Shown: piece by piece, positions 1 through 64,000 of the stretch | Numbering within the stretch: position 1 is the stretch's first letter | Layout: every line of letters starts with the position of its first letter | NCBI GenBank assembly: GCA_960531495.1 | Contig: OY482847.1 | Coordinates: 258,528 to 322,527 of the forward strand | DNA: 64,000 nucleotides | From: Zeus faber | Taxonomy: Eukaryota; Chordata; Actinopteri; Zeiformes; Zeidae | Direction: 5' to 3' | Made by a program: the position numbers and the translations under genes | Notes under the pieces: generated by a model | The model's database searches: none | Told to the model about the DNA's origin: nothing | The model's input: the letters and a program-made list of their open reading frames with translations, nothing else

Positions 1-65
1 TAAGAAGGTGGAGACACTCTCCACAAGACAGATATCTGAAATACTACAATATTCACAAAATTAAA

Positions 66-195
66 ATAAATTAAATGCATTCATACATACATTTACATTA
101 AGCAGACGCTTTTATCCAAAGCGACTTACAATTGTTCAAACACCGACGGACGCAGCCATCAGGAGCAATTAGGGGTTAAGTGTCTTGCTCAAAAG
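66..195 (-). mobile_element. tRNA-SINE 3' half with L2-type tail
   Basis: Read on the minus strand, this segment has the TTGAGCAAGACACTTAACC block, then the AAGTCGCTTTGGATAAAAGC block, then an ATGTAA-like tail. The same order is seen in the fuller SINE at 52155-52365. The last block is identical to the 3' end of the L2 LINEs at 20656 and 25459, so the SINE shares their tail. It sits in fhod1 intron 1 and lacks the tRNA head. Confidence 0.75.
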
Positions 196-327
196 TAATA
201 GTGTTTTCACATCAAGCCACCGCTTTAAAGGAGAAAGGATCTCGTCCTGGACCTCCACCAGACCTCCACCAGACCTCCACCTGAACTTCCACCTGGACCT
301 CCACCCGGAGCCTGTGGCGGCACCCAC

Positions 328-492
328 CTTCAGAGGTGCCTCCAGGAGCTTGTGGATCGCGGGGAGCTGCTCGCTGAGCGCCAGGTTCTGGTCAAGCTGG
401 AACTGTGGAGCTCTTCTGGGCTCCGGGAAGTTGGTGCACACGAACGGGTCCGAGTCCTCCAGGAACTGGACTCTGCAGGTGATGGAAGGCAT
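328..492 (-). CDS. fhod1: FHOD1-type formin, first coding exon (partial gene)
   Basis: Formins of the FHOD group nucleate and bundle actin downstream of Rho-family GTPases and ROCK. This exon encodes 55 residues from ATG 492 to a donor (AAG|GTGGGT) at 328/327, phase 0. The segment [12 protein letters not shown], then [10 protein letters not shown], then a [12 protein letters not shown]-like end matches the start of the FHOD N-terminal GTPase-binding/FH3 region. PEPRRAP and the Cys after DPFV favour FHOD1 over FHOD3, which usually has PEPTRPP. Only this exon is present; the gene continues to lower coordinates outside the window. Intron 1 starts with a run of roughly 12-bp repeats (about 230-320) and contains a SINE tail. 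A perfect cAMP-response-element palindrome lies about 140 bp upstream of the ATG. Family assignment is firm; the FHOD1 paralogue call is by remembered family similarity. Confidence 0.88.
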
Positions 493-633
493 GATGTGGA
501 CCGAGGAACCGGGTCCGACTGGAGACCCGAATAGACTAGAGACCGGACCCCATTAGGGAACTGACCGGACTGCAGCGGCTGCGTCTCAGCGAAGCCTCTG
601 AAATAGAAACAGGAAGCCAGGTGCCGCCCCTTG

Positions 634-641
634 TGACGTCA
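634..641. promoter_or_regulatory. CRE palindrome TGACGTCA upstream of fhod1
   Basis: A perfect TGACGTCA lies 142 bp upstream of the fhod1 start codon. This is a plausible CREB/ATF site in the proximal promoter. Position and perfect match are seen directly; function is inferred. Confidence 0.5.
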
Positions 642-1247
642 CGACAAGTGCCAATAACTTAATTTAAAGTATTTACAAATATTTTAAATTGTTTTAAAGA
701 ATTTGAAAGTAATTCAAAGTATTTAAAATATTTAAAAGTATTCGCAGGTTTACCACTTTAGCTTTATAAATTACAACATGCGCTCTGGACACATTTAAGT
801 TCTGACTTTTATTTATTCTGTTATTCTTTATTCTATTATTCTTCATTCTATAATTCTTTATTATATTCTGCTTCATTCTATTATTCTTTATTCTGTTATT
901 CTTAATTATATTATTATATTCTTTATATTGTTATTCTTTATTCTATTATTCTCTCTTCTATTTTCTATAATATATTGTTCTTTATTATACTATTCATTTT
1001 TTCTTAATTATTTTATTCTATAACACTTTATACTATTATTTTTCGACTAAATTCTTCATAGAAAAGTACCAGTTGCTTAAACGTCTCGAGCAGTTGTGAA
1101 GTGACGTCACCGTTGTTGTGAAGCAGCAGCGCCATCTGATGGAACAGTATCTTATTACCTGCAGGTGGAAGGTTTGAATATGAATTGAACCGATAATAGA
1201 AAAGGACAAATTCTATTCCTCTATCCATCCATCCATCCATCCATCTA
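642..1247. other. AT-rich intergenic stretch
   Basis: No gene seen. The stretch is AT-rich and degenerate, with many imperfect TTATTCTATTATTC units (about 800-1015). A second perfect TGACGTCA is at 1102-1109, and a short ATCC microsatellite is at 1218-1247. Confidence 0.6.
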
Positions 1248-2400
1248 TCTGTGGCAGTTTCCCCTGCCACATGCCCCCAAGTGGTGGTGGAGACACAGAC
1301 GATGGGGTTTCTGACACACAAGTTTATTGTAGAGAGCGGGCTAATGGAACAATCACCGGAGCAGATGGACACATGTCATGACAAGGGCTCCTCTCCTGTG
1401 TGTGTGAGGGGATGGGGGTTTTAGCGCCGTTGAGGCCCCTCCTCCTAGTCGAGGTCCCCTTCGAAAGATTCGATTTGGACCTCATCGGGGCATTAGACTG
1501 CAGTGCCCAGGGGTAACGTTTTGTGTTAGTACTAGTGGATTCTGCAACCCGGTACCCCGAAGCAGTGCCCCGGCACAGTATTACGGCCAAAAGTGTGACG
1601 CAGGCACTGTTTCATGTCATCTCCCAGGTTCAGGAACATCAGCGCCTCTTATACGACCGGGGAGCTTGGCTCATACAATTTGCACCGGGAAACAAGGTGT
1701 TGGTGTTGCTCCCTACATCCAGCTCTAAATTGCTTGCAAAGTGGCAAGGGCCTTTTGTGGTCACATGGCAGTTGGCAGGGTCGATTATGAGGTTGAAAGG
1801 TCTGACAGGCAGGGGGTAACACAGAATTATCACTTCAACCTCTTAAAAGAATGAGGGAGGGGGCGTCTGTGGCTCTGGTCACGCCGGTCATTGAGCAGGA
1901 TGAGTTGGGGCCAGAGGTTCAAAAAACAGCCGATCATACCGCAGTCCTGTTCAGTGCAGCCACCCCTCTCCGTCCCAGAGGACGGACATGGCTGCACTTT
2001 GGCTGTCGGCTGTCGGCAGACCAAGGGGCATGGTTAAGCATCGGCTGCGGAAGACAGTGTAGTTCCCTTTCCCGCGGCCGCCAAGTTGCCTGAAATCGGC
2101 CAAATCAGTACCCACGCAGCGCTGATTGGTCCGACCAGCAGCCAGAGCGGAGCGACATTCCTCCTGCGCCTGAAATCATCCTCATCATTATCATCATTAT
2201 TAATAACTATTATCTATACTTGTGGCCAGCGAGCCGTTCTGTTGAACGCTTTAATAAAAGCTCTTGTCATGTTGGCACACCACGACAGAAAGAGACTCCC
2301 ACAATGTCATGTCAAGGGCTCCTCTCCTGTGTGTGTGTGGGGATGGAGGTTTTACCTGTTGTTCATTGATTGGTCTAACTAGAGTTGTGGTTAATTATTA
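1248..2400. mobile_element. Nested LTR-retrotransposon remnants with Ty3/Gypsy integrase fragment
   Basis: The outer pieces (1248-1425 and 2291-2400) are minus-strand fragments of the LTR family also found at 52958-53841 and 61960-62970; they share the CTCCTCTCCTGTGTGTGTG block. Between them, a plus-strand segment at about 1440-1860 encodes a Gypsy integrase end. It has LVLVDSATRYPEAVP (catalytic-core start) and then, after an internal deletion, a GPY/F-type stretch (PGNKVLVLLPTSSSKLLAKW..GPFVV). Stops and the deletion make it non-coding. The following AT- and GC-mixed stretch ends in an AATAAA near 2253, like a degenerate LTR. No complete element remains. Confidence 0.65.
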
Positions 2401-2449
2401 ACCCTCACATGACAAGAAGCCACCACCAGTCCATAACTAAATATTCAAG

Positions 2450-3240
2450 TTGTATATATGAAAAAAAACCTGTTTAAAAGCTGTACGCTAGAAATCATGA
2501 AAATACTGGTGTCACATGAAGGTCAGAACAACTCATTCCCCTGCAGAAACATGCTCAAACATGCCCAGACAAGACACCAGTAATTCAGAGGTATAGGACT
2601 CAACATGCCCAAACATGGCCAAACATGACGCAAGTATTCCAGGAACCATGAAGATTTATCTGAAAAATAGGTGCATCCCAAAGACTGTGATTGGTTCCTT
2701 GGGCTACATCCCACAACTGTGATTGGATCCTTTCACCGAAAGGGGCAGGGCAAAAATTAGGAGGAGGGAACATCTTGTATGTATATAAGGAGGACTTAAA
2801 GTACAGTTCTTCAGTCGGTCTCCCATGCCAACTCACTGTTTACTGCTCTACTTGACTCTCAGATACACAATAAACCCTTTTGAATCAGACTCTGCTCTGT
2901 TCCAATGTTTTTCTCCCAAGTTTTTGAGGCCAGAACAGATAGAAGTGTGTTCAGAGATCCAGACATTTTACTGGCCCAGTTCTGGACCTTCTTGATCACG
3001 ACAATTGGGGAGCTAGCCAGAAGAGAACGGCGATCAACGTTGAGGCAGGGAACCTGTGGGGGACCGGCCTACACCTCAAAAATACAACCGGGCACCAAAT
3101 TAAAAGGTAAACACAGCCCTTTCCTTCTGCAAATTCGGTTTGGGTCTGAGTGCAGGACTCCACCCATGTGGCAGGTATCGGAAATGTCTCTTCTCCAACA
3201 AACCTAAATTATTGGCCTAGTTTAAAGATTACTGTAATTA
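2450..3240 (+). mobile_element. Retrovirus-like LTR and leader fragment
   Basis: The segment looks like U3-R-U5: a TATATAAGG box at 2782, AATAAA at 2869-2874, and a Gln/Thr-rich unassigned leader after 3005. The sequence TTGGGGAGCTAGCC at 3005 lies where a primer-binding site would be, directly after a CA-ended stretch. No gag, pol or env is recognisable downstream. Boundaries are estimates, and a stand-alone promoter-like repeat is an alternative. Confidence 0.4.
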
Positions 3241-4055
3241 TAAATTGATTCAGAAAAGAACTACAACAGAGACTAATGGGAATAATCTCTGTGCATGTGT
3301 GTTATGAAAAAACCATGGTGTGGAAAGTGTGAGTGATCCTCTGTTTAATGTTGCTATAATCGGTAGGTTGGTGGTTTGTCTTGTGTATGCTGGAGGATTG
3401 GTTTGGCTAACACTAACCGCCGCCGAACACACAGAAAGACTATAGGGAAAAGAAAAAAAAAACAGCATGTCCGTAGTATGTTAGTAGCAGTTACAGCACT
3501 GAGAGGAAAAGTTTTTTGAGTAGTTGATGAAATCTATTTGCAAGGTATGGTGTTTGTTGAAAATAGAGTGCTGTACAGGGGTTTGTTATCAAGTATTAGA
3601 TTTCCAGGTCTCGTACGAGACAATGGCATGTATGTTATACTGTAATTACTCTGAGACTGAGCAGAGCCCAGATGTGGGTAAACGTACAGCTTGGGGGTCA
3701 TTGCAAAGCAATTAAATATGTCTTTCTATTGTTGAGGAAGTGCATCTAAAAAGAAAGCCAGACGGGTAGTCGATAAAGTACAAGAAGAACTTAAGTCGGC
3801 ACAACGACTATGGATACCACTCTTCCTCCTGTGCCGTCACAGCCATATGCTGCCACGTCTATGAAGGAAAGGACTGAACTGACAGGGAGTTGATTACGTT
3901 TAAGAATTGCCTAAGGGATAGGCAATCGTGTGAGTCGCTAGAGAGCCTTAGGGCAGCGACACTTGGCCAGGAAAAGTGTATATAAGTGCTAATATATATT
4001 TCTATTATGACAGTAAAATAAGTTGTGTGTCTGTGAGTTAGCTAAAAGACTATAC

Positions 4056-4238
4056 ATGAATCACCTGGAGTGGGTGCAGTCTCAGGAGGAACACAGAGAG
4101 ATAATTAGAACAACCAACATAGGTGTGAAAGGATTTCTGGCATTATTTGTATTAACATTGTTCATACTGTGGATGGCAGCTCCGCATTGGTTACTGAGGG
4201 AAAAAAGGGGATTGTGGGCATCGTCCCACCCTAGATAG
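4056..4238 (+). CDS. Small membrane-protein ORF, unassigned
   Basis: This is a 60-codon ORF from the first ATG (4056). It has a polar N-terminus (MNHLEWVQSQEEHREI), one strongly hydrophobic segment at about residues 27-47 (FLALFVLTLFILWMAAPHWLL) and a basic tail (REKRG). A TATATAAG box lies about 80 bp upstream (near 3978), and AATAAA at 4253-4258 follows the stop by only 15 bp. It sits between an LTR-like fragment and a LINE, so it may be a relic of a retroelement accessory or leader ORF. I do not recognise the family, and it could be chance. Confidence 0.3.
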   Translation: MNHLEWVQSQEEHREIIRTTNIGVKGFLALFVLTLFILWMAAPHWLLREKRGLWASSHPR

Positions 4239-4439
4239 TTGGGAAAAGTAGCAATAAAAGGTCTGCAGACTTGAGATCATTCCTCAGAGTGGCTGTGTAA
4301 CTTACAAGCTGAAAGATAAATGGTAGTTAATGGACGAAGCACTTCAGCAAGAACAAAGTCTTTACACTAGAACACTATAGTGGGAACAGGAAACCAGAGA
4401 CGGGGTATATGCACATACTTTTGGCTAGAATGAACATAC

Positions 4440-5155
4440 AGAGTGGCGGGCCCTGCAGAGGGTGGTGCGTTCAGCTGAACGTACCACTGGAACTATCCTC
4501 CCCTCCCTGCAGGACTTATACACACAGAGGTGTAGTAGCAGAGCCCACAGCATCATGAAGGGTCCTCATCACCCCAACAACGGACTGTTCCAGCTGCTGC
4601 GGTCAGGCAAGCGCCTCCGCAGTCACACAGCGAGAACTGAGAGACTGAGAGGGAGTTTCTTCCCGCAAGTTATAAGAACTGTCAACGGTGAACTAAACCA
4701 AGGGTCCTCACTGAGTCACACACATAGGCTCCACTACCTTACTGTACTGTATGTAGCATACTGTACTGCATACTGTATCACTGTTCTGGGTTACTACATA
4801 CTGTGTTGTATTGCTGTTCTGTTCGGTGTTACTATATTGCTGTGCCGTCCTGTTATACACTGTACTGTATATCGCCACACACACTACCTCACTTTATTCA
4901 CATGCCACTTTAATGCACATATCTGTATATACATAATAGCCTGTCCCATATACATGTCTATTACCTTTATTTCTATTTTGTACCCCCACTCTGCATTACC
5001 TTTGAGTTCTTATTTTATTTTATTCTATATTATTCGACTAACTTTCTGCATTGTGTTTTAGGAATCAGTTAGTTAGTCAAGTAGAAATTTTTAGGTAGCT
5101 ATTGTGTTCAGTCTAGAACATATTGTGCGTAATAACCGGGTGCGTTGCATTGATT
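4440..5155 (+). mobile_element. Rex1-like LINE, 3' end fragment
   Basis: The segment encodes the C-terminal end of a jockey-superfamily reverse-transcriptase protein ([52 protein letters not shown]). It continues into the element's 3' UTR with the ATTCGACTAACT and AACCGGGTGCGTTGCATTGA blocks. The same 3' UTR recurs in opposite orientation at 37551, 49000 and 49858. It is 5'-truncated and dead. Confidence 0.75.
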
Positions 5156-6047
5156 GTCGCGTGGTATACTGAGTGGACCCAGTTGCAGAGAACGAGGCGG
5201 AGGCAGAGATGAGGTGGCAAAAATAAAGGTTTACTTGCAACAAGCACACAACAAAGGGAAGGCACAAATAAATCGGAGATGGGACTCCCAAAAAACAAAC
5301 CTCCAAAAAACAACTTAACTTTTCAAAACAAAAAAAACGATAAAAGACAAGTAAGAATTTCGTGGGCTTGGAAATGAGAGCTTTGTCAGGAGTCTAGAAA
5401 AACTCAAGGCTGAGCACGGAAGGACACAAAAGACAGGGTATAAATAGGAAAGACAAAACGAGACACAGGTGAAACATATGACATAATGAGGCTGGGTAAC
5501 CAGAAACAGAAACAGGTGAAACAGAGCAGCATTGACGAGGCAGTACTGGCGGCATCTCGTGGCCGATGCCGGAAGGACCCGGGCGAACCCTGAAAGGACC
5601 CCTTCGTCCAGGAACGACTCCCGACGTTCCCCCAGGAAGTGCCGGGTGGCGACGGCGGAAATACCGGACCATGGAGGGGTCCAGGACATCCCGGGCCGGA
5701 ACCCAGGAGCGCTCCTCCCAGTCCACCAGATATTGCAGGGCCCCGCGGACCCGGCGGGAGTCCAGGGTCTGGCAGACCGTGTAGGCGGGCCGACCGTCAA
5801 TGATGCGAGGCGTGGGAGGAGGCCTTGTGATGGGCGCCAAGGTGCTGGTGACCACCGGTCGGAGACGAGACACTTGGAAGGTGGGGTTTATCCTCATGGA
5901 CTGGGGCATCAGATGATGCGACAGGATTGACCCGCCGCACGACCTTGAAGGGCCCAACTCACGTGGTGCGAGCTTGCGTGACTCCACCCGCAAAGGAAGG
6001 TCCCTGGTGGACACCGTTGTCGTGGGCCTGATCACCGACTGCGACAA
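5156..6047 (-). mobile_element. Ty3/Gypsy chromovirus 3' end (integrase C-terminus, chromodomain, LTR)
   Basis: On the minus strand, 6047 to about 5640 encodes the end of a chromovirus integrase: DLPLRVESRKLAPRELGP (GPY-type module), INPTFQVSRLRPV, then a chromodomain with the aromatic-acidic core (YTVCQTLDSRR, QYLVDWEERSWVPARDVLDP). The LTR-like tail at 5156-5500 follows. A short deletion removes part of the chromodomain between DWE and ERSWV. The copy abuts a Rex1-like LINE on either side, so it is an internal piece of a rearranged nest. Confidence 0.75.
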
Positions 6048-7200
6048 GAAGGCCTACCGCGAGGAGGTGGCTGACCTGTCACTCTGGTGCCAGGACAACA
6101 GCCTACCTCCTCTCCTAACTTACAATTAATTAGCACTAATTAGCAGTATTTATTGTACACTAATGTCTCTGTTGCAATGTAGCTTGAATGTTATTCTCCC
6201 TTGTAAGTCGCTTTGGATAAAAGCGTCTGCTAAATGACTAAATGTAATGTAATGTAATGTATACCTGAACGTCAGCAAAACTAAGGAGCTGATTGTGGAC
6301 TTTAGGCGAGGATTACAATTGAGGACGCACACGCCCTTGGTGATTAATGAGACTTCTGTTGACAGGGTGAGCAGTACCTGGGAGTTCACATCACAGAGGA
6401 CTTAACATGGACTTTACAAACAGACACTCTGGTGAGAAAGGCGAGGCAGCATCTTTACCATCTCAGTCAGCTGAGGAAATTCCGGGTCTCGGTGAGGATC
6501 CTCAAGTCCTTCTACTGTGGAGCGGTGGAGAGCATCCTGACAGGCAACATCACTGCCTGGTTTGGGAACTGCACTGCTCAGGACAGGCGGGCCCTGAAGA
6601 GGGTGGTGCGTTCAACTGAACGTACCACCGGAACTACCCTCACCTCCCTGCAGGACTTATACACCAGGAGGTGTAGTAGCAGAGCCCGTAGGATCATGAA
6701 GGATCCTCATCACCCCAACAACGGACTGTTTCAGCTGCTGCGGTCAGGCAAGCGCCTCCGCAGTCACACAGTGAGAACAGAGAGACTGAGACAGAGTTTT
6801 TTCCCACAAGCCATAAGAACTGTCAACGCTGACCTCACCAGGGGTCCTCACTGAGCCACACACATAGGCTCCACTACCTACTGTACTGTATGTAGCATAC
6901 TGTACCGCATACTGTGACATTGTTCTGTGATATCATATTGCTGCACCATACTGTTGTATACTGTGCTGTATTATCCCACAAACACTACCTCACTTCATTC
7001 ACACGCCACTTTAATGCACATATCTGTATATACATAATTGCCTATCCCATATACATAAGCCTATTCCCCTTATCTATTCCATTTTATTTTTTATTTTTAT
7101 TTTTTATATATTTTTATTTTATTCTATAAGTATTCGACTTACTGTATTACGTTTTAGGAATTAGTTAGTTGGTCTGGTAGAAAGACATTTTTAGGGAACT
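6025..7200 (+). mobile_element. Rex1-like LINE interrupted by an L2 fragment
   Basis: An RT-domain piece ([23 protein letters not shown]) at 6025-6110 is followed by a 3' L2 fragment (about 6115-6262, ending in ATGTAATGTAATGTAATG). The Rex1 frame then resumes (LNVSKTKELIVDFRRG; later [52 protein letters not shown]). Frameshifts and stops break the frame. The 3' UTR (6860-7200) matches the 4440 copy. This is a clear LINE-in-LINE insertion. Confidence 0.8.
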
Positions 7201-8082
7201 AGAGGAGCCAGAAATACCCAGGTCTCGAGCAAGCAGCACACGACAAGGCTATATGGGGGCCGGCCAAGGGAGGATTTAAGGGGGTCGGCAGACAGCAGGG
7301 GAAAGGGGTCCCCAGCAGAGCTAATCATGAGGCACCATCCAGATCACAAGAAACAAATTCAAAACTGCTTAAAAAAATGACATGACAGGAACCCACAGTT
7401 TCCAAAAGAGGGTACATTTAACATGGCGTGTTGTAAGGAAATGGAGGCTAACATAAAACATCACAAAGCCAAAGACACGCGTAACCCAGGTCACAAATAT
7501 AATGAATGAACAAAAATGTAAACAGTGTGAGGGTATAAGCTCCTGTGGTTCAGATCTCATGGTGCAACTGATGTCCAATCAGTGGCATCTGTGTTAAATG
7601 TAGCAGCTGGTACACATCAATCAGATGACTGGTGCTACCGCAGGTACTGTAACTGAGCTGCAGCAGATGTCCACCAAGTCGCTGAAAACCATAGTAGTCC
7701 TAATCATTTCCTAGTGTTTATAGAGTGCTTTGAATATGTTGAAAGCTGCTCAATGTGTTTGGTGGCTTGTTAAACAACAACTGCTAACTGCTAAATGTGC
7801 AGTGCAGAGCATAACAGTACCGGGAATTGTTATTTTACTTCAATGAAGTAAAGTTTACTGTATTAACATTTGGTACATGTGTAAGTTCTATCACATTAAA
7901 GGGACAGTATGAAGGAAATTTAATGTTAATGGGACGGTGTGAATGTGTTTCTTATTGGAAAAATAACATTGTTTCATATTCATAATATATAATTGAAGTT
8001 TATTATTGTACTTTTGTTTTTAGAATTTATGCAAGAGAAGTTAATAGTTGTTAAAAGACTGTTCTGAAATTTTAGTCCCACT
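7200..8082. other. Unassigned intergenic stretch
   Basis: No coding potential recognised. Sequence is of mixed composition and becomes AT-rich towards the right; I see no repeat shared with the rest of the window. Confidence 0.5.
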
Positions 8083-8983
8083 CATATTAGCTTATAACAC
8101 ATACACTCGCACACAAATCCGATTCTGAACAACACTCCACCGGACCAGGGTCTGCGGGGCAGGAGGGGTGCGAGTAATTCGGGTTTGACTTGCTGAAGGA
8201 CTCGCACCCCCACACCTCGCAATTTTAACTGCAATTGCCAACAGCACACATTGAGCACTGGGGTTTTCTGGGGTGGCGCTAGTGGGTCAGCTGGGTGGGC
8301 TCCCCGCCGGCTGGGCTGGAGTCCTGGCTGAGGGGCTGCTTGCTGTTGTGGGTTGGGGTGCAGGGGGCGGCTGTCGGCCTTTGCTCCCACTGCGATGCTT
8401 CTCTGCGGCGGTGCGGTGGCTGAGGTCCCATATATCTGGCAGCTTGCTGGTGGTGGCGGGGTGGTGCCCGCCCTGAGCAAACTCTGTGACGTGGATGGCC
8501 GCTCGTGGCTCGCGGCCGGGTGGGGCATCTGGCTGGCTGCTGTGGGGCAGGCCTCGCCCTTGCACGGGGCGTTGATGGGCATGGGGGTTCTGCCGGCTCG
8601 CCTGCGGGGCGGGCGATTCAGGCAGGGCCTGTGGTCTGTGCCTGGCGCCCAGGACCCGGGTTCTGCGGCTGCGACTGCGGCTGCGTCTTGTACCTGCACC
8701 TGGGATGGGTTGTATGTGGGTTGTATGTGTGTGCCCCTGGAGTGCGGGGTCTCCTCGTGCTCCCTGGAACTGGGTTATGCTTCTTGGTGCTGGGCATGGG
8801 GGTTGCTTCGCGGGTTTCCAGCTTCTCTGGGGGCCCGGGGTCTTCTGTGCCTGCAGGATGGGGTTCTCCAGGCTTTCCTGCAGCCGTGGGGTGTCTACGC
8901 AGCTGTAGAGCTTGGGGGCTTCGGGGCTCTTTCCGCTGCTTGGAGACGCCACGACATTATACCTTATACACCAGAACTAATTG

Positions 8984-9020
<37 letters not shown>

Positions 9021-9180
9021 TTCACTCACTCACTCACTCACTCACTCACTCACTCTCACACACACACACCAGCACCCTCCTGGTTGCATCCCTCTCCTTT
9101 TCTCCCTCATTTACTGCCCTAACTATGACAGGAAGAGGCAACGTGACCAGTTGTAGTTCCAGTTTTCCTGGACCTGATTA
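8083..9180 (+). repeat. GC-rich orphan repeat, copy A
   Basis: This roughly 1.1-kb GC-rich repeat runs from a TCATATTAGCTTATAACAC block to a CAACGTGACCAGTTG..TTCCTGGAC block. A CA and CACT microsatellite lies at 8985-9070. A second copy lies in inverse orientation at 61057-61953, with both end blocks conserved. Long open frames through it are products of GC-richness. The family is not one I can name. Confidence 0.7.
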
Positions 9181-9342
9181 ACTCCTGATCAACTATGTTT
9201 TTAACTTTTCAATACATGTTGTCGTCTGATGTTTATTTTTCCGTGTAAATGTTGTTTGTTTCTGTTTTATTGACTCACCCGGTGAGTCTTCCCCTCTTGG
9301 AGGACTGATAAGTTGTTTATAGACCCAAACATAGTAACTACA

Positions 9343-9600
9343 CCGTGTTCCAAATTATTATGCAAATGATATTTTTCTCTGATTTTCCTAAATAGTCTAA
9401 GCAAATGACAGTCAGTATAATTTTCAAGTCATCAACCATCATCAACCGTAAACAAGACTGTTTGAGAATTAGTCTTCATGTATTTTTGGGCCCACTGCAA
9501 CCATTTCTGCTTGTGAGCATTGGTTAGGGGTGGCCGAATAGTAGGTTTATGCACAACTGCAAGCCTCTGGAGGATCCTACACCTTGAGGTTCGCAGGACT
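9343..9600 (-). mobile_element. Mariner/Tc1-type transposon remnant
   Basis: It starts with a GTGTTCCAAATTATTATGCA end typical of a fish Tc1/mariner terminal repeat. It then encodes, on the minus strand, a short transposase piece (TIRPPLTNAHKQKWLQWAQ, then VLFTVDDG close to the position of the second catalytic Asp). The rest is deleted. At 9600-9720 the sequence changes to two imperfect copies of a GACGGACAGAC-containing unit of about 60 bp. Confidence 0.6.
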
Positions 9601-10019
9601 GGGCTTGATGGAGAAAGACGGACAGCCTTGGTCGATGAGCAGAGACAAGCAGGTAAACCGGGCTGGCTGGAGAGGGACGGACAGACTGGGTCGATGAGAG
9701 TATACAAGCAGGTAAGGGGAAGACGAAACAAAGAGACATAAACCTGGGACTTGAAACAAGCACTAGGAGCTAGGAACTTGGAACTAGGAATGGAGCCAGT
9801 AGCTGTACAATTCGGGTAAGCTAGTTGACGGTCTGGCAATGAATTACTGGGAAGCTGGAGACTAAATACTGTGTGGAGTGATGCAGGTAATTGATCCCAG
9901 GTGTGTGCAATTGGCTCAAGGGGGGAGCTGCAGATGAGGCAAGAGCGGCCTCTAGTGGTGCTGGGAGGCCGTGGGCCTAACAATCGAGGTGTGTACCGGT
10001 AATACAGAAGACCAGAAGC

Positions 10020-12195
10020 CCCGCAAGATCAAAGCATCCAGATGTCATGGCAGAACGTCAAAAAGTAAAGGAAGCAAGCCACTCATTGGGCCAAAACCCG
10101 TCCGCGGAACAACGCGAGACCTTGAAGGAGGCCAAGCGTCTTCTCTTTGCCGAGTATGTCAAAATCAGAGGTGAGGAGCTGATGCAAAAAGTCCGCAGAG
10201 TGGAAGCTGCCCAGGGAGAACAACAGTACAGCGAATCATGGAGGGTGATCAATGAGATGTGTGGAAGGAAAAGACGGAGAGAAGGACAGGTGGCAGGAAA
10301 CAGCCCAGAGGAGAGAGTGACCACTTGGTTAACTCACTTCAGGAACCTCCTTGGCACACACCAGGCAGTGGAAGGTGCTGAGCAGGATATACCTGCAGTC
10401 CTGGGGGATCTCAACATCGATGACGGCCCTTTTACATTGCGGGAATTAGCCAAGGTCAAAGCCTCCCTGAGGCAGGGGAAAGCGGCTGGACCTGACGGCA
10501 TCCCCCCAGAGGTTATCAAGAACTGCAATCTCGATGACGTCATCTTGGAGGTCTGCAACCAGGCTCTAATGGAAAATGTCATGCCGGAAATATGGTCACT
10601 CTCACACATCATCCCGGTACCAAAATCTGGAGATCTCTCAAGACCTGACAATTACCGTGGTATAAGCCTGACCTGTATCATTGCAAAAATGTTCAACCGC
10701 ATGATACTAAACAGGATACAGAGTGCTATCAACCCTCACCTAGAGGGTCTACCCGAGCTTAGCCCAAATCCTTGCATTAAGGAAGAAGAAGAAGAAGAAC
10801 AATCTTTAATCGTCACACAGCACACCACACTACAACACATGCACGCACACACACACACACATGCACATGCTTTGGATGGTGGCCGGTGAAATGAGGCCTC
10901 TGCGTTTAACCCATCCTGGCTTGTGCTTCCGGCGGCACAGCCAGGAGCAGTGGGCAGCATTTATGGACGCGCCCGGGGACCTGGGGATGAGTGTCCATCA
11001 CTGGTCAGACGATGATGTGTGCATGTTTTTGGAGGGGGTCCCTACTGACGTTAGGTGGAGGAAACCCCATGTGTGCACGGGGAGAACATCTAAACTCCAC
11101 ACAGAGAGGCTCCTATTTGGGAGATAACCTGCCCGGAGCACGGTGCCAACAGCACCCCAGGTAACAGCGAGGAGTTCAACATCCAAACCGGAGTGCTGCA
11201 GGGAGACACCCTAGCCCCCTTCCTTTTCATTATAGTATTGGACTATGCTCTGAGACAAGCCATCAAAGGAAGGGAGCCGGAGCTCGGCTTCACTATCGCA
11301 CCCAGAAGGTCCACGAGACACCCTGCAGAAACCCTGACAGACCTGGACTACGCTGATGACATCTGCCTGCTATCTAATAACGTGAAGCAGGCACAGGATC
11401 TCCTGACCAGAGTTGAGCTAGAGTGTGCTAAGGTCGGCCTCATGCTAAATGCAAAGAAAACCGAGATCATGACCTACAACATCCCCCAGGAACACCCACC
11501 CCTAATAACAACAGAAGGCTCAGTGCTAAAAGAGGTCAATGACTTTAAATACCTGGGTGCGTGGGTCGGCTACACGGAAAAGGACCTTAATGTGAGGAAA
11601 GCACTTGCCTGGAGAGCACTTAATGGCATGACCAGTGTGTGGAAATCCAACCTCCCCCGACACATCAAGATCAGTTTCTTCTCTGCCACCATGGACTCCG
11701 TTTTCCTATACGGCTGCGAGTGCTGGACACTAACAAAGGCCCTACAGAAGTCCCTGGATGGGTGCTACACCTGAATGTTACGTGTGGTACTGAACATCAA
11801 CCAGGACGAACACATTACCAACCAATGTCTGTATGGGGCACTACCCAGTGTATCAGAGAAGATAGCAGTAAGGAGGATAAGACTAGCAGGCCATTGCCAC
11901 TGCCACCGAGAACTCCCGGCCAAAAAGCTTGTACTGTGGAAACCAACTCACTGCATCGATCAAGAGGACGTCACGCATCTACCTATGTTCAAGTTCAAGT
12001 TCAAGTTCAAGAGATTATTTGTCACATACATATACATACGGTCATACATATATATGTGGACGTGCTAAGGAAAGATGCTGGTGCGAAAAGCACAAAGGAG
12101 CTGGCCAGATGTATGGAGAAAAGGGATGACTGGAGACGCCGATGGAAGGCTCGTCAGAGGAAGACGTAGGGAGAGACCACGACCTAGCCCCAGAT
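10020..12195 (+). mobile_element. Non-LTR retrotransposon (RT region), with SINE and LINE-tail insertions
   Basis: The segment encodes a reverse-transcriptase linker and domain. Visible parts are AAGPDGIPPEVIKN, HIIPVPKSGDLSRPDNYRG (RT motif 1-2 region), then after an insertion GVLQGDTLAPFLFIIVLD (motif 4), LTDLDYADDICLLS (YADD catalytic box), LNAKKTEIMTYN and FKYLGAWVG. The end is LARCMEKRDDWRRRWKARQ. A SINE at 10768-11160 splits motif 3 from motif 4, and a Rex1-like tail at 11985-12056 splits the C-terminal part; one internal stop is at about 11772. The 5' end and endonuclease are absent. Clade uncertain (RTE- or R4-like). Confidence 0.75.
10768..11160 (-). mobile_element. tRNA-derived SINE inserted in the LINE
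   Basis: The minus-strand SINE has a core of GTGTGGAGTTTAGATGTTCT and ATGGGGTTTCCTCCACCT, the DANA/V-SINE-like central region. Its 3' end is a CA-microsatellite and a GATTAAAGATTGT tail. It matches the copies at 29140, 47600, 51360 and 52712. The tRNA head is truncated. Confidence 0.75.
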
Positions 12196-12224
12196 AAGCG
12201 GTGGAAAATGGATGGATGGATTGA

Positions 12225-12274
12225 TGGATTATTATTATTATTATTATTATTATCAATTTTATTATGATATATCA

Positions 12275-12311
<37 letters not shown>

Positions 12312-12330
12312 CATCCCCTATTGTTATTAT
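12225..12330. repeat. TTA microsatellite
   Basis: Two blocks of (TTA)n separated by about 30 bp, just past the LINE 3' end; probably grown from its tail. Confidence 0.9.
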
Positions 12331-13139
12331 TATAATGTATGCTATACAATTTGTGGTTCAAGTGTATTCAAATCGATCCACATATGAAGCAGAAATGAGT
12401 GAAAAACGATTAAAAGTAACCAAAATCTCGTGCTTTGTGCTTTACCGACACGCCAACATTTGAAAACTGAAGATGAATTGGACGCTTTGTGACATCATCA
12501 TCCAATTCAATATAAATGTGCAGGTTCTAGTTCAGAATTTACATTGGACTTACTTCATCAACATTTGTCTGTTTGAAAATGAAGACATTGTATTCCAATA
12601 TAACCAGGGCTTAATTTGTGCCAGATCCTGCTGGAACATGATGCGGGACCTCCCAGTTTGGGATGGACACCTATTTGATTTGATCCGGCACCTCCACACA
12701 AGCTGCAGAGATGTGGCTCGAGCTGTGAGCTCCGCATTCCCCCGTTTCTCCAAATAAAACAAATAGAAATAGTGTTTTTAAATTATTATTATTTAGGGCT
12801 GTACCCGACTCAGAATTTTGTCAGTGGAACCGACTTGTCCACTTTCAGGGAGCAGCCCTATTATTTTTTACTTATGTTTCCTAATTTAACGAAATAAAAA
12901 AAGCCTCGGGCGTCCAGTGCTGCGTCACGCATGACAGTTTACAATGTGCATCATACAGTGTAACCTGGTTCAATACATAATTATCAACTTAATGACACAT
13001 ATTTCATCCATCCAGTGACATGTTGTTACAGGAGGCTCCTTCCATGTCACATGGTGACTGATATTACCAAAGTAGAAACAATGGCAAAAACAGAAACTGA
13101 AGGTAAATAACTTCTTTGTTTATCTTTGTGAAGATGGCT
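12331..13139. other. Unassigned stretch with small hAT-like remnant
   Basis: No gene seen. A 70-bp piece at about 12793-12864 starts TAGGGCTGTACCCG and ends GGGAGCAGCCCTA, like the two ends of a collapsed hAT element. The remainder shows no similarity to other parts of the window. Confidence 0.4.
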
Positions 13140-13520
13140 TAGGCGCAGCAATACAGTAACACCGAACAGAAAAGCAATACAGCACAGTATGCAGTAACCC
13201 AGAACAGTGATACAGTATGCAGTACAGTATGCTACTTACAGTACAGTACAGTAAGGTAGTGGAGCCTATGTGTGTGACTCAGTGAGGACCCCTGGTGAGT
13301 TCAGCGTTAACAGTTCTTATGGCTTGATGAAGAAACTCTGTCTCAGTCTCTCTGTTCTCGCTGTGTGACTGTGGAGGCGCTTGCCCGACTGCAGCAGCTG
13401 GAACAGTCCGTTGTTGGGGTGGTGAGGATCCTTCATGATCCTGCAGCTCTGCTGCTACACCTCCTGGTGTATAAGTCCTGCAGGGAGCGGAGGGTAGTTC
13501 CTGTGGTACGTTCAGCTGAC
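13140..13520 (-). mobile_element. Rex1-like LINE fragment
   Basis: A minus-strand copy of the Rex1-like C-terminal region: DLYTRR-type, HHPNNGLFQL and the IRTVNAELTRGPH end, followed by 3' UTR. It is truncated on both sides; TTA and TAG microsatellites follow at 13533-13660. Confidence 0.75.
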
Positions 13521-13734
13521 CCCGGTACGTCCATATTATTATTATTATTATTATTATTAGTGGTAGTAGTAGTAGTAGTAGTTGTAGTATATGTATTATT
13601 GATATTATAATTATAATCATTATAATAATAATAATAATAATAATTATATTATTGATATTGGATGTATTATTATTATCCCTCTCGTGTGACTCCTGTTTCC
13701 GCCGCCAAGTGGCACTGTAGCGACCGCAGGGGAG

Positions 13735-13883
13735 CTTCCGGTTTAAGTGCAGTGAAACAGGAGTGATTCAATGTCTTCATTATATTATCATATAAATCAT
13801 AATCATTTATCATTAGATTAAATTAAACACTTTGTTCTGCTTTCTTCACATCGTGTCGAGCTGCTGCTCTTTCTGGATCTTGG
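13735..13883 (+). promoter_or_regulatory. Candidate pdpr promoter and non-coding first exon
   Basis: The coding exon 1 of pdpr starts behind a splice acceptor (18177-18178), so a non-coding first exon must lie upstream. Here CTTCCGG, an ETS/GABP site common in promoters of nuclear mitochondrial genes, is at about 13735. A good donor (CTTG|GTGAGT) follows at about 13883. The next 4.3 kb is satellite and would be the first intron. A TGACGTCA palindrome lies at 14284-14291. This is inference only; no transcript is available here. Confidence 0.35.
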
Positions 13884-14299
13884 TGAGTTTCAGAGAATTC
13901 AACTGGATCACTCAGCTGATGCTAATGCTAAGGCTAATGCTCTTCACCCTAAAGCACAGCCCTCTCGCCGTGGCTCTTCCCCACGAGCCGAGTAACCTAG
14001 TAACCATCACTAACCTACTTACATACTAACCCTCACTAACTAGTAACTCCCATACTAACCCTCTTATGCTAGGTGGCTAACTGGTTAGCATGGAGCTGAA
14101 GGTCAGAGCTCCGCTGCTATCCGCTTAGCACCCAGGCTAAAAACAAACTCATTTAAAGAGCAACTATCTTTTTTATTTTGAGTTTACAATCTTGAGTGTA
14201 TGGAGACGATGGTCTACAAAAACGTTAAAAAGGCAGAAAGTTATAAATACAAGAAACATGTCGGTTTCTTACGTTGTGGCCCGTGACGTCACGCAGGGT

Positions 14300-15020
14300 A
14301 AACCTAGTTTGACTGTGGCAGCAGCAGGTGGAGCCAGTCCCAAGTCAGGGCTAAAACTAATCCAGTCCCGGGTCAGCACTGACCCTAACCATAACCCAGT
14401 CCTAGGTCAAGGCTAACCCTAACCCAGTCTCAGGTCAGGGCTAATCCAGTCCCAGGTCAGGGCTAACCCTAACCCAGTCCCAGGTCAAGGCTAACCCTGA
14501 CCCAGTCCCAGGTCACAGCTAACCCTAACTCTAGAAGGGCCCTAGTCTGGAGGGCTAGGATTAGAAGGGGTTAGATCTAGGTCCGAGGTCCGTAGAGGCC
14601 AGTAGAAGTCAGTAGAGGCCTGTAGTGGTCAGTTGCGGTCGGTAGAGGTCGGTAGAGGTCGGTAGAGGTCAGTAGAGGTCAGTCGAGGCCCGTAGTGGTC
14701 AGTTGTGGTTGGAAGAGGTCCGTAGAGGCCAGTAGAAGTCAGTAGAGGCCCCTAGTGGTCGGAAGAGGTCCATAGAGGTCAGTAGCGGTCCGTGTAGGTT
14801 GGTAGAGGCCAGTACGGTCAGCAGTAACTAGGAGAGGCCAGTGGAGGCCAGTTAAGGTCAGTAGAGGCCCGTAGTGGTCAGCTGCGGTCAGTAGAGGCGA
14901 GTGCGGTCGGTAGAGGCCCGTGGTGGTCAGTTGCGGTCGGTAGAAGTCAGTAGAGGTCCGTAGCGGTCGGTAGAGATCAATAGAGGCCCGTAGTGGTCAG
15001 TTGCGGTCAGTAGAGGTCAG
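14300..15020. repeat. Two adjacent minisatellites
   Basis: Positions 14330-14540 are a roughly 28-bp array with CAGTCCCAGGTCAGGGCTAA and telomere-like CTAACCCTAACC parts. Positions 14575-15020 are an array of GTAGAGGTCAGTAGAGGCC-type units of 10 and 20 bp. No coding potential. Confidence 0.9.
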
Positions 15021-18000
15021 TAGGGGCCGTACATACTACTATACATACTGCTACTATACATACTGCTATACGTACTGCTACTTTACATTCTGCTACTATA
15101 TGTACTACTATGTACTGCTTGACATACTGCTACTATATGTATTACTATATGTACTGCTTTACATACAGCTACCATATATACTGCTACTATACATACTACT
15201 ATATGTACTGTTTTACATACTGCAGCTATCCATACTACTATACGTACCGCTACTATACATGCTGATACTATACGTACTACTATATATACTGCTACTATAC
15301 GTACTGCTACTATACATACTCCTACTATGCATACTATTATACGTACTGCTACTATACATACTACTATACGTACTGCTACGATACATACCGCCACTATACG
15401 TACTATTATACGTACTGCTACTATACATATTACTATACGTACTGCTACTATACATACTACTATACACACTGCTACTATACATACTACTATACATACTGCT
15501 ACTATACATACTGCTATTCATACTGCTACTTTACATTCTGCTACTATATGTACTACTATGTACTGCTTGACATACTGCTACTATATGTATTACTATATGT
15601 ACTGCTTTACATATAGCTACCATATATACTGCTACTATACATACTACTATACGTACTGCTACGATACATACCGCCACTATACGTACTATTATACGTACTG
15701 CTACTATACATATTACTATACGTACTGCTACTATACATACTACTATACATACTGCTGCTATACATAATACGATACATAATGCTATTTTACATACTAGTAC
15801 ACATACTACTATACATACTGCGACTATATGTACTGCTACTATACATACTGCTACTTTATGTACTACTATATGTACTGCTTTACATCCTGCTACTATACTT
15901 ACTGCTACTATACATACTACTATATGTACTGCTACTATACATACTGATACTATTCATACTACTATATGTACTGCTTTAAATACTGCTATACGTACTGCTA
16001 CTATATATACTACTATCAGTATTGCTATACATACTGCACTAAACCTACTGCTATACGTACTGCTGCTATAAGTACTATTATACGTACTGCTACTATACAT
16101 ATTACTATACGTACTGCCACTATACATACTACTATACATACTGCTAATATACATACTGCTAATATACATACTACTATACATACTGCTGCTATACATAATA
16201 CTATACATACTGCTATTTTACATATTACTATACATACTACTATACGTACTGCTACTATATGTACTGCTTTACATCCTGCTACTGTACTTACTGCTACTAT
16301 ACATACTACTATATGTACTGCTTTACGTACTGCTACTATACAGACTACTACTATACATACTACTATATGTAATGCTACTATACATATTACTATGCATATT
16401 GCTACTATACATACTGCTACTATACATATTACTATACATTCTACTACTATACATACTACTATATGTGTTGCTGCTATAAATACTACTATATGTACTGCTA
16501 TTATACGTGCTGCTATACAAACTATGAAACGTACTGCTACTATACATACTGCTATGCATACTGCTACTATACATACGTATACATATGTACTGCTTTACCT
16601 ACTGCTGTACGTACTGCTACTATATATATACTACTATAAGTATTGCTATACATACTACTACTAAACTTACTGCTATACGTACTGCTGCTATACGTACTAC
16701 TATACATACTGCTATATGTACCCCTGTACGTAGTGCTACTAAACATACTACTATACGTACTTCTTCTACATTCTAGTATAAGTACTGTTACTATACGTAC
16801 TGTTACAATACGTACTATTACTATACGTACTGTTACTATACGTACTGTTACAATACGTACTCGTATACATACTGGTACTATATGTACTAGTATATGTACT
16901 GTTACTTTACTTCTGTTGTTATACGTACTAGTATATGTACTGCTACTATACGTACTAGTACAGCGGTCGGGAACCTATGGCTCTTTCGATGATGGTATAT
17001 GGCTCGCAGACAATTGTGAGCTTAAATTTTTCATCACAATTAACAAGTAATGAATAATTATCCTTTGTCATTTTAAAGTAAAGTAGGTAAGAGAAATTAC
17101 AATTTTGAAAATAAAATTTAAAATATAAATGTGGCGGACAAAGGGGTGTAGTCAAGCACCCGCTGTGGACCACGGAAAGACTCCCGGGCGCCTGCCTTTT
17201 ACTCGGCACCCTGCGCCTCCCGGCTCTCTGCTCAGGCGCCACTTGTGGGAGTCTCTGCCACAATGGTTTAGGGAGGGAGACGGAGTCTTTCTGGACGTGG
17301 TGCGCTGACATGGTGAGAGTTTTATTGTTCATTTCAATATGCGGCACGCAGGCCACAATTTTATATATCACTGAGGATTATTATAATAATTGTGGATAAT
17401 AATGATCCTCTTGGGCGCAGGAGGAATGGCGTTCCACTGCTGGGCTGCTTACCAGCCCGTGCGCCGATCCCCTTTGTAAGACAGACAAACATTAAGAAAA
17501 CTCCCTGCCTCCAGTCGGACCAATCAGCTCAACACAAGTGGACAGAAATGGAAAAATGTATGTGACAAATAATCTCTTGAACTTAAACCTGTAGACCAGC
17601 TGATTCTTAAAACTTGGAATGAGCTTCCCGTCACATACCACATAAGGCAGTGTGTCAGTATTGCCGTATTGACCATGTTTGGCTCTACATACGCATGTAG
17701 CACCAGAAGTCACATCCATGCTAAAAAGAATTTCATTTATTATTGGTTAGCTACAGTATAACAACAATATTATTAAGAATAATAAAGAGACATTTATTAT
17801 ATCGCGCTTTTTTAAGTACTCAAAGATGTGTTATACGTTAAAAATGTATTTCTTACTTAAAAAAATTATTAAGTTGCATTCAATTTTATTAAATATTATA
17901 TGGCTCACAAGGAAGTACATTTCGAAATATTTTGCTTTTATGGCTCTCCCAGCCAAAAAGGTTCCCGACCCCTGTACTAGTATAAGTGCTGTTACTATAC

Positions 18001-18165
18001 GTACTGTTGCTTTACGTACTAGTATATGTACTGTTACTATACATACTAGTATATACGTACTGTTGCTATACGTACTAGTTTATGTACTGTTACTATACGT
18101 ACTAGTGTACGTACTGTTACTATACGTACTAGTATACGTAATGTTACTATACGTACCATACATAC
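15021..18165. repeat. TACTGCTACTATACA satellite
   Basis: About 2.1 kb of a 15-21-bp satellite built from TACTGCTACTATACATACT-like units, split by the hAT element at 16961-17974. It ends 12 bp before the acceptor of pdpr coding exon 1. The unit length and absence of in-frame stops give long spurious open frames on both strands, rich in Y, T and I. Confidence 0.95.
16961..17974. mobile_element. hAT-type DNA transposon with 8-bp target duplication
   Basis: The element starts CAGCGGTCGGGAACCTATGG and ends in the inverse of CAGGGGTCGGGAACC, the usual Charlie-like hAT end. It is flanked by a perfect 8-bp duplication TACTAGTA (16953-16960 and 17975-17982) taken from the satellite. Inside lie a GC-rich LTR-like insert (about 17130-17480) and a Rex1-like tail (17550-17580). 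No intact transposase frame is visible, so it is non-autonomous. Confidence 0.9.
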
Positions 18166-18184
18166 ACTTCTCTTGCAGGACACC

Positions 18185-21100
18185 ATGTGCTGCCGTGTGC
18201 CGAGCTCCAGGGCTCTGCTGCCCCAGCTGCTGCGGCCACAGGGTGGGTTCTGGACCGGCAGGGAGGCCCGCTGGGGATTCCTGACATCCTGTCGGCAGCG
18301 GGCAGGGGGAGCGGACCCCCAGGCTCCGTCCCTTCCCAGCCAGGCCCGTGTGGTGATCTGTGGGGGTGGCATCGTGGGAACCTCTGTGGCGTACCACCTC
18401 GCCAAGCTAGGATGGACTGAGGTCGTACTGCTGGAACAGGGGAGGTCAGACACCCAGTCGTAATAGTTAGGTCCCGACCCATATGTCTTGTCACCCACAC
18501 CTAGTTTAAGGGAAAAAATTTCGAAATCCGCCATTGGCTGCCAGTATTTGTGTATATTTTTTTATATATCATAATAAAATTGAATCTATATTAACAAAAT
18601 ACATATTTAGAATAATAATTGTATTCAAATAAAACCACTTTAAGCTGTTGAAATAATTAACTCAAATAACAGTAAGAAGTGATTCTTATCATAAAAAAGC
18701 ACTGGCACTCGGTCCTTTATGACATAGTACACATACGTTTAACAAATCCGAAATCAATCAAACAATTCCAGGACAGATCAGGGCCTGTCCCCTTAAGACA
18801 TTGCATTGTGGGTAATGTAGGAGCTCTGTGAGGATGAGAGCCCATACACTTGTTGCGTGTGCTGACCTTAACCTTAAAATTTGAAATTTACCTTAGGAAG
18901 AGGTTATGGGTGGGAGTCATGTCTAAACACTACAGAGTGACCGAGTCCATGCCGCACACTGGACACGGTCCAACTGGACATTCTCAATCAGAATCTCTAC
19001 ATTTATAGTAAATAATATGATGACATCATAAAGTATCTTACAGTAAATCTCGTCTCCTTCACTTGAGAACAGACGTATGACGTCTGACCAACTGTATATT
19101 TTGGGTCAAAGTTGCTCGGTTTTTCGCTAATATCTGCTCCGTATGTGGATCGATGTGGATGAAATTTAGACCACGAGATCCTTGTGACATAGTGGTTAAA
19201 ACAAAACCTCAACTGTCTATCTAGCCTACGCCAAAGTATGTCTTCCAGATAGTTTTAGCTGGGTTGGACATATTTCGGATTGGTGTACTCGCACGTCAGT
19301 CTTTTTTTTTTTTTTCGCCATGAAATTTATTGAACCGTGTCTGTAATATCCATCTAAATTTGGTCGGTTTTTCAATATTATCTTCACCGTATGTGGATTG
19401 GGTTGGATGAAACTTCAACCATGAGTGTTTTGTGACTGCGCAGTTCAAACAAAACATAAACCATGTTCATGTGTTATGCAGAAGTTGGTTTTCCAGATAG
19501 TGTTAGGCTTCAAATTTCAGAGAATATTTCCAAATTTTTCCTCTAACAATGGGGTTCCAGCCCTGCAGGCTCTACCCCTAAATAAAGCTGCAGGCAGTAA
19601 TACACAGGGTCCAGTTTAGTTGTGTTGGGTGTGTTTTACAGTTTCCCAGGTTCTCTGAAACACAGCACGATTTTCCGAGTTTACTTGAACCCAGCATGGG
19701 CTTCACCTAGTCACGCGGAGCAACCACAATGCGGTCTACACGCCTCAACCCTCCTGTCTTTAAAACAACTGTCCATGTTATCTTGTAAAGCAGAACTTGT
19801 CACTGTTAGAACTCACGTGTTGTTTGTGGAAATAGAGCTGCACTCTCAGTGATAGACAGGTGACCTTTTGGTGCTGGTTAATGATGACATAATGATGCAG
19901 TGACCCCTAATATGCAAACCACTGCACGAATGTACTTTAAATTATAAAATAAATATTATAAATACTTTAAATCCTAAATATAATATTAGAGAAGTTGCAT
20001 CATAATGAATGTGGGCACGGTTCACTGACAAATGAAGGAACTGAGACATTTGGCCAGTTGGAGTGTGAGTGAGCTTTTTCCTCTGCCGCTGTTGTTGTTA
20101 AATCAGTGCAACAGTGAAGTCCAGACCTTACTAAGTGCTTGTGATTTTAGAACAAGCGTGCAGATCTGACGACACCCTCATTAAACTGGACTATAGGGTG
20201 TGGGTGGTTCTGCAGGATGTGGATGGTGGTGCAGGATGTGTTGCTGCAGGGTGGTACAGATTGTGGGTGCTCACAGTGTCTCTGGGGGCAGGTTGGGTGC
20301 AGGGACAACCAGGCTCTGCGCCGGTATCGTCAGCGTGGCCAAGCCCATCTCCATCGAGTGCCAGATGGCGGACTACTCCAACAGCCTGTACCTGCAGCTG
20401 GAGCAGGAGACTGGCGTTAGCACAGGTACCACATTAACACGAGTTCCAGATTAGCACAGGTTCCATGTTAGCACAAGTACCAAGTAAGTACAGGTACCAA
20501 GTTAGCGCTGGTACCACGTCTGCAAGGGTACCATGTCAGCACAGGTACCAAGCTAGCACGGGTACCAAGTTATCAGGGGTACCAAGTTATCAGGGGTACC
20601 ACGTTAGCACTGGTATGATGTCAGCACCGGTAACAAGGAAGCACGGGTACCAAGGTAGCATTTACATTACATTTACATTTAGTCATTTAGCAGACGCTTT
20701 TATCCAAAGCGACTTACAAGGGAGAATAACATTCAGCTACATTGCGACAGAGATTGGTGTAACAACAACATTCGTGTAACAATAAATACTGCAAGGTGGT
20801 GCTATTGTAGGTTAGGACAGGAGGTACTCACTGAAGAGCTGGGTCTTCAGGTGCTTCTTAAAGACAGAGAGGGAGGTCCCCGCTCTGGTCATTTTTGGCA
20901 GCTCGTTCCACCAACGTGGAACTACAAATGAGAATAACCTGGATTGCCGTGGCTGTATGGCCGGCAGAGCCAGGCGACGCTCATTTGACGAGCGCAGCAT
21001 CCGGGGGGCAACATGTGCTCTTACAAGAGCATTTAAGTAGGCGGGAGCATTCCCAGCAATCACTCTGTAGGCCAGCATCAGAGACTTGAACTTGATGCGG

Positions 21101-23265
21101 GCGGCTACAGGTAACCAGTGGAGCTCGATGAGCAGCGGAATGGGTATCACGTTAGCAAGGGTACCAAGTCAGCACGTGTACCAAGTTAGCATGGGTACGA
21201 CATAGCAAGCATAATGCAGCCAGGTTTATAATATAAATACGAACAACAAGACCCTAACGTAATACGTGTGTATATTTTAGTTAGTGTGTATTATATGTGT
21301 ATGACAGGTAGCACTGTGTGTATTTCAGGTAGTACTAAGTGTTTTACAGATAGTAATGTGTGTATTTCAGATAGTACTGTGTGTATCTCAGATAGTACTG
21401 TGTGCATTTTAGACGGTACTGTGTGTATTTCAGATAGTACTGTGTATTTCAGGTAGTATTGTGTGTTTTTCAGATTGTATTGTGTATTTCAGGTAGTACT
21501 GTGTGTTTTTCAGGGTATGTCCAGACTGGCTCTCTTTGTCTAGCCCAGAACCAGGACCGCTTTCTGTCCCTGAAGCGCCTCGCGTCTAGACTCAGGTTAG
21601 GGACAGTTTGAGGCTTTGAACTACACAGTGACAAGCTGCTGACAAACTACTGACACACTACTGACAAGCTGCTGACAAGCTGCTGACACTCTACTGACAA
21701 ACTGCTGACTCACTACTCACACACTATTTACAGACTACTGACAAGCTGCTGACACACTACTGACAAACTGCTTACACACTATTGAAAAATTGCTGACACA
21801 CATCTCACACACTACTCACACACTACCGACAAGCTGTTGACACACTTCTGACACACTACTGACAAACTGCTGACAAACTGCTGACAAACTATTGACAAAC
21901 TATTGACACACTGCTGACACACTGCTGACACACTGCTGACACACTGCTGACAAACTGCTGACAAACTACTGACAAACCACTGACACATTACTGACACACT
22001 GCTGACAATCTATTGACACACTACTGACGCACTACTGACACACTGCTGACACGCTACAGACACGCTGTTGACACACGACTGACACACGACTGACAAACTG
22101 CCGACAAACTGCTGACACGCTACTGACACGCTACTGACACGCTTCTGACACTCTTCTGACACGCTGCTGACACACTACTGACACAATGCTGACACAGTAC
22201 TGACACATTGCCGACACATTGCCGACAATGCTGACACAATGCTGACACAATGCTGACACAATGCTGACACAATGCTGACACAATGCTGACACAATGCTGA
22301 CACAATGCTGACACACTACTGACACAATGCTGACACACTACTGACACATTGCCGACACTACTGACACAATGCTGACACACTACTGACACACTACTGACAC
22401 AATGCTGACACACTACTGACACAATGTTGACAGGATCTGGGCCCTAGCCTCATTACAACCCCCCCCCCCATTAACCCCCCCACCCCCCACAGGGTGATGG
22501 GTATTAGCTGTAGCATCATGAAGCCTAAGGACATAGCGAAGCTCCACCCTCTGGTTAACATCCATGACCTGGTGGGGGCGCTGCACCTCCCTGGAGACGC
22601 CGTCATTTCTCCCCCTGATGTCAACAGAGCGCTGGCTGTGGCTGCAGCAGGACAAGGTCAGTCCAAGCTGGTGCAAGCTGGTGCAAGCTGGTCTGGGCTG
22701 GTCATAGCTGACCAGACTATTCCAAGTGTAGCGGGGTTCATTCTGCGTAGTGTATTGTGAATTGAGACACTATGAAGACTGGGTAGATGATGGTGTATTG
22801 ATTAGCATCTGCTGGAATCTGTATTAGAAGAATATTGACACAATGATTAATATACAGGTCACTCATCAGGATGCTCTACTGCGCCTGTTATTCACCAACA
22901 ATACTACTCTCAATACAGGACAGCGGTGGAAATCTTGTAAACTGTGCAGCTCTCACCATAGAAAACCACTGGGCCACAACATGTGCAGAGAATACCTGAG
23001 AATGTGTGTGTGTGTGGTCCAGGGGTCCAGATCCTGGAGCGTACCACCGTGCAGCAGGTGGTGGTTGAGAAAGGTCGTGTGACGGCGGTGGAAACGGACC
23101 GCGGCTCCATCCAGTGCCAGTACTTTGTCAACTGTGCTGGGCAGGTGAGTCCAAGCGAAATTCAGTCCTTCTGATCCACTACTGATCAGATCATAGTTTC
23201 TTCCGTTCCAGACTCCACACGTTTCTTTAAAATCAGAATAAAATATGTCTAAAAATTTGAATATT

Positions 23266-23338
<73 letters not shown>

Positions 23339-26300
23339 TAGTGGGGGTACGAGCTGGGCCAGGCCAGCGAGGTAAAGGTCTCGGTTCCTCTTCACGGCTG
23401 CGAACACTTCTACCTCCTCACCAAACCTCTGCAGGACCCGCTCCCAGCCAGCACCCCAGGTCTGGACCTTCTAACCCCCAGGTTCTTACTTCTGGGTTTG
23501 AAACCCCAGGTTCTATCCCCCGTGTTCTAACCCCGGGTCCGAGCCCCCGGGTCCGAGCCCCCGGGTCCGAGCCCCCGGGTCCGAGCCCCCAGGTCCTAAC
23601 CCCCAGGTCCAAACCCCCAGGTCTTAAGCCCCCAGGTCCAAACCCCCTAAAAAGCTGATTTATTCACATTTAGCTTTAAATCTGATGTTTTTTTAATCAG
23701 ATGATTTCCCTGCACAGAGTGAAACTGTCTGTCTGTCTGTCTGTATCTGACTGTCTGTCTGTGTGCAGTGGTGATGGACATGGACGGCCGGATCTACGTG
23801 CGCTCCTGGAACGGAGGTCTTCTGTCAGGAGGCTTCGAGAAGAACCCCAAACCTATCTTCACTGAGGGGAGGAACCAGCTGGAGATCCAGAACCTGCAGG
23901 AGGACTGGGACCACTTTGGTAGGAGGGGGGAGGAGAGGAGAGGAGATGGTGGGGGGGGACTGTCAAAGGAACCAGCTGGAGATCCAGAACCTGCAGCAGG
24001 ACTGGGACCTCTTGGACAGGAGAGGAGAGTGGGGGGGGGGGGGGGTAGCGGAGCAGAGTGTACAATGATTATTATGAACTCTGTAATTGCCAAATAAGAA
24101 TTCTTAATTTCGATGTTAAGTACTGGAGTGTCTGTATATGTGTATACTGTGTACTGTGTGTGTAGAGCCCATGCTGAGTGCCCTCCTAAGGCGCATGCCC
24201 GCGGTGCAGGCAGCAGAGATCCAGCAGCTGGTGAACTGCCCTGAGGCCTTCACCCCAGACATGCACTGTCTGATGGGGGAGAGTCCAGGCCTGCAGGGCT
24301 ACTACGTCTTGGCTGGGATGAACTCCTCTGGACTGGCCCTGGCTGGAGGAGCCGGGAGGTCTGTCAGCCTGTCTGTAAAGGAGGTTTAGTGTTTAGAAAG
24401 TGTCGTCTGTAGGAGCCTTAAATGTCTAGGTGGTGTCGTCATGTCACATGAACTTCACATGAAATGGTTTGTGGTTGCCGTGGGGATGGTCGCCTAGCAG
24501 CTTGTGTTGTGCAGGTTCCTGGCTGAGTGGATGACCTATGGTTACCCCACGGCCAATGTGTGGCCACTGGATATCAAGCGCTTTGGGAACCTGCAGAGCA
24601 GCCGGACCTTCCTGAGGCACCGGGTCATGGAGGTCATGCGTGAGTCACTAACCAGTACCACTAACAAGTACCCAGAGTCACTAACTAGTACCACTTACCA
24701 GTACCCAGAGTCCCTAACCAGTACCATTTACCAGTACCCAGAGTCCCTAACCAGCAGCCAGTGCCCCTCTCCAGCACCCACAGTTCCTGCAACCAGAGAG
24801 AATTTAAGTCTTTGTTTTTGTCTTTGTCGACCTGCTTGTCTGTCACCCTCTCTCTCACTCCTACCTTCACCTGCCCCCCCCACTCCCCACCCCCATCTGT
24901 CTCTCCACCTGTCTCTGACTCTCTCCACCTGTCTCCCCTCCACCCGTCTCCCCCTCCAGCCCTGCTGTATGAGCTGAAGGTCCCCCGCTGGGACTTCCAG
25001 ACGGGTCGCCAGCTGAGGACCAGTCCCCTATTCGACCGCCTGGACACCCAGGGGGCGCGCTGGATGGAGAAGCACGGCTTTGAGCGCCCAAAGTACTTTG
25101 TACCTCCAGGGAAGGGTACGAGTACTCAGAGTATCAGAGTACTGACAGTACTCAGAGTACTATTGATCTTCTTTACTGTCAGAGTTCACTGTGAAGATTA
25201 TTGATCCAGATCAATATCACGTCCAATTACCGCCAATCATTAAATATGATAATTGGATCACTACAGTTCCCAGTTTGGTACTAGACTGGTAACCAAAATG
25301 GTGTTGTCCTCAGACCTGCCATCCCAGTTTGGTACTGGAGTGGTAACCAGTATGGTGTTGTCCTCAGACCTGCCGGCCCCGTTTGGTACTGGACTGGTAA
25401 CCAGTATGGTGTTGTCCTCAGACCTGCCGTCCCAGTTTGGTACTGGACTAGTAATCAGTATGCATTTACATTTACATTTAGTCATTTAGCAGACGCTTTT
25501 ATCCAAAGCGACTTACAAGGGAGAATAACATTCAAGCTACATTGCGACAGAGATTAGTGTAACAACAACATTCGTGTAACAATAAATACTGCAAGGTGGT
25601 GCTAAGTATTTGTAGGTTAGGACAGGAGGTACTCACTGAAGAGCTGGGTCTTCAAGTGCTTCTTAAAGACAAAGAGGGAGGTCCCCGCTCTGGTCATTTT
25701 TGGCAGCTCGTTCCACCAACGTGGAACTACAAATGAGAATAGCCTGGATTGCCGTGGCTGTATGGCCGGCAGAGCCAGGCGACGCTCATTTGACGAGCGC
25801 AGCATCCGGGGGGCAACATGTGCTCTTACAAGAGCATTTAAGTAGGCGGGAGCATTCCCAGCAATCACTCTGTAGGCCAGCATAAGAGACTTGAACTTGA
25901 TGCGGGCGGCTACAGGTAACCAGTGGAGCTCGATGAGCAGCGGAGTGACATGTGCCCTCTTTGGCTGGTTGAACACCAATCGCGCCGCCGCATTCTGTAT
26001 CATCTGTAGTGGCTTCACCGCACAGGCCGGCAAGCCTGTTAAGAGGGCGTTGCAGTAGTCGAGACGGGACATCACCAAGATTTGTACCAGCAGTTGAGTG
26101 GCATATTGGGTCAGGTACGGCCTGACTTTTCGGATGTTGAGTAGTGCGAAGCGGCAGGACCGGGAGACGGCGGCAACATGGTCCGAGAATGTCAGTTGGT
26201 CATCAATAATGACACCAAGATTCCTTGCAGCCTTGGTAGGAACAAGAGATAGAGAGTCGATTTTAATATCAATGTTGTGATAAATACCTTGTTTGGCCGG

Positions 26301-29159
26301 GAAGACCAGCAGTTCCGTTTTCGCCAGATTTAGTTGAAGATGATAATCCTTCATCCATGTGGATATGTCAGCGAGACAATCCGAGATCCGCGTCGAGACA
26401 GTAGGGTCGTCGGGCGGGAAGGACAGATAGAGTTGAGTATCATCCGCATAGCAGTGATATGAAAAGCCATGTGAGCGGATGATCGGGCCCAGTGAGGTGG
26501 TGTATATGGCAAAGAGGAGGGGTCCTAGCACCGAGCCTTGGGGCACCCCTGTGGTGAGGTTGTGAGGCACAGACAGCTGGCCTCGCCATGTCACACTGAA
26601 CGAGCGCCCAGTAAGGTAAGATTCGAACCAGGAAAGTGCACTGCCCGTTATGCCCATACTTGAGAGTATGGACAGGAGTATGCAATGATTGACAGTGTCA
26701 AAAGCAGCTGATAAGTCTAGCAGAATGAGAACCGAGGATTTGGCAGCAGCTCTAGCAGTTTTTAAGGCCTCTGTCACAGACAACAGGGCTGTTTCGGTGG
26801 AGTGACCACTTTTGAAGCCAGATTGAAGTGTATCAAGAAGGTTGTTTCTTGACAGGTACTCTGAAACCGCTAGAGAGAGACCGCCCTCTCTAAGGTTTTG
26901 GAAAGGAATGGGAGGAGAGAGACCGGCCGATAGTTTTCTACTTGATTGGGATCGAGTGAGGGTTTTTTGAGCAGTGGTGCGACCCGAGCCGCTTTGAAAG
27001 CAGAAGGGAAAGTGCCGGAAGTTAGGGAAGAATTAATCACATGTGTGATTGCCGGGGTGATAGTCGGTGATATGGCTTGAAGGAGGTTGGATGGGATCGG
27101 ATCTAGCGGACAGGTAGTAGGACGGCTACATGTTAGTAGTTTAGATACCTCACTTTCAGCGAGGGGGGTGAGTATGGTGTTGTCCTCAGACCTGCCATCC
27201 CAGTTTGGGACTGGTTACCGTTATGGTGTCGCCCTCAGACTTGCCGTCCCAGTTTGGGACTGGTAACCAGTATGGTGTTGTCCTCAGACCTGCCGTCCCA
27301 ATTTGGGACTGGTAACCAGTGGGGTGTTGTCCTCAGACCTGCCGTCCCAGTTTGGGACTGGTAATCAGTATGGTATTGTCCTCAGACTTGCCATCCCAGT
27401 TTGGGACTGGTAACCATTATGGTGTCGCCCTCAGACTTGCCGTCCCAGTTTGGGACTGGTCATCAGTATGGTATTGTCCTCAGACTTGTCGTCCCAGTTT
27501 GGGACTGGTAATCAGTATGGTATTGTCCTCAGACTTGCCGTCCCAGTTTGGGACTGGTAATCAGAATGGTATTGTCCTCAGACCTGCTGGCCCTGGACCA
27601 GAGCAAGACGTTCTACAAGCCGGACTGGTTCGACATCGTGGGTGAGGAGGTGAAGTGCTGCAAGGAGGCCGTCTGCGTGGTGGACATGTCCTCCTTCACC
27701 AAGTTTGAGCTGAGTGTGAGGACCCGTCTGTCTCTCTGAGTTGTCTGCCCCTCTGAGCTGTCCGTCTTTCTTAGCTATCTGTCCCTCTGAGCTGTCGGTC
27801 TGTCTGAACTGTCTGTCCCTCTGAACACCCTGTCATTCTCTCTGAACAACTTGGCTGCCTCTCAAATCATACACTGCTTTAAGATATTACTGTTTCTCCC
27901 TCCCTCCCTCCCTGGTCCAGTCTTCTGGGGATCAGGCTCTGGACCTGCTCCAGTACCTGTGTTCTAATGACCTGGACGTCCCCGTGGGACACGTGGTCCA
28001 CACTGGGATGCTGAACCAGCGAGGGGGCTACGAGAACGACTGCAGCGTGGTGAGACTCAGCAAGTCAAGGTGAGCTGGTCCGGGAGATAGTCCAGGGGAG
28101 CCGGCCATGGCGAGCTGGTCCAGGAGTTAGTCCAGTTAGGGTGGTCTAGGTGAGCTGGACCAGGAGTTAGTCCAGGTGAGCTGGTCCAGGAGAGCTGGCC
28201 CAGAGTTATTCCAGGTGAGCTAGTCCAGGTGAGCTTGTCCAGGAGTTAGTCCAGGTGAGCTGGTCCGGGAGTTCGTCCACGTGAGCTGGTCCAGGAGTTA
28301 TCCCATGTGAGCTTGTCCAGGAGTTAGTCTAGGTGATCTGCTTGGGGAGTTAGTGCAGGTTAGTTGGTCTGGGAATTAATCCAGGTGAGCTGGTCGGGGA
28401 GTTAGTCCAGGTGAGCTTGTCTGTGTGACGTGTGTGACGGAATACTGTATACGTCGTATTCGCAATACTGAATAATTGATTGAGGTTCATGCCATAACAA
28501 ACTGCAATTCAAGATGAAGTACAACCAAATTAATTGTTTGTAATGGAATACACCTTTGTGTTATCATGGAAACAAATCTGGCTTTGACTGTGAAATATAA
28601 CAATTATTGGAGACCACCTTTCATTTGGAATCTGGCTTATTATCTAAGGACTAGTACAAATGTATGTAACTGCCTTGGCAAACTAACTAACTATGTCTGC
28701 GGAATATTGTTTCCCGACGTTGTCTGTAGGTGTACACCAGTCCTTATTAATATAATGCGCACTCCTCCACCTTTTCTCTGAGTAAAGGTCTGCAGTCCTG
28801 TCTGCTCTGTAAACAGAGAGGCCTGCTAGCTCAATAGCCACATTGGGAATGATGCTGTCCAGCCAAGTTTTTGTAATGATTGTCACACAGTTATATCCAT
28901 GTTGTGCAAAGTAATCCTGTCTTATTTCATCCATCTTGTTGACCAGTAACCAGGAGTTGCTCAGGGGCAGAGACTTTGCAGGGCTGGTCTGTGCGGGTTA
29001 GCCGTTAGCCCGATGTCCTGTGTTGCGCAATGATGACACAGTGTCTGTGACCAATCAGTAGTCGGGACCAATTACGCAGTGACGATTGTCTGTGACCAAT
29101 CAGTAGTCTGCATTGTTTCCACGTAATATTTTGGTCTTAAGAATAACAATCTTTAATCG

Positions 29160-29190
<31 letters not shown>

Positions 29191-32100
29191 TTGGATGGTG
29201 ACCGGTGAAATGAGGCCTCTGTGTTTAACCCATCCTGGCTTGTCCTTCCTCCGGGGGCACAGCCAGGAGCAGTGGGCAGCATTCGTGGGCCTGGTGATGA
29301 GTGTCCATCGATGAGGATGATGGGTGCATGTTTTTGGTGGGGATCCTTACTGACGTGAGGTGGAGGAAACCCCATGTGAGCACAGGGAGATCATGCAAAC
29401 TCCACACAGAAAGGCTCCTATTTGGGAGATAACCTGCCTGAGGTGCCAAGAGCGCCCCAGGCAGGAATCGAACCCAGGACCTTCTTGCTTTGAGGCAAAT
29501 ATTGATCGATATGGGTCAAACTTGGACGACGGCGTATGTGGACTGTCCCGAAAACAACTATCTATCATTCATGTCTGCCTGTGGGTTTCACGGTTTCTGA
29601 GCAAAGCAATGGGGTTCTCTACCTTTGGACTGGACCTCTAATTAGACAAAAGCAAGTTAAAGGTGATGATATATTTTTTCAAGGCAATAATATAAAAGCA
29701 ATGTTCCAGGTACACATGTTTCTTTCATATTAGAGATGGAGTGGGCCTTGATGCACAGGGAGTGGTGATGGTGATTCTGCATGTTATCCCAGGGATCTGC
29801 CCCCAAATTCCCACTGAAATGGCTGTTCCTTTTTCCCCAGTACGTACAACTCTAAAGAAAACAACTGCCCTTGATTACTCTCTCCCCATATTAAACACTG
29901 GGACAGAGTTCAGCCAAAGAAACACTGCCACCTAGTGTTGTGGTGGCAGAACTAGTCTTACAGGAGGTTCAAGTTCAAGAGATTATTTGTCACATACATA
30001 TACATACCGTCATACATATATGCAGTAAAATGTCATGACACCCGGTGATTACGCACAATAAGCTCTAAAAATACTAAAAAATACCTAAATGTGCGTAAAA
30101 CGACAAGTGGCTCGTCTAGTAACGGGAAGGTTGCCGGTTCAATCTCCGGCTCCTGGTAGTGTGCTTAAGTGTGCTTGAGCAAGACAATTCACCACAAACT
30201 ACTCCTGATGAGCCTAGCAAGGCTCCTCCATCACTGTGTGATTAATGGATTAATGTAATGAATTATTATTATTAGTGTATTTCCATGTGTGTTTCTTCTG
30301 CAGTACCAGCTCCTATACTGTGTACTTGTCAGTACCGTATACTTAGTCTGTGCGTTTCTTTGCAGTTTCTTTATCATCTCCCCGACGGACCAGCAGGTCC
30401 ACTGCTGGTCCTGGATCAAGAAGCACATGGGAGAGGATCAGCAGCTCCACCTGGAGGACGTCAGCTGGAAGTACACAGGTCTGCTCCCTGCACTACAGGG
30501 ACTGCTAACTGCTATCAGTACACAGTCAGTACACTGGCAGTACACAATTAGTACACTGTCAGTACACAGTCTGTACACAGTCAGTGCACTATAATTACAC
30601 AGTGCACAGTCAGTACACAGTCAGTACACAGTCAGTACACAGTGCACAGTCAGTGCACAGTCAGTGCACTGTCAGTGCACTGTCAGTACACAGTCAGTGC
30701 ACAGTCAGTACACTGTCAGTACTCAGTGCACAGTCAGTACACTGTCACATTACTTAATTGATGCTTTTGTCCAAAGCAACTTCCAATCAGTGTGACAGTA
30801 CATTTTGTCCCAGTATCAAACCACTGTATATACTATATACTGTATATCACTGTGTATCTGTATATACCGTATATCACTGCATCTGTATATACTGTATATC
30901 ACTGTATCTGTGTATAGTATATACTGTATATCACTATGTAGCTGTACATACTATATGCTGCATATCACTGTATTTGTATATACTGTGTATCAATGTATCT
31001 GTATATACTGTATATCCCTGATACAATAATATATACTATATACTGTATATCACTGTGTATCTGTTTATACTGTATATCAATGTGTATCTGTATATACGAT
31101 ATACTGTATATCACTGTATATATGTAGACCTGCACAAGGCCGGAATGGACCAGACCATTGGCAAGAAGCTGGGTGAGAAGGAGACAAATGTTGGCGCGAT
31201 TATTCGAAAATGGAAGAAACACAAAATGACTGTCAATCTCCCTCGGTCTGCGGTTCCACACAAGATCTCACTCATGGGATATCAATGATCATGAGAAAGG
31301 TGAGGGATCAGCCCAGAACTACACAGGGGGAGCTTGTTAATAATCTCAAGGCAGCTGGGACCACAGTCACCAAGAAAACCATTGGTAACACACTACGCCC
31401 ATAAGGTCCCCCTCCTCAAGAAAGGACATGTACAGGTCTGTCTGAAGTTTGCCAATGAACACCTGAATGATTCAGAGAATGCTTGGGAGAAGGTGATGTG
31501 GTCAGATGAGACCAAAATCGAGCTCTTTGGTATCGATTTGACTCACCGTGTTTGGAGGAAGAGGAATTCTGACTATGACCCCAAGAACACCATCCCCACC
31601 GTCAGCATGGAGGTGGAAGCTTTATGCTTTGGGGGTGTTTCTCTGCTAAGGGGACAGGTCGACTTCACCGCATCGAGAGAAAGATAGATGGGGCCATGTA
31701 CCGTGAAATCCTGGGTGACAACCTTCTCTCAGCCAGGACACTAAAAATGGGTCATGGATGGGTCTTCCAGCACGACAATGACCCAAAACATACAGCCAAG
31801 GCAACAAAGGAGTGGCTCAAGAAGCACATGAAGGTCATGGAGTGGCCTGGCCAGTCTCTGAACCTTAATCCTATGGAAAATCTGTGGAGGGAGCTGAAGC
31901 TTCGAGTTGCCAAGCGACAGCCTCGGAAAAAGATTTGGAGAGGATCTGCAAAGAGGAGTGGTCCAAAATTCCTCCTGAGATGTGTGCAAACCTGGTCATC
32001 AACTACAAGAAACGTCTGACATCTGTACTTGCCAACAAGGGTTTCTCCACCAAGTGCTAAGTCATGTTTGGATAGGGCATCAAATACTTATTTCACTCAA

Positions 32101-35100
32101 TGAAATGCAAAATAATTTATATATTTTATTTAATGTGATTTTCTGGATTTTCTTTTTGATATTCTGTCTCTCACTGTTATAATAAACCTACCATAAATTA
32201 CCACTAAAATTATAGACCGTTCATTTCTTTGTCAGTGGGCAAGCTTACAAAATCAGTGAGGGATCAAAAATTTATTTCCTCCACTGTATACTGTATCACT
32301 GTTTATACTGTATATCACTGTGCATCTTTATATACTGTATATCACTGTATCTGTATATACTGTATATCACTGATACAATAGTATATACTCTATATACTAT
32401 ATATCGTGCATCTTTATATACTGTATATCACTGTGCATCTGTGTATATACTGTATATCACTGTATATCACTGCATCTGTATATCACTGTGTATCTGTATA
32501 TAGTGTATATCAATGGGCGTCTCTATATACTGTATATCACTGTGTATCTGTGTATACTGTATATCACTGTGTATCTGTATACAGGTACTCCTCACTTAAC
32601 AACCTACCTATTTAACGGCTGTTCAGACTTACGACCAGCTCTCTGACTGGTCTGTATTGTACACTGTGTACAATACCAAGCATCTCATCTCATCACCCTT
32701 TATATATACTATATATATCTCAGTCTCAGTCTCGTTCCCAGAGTCTGTCAGTATTCACTACACTAGTGTTCGCAATCACCACACCCCCTTTCCGTGAAAA
32801 TATACGATATATACTATATATATACTATATACATTATATAATATATAGTGTATATAGTATATATAAAAATATATATCGTGTTTATACATATATAGTGTTT
32901 ATATTATTATTTACACTATATATACTATATTCACTGTATATACACTATATATACCAGCCACGTGCCCCCTTACTGTGAAATAGCATAATATATATTTTTT
33001 TGGGCTGCTCCGGTTAAGGGTCACTACAGCAGATAATCTGCTTCCAATACCTTCCGTTCTGCGCATCCTCCTCCCTTAGACCAACCGCCTGCATGTCCTC
33101 CCTCACCACATCCATAAAGCTTCTCTTTGGCTTCCTCTTTTCCTCTTGCCTGGCAGCTCCACCCTCAGCCTCCTTCTCCCAATGTAACTCTCATCTCTCC
33201 TCCACACGTGTCCAAACCATCTCAATCTGGCCTCTCACTTTTCCACCAAACTGTCCAACCTGAGCTGTCCCTGTAATGTACTCATTCTTAATCCTGTCCA
33301 ACCTTGTCACTCCCAATGAAAATCTCAACATCCTCAACTCCGCCACCTCCACTTCATCCACCTGCCTTTTTGTCAGTGCCACCGTCTCTAAACCATACAA
33401 CATGGCTGCTCTCACTACCGTCCTGTACACCTTCCCCTTCACTCTTGCTGAAACCCTTCTGTCACAGATCACTAAGGACACTGTTCTCCACCCACTCCAC
33501 CCTGCCTGTACTCTCTTCTTCATCTCTCTCCCGCACTCTCCGCTGCTTTGAATGGTTGACCCCAAGTACTTAAACTCATCCGCCTTCTCGACCTCCACTC
33601 CTTGCATTCTCAGCTTTTCGCCGCCCTCCCTCCCATTCAGGCACATGTAATCTGTCTTACTCCTGCTGACTTTCATTCCTCTTCTCTCTAATGCTGCCTC
33701 CACTTCTCCAGGCTCTCCTCAACCTGCTCCGTACTCTCGCTACAGATCACAATGTCATCCACGAACATCATAGTCCACGGAGACTCCTGCCTGATTTAAT
33801 CTGTTAACCTGTCCATCACCACTGCAAACAAGAAAGGGCTCAGAGCTGATCCTTGATGCAATCCCACCTCCACTTTGAATGCCTTCGTCACGCCTACTGC
33901 ACACCTTACTACTGTCTGACTCCCCTCATACATATACTGTACCACTCTTACGTACCTCTCTGACACCCCCGACTTCCTCATGTAATACCACACTTCCTTT
34001 CTCAGCACCCTATCATACGCTTTCTTTAAATCCACAAACACAAAGTGCAACTCCCTCTGGCCTTCCCTGTACTTTTCCATCAGCATTCTTAAAGCAAACA
34101 TGTCATCTGTAGTACTCTTTCCTGGCATGAAACCATACTGCTGCTTGCTGATCCCCACTGCTTCTCTTAACCTAGCCTCCACTACCCTTTCCCATAGCTT
34201 CATGCTGTGGCTGATCAACTTTATTCCCCTGTAGTTACTACAGCTCTGTACGTCTCCCTTATTCTTGAAGATCGGTACGAGTACACTTCTTCTCCACTCC
34301 TCCGGCATCCTCTCCCTTTCCAGGATGGTGTTAAACAGTCTCGTTAGAAACGCCACTGCCATCTCATCTAAACATTTCCATGCTTCCCGATGTATGTCAT
34401 CTGGGCAAACTGCCTTTCCACTCTTCATCTTTTTTTAATGCTGTTCTCACCTCATCCTTCTTAATTTGCTGCACCTCTTGATCCACTGTCCCCACTATCA
34501 TCCACTCTTCTCTCCCTCTCATTTTCTTCATTCATCAACTCCTTAAAGTACTCCTTCCACCTTTTCAACACACTCCTCACTAGTCAGCACATTCCCATCA
34601 TTATCCTTCATCACCCTAACCTGCTGTACATCCTTCACATCCTTCCAACCTCTCATACAACTCGTCGTATGCCTTTTCCTTTGCCTTTGCTGAGATCTGG
34701 GGACTGGCTAGGCCACTCCAGGACCTTGAAATGCTTCTTACGAAGCCACTCCTTCGTTGCTCGGGCGGTGTGTTTGGGATCATTGTCATGCTGAAAGACC
34801 CAGCCACGTTTCATCTTCAATGCCCTTGCTGATGGAAGGAGGTTTTCACTCAAAATCTCACGATACATGGCCCCATTCATTCTTTTCTTTACACGGATCA
34901 GTCGTCCTGGTCCCTTTGCAGAAAAACAGCCCCAAAGCATGATGTTTCCACCCCCATGCTTCACAGTAGGTATGGTGTTCTTTGGATGCAACTCAGCTTT
35001 CTTTCTCCTCCAAACACGACGAGTTGAGTTTTTACCAAAAAGTTCTATTTTGGTTTCATCTGACCATATGACATTCTCCCAATCCTCTTCTGGATCATCC

Positions 35101-38100
35101 AAATGCTCTCTAGCAAACTTCAGACGGGCCTGGACATGTACTGGCTTAAGCAGGGGGACACGTCTGGCACTGCAGGATTTGAGTCCCTGGCGGCGTAGTG
35201 TGTTACTGATGGTAGCCTTTGTTACTTTGGTCCCAGCTCTCTGCAGGTCATTCACTAGGTCCCCCCGTGTGGTTCTGGGATGTTTGCTCACCGTTCTTGT
35301 GATCATTTTGACCCCACGGGGTGAGATCTTGCGTGGAGCCCCAGATCGAGGGAGATTATCAGTGGTCTTGTATGTCTTCCATTTTCTAATAATTGCTCCC
35401 ACAGTTGATTTCTTCACAACAAGCTGCTTACCTATTGCAGATTCAGTCTTCCCAGCCTGGTGCAGGTCTACAATTTTGTTTCTGGTGTCCTTTGACAGCT
35501 CTTTGGTCTTGGCCATAGTGGAGTTTGGAGTGTGACTGTTTGAGGTTGTGGACAGGTGTCTTTTATACTGATAACAAGTTCAAACAGGTGCCATTAATAC
35601 AGGTAACGAGTGGAGGACAGAGGAGCCTCTTAAAGAAAAAGTTACAGGTCTGTGAAAGCCAGAAATCTTGCTTGTTTGTAGGTGACCAAATACTTATTTT
35701 ACCAAGGAATTTACCAATTAATTAATTAAAAATCCTACAATGTGATTTCCTGGATTCTTTCCCCCCATTCTGTCTCTCATAGTCGAAGTGTACCTATGAT
35801 GAAAATTACAGGCCTCTCATCTTTTTAAGTGGGAGAACTTGCACAATTGGTGGCTGACTAAATACTTTTTTGCCCCACTGTATATCAGCCACGCCCCCTT
35901 ACGTTGAAAGAACATGGGTCCTCGCTTATTGACCAAAGCGCCTGTATATTATATACTGTATTTCACTTTGTATCTGTATTTACTAGATCACTTTATATAC
36001 TGTATATACTGTATCTGTATATACTATATACTGTATATCACTGTATCTGTATATACTGCATATCACTGTATATACTGTATCACTGTATCCGCATACACTA
36101 TATACTGTATATCACTTTGTATCTGTATGTATTGTATTTCACTGTATTTGTACACACTATATGCTGTATATACTGTATTTCACTGTGTATCTGTATATAG
36201 TGTATATCACTGTATCTGTATATACTATATGTGGTATATCCCTGTATATACCGTATATCACTGTGTAACTGTATATACTATATAGGGCCCGACCAACATT
36301 CCGATAATCCATATTAACTGCCAATATTTGTGTGTATGTATATATGTGTATATATATATATACATACACACACACTCACCGGCCACTTTATTAGGTACAC
36401 CTGTTCATTTGCTTGTTAACACAAATAGCTAACAAATAGTCACATAGCAGCAACTTAATGCATTTAGGCATGTAGACATGGTGAGGATGACTTGCTGAAG
36501 TTTAAACCGAGCATCAGAAAAAGGGGGCTGAAAGGGGATTTAAGTGACTTTGAACGTGGCATGGTTGGTGGTACCAGATGGGCTGGTCTATATTGGAGTA
36601 TTTCAGAAACTGCTGATCTACTGGGATTTTTACGCACAACCAACTCTAGGGTTTACAGAGAATGGTCAGAAAAAGAGAAAATATCCAGTGAGTGGCAGTT
36701 GTGTAGAAGAAAATGCCTTGTTGATGTCAGAGCTCAGAGGAGAATGGGCAGACTGGTTCCAGACGATAGAAAGGCAACAGTAACTCAAATAACCACTCGT
36801 TACAACCAAGGTTTGCAGAATACCATCTCTGAACGCACAACACGTGGAACCTTGAAGCAGATGGACTACAGCAGCAGAAGACCACACCGGGTGCCACTCC
36901 TGTCAGCTGAGAACAGGAAACTGAGGCTACAATTCGCACAGGCTCACAAAAAATGGACAAGAGAAGATTGGAAAAACGTTGCCTGGTCTGATGAGTCTCC
37001 ATTTCAGCTGCGACATTCAGATGGTAGGGTCAGAATTTGGCATAAACAACATGAAAGTGGATCCATCCTGCCTTGTATCAACGGTTCAGGCTGGTGGTGG
37101 TATTTTCTTGGCACACTTTGGGACCCTTAGTACCAACTGAGCATCGTTTAAACGCCACAGCATGCCTGAGTATCGTTGCTGACCATGTCCATCCCTTTAT
37201 GAGCACAGTGTACCCATCTTGTGATGGCTACTTTCAGCAGGATAATGCACCATGTCAAGCTCAAATCATCTCAAACTGGTTTCTTGAACATGACAATGAG
37301 TTCACTGTACTCCAGTGGCCTCCACAGTCACCACAGCTCAATCCAGTAGAGCACCTTTGGGATGTGGTGGAACGGGACATTCGCATCATGGATGCGCAGC
37401 CAGCAAATCTGCAGCAACTGCGTGATGCTGTCATGTCAATATGGAGCAAAATCTCTGAGGAATGTTTCCAACACCTTGTTGAATCTATGCCACCAAGAAT
37501 GAAGGCAGTTCTAAAGGCAAAGGGGGGGTCCAACCCGGTACTAGCAAGTGAAATGTCAATGCAACGCACCCGGTGATTACGCACAATATGTTCTAGACTG
37601 AACACAATAGCTACCTAAAAGATTCTACTTGACTTGCTGATTCCTAAAACGTAATGCAGTAAGTCGAATACTATAGAATAGAATAAAGTACAATATGAAC
37701 TCAAAGGTAATGCAGAATGGGGGTACGGAATAGAAGAAAGGGAATAGGCTTATGTATATGGGATAGACTTATGTATATGGGATAGGCTATTTATGTAGAT
37801 AGATATGTGCATTAAAATGGCATGTGAATAAAGTGAGGTAGTGTGTATGAGCTATCCAGCACAGTATACAACAGTACGGCGCAGCAATACGATAAAACCG
37901 AACAACCCAGAACAGTGATTCAGTATGGCGTACAGTATGCTACAGACAGTACAGTGAGGTTGTGGAGCCTATGTATGTGGCTCAGTGAGGACCCCTGGTG
38001 AGGTCAGCATTGACAGTTCTTATGGCTTGCAGGAAGAAACTCTGTCTCGGTCTCTCTGTTCTCGCTGTGTGACTGCGGAGGCGCTTGCCTGACCGCAGCA

Positions 38101-39986
38101 GCTGGAACAGTCCAAAAAACAGCAAAAACAGTTTTGCTGATGTTCAGGTGGAGGCTGTTGTCCTGGCACCAGAGTGACAGGTCAATCACCTCATTGCGGT
38201 AGGCCTTCTCATCGCCGTCGGTGACCAGGCCCACGACAACGGTGTCGTCAGCAAACTTGATGATGGTGTGTACAGGGAGTACAGTAGGGGGCTGAGGACG
38301 CAGACCTGGGGGGGATCCTGTATTCAGGGTGAGGGAGCTGGATATGTGCTTCCCCACCCTAACCACCAGGGGCCGATCTGAGAGGAAGTCCAGGATCCAG
38401 GCACACAGCGTAGTATTCAGTCCCAGGTGCGTGAGCGTGGTGGGCAGTACCTGGGGAAACTGCGTTATCCGTGGATCTGTTCTACTGGTACGTGAACTGC
38501 AACGGGTCCAAGGTGCGGGGGAGGGAGGCACAGATATAATCCTTAATCAGCTTCTCGAAACACTTCATGACCACCGAGGTGAGGGCCACCGGACGGTAGT
38601 CATTCAGGCAGGTTGGAGAGGCGATCTTCGGGACAGGAACGACGGTGGACCTCTTGAAGCAGGACGGGACCACTGATTCAGCCAGGGAGATGTTGAATAC
38701 CGTAGTGAAGACTGGGGCTAACTGGTTAGCACAGGTCTTCAGTACTCATCCAGATATGCCATCTGGGCCTGCAGCTTTCCTGGTGTTCACCCGTATCAGA
38801 NNNNNNNNNNNNNNNNNNNNNNNNNNNNNNNNNNNNNNNNNNNNNNNNNNNNNNNNNNNNNNNNNNNNNNNNNNNNNNNNNNNNNNNNNNNNNNNNNNNN
38901 NNNNNNNNNNNNNNNNNNNNNNNNNNNNNNNNNNNNNNNNNNNNNNNNNNNNNNNNNNNNNNNNNNNNNNNNNNNNNNNNNNNNNNNNNNNNNNNNNNNN
39001 AATGTGCAAAGTCAACCAGAGCGTCGGCGCAGGCGACCGCAAGGGGCGGCGCCACTATCACACTATATCCGCATTAGGGTGGGGGGTACCGTATGTGCAG
39101 CTGTCCTATCACGTGAGCGTCTTCAGATCACGCAACGTATTTGTCATTGATGGACAGCCGATATATTCAATGAGTCCAAATTATTAGAAAATGTGATTTC
39201 TCTGATCCGGATATCAACTCTAAATGATCGAACATCCATCGCAATTCTTCGTAAGTTTTGCTGTGGATACCGCTGTAAACTGTGGTATCTGGCACCAAGA
39301 CGTTTGAGGCAGATCCTTTAGTCCTGGAAGTTGTGAGGTGGGGCCCCATGGATCGGGCTTGTTGTTCCAGCACATCCCACAGATGCTCCATCAGATCGGA
39401 ACCTGACCCCGCCCATCCACATGATGTAGAAGAAAAGGTAATTCATCAGACCAGACCACCTTCTTCAATGGTCAAGTTCTGACGCTGACGTGTCCATTGT
39501 AGGTGCTTTCAGAGGGGACAGGGGTCAGCATGGACATTCTGAGCACTCCCATACGCAGCAAGGTGCCATGCACTGTGTGTTCTGACCCCTTTCTATCATA
39601 GCACCATTCACTTTTTCACCACTTTGCGCTACAGTAGTTCTTCTGTGGGATCCAACCAGACGGACTAGACTTCACTCCCCTTATGCATCAATGAGCCTTG
39701 GGCCCCGTAACCCTGTTGCCAGTTCACTGGTCGTCCCGCACTTTTGGTAAGTAGTTACCACTGCATAGCGCGAACACTCCACAAGACCTGTGGTTTTGGA
39801 GATGCTCTGACCCAGTCGTATAGCATCACAATGTGCTCCATGTCAAAGTGGCTTAGATCCTTACGCTGCTTCAACACATCAACTTCAACAACTGACTGTT
39901 CACTTGCTGCCTCATATATATATATAATATATAACACTATATATATAATAATATATAACACTATGTATATATAATAATATATAACA

Positions 39987-40048
<62 letters not shown>

Positions 40049-43000
40049 ATCCCACCCCTTGGAACCAGTGACAGATCACTTTATCTGTCACTGGTTTAAT
40101 GTTGTGGATGATCGGTGTATAGAGAGAGTAGAGGTAGAGACAGGAGGTAAGTTTAAAGTAAAGAGAGGGTTCCCATGGGGTCAATACGGCATAAAGGGGC
40201 AGTTGCTTGGCCACTCCCAGCCATGCCTGCCACTCTATATGCAAATCTTGTGATTATTATATAGCAATATTCTGTACAATATAATCTAATAGAGAAAGAG
40301 AAAAGAGATCATGGGGCAGACAGATAGGTAGTTAGATGGATATTCTGTGGATGTTGTACTGTAGAGGGAAAACTGGCAAGAGCAATGTGGGTGGAGCAGA
40401 AAAGCTGGTTGTCATGGTGATGTAGGCAGAGCAGGACTGCTGGTTGTAATGATGATGTAGGCGGAGCAGGACAGCTAGTTCTCATGGTGATCACTCCAAC
40501 GTTCTTAGTGTCAGAGGAAGATACTTTGGCGTTCTCCATGGTGATACAGAGATCTGTGGAGTTTTCCATGGAGAAGGAGGAGCTTCAGGTGGTGCACAGA
40601 CAGACAGGTGGTGTTCTGGGGAAAGGAGAGACAGAGTGGAGTGAGGCAGTGAAGCCGTGGGAGGAGGTCACACCAAAGTGCCCCTGAGCAAGTACTGGTA
40701 GTTCTTGTAGTAGTACTTGTGGCCCCAGAATGAAGGGTTAACCCTAACCCTAACCCAGGGGTCCTCTGTATGAGACTTGGTGCTGTCCAACCCAGCAGAC
40801 TGACCTCTGTGTGTACTGCTTTGTACTTATTGATCAGTGATCAGTATAAACATGGTACTGCATGGAGGCTCATCTAGTGATCAGGAGATAGCTCTTATTG
40901 GTCCTCAAGTCCACAGCTCTGATTGGTCCTCTGTCCTCAGCGCTGAACCTGATTGGTCCTCGTGCCATGGATGTCCTGGCTGAGCTGTCCTACGTTCCCA
41001 TGACACCAGAACACTTCCCCTCCATGTTCTGCAAGGTGGGGCCTCCGGATACTACTGTGTACTTTGTAGTAGCACTATGTTTAGAATAGAGTAGTACTAT
41101 GTTTAGAAAAAAGTAGTTCTATGTTTAGAATAGAGTAGTACTATGTTTAGAGTACAACTATGTTTAGAATGGAGTAGTTCTATGTTTCAAATGGAGTAGT
41201 TCTATGTTTAGAATATAGTACTAGTACTGGATTCAAGATTCGAGAGGTTTATTTGTCACATACATATACATAGGTTCATACATATATGCAGGGAAATGTC
41301 ATTGCACACCCGGAGATTACGCACAGTAAGCTCTAAAAATACTATGTTTAGAATAGAGTAGTACCGTGTTTAGACGGTAGAACATGGTAGTATTCTGTAG
41401 TGGATAAAGTAACGTGTGTGCGTGTGTGCGTGTGTGTGTAGGAGATGAGTGTGGGTTATGCCAACGGGATCAGAGTGATGAGTATGACTCACACTGGAGA
41501 ACCAGGCTTCATGCTGTACATCCCGATAGAGGTACAACACACTACTACTACACACTGGAGAATGAGGTTTCATGCTATACATCCCGATAGAGGTACAACA
41601 CACTACAACTACACACTGGAGAACTGGGCTTCATGCTATACATCCTGATAGAGGTACAACACACTACTACTACACCATACTATGCAGTACTACTAATGTA
41701 GTAGGTTGCTGATTGAATCTATAAAAAGATGCTGTGATCCCAGTTGGCCACAGTGGAGGGCGAAGCATCTGAGAGCCAGGGAAAAAAAAAAAAAAAAAGA
41801 TTCAGATTGTACGTACGTTGCCGACAGATTGTCCAAACAATGTCATATACACTTGAACGGACTGTCCCTTACCCCTTATTCGGCCGTTATCACGACGTAT
41901 GAAAAGGCACAATGGCGGAAATGTTCCTGAATATAGCTGCATGTGTGAAGCGGTGCGGGAAAAGGTTATCACAGTAATTTACCAGAAATTATGTGTGAAA
42001 GAGGCTTATCTGTCTACCTGTCTCCCATCCTGTCTGTCTCACTTCACCCCGCCTTTCATCCCTCGCTCCAGTACGCCCTCCACGTCTACAACGAGGTGAT
42101 GTCTGTGGGTCAGAGGTTCGGGGTGAGGAACGCCGGCTACTACGCCCTGAGGAGCCTGCGGGTGGAGAACTTCTTTGCCTTCTGGGGCTCAGACCTGGAC
42201 GGCTTCACCTCCCCCCTGGAGGGAGGGAGGGAGTCCAGGGTGAAGCTGGACAAGGTGGGTGGAGGAAGAGAGGAGCAGGGGAGGTAGAGAGGAGGACAGG
42301 GACAGAGGGCCTGTGAGGTGGAGGAGAGAGGGGGATGAGATGGAGAGGGGGATGGGGTGGAGGTAGAGAGGATGAGAGGGGTGAGGCAAAGGTAGAGAGG
42401 AGAGGAGGGTGAGGTGGAGATAGAGGGGAGAGGGGGGTGATAGAGGGGAGATGGGGATGGGTTAGAGGAGAGGGGGATGAGGTGGAGAGGGGGATAAGGT
42501 GGAGGTAGAGGAGGGGGGGGATGAGGTGGACGTAGTGTAGAGAGGAGGATGAGGTGGTGGTAGAGGTGATGAAGATTAGGTGGAGGTCGTGAGGAGGGGG
42601 ATGAGGTGGAGGAAGGAGATGGGGTAGAGAGGTTGAGTTGGAGGTAGAGGGCAGGAGAGGTGAGGAAGAGAGGAGGGGAATGAGGTACAGGTAGAGATAG
42701 GATGAGAGTAGGATGTTTCTTCCTGTCAAAGAATCATTCTACACCTTTATAAAGTCCTCCCCTCATTCACCCCATTCTCCTCCACCCCCCAGGAGATGGA
42801 CTTCCTGGGTCGTGATGCCTTGCTCTTGCAGCGCCATGAGGGTTTGTACCGTCGCCTGGTTCTGCTCGTTCTGTTGGACCACGACACGGAGCTGGATCTG
42901 TGGCCGTGGTGGGCGGAGCCAGTGTACCGTGGCTCTGAGCTGGTTGGCTCCACCTCCAGCTCCGCCTACAGCTACACCTTGCAGCGCCACCTATGCATGG

Positions 43001-43200
43001 CGCTGGTGCGGCCTCCTGGGGCCCCGGTAACCCCCGACCTGCTGACCCCTGACCTGCTGACCCGGGCCGAGTACCAGGTGGACATCGCGGGGCAGCGATA
43101 CACCGCCCGCGCCAAGCTCTACCCGCTAAGCTCCACCCTTGCACAGCAGAGGCCACGCCCTAAAGACCCGCTGGAGCTAAGCAACCTGCAGGGGAAGTGA
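18185..43200 (+). CDS. pdpr: Pyruvate dehydrogenase phosphatase regulatory subunit, mitochondrial
   Basis: PDPR is a flavoprotein of the mitochondrial matrix that regulates the phosphatase reactivating pyruvate dehydrogenase. Coding exons: 18185-18444, 20292-20425, 21514-21595, 22493-22656, 23023-23144, 23342-23459, 23769-23918, 24166-24358, 24515-24639, 24960-25115, 27582-27715, 27921-28069, 30366-30478, 40941-41035, 41442-41531, 42072-42254, 42793-43200. All phases agree; the total is 2676 nt, 891 aa, against 879 in human. An Arg-rich presequence precedes the FAD Rossmann motif GGGIVG (60-65) with the ribose-binding Glu84 in LLEQGR. The DAO-like domain follows, then the GCV_T-like folate-binding half. 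The ATG chosen lies 7 nt behind the acceptor of exon 1. The order and content of residues match the family throughout, with no stop or frameshift. Most introns carry tandem repeats built on the splice junctions. Confidence 0.97.
18445..20291 (+). other. pdpr intron 1 with a duplicated 250-bp unit
   Basis: No gene. Two diverged copies of a roughly 250-bp sequence lie at about 19090-19340 and 19341-19560; both have a TCGGTTTTTC..CCGTATGTGGAT..TTCCAGATAGT order. A weaker relative of the same sequence may be at 29500-29640. Confidence 0.6.
20426..20655. repeat. Minisatellite built on the exon 2 donor of pdpr
   Basis: Units of about 17 bp (TTAGCACAGGTACCAAG) begin at the donor itself, TTAGCACAG|GTACCA. 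The array is split by an L2 copy and continues at 21148-21215. Confidence 0.9.
20656..21147 (-). mobile_element. L2-clade LINE, 5'-truncated copy
   Basis: The minus strand encodes the last 108 residues or so of the L2 protein ([17 protein letters not shown] .. [16 protein letters not shown]). The 3' UTR ends in TTTGGATAAAAGCGTCTGC and ATGTAA repeats. It is nearly identical to the long copy at 25459-27174, so insertion was recent. It interrupts the exon-2-donor minisatellite. Confidence 0.92.
21268..21513. repeat. Array of acceptor-like units before pdpr exon 3
   Basis: About nine copies of an ACTGTGTGTATTTCAGATAGT-like unit of 20-24 bp lead into the true acceptor TGTGTTTTTCAG|GGTATG. Each copy carries a TTTCAG that looks like an acceptor. 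Confidence 0.85.
21620..22435. repeat. CTGACACACTA minisatellite in pdpr intron 3
   Basis: About 800 bp of 10-11-bp units (CTGACACACTA, CTGACACAATG) begin some 30 bp after the exon 3 donor. A poly-C run (22459-22469) separates it from exon 4. Confidence 0.95.
23269..23337. repeat. TG microsatellite before pdpr exon 6
   Basis: A pure (TG)n of about 34 units runs up to 4 nt before the exon 6 acceptor (CTAG|TGGGGG), so it replaces the usual polypyrimidine tract. Confidence 0.97.
23445..23645. repeat. Minisatellite built on the exon 6 donor of pdpr
   Basis: Exon 6 ends CACCCCAG|GTCTGGACC. The intron continues with about 12 units of the type AACCCCCAGGTCCTAACC or AGCCCCCGGGTCCG. Several keep the CCCCAG|GT junction. 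Confidence 0.85.
23871..24045. repeat. 97-bp tandem duplication of the exon 7 end
   Basis: The last 48 nt of exon 7 plus the following intron start are repeated at 23968, offset 97 bp, with the same GGAACCAGCTGGAGATCCAG start. In the copy the donor GGTAGG has become GGACAGG, so the second copy cannot use it. Confidence 0.93.
25255..27581. repeat. Acceptor-bearing minisatellite in pdpr intron 10, split by an L2
   Basis: Units of 54 bp (25255-25458) and 49 bp (27172-27581) contain TTGTCCTCAGACCTGCCG. The true junction of exon 11 is TTGTCCTCAG|ACCTGCTGG. About 11 look-alike acceptors precede the real one, each followed by a near copy of the first bases of exon 11. Confidence 0.93.
25459..27174 (-). 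mobile_element. L2-clade LINE, long 5'-truncated copy with RT domain
   Basis: The minus strand encodes [20 protein letters not shown] (RT start), [47 protein letters not shown] (YADD) and a C-terminus in FSEYLLS. The frame from 26783 is open for 388 codons. Upstream, an extra CT in a CT run near 26873-26883 shifts the frame. The endonuclease is absent. The 3' end is ATGTAA-type. A short direct repeat AGTATG flanks it. It sits inside the intron 10 minisatellite. Confidence 0.93.
28070..28430. repeat. Minisatellite built on the exon 12 donor of pdpr
   Basis: Exon 12 ends TCAAG|GTGAGCTGGTCCGGG. About 14 units such as CCAGGTGAGCTGGTCCAGGA follow at once, each repeating a potential GTGAGC donor. 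Confidence 0.93.
29140..29500 (-). mobile_element. tRNA-derived SINE in pdpr intron 12
   Basis: On the minus strand a tRNA-like head with box-B-like GGTTCGATTCC (about 29465) precedes the GTGTGGAGTTTGCATGATCT core. The tail is a CA-microsatellite and GATTAAAGATTGT. It is the fullest copy of this family here, together with 47600-47890. Confidence 0.85.
29965..30265. mobile_element. Rex1-like LINE tail and a separate tRNA-SINE
   Basis: Positions 29965-30085 (-) are the 3' tail of the Rex1-like LINE, ending in TTGAACTTGAAC. Positions 30105-30265 (+) are a SINE with a tRNA-like head (GGTTCAATCTCC as box B) and the TTGAGCAAGACAATTCACC block. Confidence 0.75.
30480..31125. repeat. Minisatellites at the start of pdpr intron 13
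   Basis: Positions 30510-30745 are CAGTACACAGT units of 10-11 bp, echoing the exon 13 end AGTACACAG|GT. Positions 30820-31125 are TGTATATACTGTATATCACT units. This second type returns at 32287-32600 and 35940-36290. Confidence 0.88.
31129..32286 (+). mobile_element. Tc1-like transposon, 5'-truncated
   Basis: Transposase pieces in shifting frames: [12 protein letters not shown] (HTH region), [14 protein letters not shown] (first catalytic Asp), [18 protein letters not shown] (second Asp), [17 protein letters not shown] (Glu position). The 3' terminal repeat ends CAGTGGAGGAAATAAATTTT (inverse) at 32286 next to TA. It is defective through frameshifts and a lost 5' end. Confidence 0.9.
32287..32997. 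repeat. AT-rich microsatellite block
   Basis: The block holds TATATACTGTATATCACTG units and AT-rich ATATAC arrays. A CCAGCCACGTGCCCCCTTAC segment near 32955 resembles the flank right of the Tc1 element at 35886. Confidence 0.85.
32998..34675 (-). mobile_element. RTE-type LINE, RT and C-terminal region
   Basis: The minus strand encodes [79 protein letters not shown], then after a stop and frameshift near 33790 the [12 protein letters not shown] and [12 protein letters not shown] blocks. These are RT motifs in the RTE order. No endonuclease. The frame is broken. It abuts a truncated Tc1 at 34675. Confidence 0.85.
34676..35880 (-). mobile_element. Tc1-like transposon, near-intact transposase lacking its C-terminal end
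   Basis: An uninterrupted minus-strand frame from ATG 35516 encodes the paired-like HTH ([20 protein letters not shown]), [12 protein letters not shown] (Asp 1), [12 protein letters not shown], and [19 protein letters not shown] (Asp 2). It stops matching at [10 protein letters not shown], just before the expected NPIENLW Glu, where LINE sequence begins. The 5' terminal repeat, CAGTGGGGCAAAAAAGTATT on the minus strand, ends at 35880 next to TA. Loss of the third catalytic residue makes it dead. Confidence 0.93.
36373..37550 (+). mobile_element. Tc1-like transposon of a different family, 3'-truncated
   Basis: It begins with CACTCACCGGCCACTTTATT, a fish Tc1 terminal repeat. The transposase runs in one frame to about 37110 ([20 protein letters not shown], Asp 1) and shifts frame into [19 protein letters not shown] (Asp 2) and [19 protein letters not shown] (Glu). 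The 3' terminal repeat is absent: at about 37550 it runs into a Rex1-like LINE. Confidence 0.92.
37551..38800 (-). mobile_element. Rex1-like LINE, cut by the gap
   Basis: Minus-strand RT parts are visible: [20 protein letters not shown] (38482-38673), [17 protein letters not shown], then [19 protein letters not shown] (FADD box) and [17 protein letters not shown]. These are followed by a deletion joining to the C-terminal region. Several stops. The 3' end lacks the usual tail, fusing directly to Tc1 sequence. The 5' part runs into the N run. Confidence 0.88.
38801..39000. other. Assembly gap (200 N)
   Basis: Exactly 200 N inside pdpr intron 13, between a LINE and a Tc1 remnant; the round number suggests a gap of unknown or nominal size. 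Confidence 0.99.
39150..40110 (-). mobile_element. Tc1-like transposon remnant
   Basis: Minus-strand reading gives a Tc1 start region near 39840 (HTH with the QSISKTT-like stretch), and a C-terminal [14 protein letters not shown] near 39391 that holds the Glu position. The middle is deleted. Inside, 39905-40046 is an AT microsatellite. A perfect 12-bp hairpin (CCAGTGACAGAT and its inverse, 6-nt loop) lies at 40067-40096. Confidence 0.75.
40111..40940. other. Right part of pdpr intron 13
   Basis: No gene seen. It holds three diverged units with GGTGATGTAGGCAGAGCAGGA (40400-40500) and a short telomere-like CCCTAACCCTAACCC at 40741. Confidence 0.6.
41105..41345. repeat. TACTATGTTTAGAATAGAGTAGT array with Rex1-like tail
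   Basis: Units of about 22 bp fill the start of intron 14 from 41076 on. A Rex1-like LINE tail (-) lies at 41232-41340 inside them. Confidence 0.8.
41490..41672. repeat. Exon 15 end of pdpr in three tandem 61-bp copies
   Basis: The last 42 nt of exon 15 and the first 19 nt of intron 15 occur three times (starts 41490, 41551, 41612). Each copy keeps the donor ATAGAG|GTACAAC. Only the first is in frame with exon 15, because 61 is not a multiple of three. Confidence 0.95.
42255..42710. repeat. Purine-rich minisatellite in pdpr intron 16
   Basis: GAGGTGGAGGTAGAGAGGA-type units begin right after the exon 16 donor (GACAAG|GTGGGTGGAGG) and run for 450 bp. Confidence 0.9.
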
Positions 43201-43473
43201 GCCCCGTAGGAAGTGACCGCACGCACTCCTCTACCCCCTCCTGGGTTAAATATTTGATCAGTACTCAGTGCCTTAACAGGTGAACAGTTTAAGTATCATT
43301 AATAACTATGATGTTTTTGTTTGGCTCCGACAGATCCTAGTGTAATACGCCCCCCCCACACTCCCCCAGTTTGTTCCTGAATCTGAAACTAAAAGGTTTT
43401 GAACCGTCTGTGTCTCATCTGTATATCTGTGATTTAAATCTGATTCATATTTCATTTGTTAGTTTTTTTCTAC

Positions 43474-43479
43474 ATTAAA
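43474..43479 (+). terminator. Candidate pdpr poly(A) signal ATTAAA
   Basis: ATTAAA lies 274 bp after the pdpr stop. It is the best poly(A) signal before the convergent mrps11 3' end. Confidence 0.5.
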
Positions 43480-43557
43480 TATCTTTGATCTTTTATTTAG
43501 AGAAACAGGAAGTGATGTAATGAGCACATGATCAAAGTAGATTCATGGACAGAACAT

Positions 43558-43563
43558 TTTTAT
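43558..43563 (-). terminator. mrps11 poly(A) signal AATAAA
   Basis: On the minus strand AATAAA lies 61 bp after the mrps11 stop codon. The pdpr and mrps11 3' ends are thus less than 100 bp apart, tail-to-tail. Confidence 0.8.
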
Positions 43564-43623
43564 TAACATTCAACACTATAAATACAATACAACCCTGCCC
43601 CCCACATGGTATGCCCCGCCCCA

Positions 43624-44995
43624 TCACATCCTGCGGGCCTTGCGGGGGCGGCACCCATTGTGCGGCACCGGCGTGTTGTCGCTGATGGACACCACCTCTA
43701 CTCCACCCATCGCCAGCCCCTTGATGGCAGACTGCAGGAAACAGAAATACCACCATCACTTCCTCTGTACTCTCTAGTACACAGTCTCATGATGGTTGGC
43801 ATTGTTACTCACCAGGCGTCCGGGTCCCAAACCACTGACGACGACTCGGACATAGGCCACGCCCTTCAACGTTGCTTTCTGAGCGACAGAAAAAAACTGG
43901 TTCAGCTCCCAGAATGCATCTGTCTGTTAAACTGCAGCATGCTGGGATGCAGTTACCGTGGCAGCAGAGATGCCAGCTGTTTGGGCGGCAATGGGCGTCG
44001 ACTTCTTGACGTTCTTGAATCCTTCGGTTCCACAGGAAGTTCGCACAAGGGAAAGACCGGCGCTGTCAGTCACCTGGACGTGGGTGCTGACAGGAAGTGA
44101 CATGGTTACAATGTGTTGACCGGAAGTGACATGGTCACAACGTATGCTGAAGGGGCTGAGGAGGAGGTTTTTCTTACTTGTTGTATGTGGCTTTGATGTG
44201 AGCGATGTGCAGCTGGTCAAAGGTGAGCCCCGCCCACTGCAGGGCACCGCCCTCTCCTGGCAATGGAGGGAAGTGACTGGAACCAGGAGCAGAAAGACCA
44301 AGATTATTCCAGAGATATGAATACTTCTCCCAAATGTCTGGAATGTGATTATTTGTACATATTGTATTGTAATATTCCTCACCATGAGGATCATGAACGA
44401 GTACAATGTCATCTTCTCCGTCTGATTTTATACAAAACATTTCATTTAGTCATTCATATTTTTAATAATTAAAGCATGTTTGAAGTTTCCACCTGAACTG
44501 TTTAGTTTCTGCAGCAATGTTCTCCTGTGGAGCCGCCGCTGAACTGGAGGAGCAGGAGGCGCGAAGCAGCCTGAGGAGCACAGAGCAGGGTATTCACAGG
44601 TTACGTGTGTGATAAAATAACGCATACTCGTAGTTGAAGATGGGCTCTGTCCTGCTGCGGCTAGAGCGCCTCTTGTGACCAAGTGTGGTACTTGTGACCC
44701 GTTTCAGCACAAACTTATTACAGTTTGTTTCCCACAGTAAAGTGGGTTGGGTTCTTTTATGAACCATAAACTGTTCTGCAGCCCAGAATGTTCGGCTTGT
44801 GGATGAGTACAGTTTCGTTTCACATGTTGCACCTTGTAACATCTGTTTAATGATCAATCCAAATCAATCATTGTGTTGGGTTTTGAAGGTTATTCTGTTC
44901 TAAACATCAGACTATTGAGATGAAAACACAGTTTAAACTCACAAAGTGTCTCCAGCTGCTTTATTAAAAGCAGATTTTAGTCCAAGCCGCAGCAT
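43624..44995 (-). CDS. mrps11: Mitochondrial ribosomal protein uS11m (MRPS11)
   Basis: MRPS11 is a protein of the mitochondrial 28S subunit, in the bacterial S11 family that contacts small-subunit rRNA at the platform. Exons on the minus strand: 44995-44943, 44570-44493, 44276-44178, 44086-43957, 43878-43813, 43731-43624. The total is 534 nt, 177 aa (human 194). Exon 1 gives a short presequence, [17 protein letters not shown], with basic and hydrophobic residues. The S11 core follows: [57 protein letters not shown], and the end [19 protein letters not shown]. Exon 1 rests on phase, donor and presequence character; exons 3-6 are beyond doubt. It is head-to-head with mrpl46, as in human. Confidence 0.95.
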
Positions 44996-45016
44996 CGTTC
45001 TGCTCCTCTGGGCCTG

Positions 45017-45023
45017 CTTCCGG
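45017..45023. promoter_or_regulatory. ETS/GABP-type site upstream of mrps11
   Basis: CTTCCGG lies 22 bp upstream of the mrps11 start codon. A similar context (CTCCGGGTCTGCTTCCGG) recurs at 46459-46477 on the mrpl46 side. ETS/GABP sites are usual in promoters of mitoribosomal genes. Confidence 0.45.
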
Positions 45024-45399
45024 GTCCTCTGGGTCTGGACATTAGACTTACAATGTAAATCCTGAACAAAAAAACACCCTAAACTACAATTTATCCTCCA
45101 TGCTTTAAAACCTAGTCCTACTATAGAATCTCTACCCAGGTCAGTCACCCTAACACCCTATTCCTGCTTATCCATCATATCCTATAAAAGACCTGTATCC
45201 CTTGAAGCTAACAGTACCTCAGTGCTCAGTAACCCTTTTAATGTGAATTCCTGTTGCACCCTAATTCCCTCACATTATTTCTCATCATCTCTCTGTGTCC
45301 CATACTTCTTCTTACATGCCCTCCTGTGTCCACTAGCCACGTTTGGTCCCCGCTCATTGTTTTCATTGGGACTTGTGCAAAGTGGGGTCCTGTCAAAAT

Positions 45400-46268
45400 T
45401 CCATCCGTGCTTGGCAAAGTGCTACTCAAACTCAAATAGTGAAAAAGTATGGCGCACTTTGCAACACAAACTACCTTGACAGACTCTCAAACATGTTTCG
45501 ATAACCTGCTGTGATGGCGAAATATCAGTTTTGTTTTAATGTCAAAAAAGATCATTTCCGCGTTTAAAGTGTCAGCCGGATGGCTTCTTCTTCGCCTAAC
45601 ACGATGCTCACCGCTGCAAATAGGTTTTGGAAGATATATTGCAATGTATTGGGATGAGTCTGCTTGCTTGGCCCAGGTGAAGGTCTAGATGGTTGTCACG
45701 AATAAAAACATGGTTTGCAGGTGTGGAAAAAGGAACAAAAAAAAGGGATATTATTGACCCATTTCCCCCTTAAAAAAAAACAACCCAGGACAACATTAAA
45801 AATACTTGCAATGGGGAAAGTGTTTTTGCATTTTCCAAACTGCGTTTGGAAAAACCCCATGCTTTGGACTTTTTGGGGAAGTGACAGGGCATTCTAATGT
45901 GAATGTGAATATTATGTATTTATTTTCGATATACAACTCTTACCTAGATGCAAGTGTTTGTTTATTTGAGTTTTTTTATAACCTCCCTTGCTTACTACAA
46001 CCCAATACATTGCAATATATCTTCCAACCACTAGCTGCAGCAGTGAGCATCTTGTGAGGCGAAGAAGCAGCTACCCGGCTGACACTTTAAATGCAGAAAT
46101 GATCTTTTTCTTTTATTTTTGGGATTAACACTCAACTGACATATTGCACATCGCGGCGGGTTTCTCACAGCTATGTTGGACAGTCCGTCGAGGTAGTTTG
46201 TGTTACAAAGTGCGCCATACTTCTTTCACTATTTGGGTTAGAGAAGCACTTTGCCAAGGACGGATGGA
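45400..46268. mobile_element. Foldback DNA transposon between mrps11 and mrpl46
   Basis: The left end TCCATCCGTGCTTGGCAAAG is the inverse of the right end CTTTGCCAAGGACGGATGGA. The arms continue in inverse order for about 270 bp: TGGCGCACTTTG, CAAACTACCTTGACAG, GTGTCAGCCGG, GAAGATATATTGCAATGTAT. The AT-rich centre (45660-46000) is unpaired. No transposase. This pattern fits a non-autonomous foldback element. No target duplication is clear. Confidence 0.88.
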
Positions 46269-46692
46269 GCGAGTGCACACAGTCGACGCCTTCCTTCCCT
46301 TCTTGCCTCACTTGTTTTTTTCCCCGCAGTTGACACATTTAACCTCTGCTTTGCTGAAACTCATTTGTTTTATAACTATTTCTATATTTATTCAAAACAT
46401 TTTGCCAACTCACCCACACGCGTTGTAACCTACAGATATCTTAACTGATGTTCCGGTTCCTCCGGGTCTGCTTCCGGTTCAGGACCTGGACCAGTCCACT
46501 GTTCGGGGCGAGGGGGGTGGGTGTTAGTATTAATAGTAAATAAAATAACATTTATTAAAATGTAGATTTGTATTGAAATTAAAGCTTCTGCTTCGTGTCG
46601 CAGATCAAATAATGAACTGATCTGGAAAGTTAAATTACCCCCCCTAAGAGTAGCCTGAGCTGCTGCCGCGCTGCATTCTGGGACATAACAAG

Positions 46693-49600
46693 ATGGCGGC
46701 TCGCTCCGTGTGGCGGCTCTCCCAGCGCGTGAACCGGACCGGAACCAGGCTGTTCTGCACGAGGCCCGCGGCGTGGAGGCTGGTGGCGGCCGCGTGCCTG
46801 CAGAGACTTCCGGTCATCACGCCGGAAGTGAGCGGCGTCCAGCGAGATTTCCGCAGCATGCTGCAGCAGGTCAGAGGTCAAACTGGGAAGCAAACTGGAC
46901 CAGTTCCGTCACTGGTTCCGATTCCGTCCGTCTTAGGGTCACATTAATACAGGATGCGATCTGATCCGGGTCATTAGGAACCAGGGTCGTCATGTCCCAG
47001 AGACCCAGCATTGTTGGGTCTGGTCTGAAGCCACAGGTCGGTCTTCCTGACCCACAATGTCTAGAGACCCGGCAGCCTCTCAAGGCCTGATGGGTCTAAT
47101 GGACCTGATGGATCCGTTTCTAAAGGCTGCTTTAAGCCCAGTTCTAATAAAAAATTAAAAAAAAACGTTAGCGACGTCACTTCCTGTTGTAGTGTTGGAT
47201 CCAAACTTGTAGCATGAGATGAAAAATGTGAAGCATGAGCAGCCTCCACCAAGGAGGGTGGAGCTTATCACAGACAGGGCGGAGGTTATCGCCAAACGTC
47301 TCCCCATAGGAACCAGCGGAAATCCCGTTTGTTGCAAAAGCTTGTTTCCATGGCAACAGATTGATTATAATGCACTTCAGTGCAGCTGAAGTACACAGGT
47401 ACAACACAGTACATTTAAAATACTCAAGTCCAGTTTATTTATATCACCTTTAATCGCAGTACAGTCTCAATATTGATAATTAATAAAGAGTTGCATTGCA
47501 GGTTGAGAACTCCACTTGCAGACTAACTCTGTCCTGATTGCAATGCCATACAAATACTCTGTTGTACGCCCAGTATGCAGACAGCACAGGTTAAAAAAGA
47601 AGAAAAAGGAGCAGGGGGCAGCATTCAATGACGCCCCCGGGGACCTGGTTCCATATGTCCATCGCTGGTCAGACCATGATGGGTGCATGTTTTGGGTGGG
47701 GGTCCTTACTGATGTTAGATGCAGGAAACCCCATGTGAGCACAGGGAGGACATGCAAACTCCACACAGAGAGGTTCCTAATTGGGAGATAACCCACCAGA
47801 GCACGGTGCCAACAGCGCCCCAGGCTGGAATGGAACCCAGGACCTTCTTGCTGTGAGGCAGTAGTGCAATGCACAACCGTGCCACTCTTCAAGCCAAACC
47901 CTAACCCTTTAGGTGTTTCAGGTGGAGTGGGTGTTTCAGCTAGGGATGTGCCCGGTTAGTCAACTAGTCGCTACCCTTGCTAGTCAGCACCAGGAATACT
48001 AGTCGGTTAAACGTATTATTATTTTATTAATGTAAACATTTCAGTTAACTATTGACATAATTTTCACTGAAATGTGGCGTAGGGAAGATCATTTTCCCGG
48101 TGTCGGCGTCCATCATTAGGGACCCCTCGTTCGGCACATTCCCGGGGTCACGGACTCTTAACCCCCTAACCCTAACCCCGGGGGGCTCTGGCACACCACC
48201 GGCTCGCCTCCACCTGGTCCATCGGGGAGGTGGAGCTTGAGCGCGTGAGATATAACCGAAAGATGGTGAACAATGCCTGTGCAGCAGCAATTAAAATAGT
48301 ATTTGGTTATTGAGGAATGTGATCAATGGTTTTAAATGGCTTTATAATGTATGCAATATTTTTTCAGACTTTTAGACTTGTTGACGAGTCTAAGTTTAAA
48401 CTTCCGTTTAAACGTCACAGAAATAAGTCGTCAGGAACATCCCTAGTTTCGGGTGGTGTTTGACATGTTTCTGGTGTTGCAGGTGGAGCTGGAAAGCAGC
48501 CTGCTGTCGGACCATGAGCTTCGGCTCCTGGACGATGCAGAGCGTCTGAGCCGGCGTCAGGCTGAGGACTATGACTCGGACCAGGACGAGGAGGACGGAC
48601 AGGAGACCGTCCTGGCCCAGGACCTGGAGGACGCCTGGGACCAGAGGCTCCAGATGTTCCAGCCCGAACCCCGCACCCGAGGTCAGTGAGGGTCGCTCAG
48701 GATCACTCAGGGGTCACTAAATTGCCACACATTTCCTTCAATAGAGAAATATTACATACAGTATACATTATATAACCGTTAATCGCGCCCTTATTATAAC
48801 TTCAGAATTTTGCCACTCTAATTGGATTCGGCTGTTCAATGCAAATATTCGGCAGGGAGGCAGGACTGGCTCTTCCTACAGGCGAGATAGGCGGGGAGTG
48901 TGGAGAATGAGATGGGTGGGTAGGAAGGCGTGCGTAGCGGTGACACTTTCTCTGTGACACCCTCCCCGACTCTCTCCCCCATCACCCCCATTCAAGATTC
49001 AAGATTCAAGATTCAAGATTCAAGATTTTTTATTTGTCACATACATATACATACTTCCATACATATATGCAGTGAAATGTAATGCAACGCCCCGGTGATA
49101 GCACACAAGAAGTCCTAGGAAAAAATAGAAAATAAAATAAAAAGTAGAAAATTCCTTTCTAATAGACCGACTAACTGACTCCTAAAACGTAATACAGTAA
49201 GTGGAATACTTATAGAATAAGATAAAAATATATAGAATAAAATACAATAAAAATGAATTGAAATAAGATGGAATAGATAGAAGGAATATGCCTATGTATA
49301 TACAGATATGTGCATTTAAAGTGGCATGTGAATGTGAATAGAGTGAGGTAGTGTTGGGATAATACAGCACAGTATACAACAGTACGGCGCAGCAATACGG
49401 CATCACGAACAAACCTGAAAAGTGATACAGTATGCGGTACAGTATGCTACATACAGTACTCCATGCGTTATGCGCAGAAAATAATCTTAATAAGTCTACG
49501 AGTCGGAGCCCCATTCCTCCGTGCCCCACCCCCACACTGTTTTTACTTGTTTTATTTGGAGGAACGGGGCACAGAAATTGGGCGCACGGAGAGCTGTGTT

Positions 49601-51108
49601 CTGGTTCTGACCGGACTCTGTTCCAGCCGACGTGGAGCAGAACCTGTCCTCCTGTGAGCGTCGCCTGGACCAGCCGCTGGTGCTGCTTGCTCAACAGCAC
49701 ACAGGCAGCGAGCGGCAGTGGCTGCTTCCCCAGAGTGACTGGAGGGACGGAGAGACTTTGAGGGAGACGGCACAACGAGCCCTGGACGCCCTGCCAGGTA
49801 GACCTCTGTCAATCTGTTGACCTCCATCAGTCTGTACACCACCATCAGTCTAGACCTAGATTCAAGAGTTTTTTTCGTCACATACATATACATACTTTTA
49901 TACATATTTGCAGTGAAATGTCTTTGCAACGCTCACAGAGATTATGCACAATAGTTACTAAATCGAACATTATAGCTAACCTCATTCCTACTTAGCAACT
50001 AACTGAAACTAACTTGTTCCTAAAACACAGTGCAGTTAGTGAATAGAATAATATCAATAAAATAAGACTCAAAGGTAATACAAAGTGGGGGTACAAAATA
50101 GAAGTGAAGGGAATAGAGTTATTTATATGGGATAGGCTATATGTATATACAGATATGTGCAGTAAAGTGTATGTGAATAAAGTGAGTATGGAGATGTACA
50201 GTATAAAACACTACTACACAGCAATACAGTAACACAGAACAGCAATACAGCGCAGTATACAGTAATCCAGAACAGTGACACAGTATGCAGTACAGTATGC
50301 TACATACAGTACAGTAAGGTAGTGGGGCCTATGTGTGTGGCTCAGTGAGGACCCCTGGTGAGGTCAGCATTGACAGTTCTAATGGCTCGATGTAGAGTCT
50401 CAGTCTCTGTTCTCGCTGTGGGGCTGCGGAGGCTCTTGCCCGATCGCAGCAGCTGGAACAGTCCGTTGTTGGGGTGATGTGGATCCTTCATGACCCTGCA
50501 GCTCTGCTACTACACCTCCTGGTGTATAAGTCCTGCAGGGGGGGGGGGGGGGGGGTTGGTAGTTCCAGTGGTACACTGGGCTGAACGCACCACCCTCTGC
50601 AGGGCCCGCCTGTCCTGAGCAGTACAGTTCCCAAACCAGGCAGGGATATTGCCTGTCAGGATGCTCTCCACCGCTCCAGGGTAGAAGGACTTGAGGATCC
50701 TCACCGAGACTCTGAAGACCTACATCAGTTTAGACCTCCATCAAATTGTAAACCATCAGTCTCGACCCCCATCAGTCTGTAGACCTCAATCAGTCTGTAG
50801 ATGATCAGTCTAGACCTCCATCAGTCTGTGGACCTTTATCTGACTCTTTGTGCCCTTTGTTCTCAGTGGGAGGGCTCCAGACCAGGTTCCTGGGCAGTGC
50901 CCCCTGTGGTGTGTATAAGTACAAGCTTCCCTGCTCTGCTCGGAACAACCACATCATGGGGGTCAAGGTGTTCTTCTTCAAGGCTATCCTGAGCGGCAGC
51001 CACCCCGCCCCGCAAGCCGACGCCCTCTGGCTGACCAAGGAGGAACTGCATGACTTCCTGAAGCCGCCCTACTTGGAGAAGGTTCACGCCTTCTTCCTCC
51101 ACCTGTGA
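46693..51108 (+). CDS. mrpl46: Mitochondrial ribosomal protein mL46 (MRPL46)
   Basis: MRPL46 is a large-subunit mitoribosomal protein with a Nudix-like fold. Exons: 46693-46869, 48483-48681, 49627-49797, 50867-51108. The total is 789 nt, 262 aa (human 279). The N-terminus (MAARSVWRLSQRVNRTGTRL) is a mitochondrial presequence. Family blocks: RLVAAACLQRLPVI, LSDHELRLLDDAERL, VLAQDLEDAWDQRLQMF, CERRLDQPLVLLAQQ, WLLPQSDWRDGETLRETAQ, FLGSAPCGVYKYKLP, MGVKVFFFKAIL and WLTKEELHDFLKPPYL. All phases agree and no defect is seen. Intron 1 carries a SINE and a hAT-like element; intron 3 carries a LINE inside a minisatellite. Two CTTCCGG-type sites lie upstream near 46450-46480. Confidence 0.97.
47600..47890 (-). 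mobile_element. tRNA-derived SINE in mrpl46 intron 1
   Basis: On the minus strand the head has GCCTCACAGCAAGAAGGTCC and box-B-like GGTTCCATTCC, then the core GTGTGGAGTTTGCATGTCCT. Same family as 29140-29500. Confidence 0.88.
47941..48445. mobile_element. hAT-like non-autonomous element in mrpl46 intron 1
   Basis: It starts TAGGGATGTGCC and ends GGAACATCCCTA. The flanks GTTTCAGC and GTTTCGGG agree at 6 of 8 positions, as for an old 8-bp target duplication. It ends 37 bp before exon 2. No transposase. Confidence 0.7.
48990..49470 (-). mobile_element. Rex1-like LINE 3' UTR in mrpl46 intron 2
   Basis: It starts with TTCAAGATTCAAGATTCAAG repeats (the LINE's TTGAATC tail), then the usual 3' UTR of the family. 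It is 5'-truncated before the coding region. Confidence 0.85.
49798..50866. repeat. Minisatellite built on the exon 3 donor of mrpl46, split by a LINE
   Basis: Exon 3 ends GCCAG|GTAGACCTCTGTC. Units AGACCTCCATCAGTCTGT of about 18 bp follow (49798-49858) and resume at 50715-50850 up to the exon 4 acceptor. A Rex1-like LINE (-) with its tail at 49858 lies between. Confidence 0.88.
49858..50715 (-). mobile_element. Rex1-like LINE, 5'-truncated
   Basis: The minus strand encodes VRILKSFYPGAVESILTGNI, PAWFGNCTAQDRRALQRVV, then a poly-C run at 50539 that disrupts the frame, then the HHPNNGLFQL region and 3' UTR. The tail carries TTGAATC. Confidence 0.88.
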
Positions 51109-51205
51109 ATCTCGGTGGTCGCCTCAGTCTTCTTTATGTCTTCTTGTGGAAAGTTGTTTTCATTCAATATCGTCGGTAAAATATTTATACATCCAATAAT
51201 ATGAG

Positions 51206-51211
51206 AATAAA
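51206..51211 (+). terminator. mrpl46 poly(A) signal AATAAA
   Basis: AATAAA lies 97 bp after the mrpl46 stop codon. Confidence 0.85.
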
Positions 51212-51359
51212 GGTTTTCAAACCGACAGTTTGGTGGACACTTTTTAAGGGGAGCGTGCACTCCAGGGTTCCTCCACTAGGGAGTTAGTGCAAGTGTATGT
51301 AGTACATCGTATAGTATGTGGTGATAATATGTAGTACATAGTATACTATGTACTACATA

Positions 51360-51700
51360 GTAAAGAAGAGAAGGTTCTTTATTCATTACACACCACAACA
51401 CATGCAGCGACGGCGACCAACACACGGGCTTCATGCTGTGCTGGTGAAATGAGGTCTCTGCTTTTTAACCCGTCCTGGCTTGTCCTTCCTCCAGGGGGCA
51501 GCCAGGAGCGGTGGGCAGCGTACAGCCACGCCCTGGGACCAGTTACAACTGTCCATCGCTGGTCAGACCAAGATGTTCTGCATGTTTTTGGTGGAGGTCC
51601 TTACTGATGTTACATGGAGGAAACTCCATGTTTTTGGTGGAGGTTCTTACTGATGTTACATGGCGGAAACTGTTGGAGAAATTCTCCTGCGTGCTCTGTG
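51360..51700 (-). mobile_element. tRNA-derived SINE copy, head-truncated
   Basis: Same family as 29140: CTGGTGAAATGAGGTCTCTG, GTCCTTCCTCCAGGGGGCA and the CATGTTTTTGGTGG block, the last duplicated. A similar minimal piece lies at 52425-52500. Confidence 0.75.
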
Positions 51701-52150
51701 ATGTTAACCTGCCCGCTACAGAAAAAACAGAGTATTAAAGTTATTTATTCTGCAGAATGAAGAGAAAGATAGTCATGCTTTAAAGCAGTGTTCTGATCAG
51801 TCTACCCCTATTGCTGACGAACAGGGCTTTATACCGAAGAGAGGTTGTGTGCCATTGGTCAGGTGTCATTTACAAGACTGTGCCCCTCAATCATATCCCC
51901 AGGTGTTACCCTCAAACAGATATTTAACAGTCAAACTCCGTTCACAGAAACAAACACAATGCTCTTTCGAGCCCCCCTGGACTTATCCTTATCTCCAAAC
52001 AAGGTCGAGTGAGGATGAATTGTGATCTGGTTTTTCAATACTATAATTGACATTGTTAAGAAAGAGCAATCTCTTCATATCAACTCAGAGACTCATCTAA
52101 ACCCAGGGGCAATGAGTTTTAAAAGCTACATAACATACAAAAGGCTATTG
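51700..52150. other. Intergenic stretch between mrpl46 and ntrk3
   Basis: Nothing recognised: no coding frame and no repeat shared with other parts of the window. Confidence 0.5.
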
Positions 52151-52154
52151 TCCT

Positions 52155-52365
52155 GTGGGGATGGTAGCTCAGGAGGTAGAGCTGGTGGTCTAGTCATCTA
52201 AAGGTTGCTGGTTCCATCCGAGGCTCCTCCTGCTAGCATGCTGTAGTGTCCTTGAGCAAGACACTTAACCCCTAATTCCTCCTGATGGCTGCGTCCGTTG
52301 GTGTTTGAATAATTGTAAGTCGCTTTGGATAAAAGCGTCTGATCAATGTAAATGTAATGTAATGT
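52155..52365 (+). mobile_element. Full tRNA-SINE with L2-type tail
   Basis: The tRNA-like head has box-A-like TAGCTCAGGAGGTAGAGC and box-B-like GGTTCCATCC. Then come CTTGAGCAAGACACTTAACC, the AAGTCGCTTTGGATAAAAGC block and ATGTAATGTAATG. The tail matches the L2 LINE 3' end, so the L2 machinery probably mobilised it. Confidence 0.9.
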
Positions 52366-52499
52366 CCTATATAAAACATCATTCAAATAGTTGATCATGT
52401 GCATTTTTCTCTTAACAAAACCCCATGTTTTTGGTGAGTGGTCCTTACTGATGTTACGTGAAGGAAACCCCATGTTTTTGGTGGGGGTCCTTGCTGATG

Positions 52500-52957
52500 T
52501 TAGGGTTAGTGATAGTATAGTATGTAGTACATAGTATAGTACATAGTATAGTATGTACTTGTGGTGACAGTATAGTATGTAGTATAGTACATAGTATATT
52601 ATAGTATGTAGTGATAATATGTAAGTGTATAGTATGTAGTATAGTACATAGTATAGTACATAGTAGTAGGTAGTATAGTATATTATATAGTATATAGTAC
52701 AGAGTATAATATCATCGTCTGACCAGCGATGGACATATGGAACCAGGTCCTGCAGCCCACTGCTCCTGGCTGCCCCCCCTGGAGTAAGGACAAGCCGGGA
52801 TGGTTAAATCTAGAGAACCTATTTCACCAGCACCATCCGAATCGTGTGTGCGAGCGTGTGTTGTAGTGGTTTGTCGTGTGATAATCAAAGACTCTTCTCT
52901 TCTAGTATAGTTTGTAGTATAGTACATATTATATAGTACATAATAGTAGATCGTATA
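52500..52957. repeat. AGTATAGTATGTAGTACAT array with a SINE copy
   Basis: Units of GTATAGTATGTAGTACATA type, continuing at 53842-54260 and 54360-54460. A head-truncated SINE (+) lies at 52712-52905. Confidence 0.85.
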
Positions 52958-53841
52958 TGTGATGTGGGGATGGTCTGGTTTGAGCAGCCACACCTGACCT
53001 GGATCTAGGTGATTGGGTCAGGGTGGCTGCATACCTGTTGCTCGTTGGTTGGGCTAACGAGCAGTAGCCCCATCCTCACACACTCTCAGGATAGAAGCCC
53101 TGTGTCATGACCTGTTCAATCTGCTCCTGGCTTGTTCCAGCTAGCCTCCTCTCTAATATAAACTGCTCCTGGCTTGTTCCAGCTAGCCTCCTCTCTAATA
53201 TAAACTGCTCCTGGCTTGTTCCAGCTAGCCTCCTCTCTAATATAAACTGCTCCTGGCTTGTTCCAGCTAGCCTCCTCTCTAATATAAACTGCTCCTGGCT
53301 TGTTCCAGCTAGCCTCCTCTCTACAATAAACTGCTCCTGGCTTGTTCCACCTAGCCTCCTCTCTACAATAAACTGCTCCTGGCTTGTTCCAGCTAGCCTC
53401 CTCTCTAATATAAACTGCTCCTGGTTTGTTCCAGCTAGCCTCCTCTCTACTATAAACTGCTCCTGGCTTGTTCCAGCTAGCCTCCTCTCTACAATAAACT
53501 GCTCCTGGCTTGTTCCACCTAGCCTCCTCTCTACAATAAACTGCTCCTGGCTTGTTCCAGCTAGCCTCCTCTCTACAATAAACTGCTCCTGGCTTGTTCC
53601 AGCTAGCCTCCTCTCTACAATAAACTGCTCCCGGCTTGTTCCAGCTAGCCTCCTCTCTACAATAAACTGCTCCTGGCTTGTACCACCTAGCCTCCTCCCA
53701 CAATAAACTGCTCCTGGCTTGTTCCACCTAGCCTCCTCTCTACAATTAAATGGTGTCTACAACCCATCGTCATCTGTGTCTCTGTGCCGGAGGGCCCTGA
53801 AAAGTACACTTGGGTGGTGTGTGGCAGGCGGAACTGCCACA
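52958..53841 (+). mobile_element. Solo LTR with internal 42-bp minisatellite
   Basis: It begins TGTGATGTGGGGATGG and ends GAACTGCCACA, with TG..CA ends and a 5-bp target duplication GTATA (52953-52957 and 53842-53846). Inside (53120-53740) are about 14-15 copies of a 42-bp unit with GCTCCTGGCTTGTTCCAGCT. About eight of these carry AATAAA, the LTR's own poly(A) signal. Since 42 is a multiple of three, a 199-codon frame with a 14-residue period results; it is not a gene. Confidence 0.9.
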
Positions 53842-54270
53842 GTATAGTATAATATATAGTGCATAGTGTAGTATGTTGTACAGTATAATATGTAGTGTAT
53901 AGTATACTATTTATTGATAATATAGTATGTAGTGAAAATATGTAGTGTATAGTATGTAGTGATAATATAGTGTTATAGTATATAGTACATAACAGTATAA
54001 TATATGGTAAATAGTATAGTATGTCATGTATCGTATGTAGTGATAGTATAGTATGTAGTACATAGTATAGTATAGTACATAGTATAGTATGTACTTGTAG
54101 TGACAGTATAGTATGTACTATAGTACATAGTATACAATACATAGCATAGTATAGTATAGTATGTAGTGATAGTATATAGTGTATAATATAGTATGTAGTA
54201 TTGTATATAGTGGAGTAAGTAGTATAGTATGTAGTACATAGTATAGTATGTTCATTCTGTGTAATATTTT

Positions 54271-54545
54271 AAAATCGCAGCCTTTGTGATTTGAAAATTT
54301 ATATATATACCAATATATTAGTATTGGTTTGGATTAAGTTAATCAATCAGCCCTACAATACATTACATGTGATAGTATGTAGTGTAAAGTATAGGATGTA
54401 GTACATAATATAGTATGTACTTGTAGTGACAGTGTAGTATGTAGTATATTATATACTAGGACTGATTGATTAACATAATTCAAACCAACATTGTAATATA
54501 TTAGAACTGTTTTCAAATCACAAAGGCTGGGATTTGAAAATGTTT
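54271..54545. repeat. Inverted repeat with 80-bp arms
   Basis: The left arm (54271-54355, ending TCAATCAGCCCTA) and right arm (54467-54545, starting TAGGACTGATTGATTAAC) are inverse copies. They are separated by 110 bp of the local GTATAG repeat. The ends resemble hAT-type TAGGGCTG ends facing inwards. Confidence 0.75.
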
Positions 54546-55024
54546 CACAAAGTAATGAACAGATCTGTCAACATGCAACATTTATGAATATTCCTTCTGA
54601 TATATATTATAACATCTATTATTATTATAATATATATCACTCTAACATGTATTATTATAATATATATTATAATATCAATATCATTCTCTGATGAATAGTA
54701 TAATATCTATTATATTTGTTTATAACATCTATTATTATGATATCTATCATTATAATATATATCATAGTAGCTTTATCATTCTGTAATAGAAATTAAGATT
54801 TATATGACTGATATAGATAATATGATAGATGTTATAATAATTGATATTATTTCATCCATCTATCTATCTATTAGCCCATTCACCCCCCCTCGGACCCCTG
54901 CTGTTTTCTATGGTCAGCCCATTGCGTCACGGGGCTCCACCTCCAATCAGGATGCAGCTTCGAGCCGAGCAGCCCGCGCGCCTCGCTCTTCCACCAGAGC
55001 AGCTGGATCCGCGTCGGCTCCTGT
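54546..55024. other. Region upstream of ntrk3
   Basis: AT-rich with TATAATATATAT stretches to 54880, then abruptly GC-rich (54890 onward), as for a promoter or CpG-rich 5' region of ntrk3. No clear TATA box in the GC-rich part. Confidence 0.5.
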
Positions 55025-55325
55025 GAATCTGTTCGGCGGTCCCCAGGTGCTGTTTCCCCCGGTCCCCAGGTGCTGTTTCCCCCGGTCCCCAGGTGCTGTT
55101 TCCCCCGGTCCCCAGGTGCTGTTTCCCCCGGTCCCCAGGTGCTGTTTCCCCCGGTCCCCAGGTGCTGTTTCCCCCGGTCCCCAGGTGCTGTTTCCCCCGG
55201 TCCTCCGGTGCTGTTTCCCCCGGTCCTCCGGTGCTGTTTCCCCCGGTCCTCCGGTGCTGTTTCCCCCGGTCCTCCGGTGCTGTTTCCCCCGGTCCTCCGG
55301 TGCTGTTTCCCCCGGTCCTCCGGTA
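55025..55325. repeat. 23-bp minisatellite in the ntrk3 5' region
   Basis: About 13 copies of CCCCCGGTCCCCAGGTGCTGTTT: the first seven or so with CCCCAG, the rest with CTCCGG. Because 23 is not a multiple of three, all frames read through the array. A second GGACTCCTCCGGGTCTCCTC array follows at 55380-55500, ending at the start codon. Confidence 0.95.
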
Positions 55326-55504
55326 GCCCTCCAACTTTTTTCTCCACCAGGAGGAGGCTCCTCTGGGGCTCCACCGGGACTGCTGCTGGTCTCCTGCGTG
55401 TCTCCTGCGTGTCTCCTCCGGGACTCCTCCGGGTCTCCTCCGGGACTCCCCCGGGACTCCTCCGGGTCTCCTCCGTGTCTCCTCCGGGCTCCTCCAGTTC
55501 CAGC

Positions 55505-56269
55505 ATGGAGCTGGGTCCAAGCTGGAGGCTGCTTCTCCTCCCCGCGCTCCTCCGGCTCCTCCGGGGCTCCGTGCTGGACTGCCCTCCCACCTGCCACTGC
55601 TCCGACACAGAGATCCGCTGCAACCGGTCCCACGGAGGAAGCTTCTTCCCGCTGCTGGCGCTACAGGGCGGGAACGGCAGCCTGGACCTCGCGGACCTGT
55701 TCTCCAACATCACGACCATGTGAGGAGATCTTACTGGAGGTTCTCCTGGAGATGCTCCGCCCCTCCACCAGGAGAACATCCTCCACCAGGAGACCAGGAG
55801 AACTTCCTGCTGGTGGAGCTCCAGATGGACCTTCTGCTGGAGGTTCCCGTGCTGAAGTTTCTCACGGTGGAGGTTTTCCTGGTGGAGGATGTTCTCCTGG
55901 TCTTCTGGTCCAGGGGGTTTTGACCTGCTCATGCTGAACTTTAAGACTTTGTATGTGGATCTTCTGCCTCTTCATCCTCCCATCATTATCATTCATCTAC
56001 CTCCCCTCCCTCTCCCTCCCCATCTCCTCTCTCTCTCCCCCTCTCTCCCCCTCCCCCTCTTACCCTCTCTCCCCCACCCTCCTTCTCTCCCTTTTCTTCC
56101 TCCCTCCCCCTCTCCTCTCTCTCTCCCCCTCCCCCTCTTCCTCTCTCTCTCCCTCCCCCTCTCCCTTTCAGTCATGTAGAGAACTGGAATGGTTTACAAA
56201 CTCTCAGAGACGTCGACATGGAGCTTTACACCGGACTGCAGAGACTGTGAGCCTGTCTGTCTGTCTTCC

Positions 56270-56306
<37 letters not shown>

Positions 56307-56354
56307 GTCTGTCTGTCTGTCTGCCTGCCTGTCTGTATGTCTGTCTGTCTACCT

Positions 56355-56390
<36 letters not shown>

Positions 56391-56742
56391 GCCTGCTTGT
56401 CTGCCTGCTGTCTGTCTGCCTGTCTGTCTGTCTACATGTCTGTCTGCTTCCTGTCTCACTGCTCTGTCTCTTCCAGAACCATCCTGAACTGTAACCTTCG
56501 CTCCGTCCAATCACGAGTCTTCGCCCGCAACCTGCAGCTCCGCTATATGTGAGTAACAGCCAATCAAAGGCTGGAGCTGTGATGACAGCGTGAAGCCGTT
56601 CTCTGATTGGTCAAGATGTTTTAAGTGTCTTTTGTATCTGTTCCTCTCATTCCTTCCTCCTGTTCCTTCTCAGAAATCTTTCCCAGAATCCTCTGCTCTC
56701 CCTGTCCTGGCAACTCTTCCAGCACCTGCAGCTCCACGAGCT
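55505..56742 (+). CDS. ntrk3: Neurotrophin-3 receptor TrkC, first four coding exons (partial gene)
   Basis: TrkC is the receptor tyrosine kinase for neurotrophin-3 at neuronal surfaces. The window holds the N-terminal ectodomain: exons 55505-55719, 56172-56246, 56477-56548, 56674-56742, all phase 2 at the junctions. A signal peptide (RLLLLPALLRLLRGSVLD) precedes the LRR N-cap CPPTCHCSDTEIRC. Next are NITT and VENWNGLQTL, then DMELYTGLQRL, ILNCNLRSVQSRVFARNLQL and LSQNPLLSLSWQLFQHLQLH, which are leucine-rich repeats. The frame is also open upstream, but the ATG at 55505 starts the signal peptide. The rest (Ig, transmembrane, kinase) lies outside. The place after mrpl46 agrees with human 15q25. 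TrkC rather than TrkA or TrkB is supported by order and wording of repeats and by synteny. Confidence 0.93.
55960..56170. repeat. CT-rich tract in ntrk3 intron 1
   Basis: CTCTCTCCCCCTC-type low complexity, acting as a very long polypyrimidine tract up to the exon 2 acceptor. Confidence 0.9.
56250..56455. repeat. CTGT microsatellite in ntrk3 intron 2
   Basis: (CTGT)n with CCTG variants; it starts 5 nt after the exon 2 donor. Confidence 0.95.
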
Positions 56743-58937
56743 GTGAGTTACAGTCTGACGCTCTATCACTACAGTCTGATGCTCTATTTCTACAGTGTGA
56801 CCCTCTATCACTATAGGCTGGCCCTCTATCACTACACTCTGATGCTGTATCACTACCATCTGACCCTCTATAATTACAGGCTGACACTGTCAATACAGCC
56901 TGACACCTTATCACTACAGTCTGACACTCTGTCACAAAAGTCTGGTGCTCTATCACTACAGGTTGATGCTTTATCACTACAGTCTGACGCTATATCACTA
57001 CAGTCTGACGCTGTATCACAACAGTCTTTCGCTCTATCACGACAGTCTGACGCTCTATCACTACAGTCTGACCCTCTATCGCTACAGGCTGATGCTCTAT
57101 CACTACCGTCTGACACTCTATCACTACAGTCTGACCCTCTATTACAACAGTGTGACACTCTATATCTACCGCTACATCCTGACGCTATATCACTACAGTC
57201 TGACACTGTATCACAACAGTCTTTTGCTCTATCACTACCCTCTGACACTCTATTACTACAGTCTGATGTTCTATCACTACAGTCTGACTCTGTCACTACA
57301 GTCTGACTATCACTTCAGTCTGACCCTCTATCATTACAGGCTGACACTGTCACTACAATCTGACTCTTTATCACTACAGTCTGACACTATCACTACAGTC
57401 TGACCCTCTTTTGTTACAGGCTGACCCTCTATCACTACAATCTGGTTCTCTATCACTACAGTTTGATGCTTTAGCACTACAGTCTGACCCTATATCCCTA
57501 CAGTCTGGCATTCTATCACTACAGTCTGGCACGCTACCATTACAGGCTTACACTCTGTCACTACAATCTGATGCTCTATCACTACAGTCTGACGCTCCAC
57601 CACGACAGTCTGACACCCTATCACTCCAGTCTGATGCTTTATCACTACAGTCGGACGCTCTTTCACTACAGTCTATCGCTCTATCATTACAGGCTTACAC
57701 TCTATCACTACAGTCTGATGCTCTTTCACTACCGTCTGACCCTCTATCAGTACAGGCTGACACTGTCACTACAGTCTGACCCTCTATCACTACAGTCCGA
57801 TGCCCATCACTACAGTTTGATGCTTTATCACTACAGTCTGACCCTATATCACTACAGTCTGCCACTCTATCACAACAGTCTTTGGCTCAATCACGAAAGT
57901 CTGACCCTATATCATTATAGGCTGACCCTCTCACTACAGTCTGATGCTCTATCATTAGAGCCTGATGCTCTCTCACTACAGTCTGAACCTCTACTATTAC
58001 AGGCTGACCCTCTATCACTACAGTCTGCCACTCTATCACTACAGTCTGACTGTATCACTACAGTCTGACCCTCTATCATTACAGGCTGACCCTCTATCAC
58101 TACAGTCTGATCCTCTATCATTACAGGCTGACACTGCCACTAGAGTCTGACTCTTTATCACTACAGTCTGACACTCTATCACTACAGTCTGATGCTCTCA
58201 CTACAGTTTGATGTTTTATCACTACAGTCTGACCCTACATCACTGCAGTCTGCTGCTCAATCAGGACAGTCTGACCCTCTATCACTACAGTCTGACGTTC
58301 TATCACAACAGTCTGACACTCTATCATTACAGGTTTATACACTTTGTCACTACAGTCTGAAGTTCTATCACTAGAGTCTGATGCTCTATCACTACAGTCT
58401 GATGCTCTATCGCTACAGTCTGACTCTATCATTACAGGCTGACCCTCAATCCCTACAATCTGACGCTCTATAACTCTTTTATCACAGGCTGACACTCTAT
58501 CACTGCAGTCTGACCCTCTATCACTACATTCCGATGCTCTATCACTACAGTCTGACACTCTATCACTACAGTCTCACCCTCTATCATTACAGGCTGACAC
58601 TCTGGCACTATGGTCTTTCACTCTATCTCTATAGTCTGATACTCTATCCCTACAGTCGGACCCTCTATCATTACAGGCTGTCCCTATATCACTACAGTCT
58701 GACCCTCTATCATTACAGGCAGACACTCTGTCACTACAGTCTGAAGCTCTTTGACAGCAGGCTGACACTATCACTACAGTCTGACCCTCTATTACTACAG
58801 TCAGACCCTCTATCATTACAGGCTGACACTGTCACTACAGTTTGACCCTTTATCAGTACAGTCTGACACTATCACTACAGTCTGATGCTCTATCACTGCA
58901 GTCTGATGCTCTTTGACAACAGTCTGACACTCTATCA

Positions 58938-60261
58938 CAGGGGCGGGCAAAACTTTTTGGCTCAAACATTTCGTTTTTAAAACTGATCGGCTGAGGTGAA
59001 AAATGAGCAAGCATAAAGTCTAAAATATATGTGAAATCTATTTCCTCTTATCCTCTTTCCTCTTATCTATTTCCTCTATCTTCCTCTTTTGTAATTAATA
59101 AATTCATTTTTAAATAAAAAATTCAACAACTCACCATTGATGGATTTAATGAGAACAGCCAAATAACAGCAGCATCCTCTGTTCATACTCTATGTTAGAG
59201 CCAAATAACAGCAGCATTCTCTGTCCATACTCTATGGGAGAGCCAAATAACAGCAGCATCCTCTGTTCATACTCTATGGTAGAGCCAAATAACAGCAGCA
59301 TCCTCTGTTCATACTCTATGGTAGAGCCAAATAACAGCAGCATCCTCTGTTCATACTCTATGGTAGAGCCAAATAACAGCAGCATCCGCTGTTCATACTC
59401 TATGGTAGAGCCAAATAACAGCAGCATCCTCTGTTCATACTCTATGGTAGAGCCAAATAACAGCAGCATCCGCTGTTCATCCTCTATGGTAGAGCCAAAT
59501 AACACCAGCATCCTCTGTCCTGACTGTGGGATGTTTGAAAAGTTGGTCTCATTCAGTTGAAGCATAAATCGTCTCCAGTTTAACGGAGATGAACTTCCCC
59601 TTTAGCACAGAGTCAGACTGGAGATCAATCAGCTCCAACTGTAATTCCTGCGGCGCTGCCTCATTATCAATGACAGGAACATGACACCAGCTCAAGTCAC
59701 TTCTCAAACTTTTCAAAATCAGAGAATCCACGGCAGAATTCTCCATACAGGTCGGCCAGCGATTTACTGTATTTGCTGGCATGTTGTTTAGAGAACAATG
59801 TAAATTTTACCTTGAAGGCTTTCACCTTTGAATACATGTTGTACACAAACTGATCTTTCCCTTGTAGCTTCACGTTCAACTCATTCATGTGTGCCAGTAT
59901 GTCCACAGCGAACACCAAATCACAAAGCCAGTGTGCATCTTCCAGCTCAAGAAAATCATCGTCTTTCCCCATTAACTCCAGAAATGCACTCGCTGTCAGA
60001 TTTGCACTTTGTTTGTCCGCTGAATTTGTTCTTGGTGATGCATATGTGGCGATCAGGTAAAATGGAGACAAGTGACTTGACATCAGAGAAGGCCCGGCGT
60101 CATCTGGTGGTACCACAAGTATTACAGGAAAATAACAGTGAAATGAGTACTACAAATTTAAATATATTATAGGATTGTTGTTAATGTAAATGCCTCGCGG
60201 GCCAAATTTAACAATGCCGCGGACCGGATATGGCCTGCGGGCCGTAGTTTGCCAACCCCTG
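58938..60261 (-). mobile_element. hAT (Charlie-like) transposon with transposase fragment
   Basis: It begins CAGGGGCGGGCAAAACTTTT and ends in the inverse of CAGGGGTTGGCAAACTACGG. The flanks CTCTATCA and CTGTATCA agree at 7 of 8. The minus strand encodes a transposase part (HWLCDLVFAVDILAHMNELN, LQGKDQFVYNMYSKVKAFK, KSLADLYGEFCRGFSDFEKF) related to the GTF2IRD2/ZBED-type hAT proteins. A frameshift lies near 59700. Its C-terminal dimerisation part is replaced by a 42-bp tandem array (59158-59535). Confidence 0.9.
59158..59535 (-). repeat. 42-bp in-frame array within the hAT transposase
   Basis: Nine copies of a 42-bp unit encode MLLLFGSTIEYEQR on the minus strand. The single-copy ancestor is the hAT dimerisation motif (of the MLxLFGSTYxCEQ type). 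The frame stays open across all copies. Confidence 0.9.
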
Positions 60262-60735
60262 CTGTATCACTACAGTCTGACGCTCTATCACTACAGTGTG
60301 ACTATCACTACAGTCTGACACTCTATCACTACAGTCTGACTCTCTATCACTATAGTCTGATGCTCTGACTACAATTGGATGCTCTTTGACAACAGGCTTA
60401 CACTATCACTACAGTCTGATGCTCTATCACTATAGGCTGACACTATCACTACAGTCTGACGCTCTATCACTACAGTATGATGCTTTATCACTACAGTCTA
60501 ACACTCTATCACTACAGTGTGCCTATCACTATAGTCTGACCATCTATCACTAGTCTGACGCTCTATCACTACAGTTTGATGCTTTATCACTACAGTCTAA
60601 CGCTCTTCCTCTACAGTGTGACTATCCCTACAGTCTGATGCTCTATCACTACAGTTTGATGCTCTTTCACTACAGTTTGAGGCTTTATCACTACAGTCTA
60701 ATGCTCAATCACTACAGTCTGACGCTCTATCAAGA

Positions 60736-61056
60736 TTCAAGAGGTTTAGTACAACTTCTCAACCTCCAATGCAACTCTTTATTCATTCTTAAATCATCAA
60801 GAACTGCTGCATTAACTCTGTCCTGTGGATGACCTATTGGACGAACATGTACATGGAAAAGCATTAACATAGAAACAAACAACATGTATATAGAAAAACA
60901 TAAACATAGAAACAAACATTTGCATGGAAAATCAAACACAGAAACAGACCGGCATTTACATGAAAAACATAAAAATAGAAACAAACAACAACATGTACAT
61001 GGAAACACATAAACAAAGAAACATCAGGCGACATGTTTCGACAAAACAGAGTTAAA
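60736..61056. repeat. LINE tail and ACATAGAAACAAAC repeat
   Basis: A short TTCAAGAGG-type Rex1 tail at 60731 is followed by unassigned sequence. Then 60845-61020 holds about five units with ACATAGAAACAAACAACATG. Confidence 0.65.
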
Positions 61057-61148
61057 GTCCAAAAAAACTGGAACAGAAATTGGTCACGTGGCCTCTTCCT
61101 GTCAGAGTTATGGCAGTAAATGACAGAGAAAAGGAGAGGGATGTAGCC

Positions 61149-61211
<63 letters not shown>

Positions 61212-61953
61212 GGACTTTTCCCAATTAGCTCTGGTGTATAAGGTCGGTATTATATTGTAGCCTCCAAGCAGCAGAAAAGGCCCCGAAGCCACCCCTGAGT
61301 CCTGCAACCGTACAGACACTCCACTACTGCAGGAAAGCCCCGAGCACCCTGCCCTGCAGCCACAAAAGACCCCCAGAAATCCTATGGAGCAACAGCCACA
61401 CCCAGCCCGGAGGAGCATAAACCAGTCCCAGACAGCGTGAGGAGACCCTGCACCCCTGAGGCGCACACATACTACCCGCCCCCATGTGCAGGCACAAGGC
61501 GCAGTCGCAGGTGTGGAACCCGGGCTGCGGATTGCAGGTACAGCCCACAGGCCCGGAGCCAGGTCCCGCACCGACAGACCGACACTCCGCCCGAACCACC
61601 CCTTCCACAGACGGGACCCCTATGCCCAGTGATGCCCCGTGCAAAGGCAAGGCCCGAGGTGCGAGTGCCGGTGCAAGTCCTCCAAGCACGTCGAACCCGA
61701 ATTGCAGGTACAGACCACAGGCCCGGAGCCAGGTCCCGCACCGACAGACCGACACTCCGCCCGAACCACCCCTTCCACAGACGGGACCCCTATGCCCAGT
61801 GAGGCCCGAGGTGCGAGTGCCGGTGCAAGTCCTCCAAGCACGTCGAACCGGAATCATTCACACATCTCCTGCCACGCAGACCCTGGTCTGGTGGAGTGTT
61901 GTTCGGAATAAGATTTATGTGCAAGTATATGTGTTCTAAGCTAATATGAGTGT
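61057..61953 (-). repeat. GC-rich orphan repeat, copy B
   Basis: Inverse copy of 8083-9180, with both end blocks. It has a (GT)n at 61150-61208 and an internal duplication of about 170 bp (61531-61700 and 61701-61860, both starting ATTGCAGGTACAG). No credible gene, in spite of long GC-rich frames. Confidence 0.75.
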
Positions 61954-61959
61954 GTGGCT

Positions 61960-62970
61960 GTTTCTCCTCCCACACGCAACCCAGAGACACAGACCATGGG
62001 TTTATTGTAGGGAGTATTGTAGACCACTTACCTAGACCCAGGTCAGGTGTTGCTGCTCAAACCGCACCATCCCCACACCACATACCCTTGCCACCAAACT
62101 GAGGCCAGAGAGAACACCTGGCCGAAGCCTAGCCCCCCCCCCCCCCCCACCACCACCAAGCAGAGAACAAAAAATGGGGGGAAAAAAGCCTAAAATACAG
62201 ACTCAGTGTTGCACAGGGTTGCTGTACCTGAAAAGGACAGACTCTGATGCAGGGTTCATATACCTTAAATGATACAACACTGGACTCTGAAACAAGGTTC
62301 CCAATATCTTAAACCAACAAAAACATCCAACAAAACACAACTGGTTCCCTTCAGGGGACCTGGTTTCCTGTAGCAGCATGGTCCACGGGCTTCCTTCCCC
62401 CAGGCCGAAGACAGACTGCTCCCTTCTCCCTTCCGGAGTGCGGGGCTTTGGGCTGCTGTGCTGGCTGGTGAAGATGTGGCTGGACTTGGCTGTTGCGGGG
62501 GCTGCTTGAAGGGGTGGACTGGCTGCTGGGCTGCTCGATATCCCGGCAGCGGCTAGGAACCCTAACCCTAGAAATAGCTAGCTCCCAGCAGTTACCTGTG
62601 GTGGTTGCTGTGGCTGCTTCTCTGCTGGTCCTCTGCCAGACACCCTGGATGCTGCTGCTGCCACTCGGGAGAGGGCTCTTGCTGTGTCCCTTTCCCATGC
62701 GGTAGAGTCCTTGTTCAGGTGCCAGTGTGGGAGTTTTGCCTGCCACGCGCAAGTAGTTTAGTGTAGAGAGTGGGCCAGCTGGAACAAGCCTGGAGCACAT
62801 GGACACCTGTCATGACATGGGCTCCTCTCCTGAGTGTGTGTGGGGATGGGACTTTTACCTGTTGCTTGTTAGCCCAACTAACAAGCAGCAGGTATGCTGC
62901 CACAGTGATCCTGGGCCCCAATTTCCGAGACCCAGGTCAGGTATGTCTGACCATACCATCCCCACACCAC
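61960..62970 (-). mobile_element. LTR retrotransposon with degenerate interior and Lys-type primer-binding site
   Basis: On the minus strand, the 5' LTR (about 62970-62727) begins GGTGTGGGGATGGT and ends AACTCCCACA. It is followed at once by TGGCACCTGAACAAGGAC, which agrees with the tRNA-Lys primer-binding site at 15 of 18 positions. The 3' LTR (about 62105-61960) is internally deleted. A poly-G (62132-62148) may be a decayed polypurine tract. The 600-bp interior shows no pol. Same LTR family as 52958-53841. Confidence 0.75.
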
Positions 62971-63590
62971 AGAGTGGTATTGAAATTGCAGGATGGACGA
63001 GAGCACGTCGGGGCATGAGCGTGACAAGATGGCAGCTGCCCGCCACATCCCGACCCACATAGCTCGCACCCCACTCGTCCCACAAACCCTAGGCCTATTA
63101 TGTGGTGTATGTACTGAGTTTAAGTTCTGGCACTGGGAGAGATAGGCAAAGCACAACCAGATCAATGTAGGGGTGCAGCAGGCTGGGCAGCAGCCAAGCG
63201 AATTCCGTTTTAATAAATTTTTTAATGATTGGTTCTAATCGGATCTCAGGACAAATGTCCCAGGTCCAAATGGTTCATCTCAACCTCGATCGCTACAGCC
63301 TGAAGACCTTCATCACAGTTGCTACAGACAGAACAGGCAGAATTTGCAGCCGAATGTTGAATAATGTGGCTCTATTTGCATTAGATCCTATGGTTGTAAC
63401 AGTGATATGGTTGTTATGGAGATATCGTTGTTATGTGATATGTTGATTTACATATTAATTTCAGAACCATTGCAACAGTCTGATCAGAGTTTACGGAATA
63501 AATTAATTTGGTCATTCTGATATCAAGAGAGAATTGTGGGCAATATGAGTTTTAATTTAAAATATTTTCAATATTGTTAGCCATCTGGAG
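62971..63590. other. Unassigned part of ntrk3 intron 4
   Basis: No repeat or gene recognised. Composition changes from GC-rich to AT-rich at about 63210. Confidence 0.5.
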
Positions 63591-64000
63591 GGCGTGCTGC
63601 TTGTTGCTGAGGTGTATGTTACTGTTGCTAGGCGACTGGAGGGCGTGCCGCTTGTTGCTGAGGTGTGTTTCCTGTTGCTAGGCAACTGGAGGGTGTGACG
63701 CTTGTTGCTGAGGTGTGTTTCCTGCTGCTAGGCGACTGGAGGGCGTGACGCTTGGTGCTGAGGTGTGTTTCCTGTTGCTAGGCAACTGGAGGGCATGACG
63801 CTTGTTGCTGAGATGTGTTTCCTGTTGCTAGGCGACTGGAGGCCGTGACGCTTGTATCTGAGGTGTGTCTTCTGTTGCTAGGCGACTGGAGGGCATGACG
63901 CTTGTTGCTGAGAAGTGTTTCCTGTTGCTAGGCGACTGGAGGGCGTGACGCTTGTTGCTGAGGTGTGTTTTCCGTTGCTAGGCGACCGGAGGGCATGCCG
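63590..64000. repeat. 50-bp minisatellite with X-box-like motif
   Basis: Eight units of 50 bp, running out of the window. Each has GTTGCTAGGCGAC or GTTGCTAGGCAAC, GCTTGTTGCTGAGGTG and CTGGAGGGCGTGACG. The GTTGCTAGGCAAC form (63674-63686, 63774-63786) is an inverted repeat like the RFX X-box. Confidence 0.9.

What the first reader, a model, noticed from the sequence alone, without database searches (positions are those of the whole stretch)
18185..56760. Intronic minisatellites grown from splice junctions in several neighbouring genes
In pdpr the tandem repeats in introns are not randomly placed. The unit contains the exon-intron boundary for exon 2 donor (TTAGCACAG|GTACCA), exon 3 acceptor (TTTTCAG|GGTA), exon 6 donor (CCCCAG|GTC), exon 7 end, exon 11 acceptor (TCCTCAG|ACCTGC), exon 12 donor (AAG|GTGAGCTGGTCC), probably exon 13 donor, and exon 15 end. 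Repeats also start within 10 nt of the donors of exons 9 and 16. The same holds for mrps11 exon 4 acceptor (29-bp duplication), mrpl46 exon 3 donor and, more loosely, ntrk3 exon 4 donor. What is seen: the shared junction sequences. What is inferred: a process that duplicates DNA preferentially at exon edges, or selection that removes repeats entering exons and leaves edges as seeds. I know of no named mechanism for this.
Basis: partly seen in the sequence, partly recalled or inferred. Interest (0 to 1): 0.8.

Follow-up and report, generated by a model that had tools for sequence, protein, structure and literature searches.

The report
Splice-site minisatellites in fish introns
In a repeat-rich stretch near one end of a fish chromosome contig, several introns are padded with tandem copies of their own splice junction; the pattern is real and matches a phenomenon already described in amphioxus ("mirage" minisatellites), and it does not seem to need a machinery aimed at exon edges.

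Summary
The core observation holds. In pdpr, tandem arrays contain the exon 2, 12 and 15 donors and the exon 11 acceptor, and the exon 7 end is copied once; exons 3 and 6 are partial; exons 13 and 16 fail. Of 52 junctions in four genes, 15 lie within 10 nt of an array (2.4 expected). The locus lies about 0.3 Mb from one end of a 40-Mb contig, in a domain about 20% minisatellite; three interior clathrin genes have about 1% and 0 of 140 junctions near an array. Yet junction-spanning arrays are no commoner than random births would give (9 seen, 9.3 expected); the excess is in arrays that stop beside splice sites (18 seen, 3.8 expected), with no likeness to the exon. Best reading: minisatellites arising freely, tolerated at exon edges because the outer splice site still works. 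No RNA or outgroup introns were available.

The parts
18179..43200 (+). pdpr coding exons 1-17 and their introns (exon 1 18179-18444 ... exon 17 42793-43200)
   Evidence: uninterrupted frame of 891 residues across 16 GT-AG introns; 84% identity to a fish PDPR
20416..20660 (+). 17-bp array spanning the exon 2 donor (exon ends 20425); 10 exonic nt in the first unit
   Evidence: TRF, copies listed, 18 intronic copies, 17 with GT
21142..21198 (+). continuation of the 17-bp array beyond an inserted interspersed element
21296..21513 (+). 21-bp array ending exactly at the exon 3 acceptor; AG repeated, exonic letters not
23504..23647 (+). 14-bp array with CCCCAGGTC-like units, 44 nt after the exon 6 donor; weak likeness to the junction
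23871..24033 (+). exon 7 end (source 23871-23918) and its copy from 23968 in the intron; donor GT lost in the copy
25268..25462 (+). 54-bp array, upstream part of the repeats related to the exon 11 acceptor
27171..27587 (+). 49-bp array running into the exon 11 acceptor (exon starts 27582); 6 exonic nt; all 11 intronic copies (both array parts) keep AG
28063..28421 (+). 26/40-bp array spanning the exon 12 donor (exon ends 28069)
   Evidence: 15 intronic copies, 11 with GT
40890..40962 (+). exon 14 acceptor region: exonic CTGATTGGTCCTC (exon starts 40941) recurs twice upstream in the intron
   Evidence: TRF 40890-40946, copies; residues [12 protein letters not shown] identical in 111 of the 117 homologues aligned there without gap, of 120
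41490..41675 (+). 61-bp unit x 3 spanning the exon 15 donor (exon ends 41531): 42 exonic + 19 intronic nt
   Evidence: residues [18 protein letters not shown] identical in 96 of the 107 homologues aligned there without gap, of 120
44084..44140 (-). mrps11: 29-bp duplication at the acceptor of the exon 43957-44086; 3 exonic nt
49801..49851 (+). 18-bp array abutting the mrpl46 exon 3 donor (exon ends 49797)
56749..58938 (+). 21-bp array abutting the ntrk3 exon 4 donor (exon ends 56742)

Best explanation
These are minisatellites of a repeat-rich domain near a contig end. Short tandem duplications arise all over the non-coding DNA there. When one takes in an exon edge it does little harm, because the outermost copy of the splice site still joins the exons correctly and the extra copies leave with the intron; such an array can then grow by slippage or unequal exchange, so that some introns become strings of copies of their own splice junction. 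This is what was named 'mirage' minisatellites in amphioxus. Copying ran from exon to intron. No process aimed at splice junctions is needed for the spanning arrays; the surplus of arrays that merely abut splice sites probably reflects selection on splice signals and loss of dispensable intron DNA up to them (inferred). Use of the outer site and the growth mechanism are inferred too.
For: Exon-to-intron direction: the residues at the exon 14 and 15 sources are nearly invariant among the 120 best homologues, while the intronic copies of the exon 15 end have changed. Spanning arrays equal the neutral expectation (5 donors vs 4.66, 4 acceptors vs 4.68). Domain effect: stretches of C3 158-422 kb average about 20% minisatellite, interior loci 0-2%; 70 clathrin introns, 0 of 140 junctions near an array at score 50, period 7 or more. 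Use of the outer sites is consistent with the unbroken Pdpr frame and its alignment to orthologues.
Against: The abutting surplus (12 donors vs 1.91, 6 acceptors vs 1.93; donors 12 vs 1.28 even when arrays are barred from the splice signals) is not produced by random births, and its cause is only inferred; the window also has an unexplained donor excess at 21-45 nt (5 vs 1.55, p 0.01). The neutral null assumes that overlap of up to one period into an exon is free. Two of the nine spanning cases rest on 3 exonic nt. Only one contig end and three interior loci were sampled. Introns of neighbouring genes may hide exons that the protein search missed. No RNA, no outgroup introns.
Confidence: 0.62

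Rival explanations
1. An edge-directed mutational process: exon-intron borders, donors above all, are hotspots for tandem duplication (for example through polymerase pausing, R-loops or nucleosome edges), so that arrays are born there.
Against: Spanning arrays are not in excess; abutting arrays carry no trace of the junction beyond their edge; acceptors show no excess within 10 nt in neighbours (3 vs 4.05) and a weak one pooled (10 vs 6.60, p 0.10); coverage by arrays is lower at 1-10 nt than at 81-160 nt inside introns.
Confidence: 0.15
2. Selection and erosion set the edges: unique intron DNA between an array and the splice signals is dispensable and gets deleted, so arrays end up resting against the 5' splice site and against the branch-point/acceptor block.
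For: Pile-up at donor offsets -2 to 10 and, in neighbouring genes, at acceptor distances 21-45 (7 vs 2.02, p 0.0035); several introns are almost wholly array; arrays cover 5.7% of pdpr exons against 22.9% of its introns.
Against: In the window the acceptor pile-up is at -2 to 10 instead (4 vs 0.84), partly made of pyrimidine-rich repeats that could double as the polypyrimidine tract (by eye); no deletion was observed.
Confidence: 0.3
3. Chance likeness: minisatellites of this genome are rich in words that resemble splice sites, so unit-junction similarity is coincidental.
For: The weak cases (exons 3, 6, 13, 16; mrpl46) do not exceed shuffles clearly or stop at the junction.
Against: 42 exonic nt in exon 15, 20 in SLC9A5, 15 in SV2B-like, 10 in exon 2, with close copies.
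Confidence: 0.03

Closest known systems
Mirage minisatellites of amphioxus (Adh, TnC, globin and PGBD5 genes; PMC3087553, PMC3902484, passages read)
   Same: Tandem units (10-72 bp in Adh3, about 150-160 bp in globins) that span an exon-intron boundary, at donors and acceptors; many copies keep AG or GT.
   Different: Here in a ray-finned fish, in several neighbouring genes of one array-rich domain, with one intron almost entirely made of its donor junction; splicing and length variation, examined in amphioxus, are untested here.
Internal tandem repeats at exon-intron boundaries of human segmentally duplicated genes (PMC2812944, passages read)
   Same: Minisatellites (about 30-bp units on average) at exon-intron boundaries.
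   Different: Those alter the structure of recent paralogues and are linked to new introns; here no change of gene structure was seen, though intron positions were not compared with other species.
Intron gain by tandem duplication of splice-site sequence (Rogers model as cited in PMC3087553; potato RdRp case PMC4974935, seen in a search listing with the start of its abstract)
   Same: Duplicated splice-site sequence could supply new splice sites.
   Different: The copies lie inside introns; new introns were not looked for.

Membership tests
mirage minisatellite (amphioxus) | tandem repeat unit contains the exon-intron boundary | tested here: met
   pdpr exons 2, 11, 12, 15; SLC9A5; SV2B-like
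mirage minisatellite (amphioxus) | both 5' and 3' boundaries can be affected | tested here: met
   5 donor and 4 acceptor spanning arrays, two of the acceptors by 3 nt only
mirage minisatellite (amphioxus) | normal splicing at the authentic site despite the copies | not testable with these tools
   no RNA; only the unbroken frame and junction alignments
mirage minisatellite (amphioxus) | length instability between alleles or somatic cells | not testable with these tools
   one assembly
subtelomeric minisatellite domain | array density high near chromosome ends, low inside | tested here: inconclusive
intron gain by tandem duplication | a new intron position bounded by duplicated sequence | not tested
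   intron positions were not compared with other species
   9 seen, 9.34 expected; 10.74 expected under the constrained null

The most novel reading that the evidence does not exclude
Splice donors act as boundaries or birth points for minisatellites in vertebrate genes: in array-rich regions tandem repeats start within 10 nt of the 5' splice site several times more often than neutral birth plus splice-signal constraint predicts, so that exon ends steer where satellite DNA grows, and some introns are re-made as serial copies of their own donor.
Probability: 0.2. Interest if true: 0.72.

Novelty: new member of a known kind. Interest (0 to 1): 0.47.

Why it matters
It shows mirage-type repeats in a bony fish and gives a rate test for them: for arrays that contain the junction, what looked like targeting is what tolerance of random births would give. 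The SV2B-like intron, with 29 GT-bearing near-identical donor copies behind the real one, is a natural experiment for the old question of how the spliceosome chooses among identical 5' splice sites (my recollection is that duplicated-site constructs often favour the intron-proximal site; no call supports that here). Such introns are also raw material for alternative splicing and intron gain. The unexplained pile-up of arrays beside donors can be tested in any well assembled fish genome.

Tried and rejected
Junction-seeding of the abutting arrays: tested by looking for likeness beyond the array edge and not supported. Chance likeness as the sole explanation: rejected for the strong cases. Edge-peaked coverage: the profile is not highest at the junction. 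The simple null (arrays only inside introns) was replaced by a more generous one that allows births across the boundary; under it the spanning arrays are not in excess. Other results against or beside my reading: window donors also exceed expectation at 21-45 nt (5 vs 1.55, p 0.01) and neighbours at 11-20 nt (3 vs 0.80, p 0.04); donors plus acceptors of the neighbours together reach only p 0.051 under the generous null; taken one by one only SLC9A5 donors, SV2B-like donors and FHOD1 acceptors passed p 0.05; clathrin genes have 2 acceptors near arrays at score 30, and 1 donor and 2 acceptors when short-period repeats are counted. Dropped before counting: introns unresolved or under 45% identity at the junction, SLC9A5 2 of 11, FHOD1 1 of 16, ANPEP 5 of 18, SV2B-like 3 of 6, NTRK3 1 of 2, clathrin 4 of 74; exons that the protein search missed are not in these numbers. 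A scripted count for the exon 14 acceptor found no copies because its core was set too long; the copies were read directly. Literature: in the listings (open-licence papers only) I saw no report of such repeats in fish; a zebrafish survey mentions one repeat at an intron/exon boundary among 191 of its classes of 18, 24, 27 or 30 bases (PMC2901318, passage); passages of a Nothobranchius repeat paper were read and not used (PMC2688266). The original amphioxus Adh paper could not be read (ids from recall, not held) and is known here only through the two papers that cite it.
Full report
WHAT IS THERE. The window is G000:C3:258528-322527, that is about 0.26-0.32 Mb from one end of a 40.0-Mb contig of an 803-Mb assembly. 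It holds pdpr (17 coding exons, an unbroken frame of 891 residues, 16 GT-AG introns), mrps11 on the minus strand, mrpl46 and the first exons of ntrk3. Pfam supports MRP-L46, ribosomal S11 and a leucine-rich repeat for the last three; ntrk3 itself is named by likeness to the human protein that I recalled. The Pdpr protein is 84% identical to its best listed match, so the species was not identified.

CHECK OF THE OBSERVATION. TRF lists 149 rows in the window. Using rows with score 50 or more and period 7 or more, 15 of 52 junctions (26 introns, four genes) have an array within 10 nt, 6 of them with at least 3 exonic nt; placing the same arrays at random inside the same introns gives a mean of 2.41 and a maximum of 8 in 5000 trials. 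The nearest-array distances show 15 at 10 nt or less, none at 11-30 nt and 6 at 31-50 nt; 18 junctions lie in introns without an array. The strong cases are pdpr exons 2, 12 and 15 (donors), exon 11 (acceptor) and the exon 7 end; exons 3 and 6 are partial; exons 13 and 16 fail; mrps11 has only 3 exonic nt; mrpl46 and ntrk3 are abutting, not spanning. Coverage by arrays is 17% at 1-5 nt inside introns, 44% at 81-160 nt, and 0.2% at 641-1280 nt; pdpr exons are 5.7% array, its introns 22.9%.

DIRECTION. The exonic halves of the repeats are old. The residues encoded around the exon 15 end are identical in 96 of the 107 homologues aligned there without gap (of 120), and those around the exon 14 start in 111 of 117 (of 120). 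The two intronic copies of the exon 15 end each differ from the exon at several positions and share at least one change. So exon-edge DNA was most likely copied into introns, not the reverse.

OUTSIDE THE WINDOW. Three clathrin heavy-chain genes, located by a protein search and modelled by spliced alignment, lie inside contigs C14, C9 and C7. Their 70 resolved introns (4 more dropped) are 1.3% array, and 0 of 140 junctions have an array within 10 nt at score 50 and period 7 or more; at score 30 there are 2 acceptors (null 0.94), and with short periods included 1 donor and 2 acceptors (nulls 0.38 and 0.39). Fetched stretches of C3 from 158 to 422 kb average about 20% minisatellite (range 1-51% per stretch), the clathrin loci 0-2%. 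The window thus sits in a minisatellite-rich domain near a contig end. Only one end and three interior loci were seen, so the 'subtelomeric' label is likely but not established.

INDEPENDENT GENES IN THE SAME DOMAIN. Names rest on likeness to recalled human proteins (FHOD1 on fish homologues), with Pfam (Na/H exchanger, peptidase M1, sugar transporter) and solved-structure matches (SV2B; Na/H exchangers, nearest NHE3). Donors within 10 nt of an array: 9 of 41, 2.16 expected, 0 of 4000 trials as high; acceptors 3 of 41, 2.12 expected, p 0.36. Two of these genes carry clear junction repeats. In SLC9A5 a 101-bp unit with 20 exonic nt by TRF is repeated downstream of the donor. In the SV2B-like gene (L022:8676-9858, minus strand) a 1160-nt array of a 37-bp unit takes in the last 15 exonic nt and 1145 of the 1183 intron nt; 30 intronic copies are 99% identical to the junction over a 24-nt core and 29 keep GT with a donor score no lower than the real one. 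The alignment to a solved SV2B chain runs through this junction without a gap.

DOES ANYTHING FAVOUR THE JUNCTION? I refined the null so that each array may be born anywhere in the intron or up to one repeat period into either exon. Under it arrays at or within 10 nt of donors are still in excess: window 8 vs 2.49 (p 0.0008), neighbours 9 vs 4.13 (p 0.011), pooled 17 vs 6.56 (0 of 4000); acceptors: window 7 vs 2.47 (p 0.005), neighbours 3 vs 4.05, pooled 10 vs 6.60 (p 0.10). Split by position, spanning arrays are as common as expected: donors 5 vs 4.66, acceptors 4 vs 4.68. What is in excess are arrays that stop beside the splice site (offset -2 to 10): donors 12 vs 1.91, 0 of 4000 trials as high; acceptors 6 vs 1.93, p 0.007. 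Barring arrays from the splice signals does not remove the donor excess (12 vs 1.28; at score 80, 7 vs 1.09). In neighbouring genes acceptor-side edges cluster instead at 21-45 nt, about where branch points usually lie (7 vs 2.02, p 0.0035); in the window donor-side edges also exceed expectation at 21-45 nt (5 vs 1.55, p 0.01), which I do not explain. The abutting arrays show no leftover likeness to the exon: mean identity of the 16 nt beyond the edge 0.438 (12 donor edges) and 0.385 (6 acceptor edges) against 0.464 and 0.465 at 235 and 242 other edges. So the spanning arrays look like tolerated random births, while the abutting ones need another cause; edge-setting by selection on splice signals with loss of unique DNA is my preferred but unproven one.

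HOW IT WORKS. Shown: exon-edge DNA duplicated in tandem; copies kept inside introns; original sites present and in frame; arrays rarer in exons than in introns. Inferred: duplications arise by slippage, short-homology repair or unequal exchange in a repeat-prone domain; those over a boundary are tolerated because the outermost site is still used; arrays then expand and homogenise. If inner copies were used as donors many would shift the frame (20 of the 30 SV2B-like copies and both exon 15 copies), so choice of the outer site should be the rule, but no RNA was available.

COMPARISON WITH WHAT IS KNOWN. [quoted passage not shown] RT-PCR suggests that splicing is not disturbed; clusters are unstable in length; the paper proposes a model for intron gain and calls the origin of the repeats unclear. 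The lancelet PGBD5 paper (PMC3902484, one passage) reports similar repeats in PGBD5 and cites Adh and TnC. A human study (PMC2812944, passages) describes minisatellites at exon-intron boundaries of duplicated genes. The fish case fits the mirage kind; splicing and length instability could not be tested. I saw no fish report in the searches listed under Tried and rejected.

VERDICT. Real, non-random within its domain, and not a new kind of system. The targeted-duplication reading is not needed for junction-spanning arrays. The donor-side pile-up and the SV2B-like intron are the parts worth following.

Noticed in passing
L022:8676-9858 (G000:C3:421203-422385, minus strand): An SV2B-like intron of which 1145 of 1183 nt are tandem copies (37-bp unit) of its own donor junction; 29 of 30 intronic copies keep GT.
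   Followed up: yes
window 20667-21142 and 25466-27170: Two insertions sharing 482 bp at 97.5% identity interrupt the repeats at the exon 2 donor and the exon 11 acceptor; the second seems flanked by AGTATG direct repeats.
   Followed up: partly
window 56253-56469: A CTGT tetranucleotide repeat fills nearly the whole ntrk3 intron 2 (56247-56476), from just after the donor to just before the acceptor.
   Followed up: no
window 23268-23337: A (GT)35 run sits almost directly before the exon 6 acceptor of pdpr (exon starts 23342), where a polypyrimidine tract would be expected.
   Followed up: no
window 55037-55318: A 23-bp array (12 copies, 99% matches) containing CCCCAGGTGCTG lies upstream of the ntrk3 start codon; it may sit at a 5' untranslated exon edge.
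   Followed up: no
window 30822-32581: A TGTATATACTGTATATCA-type repeat in pdpr intron 13 is split by an insertion that looks like a Tc1-like transposon (by eye, not tested).
   Followed up: no
clathrin genes in L023-L031: GTAC donors (C at +4) look common among the resolved clathrin introns (listing, not counted formally).
   Followed up: no
G000:C3:158528-422527: Gene order slc9a5, fhod1, pdpr, mrps11, mrpl46, ntrk3, anpep, mesp-like, sv2b-like (mesp by eye); from memory it joins neighbourhoods that in human lie on chromosomes 16 and 15.
   Followed up: partly
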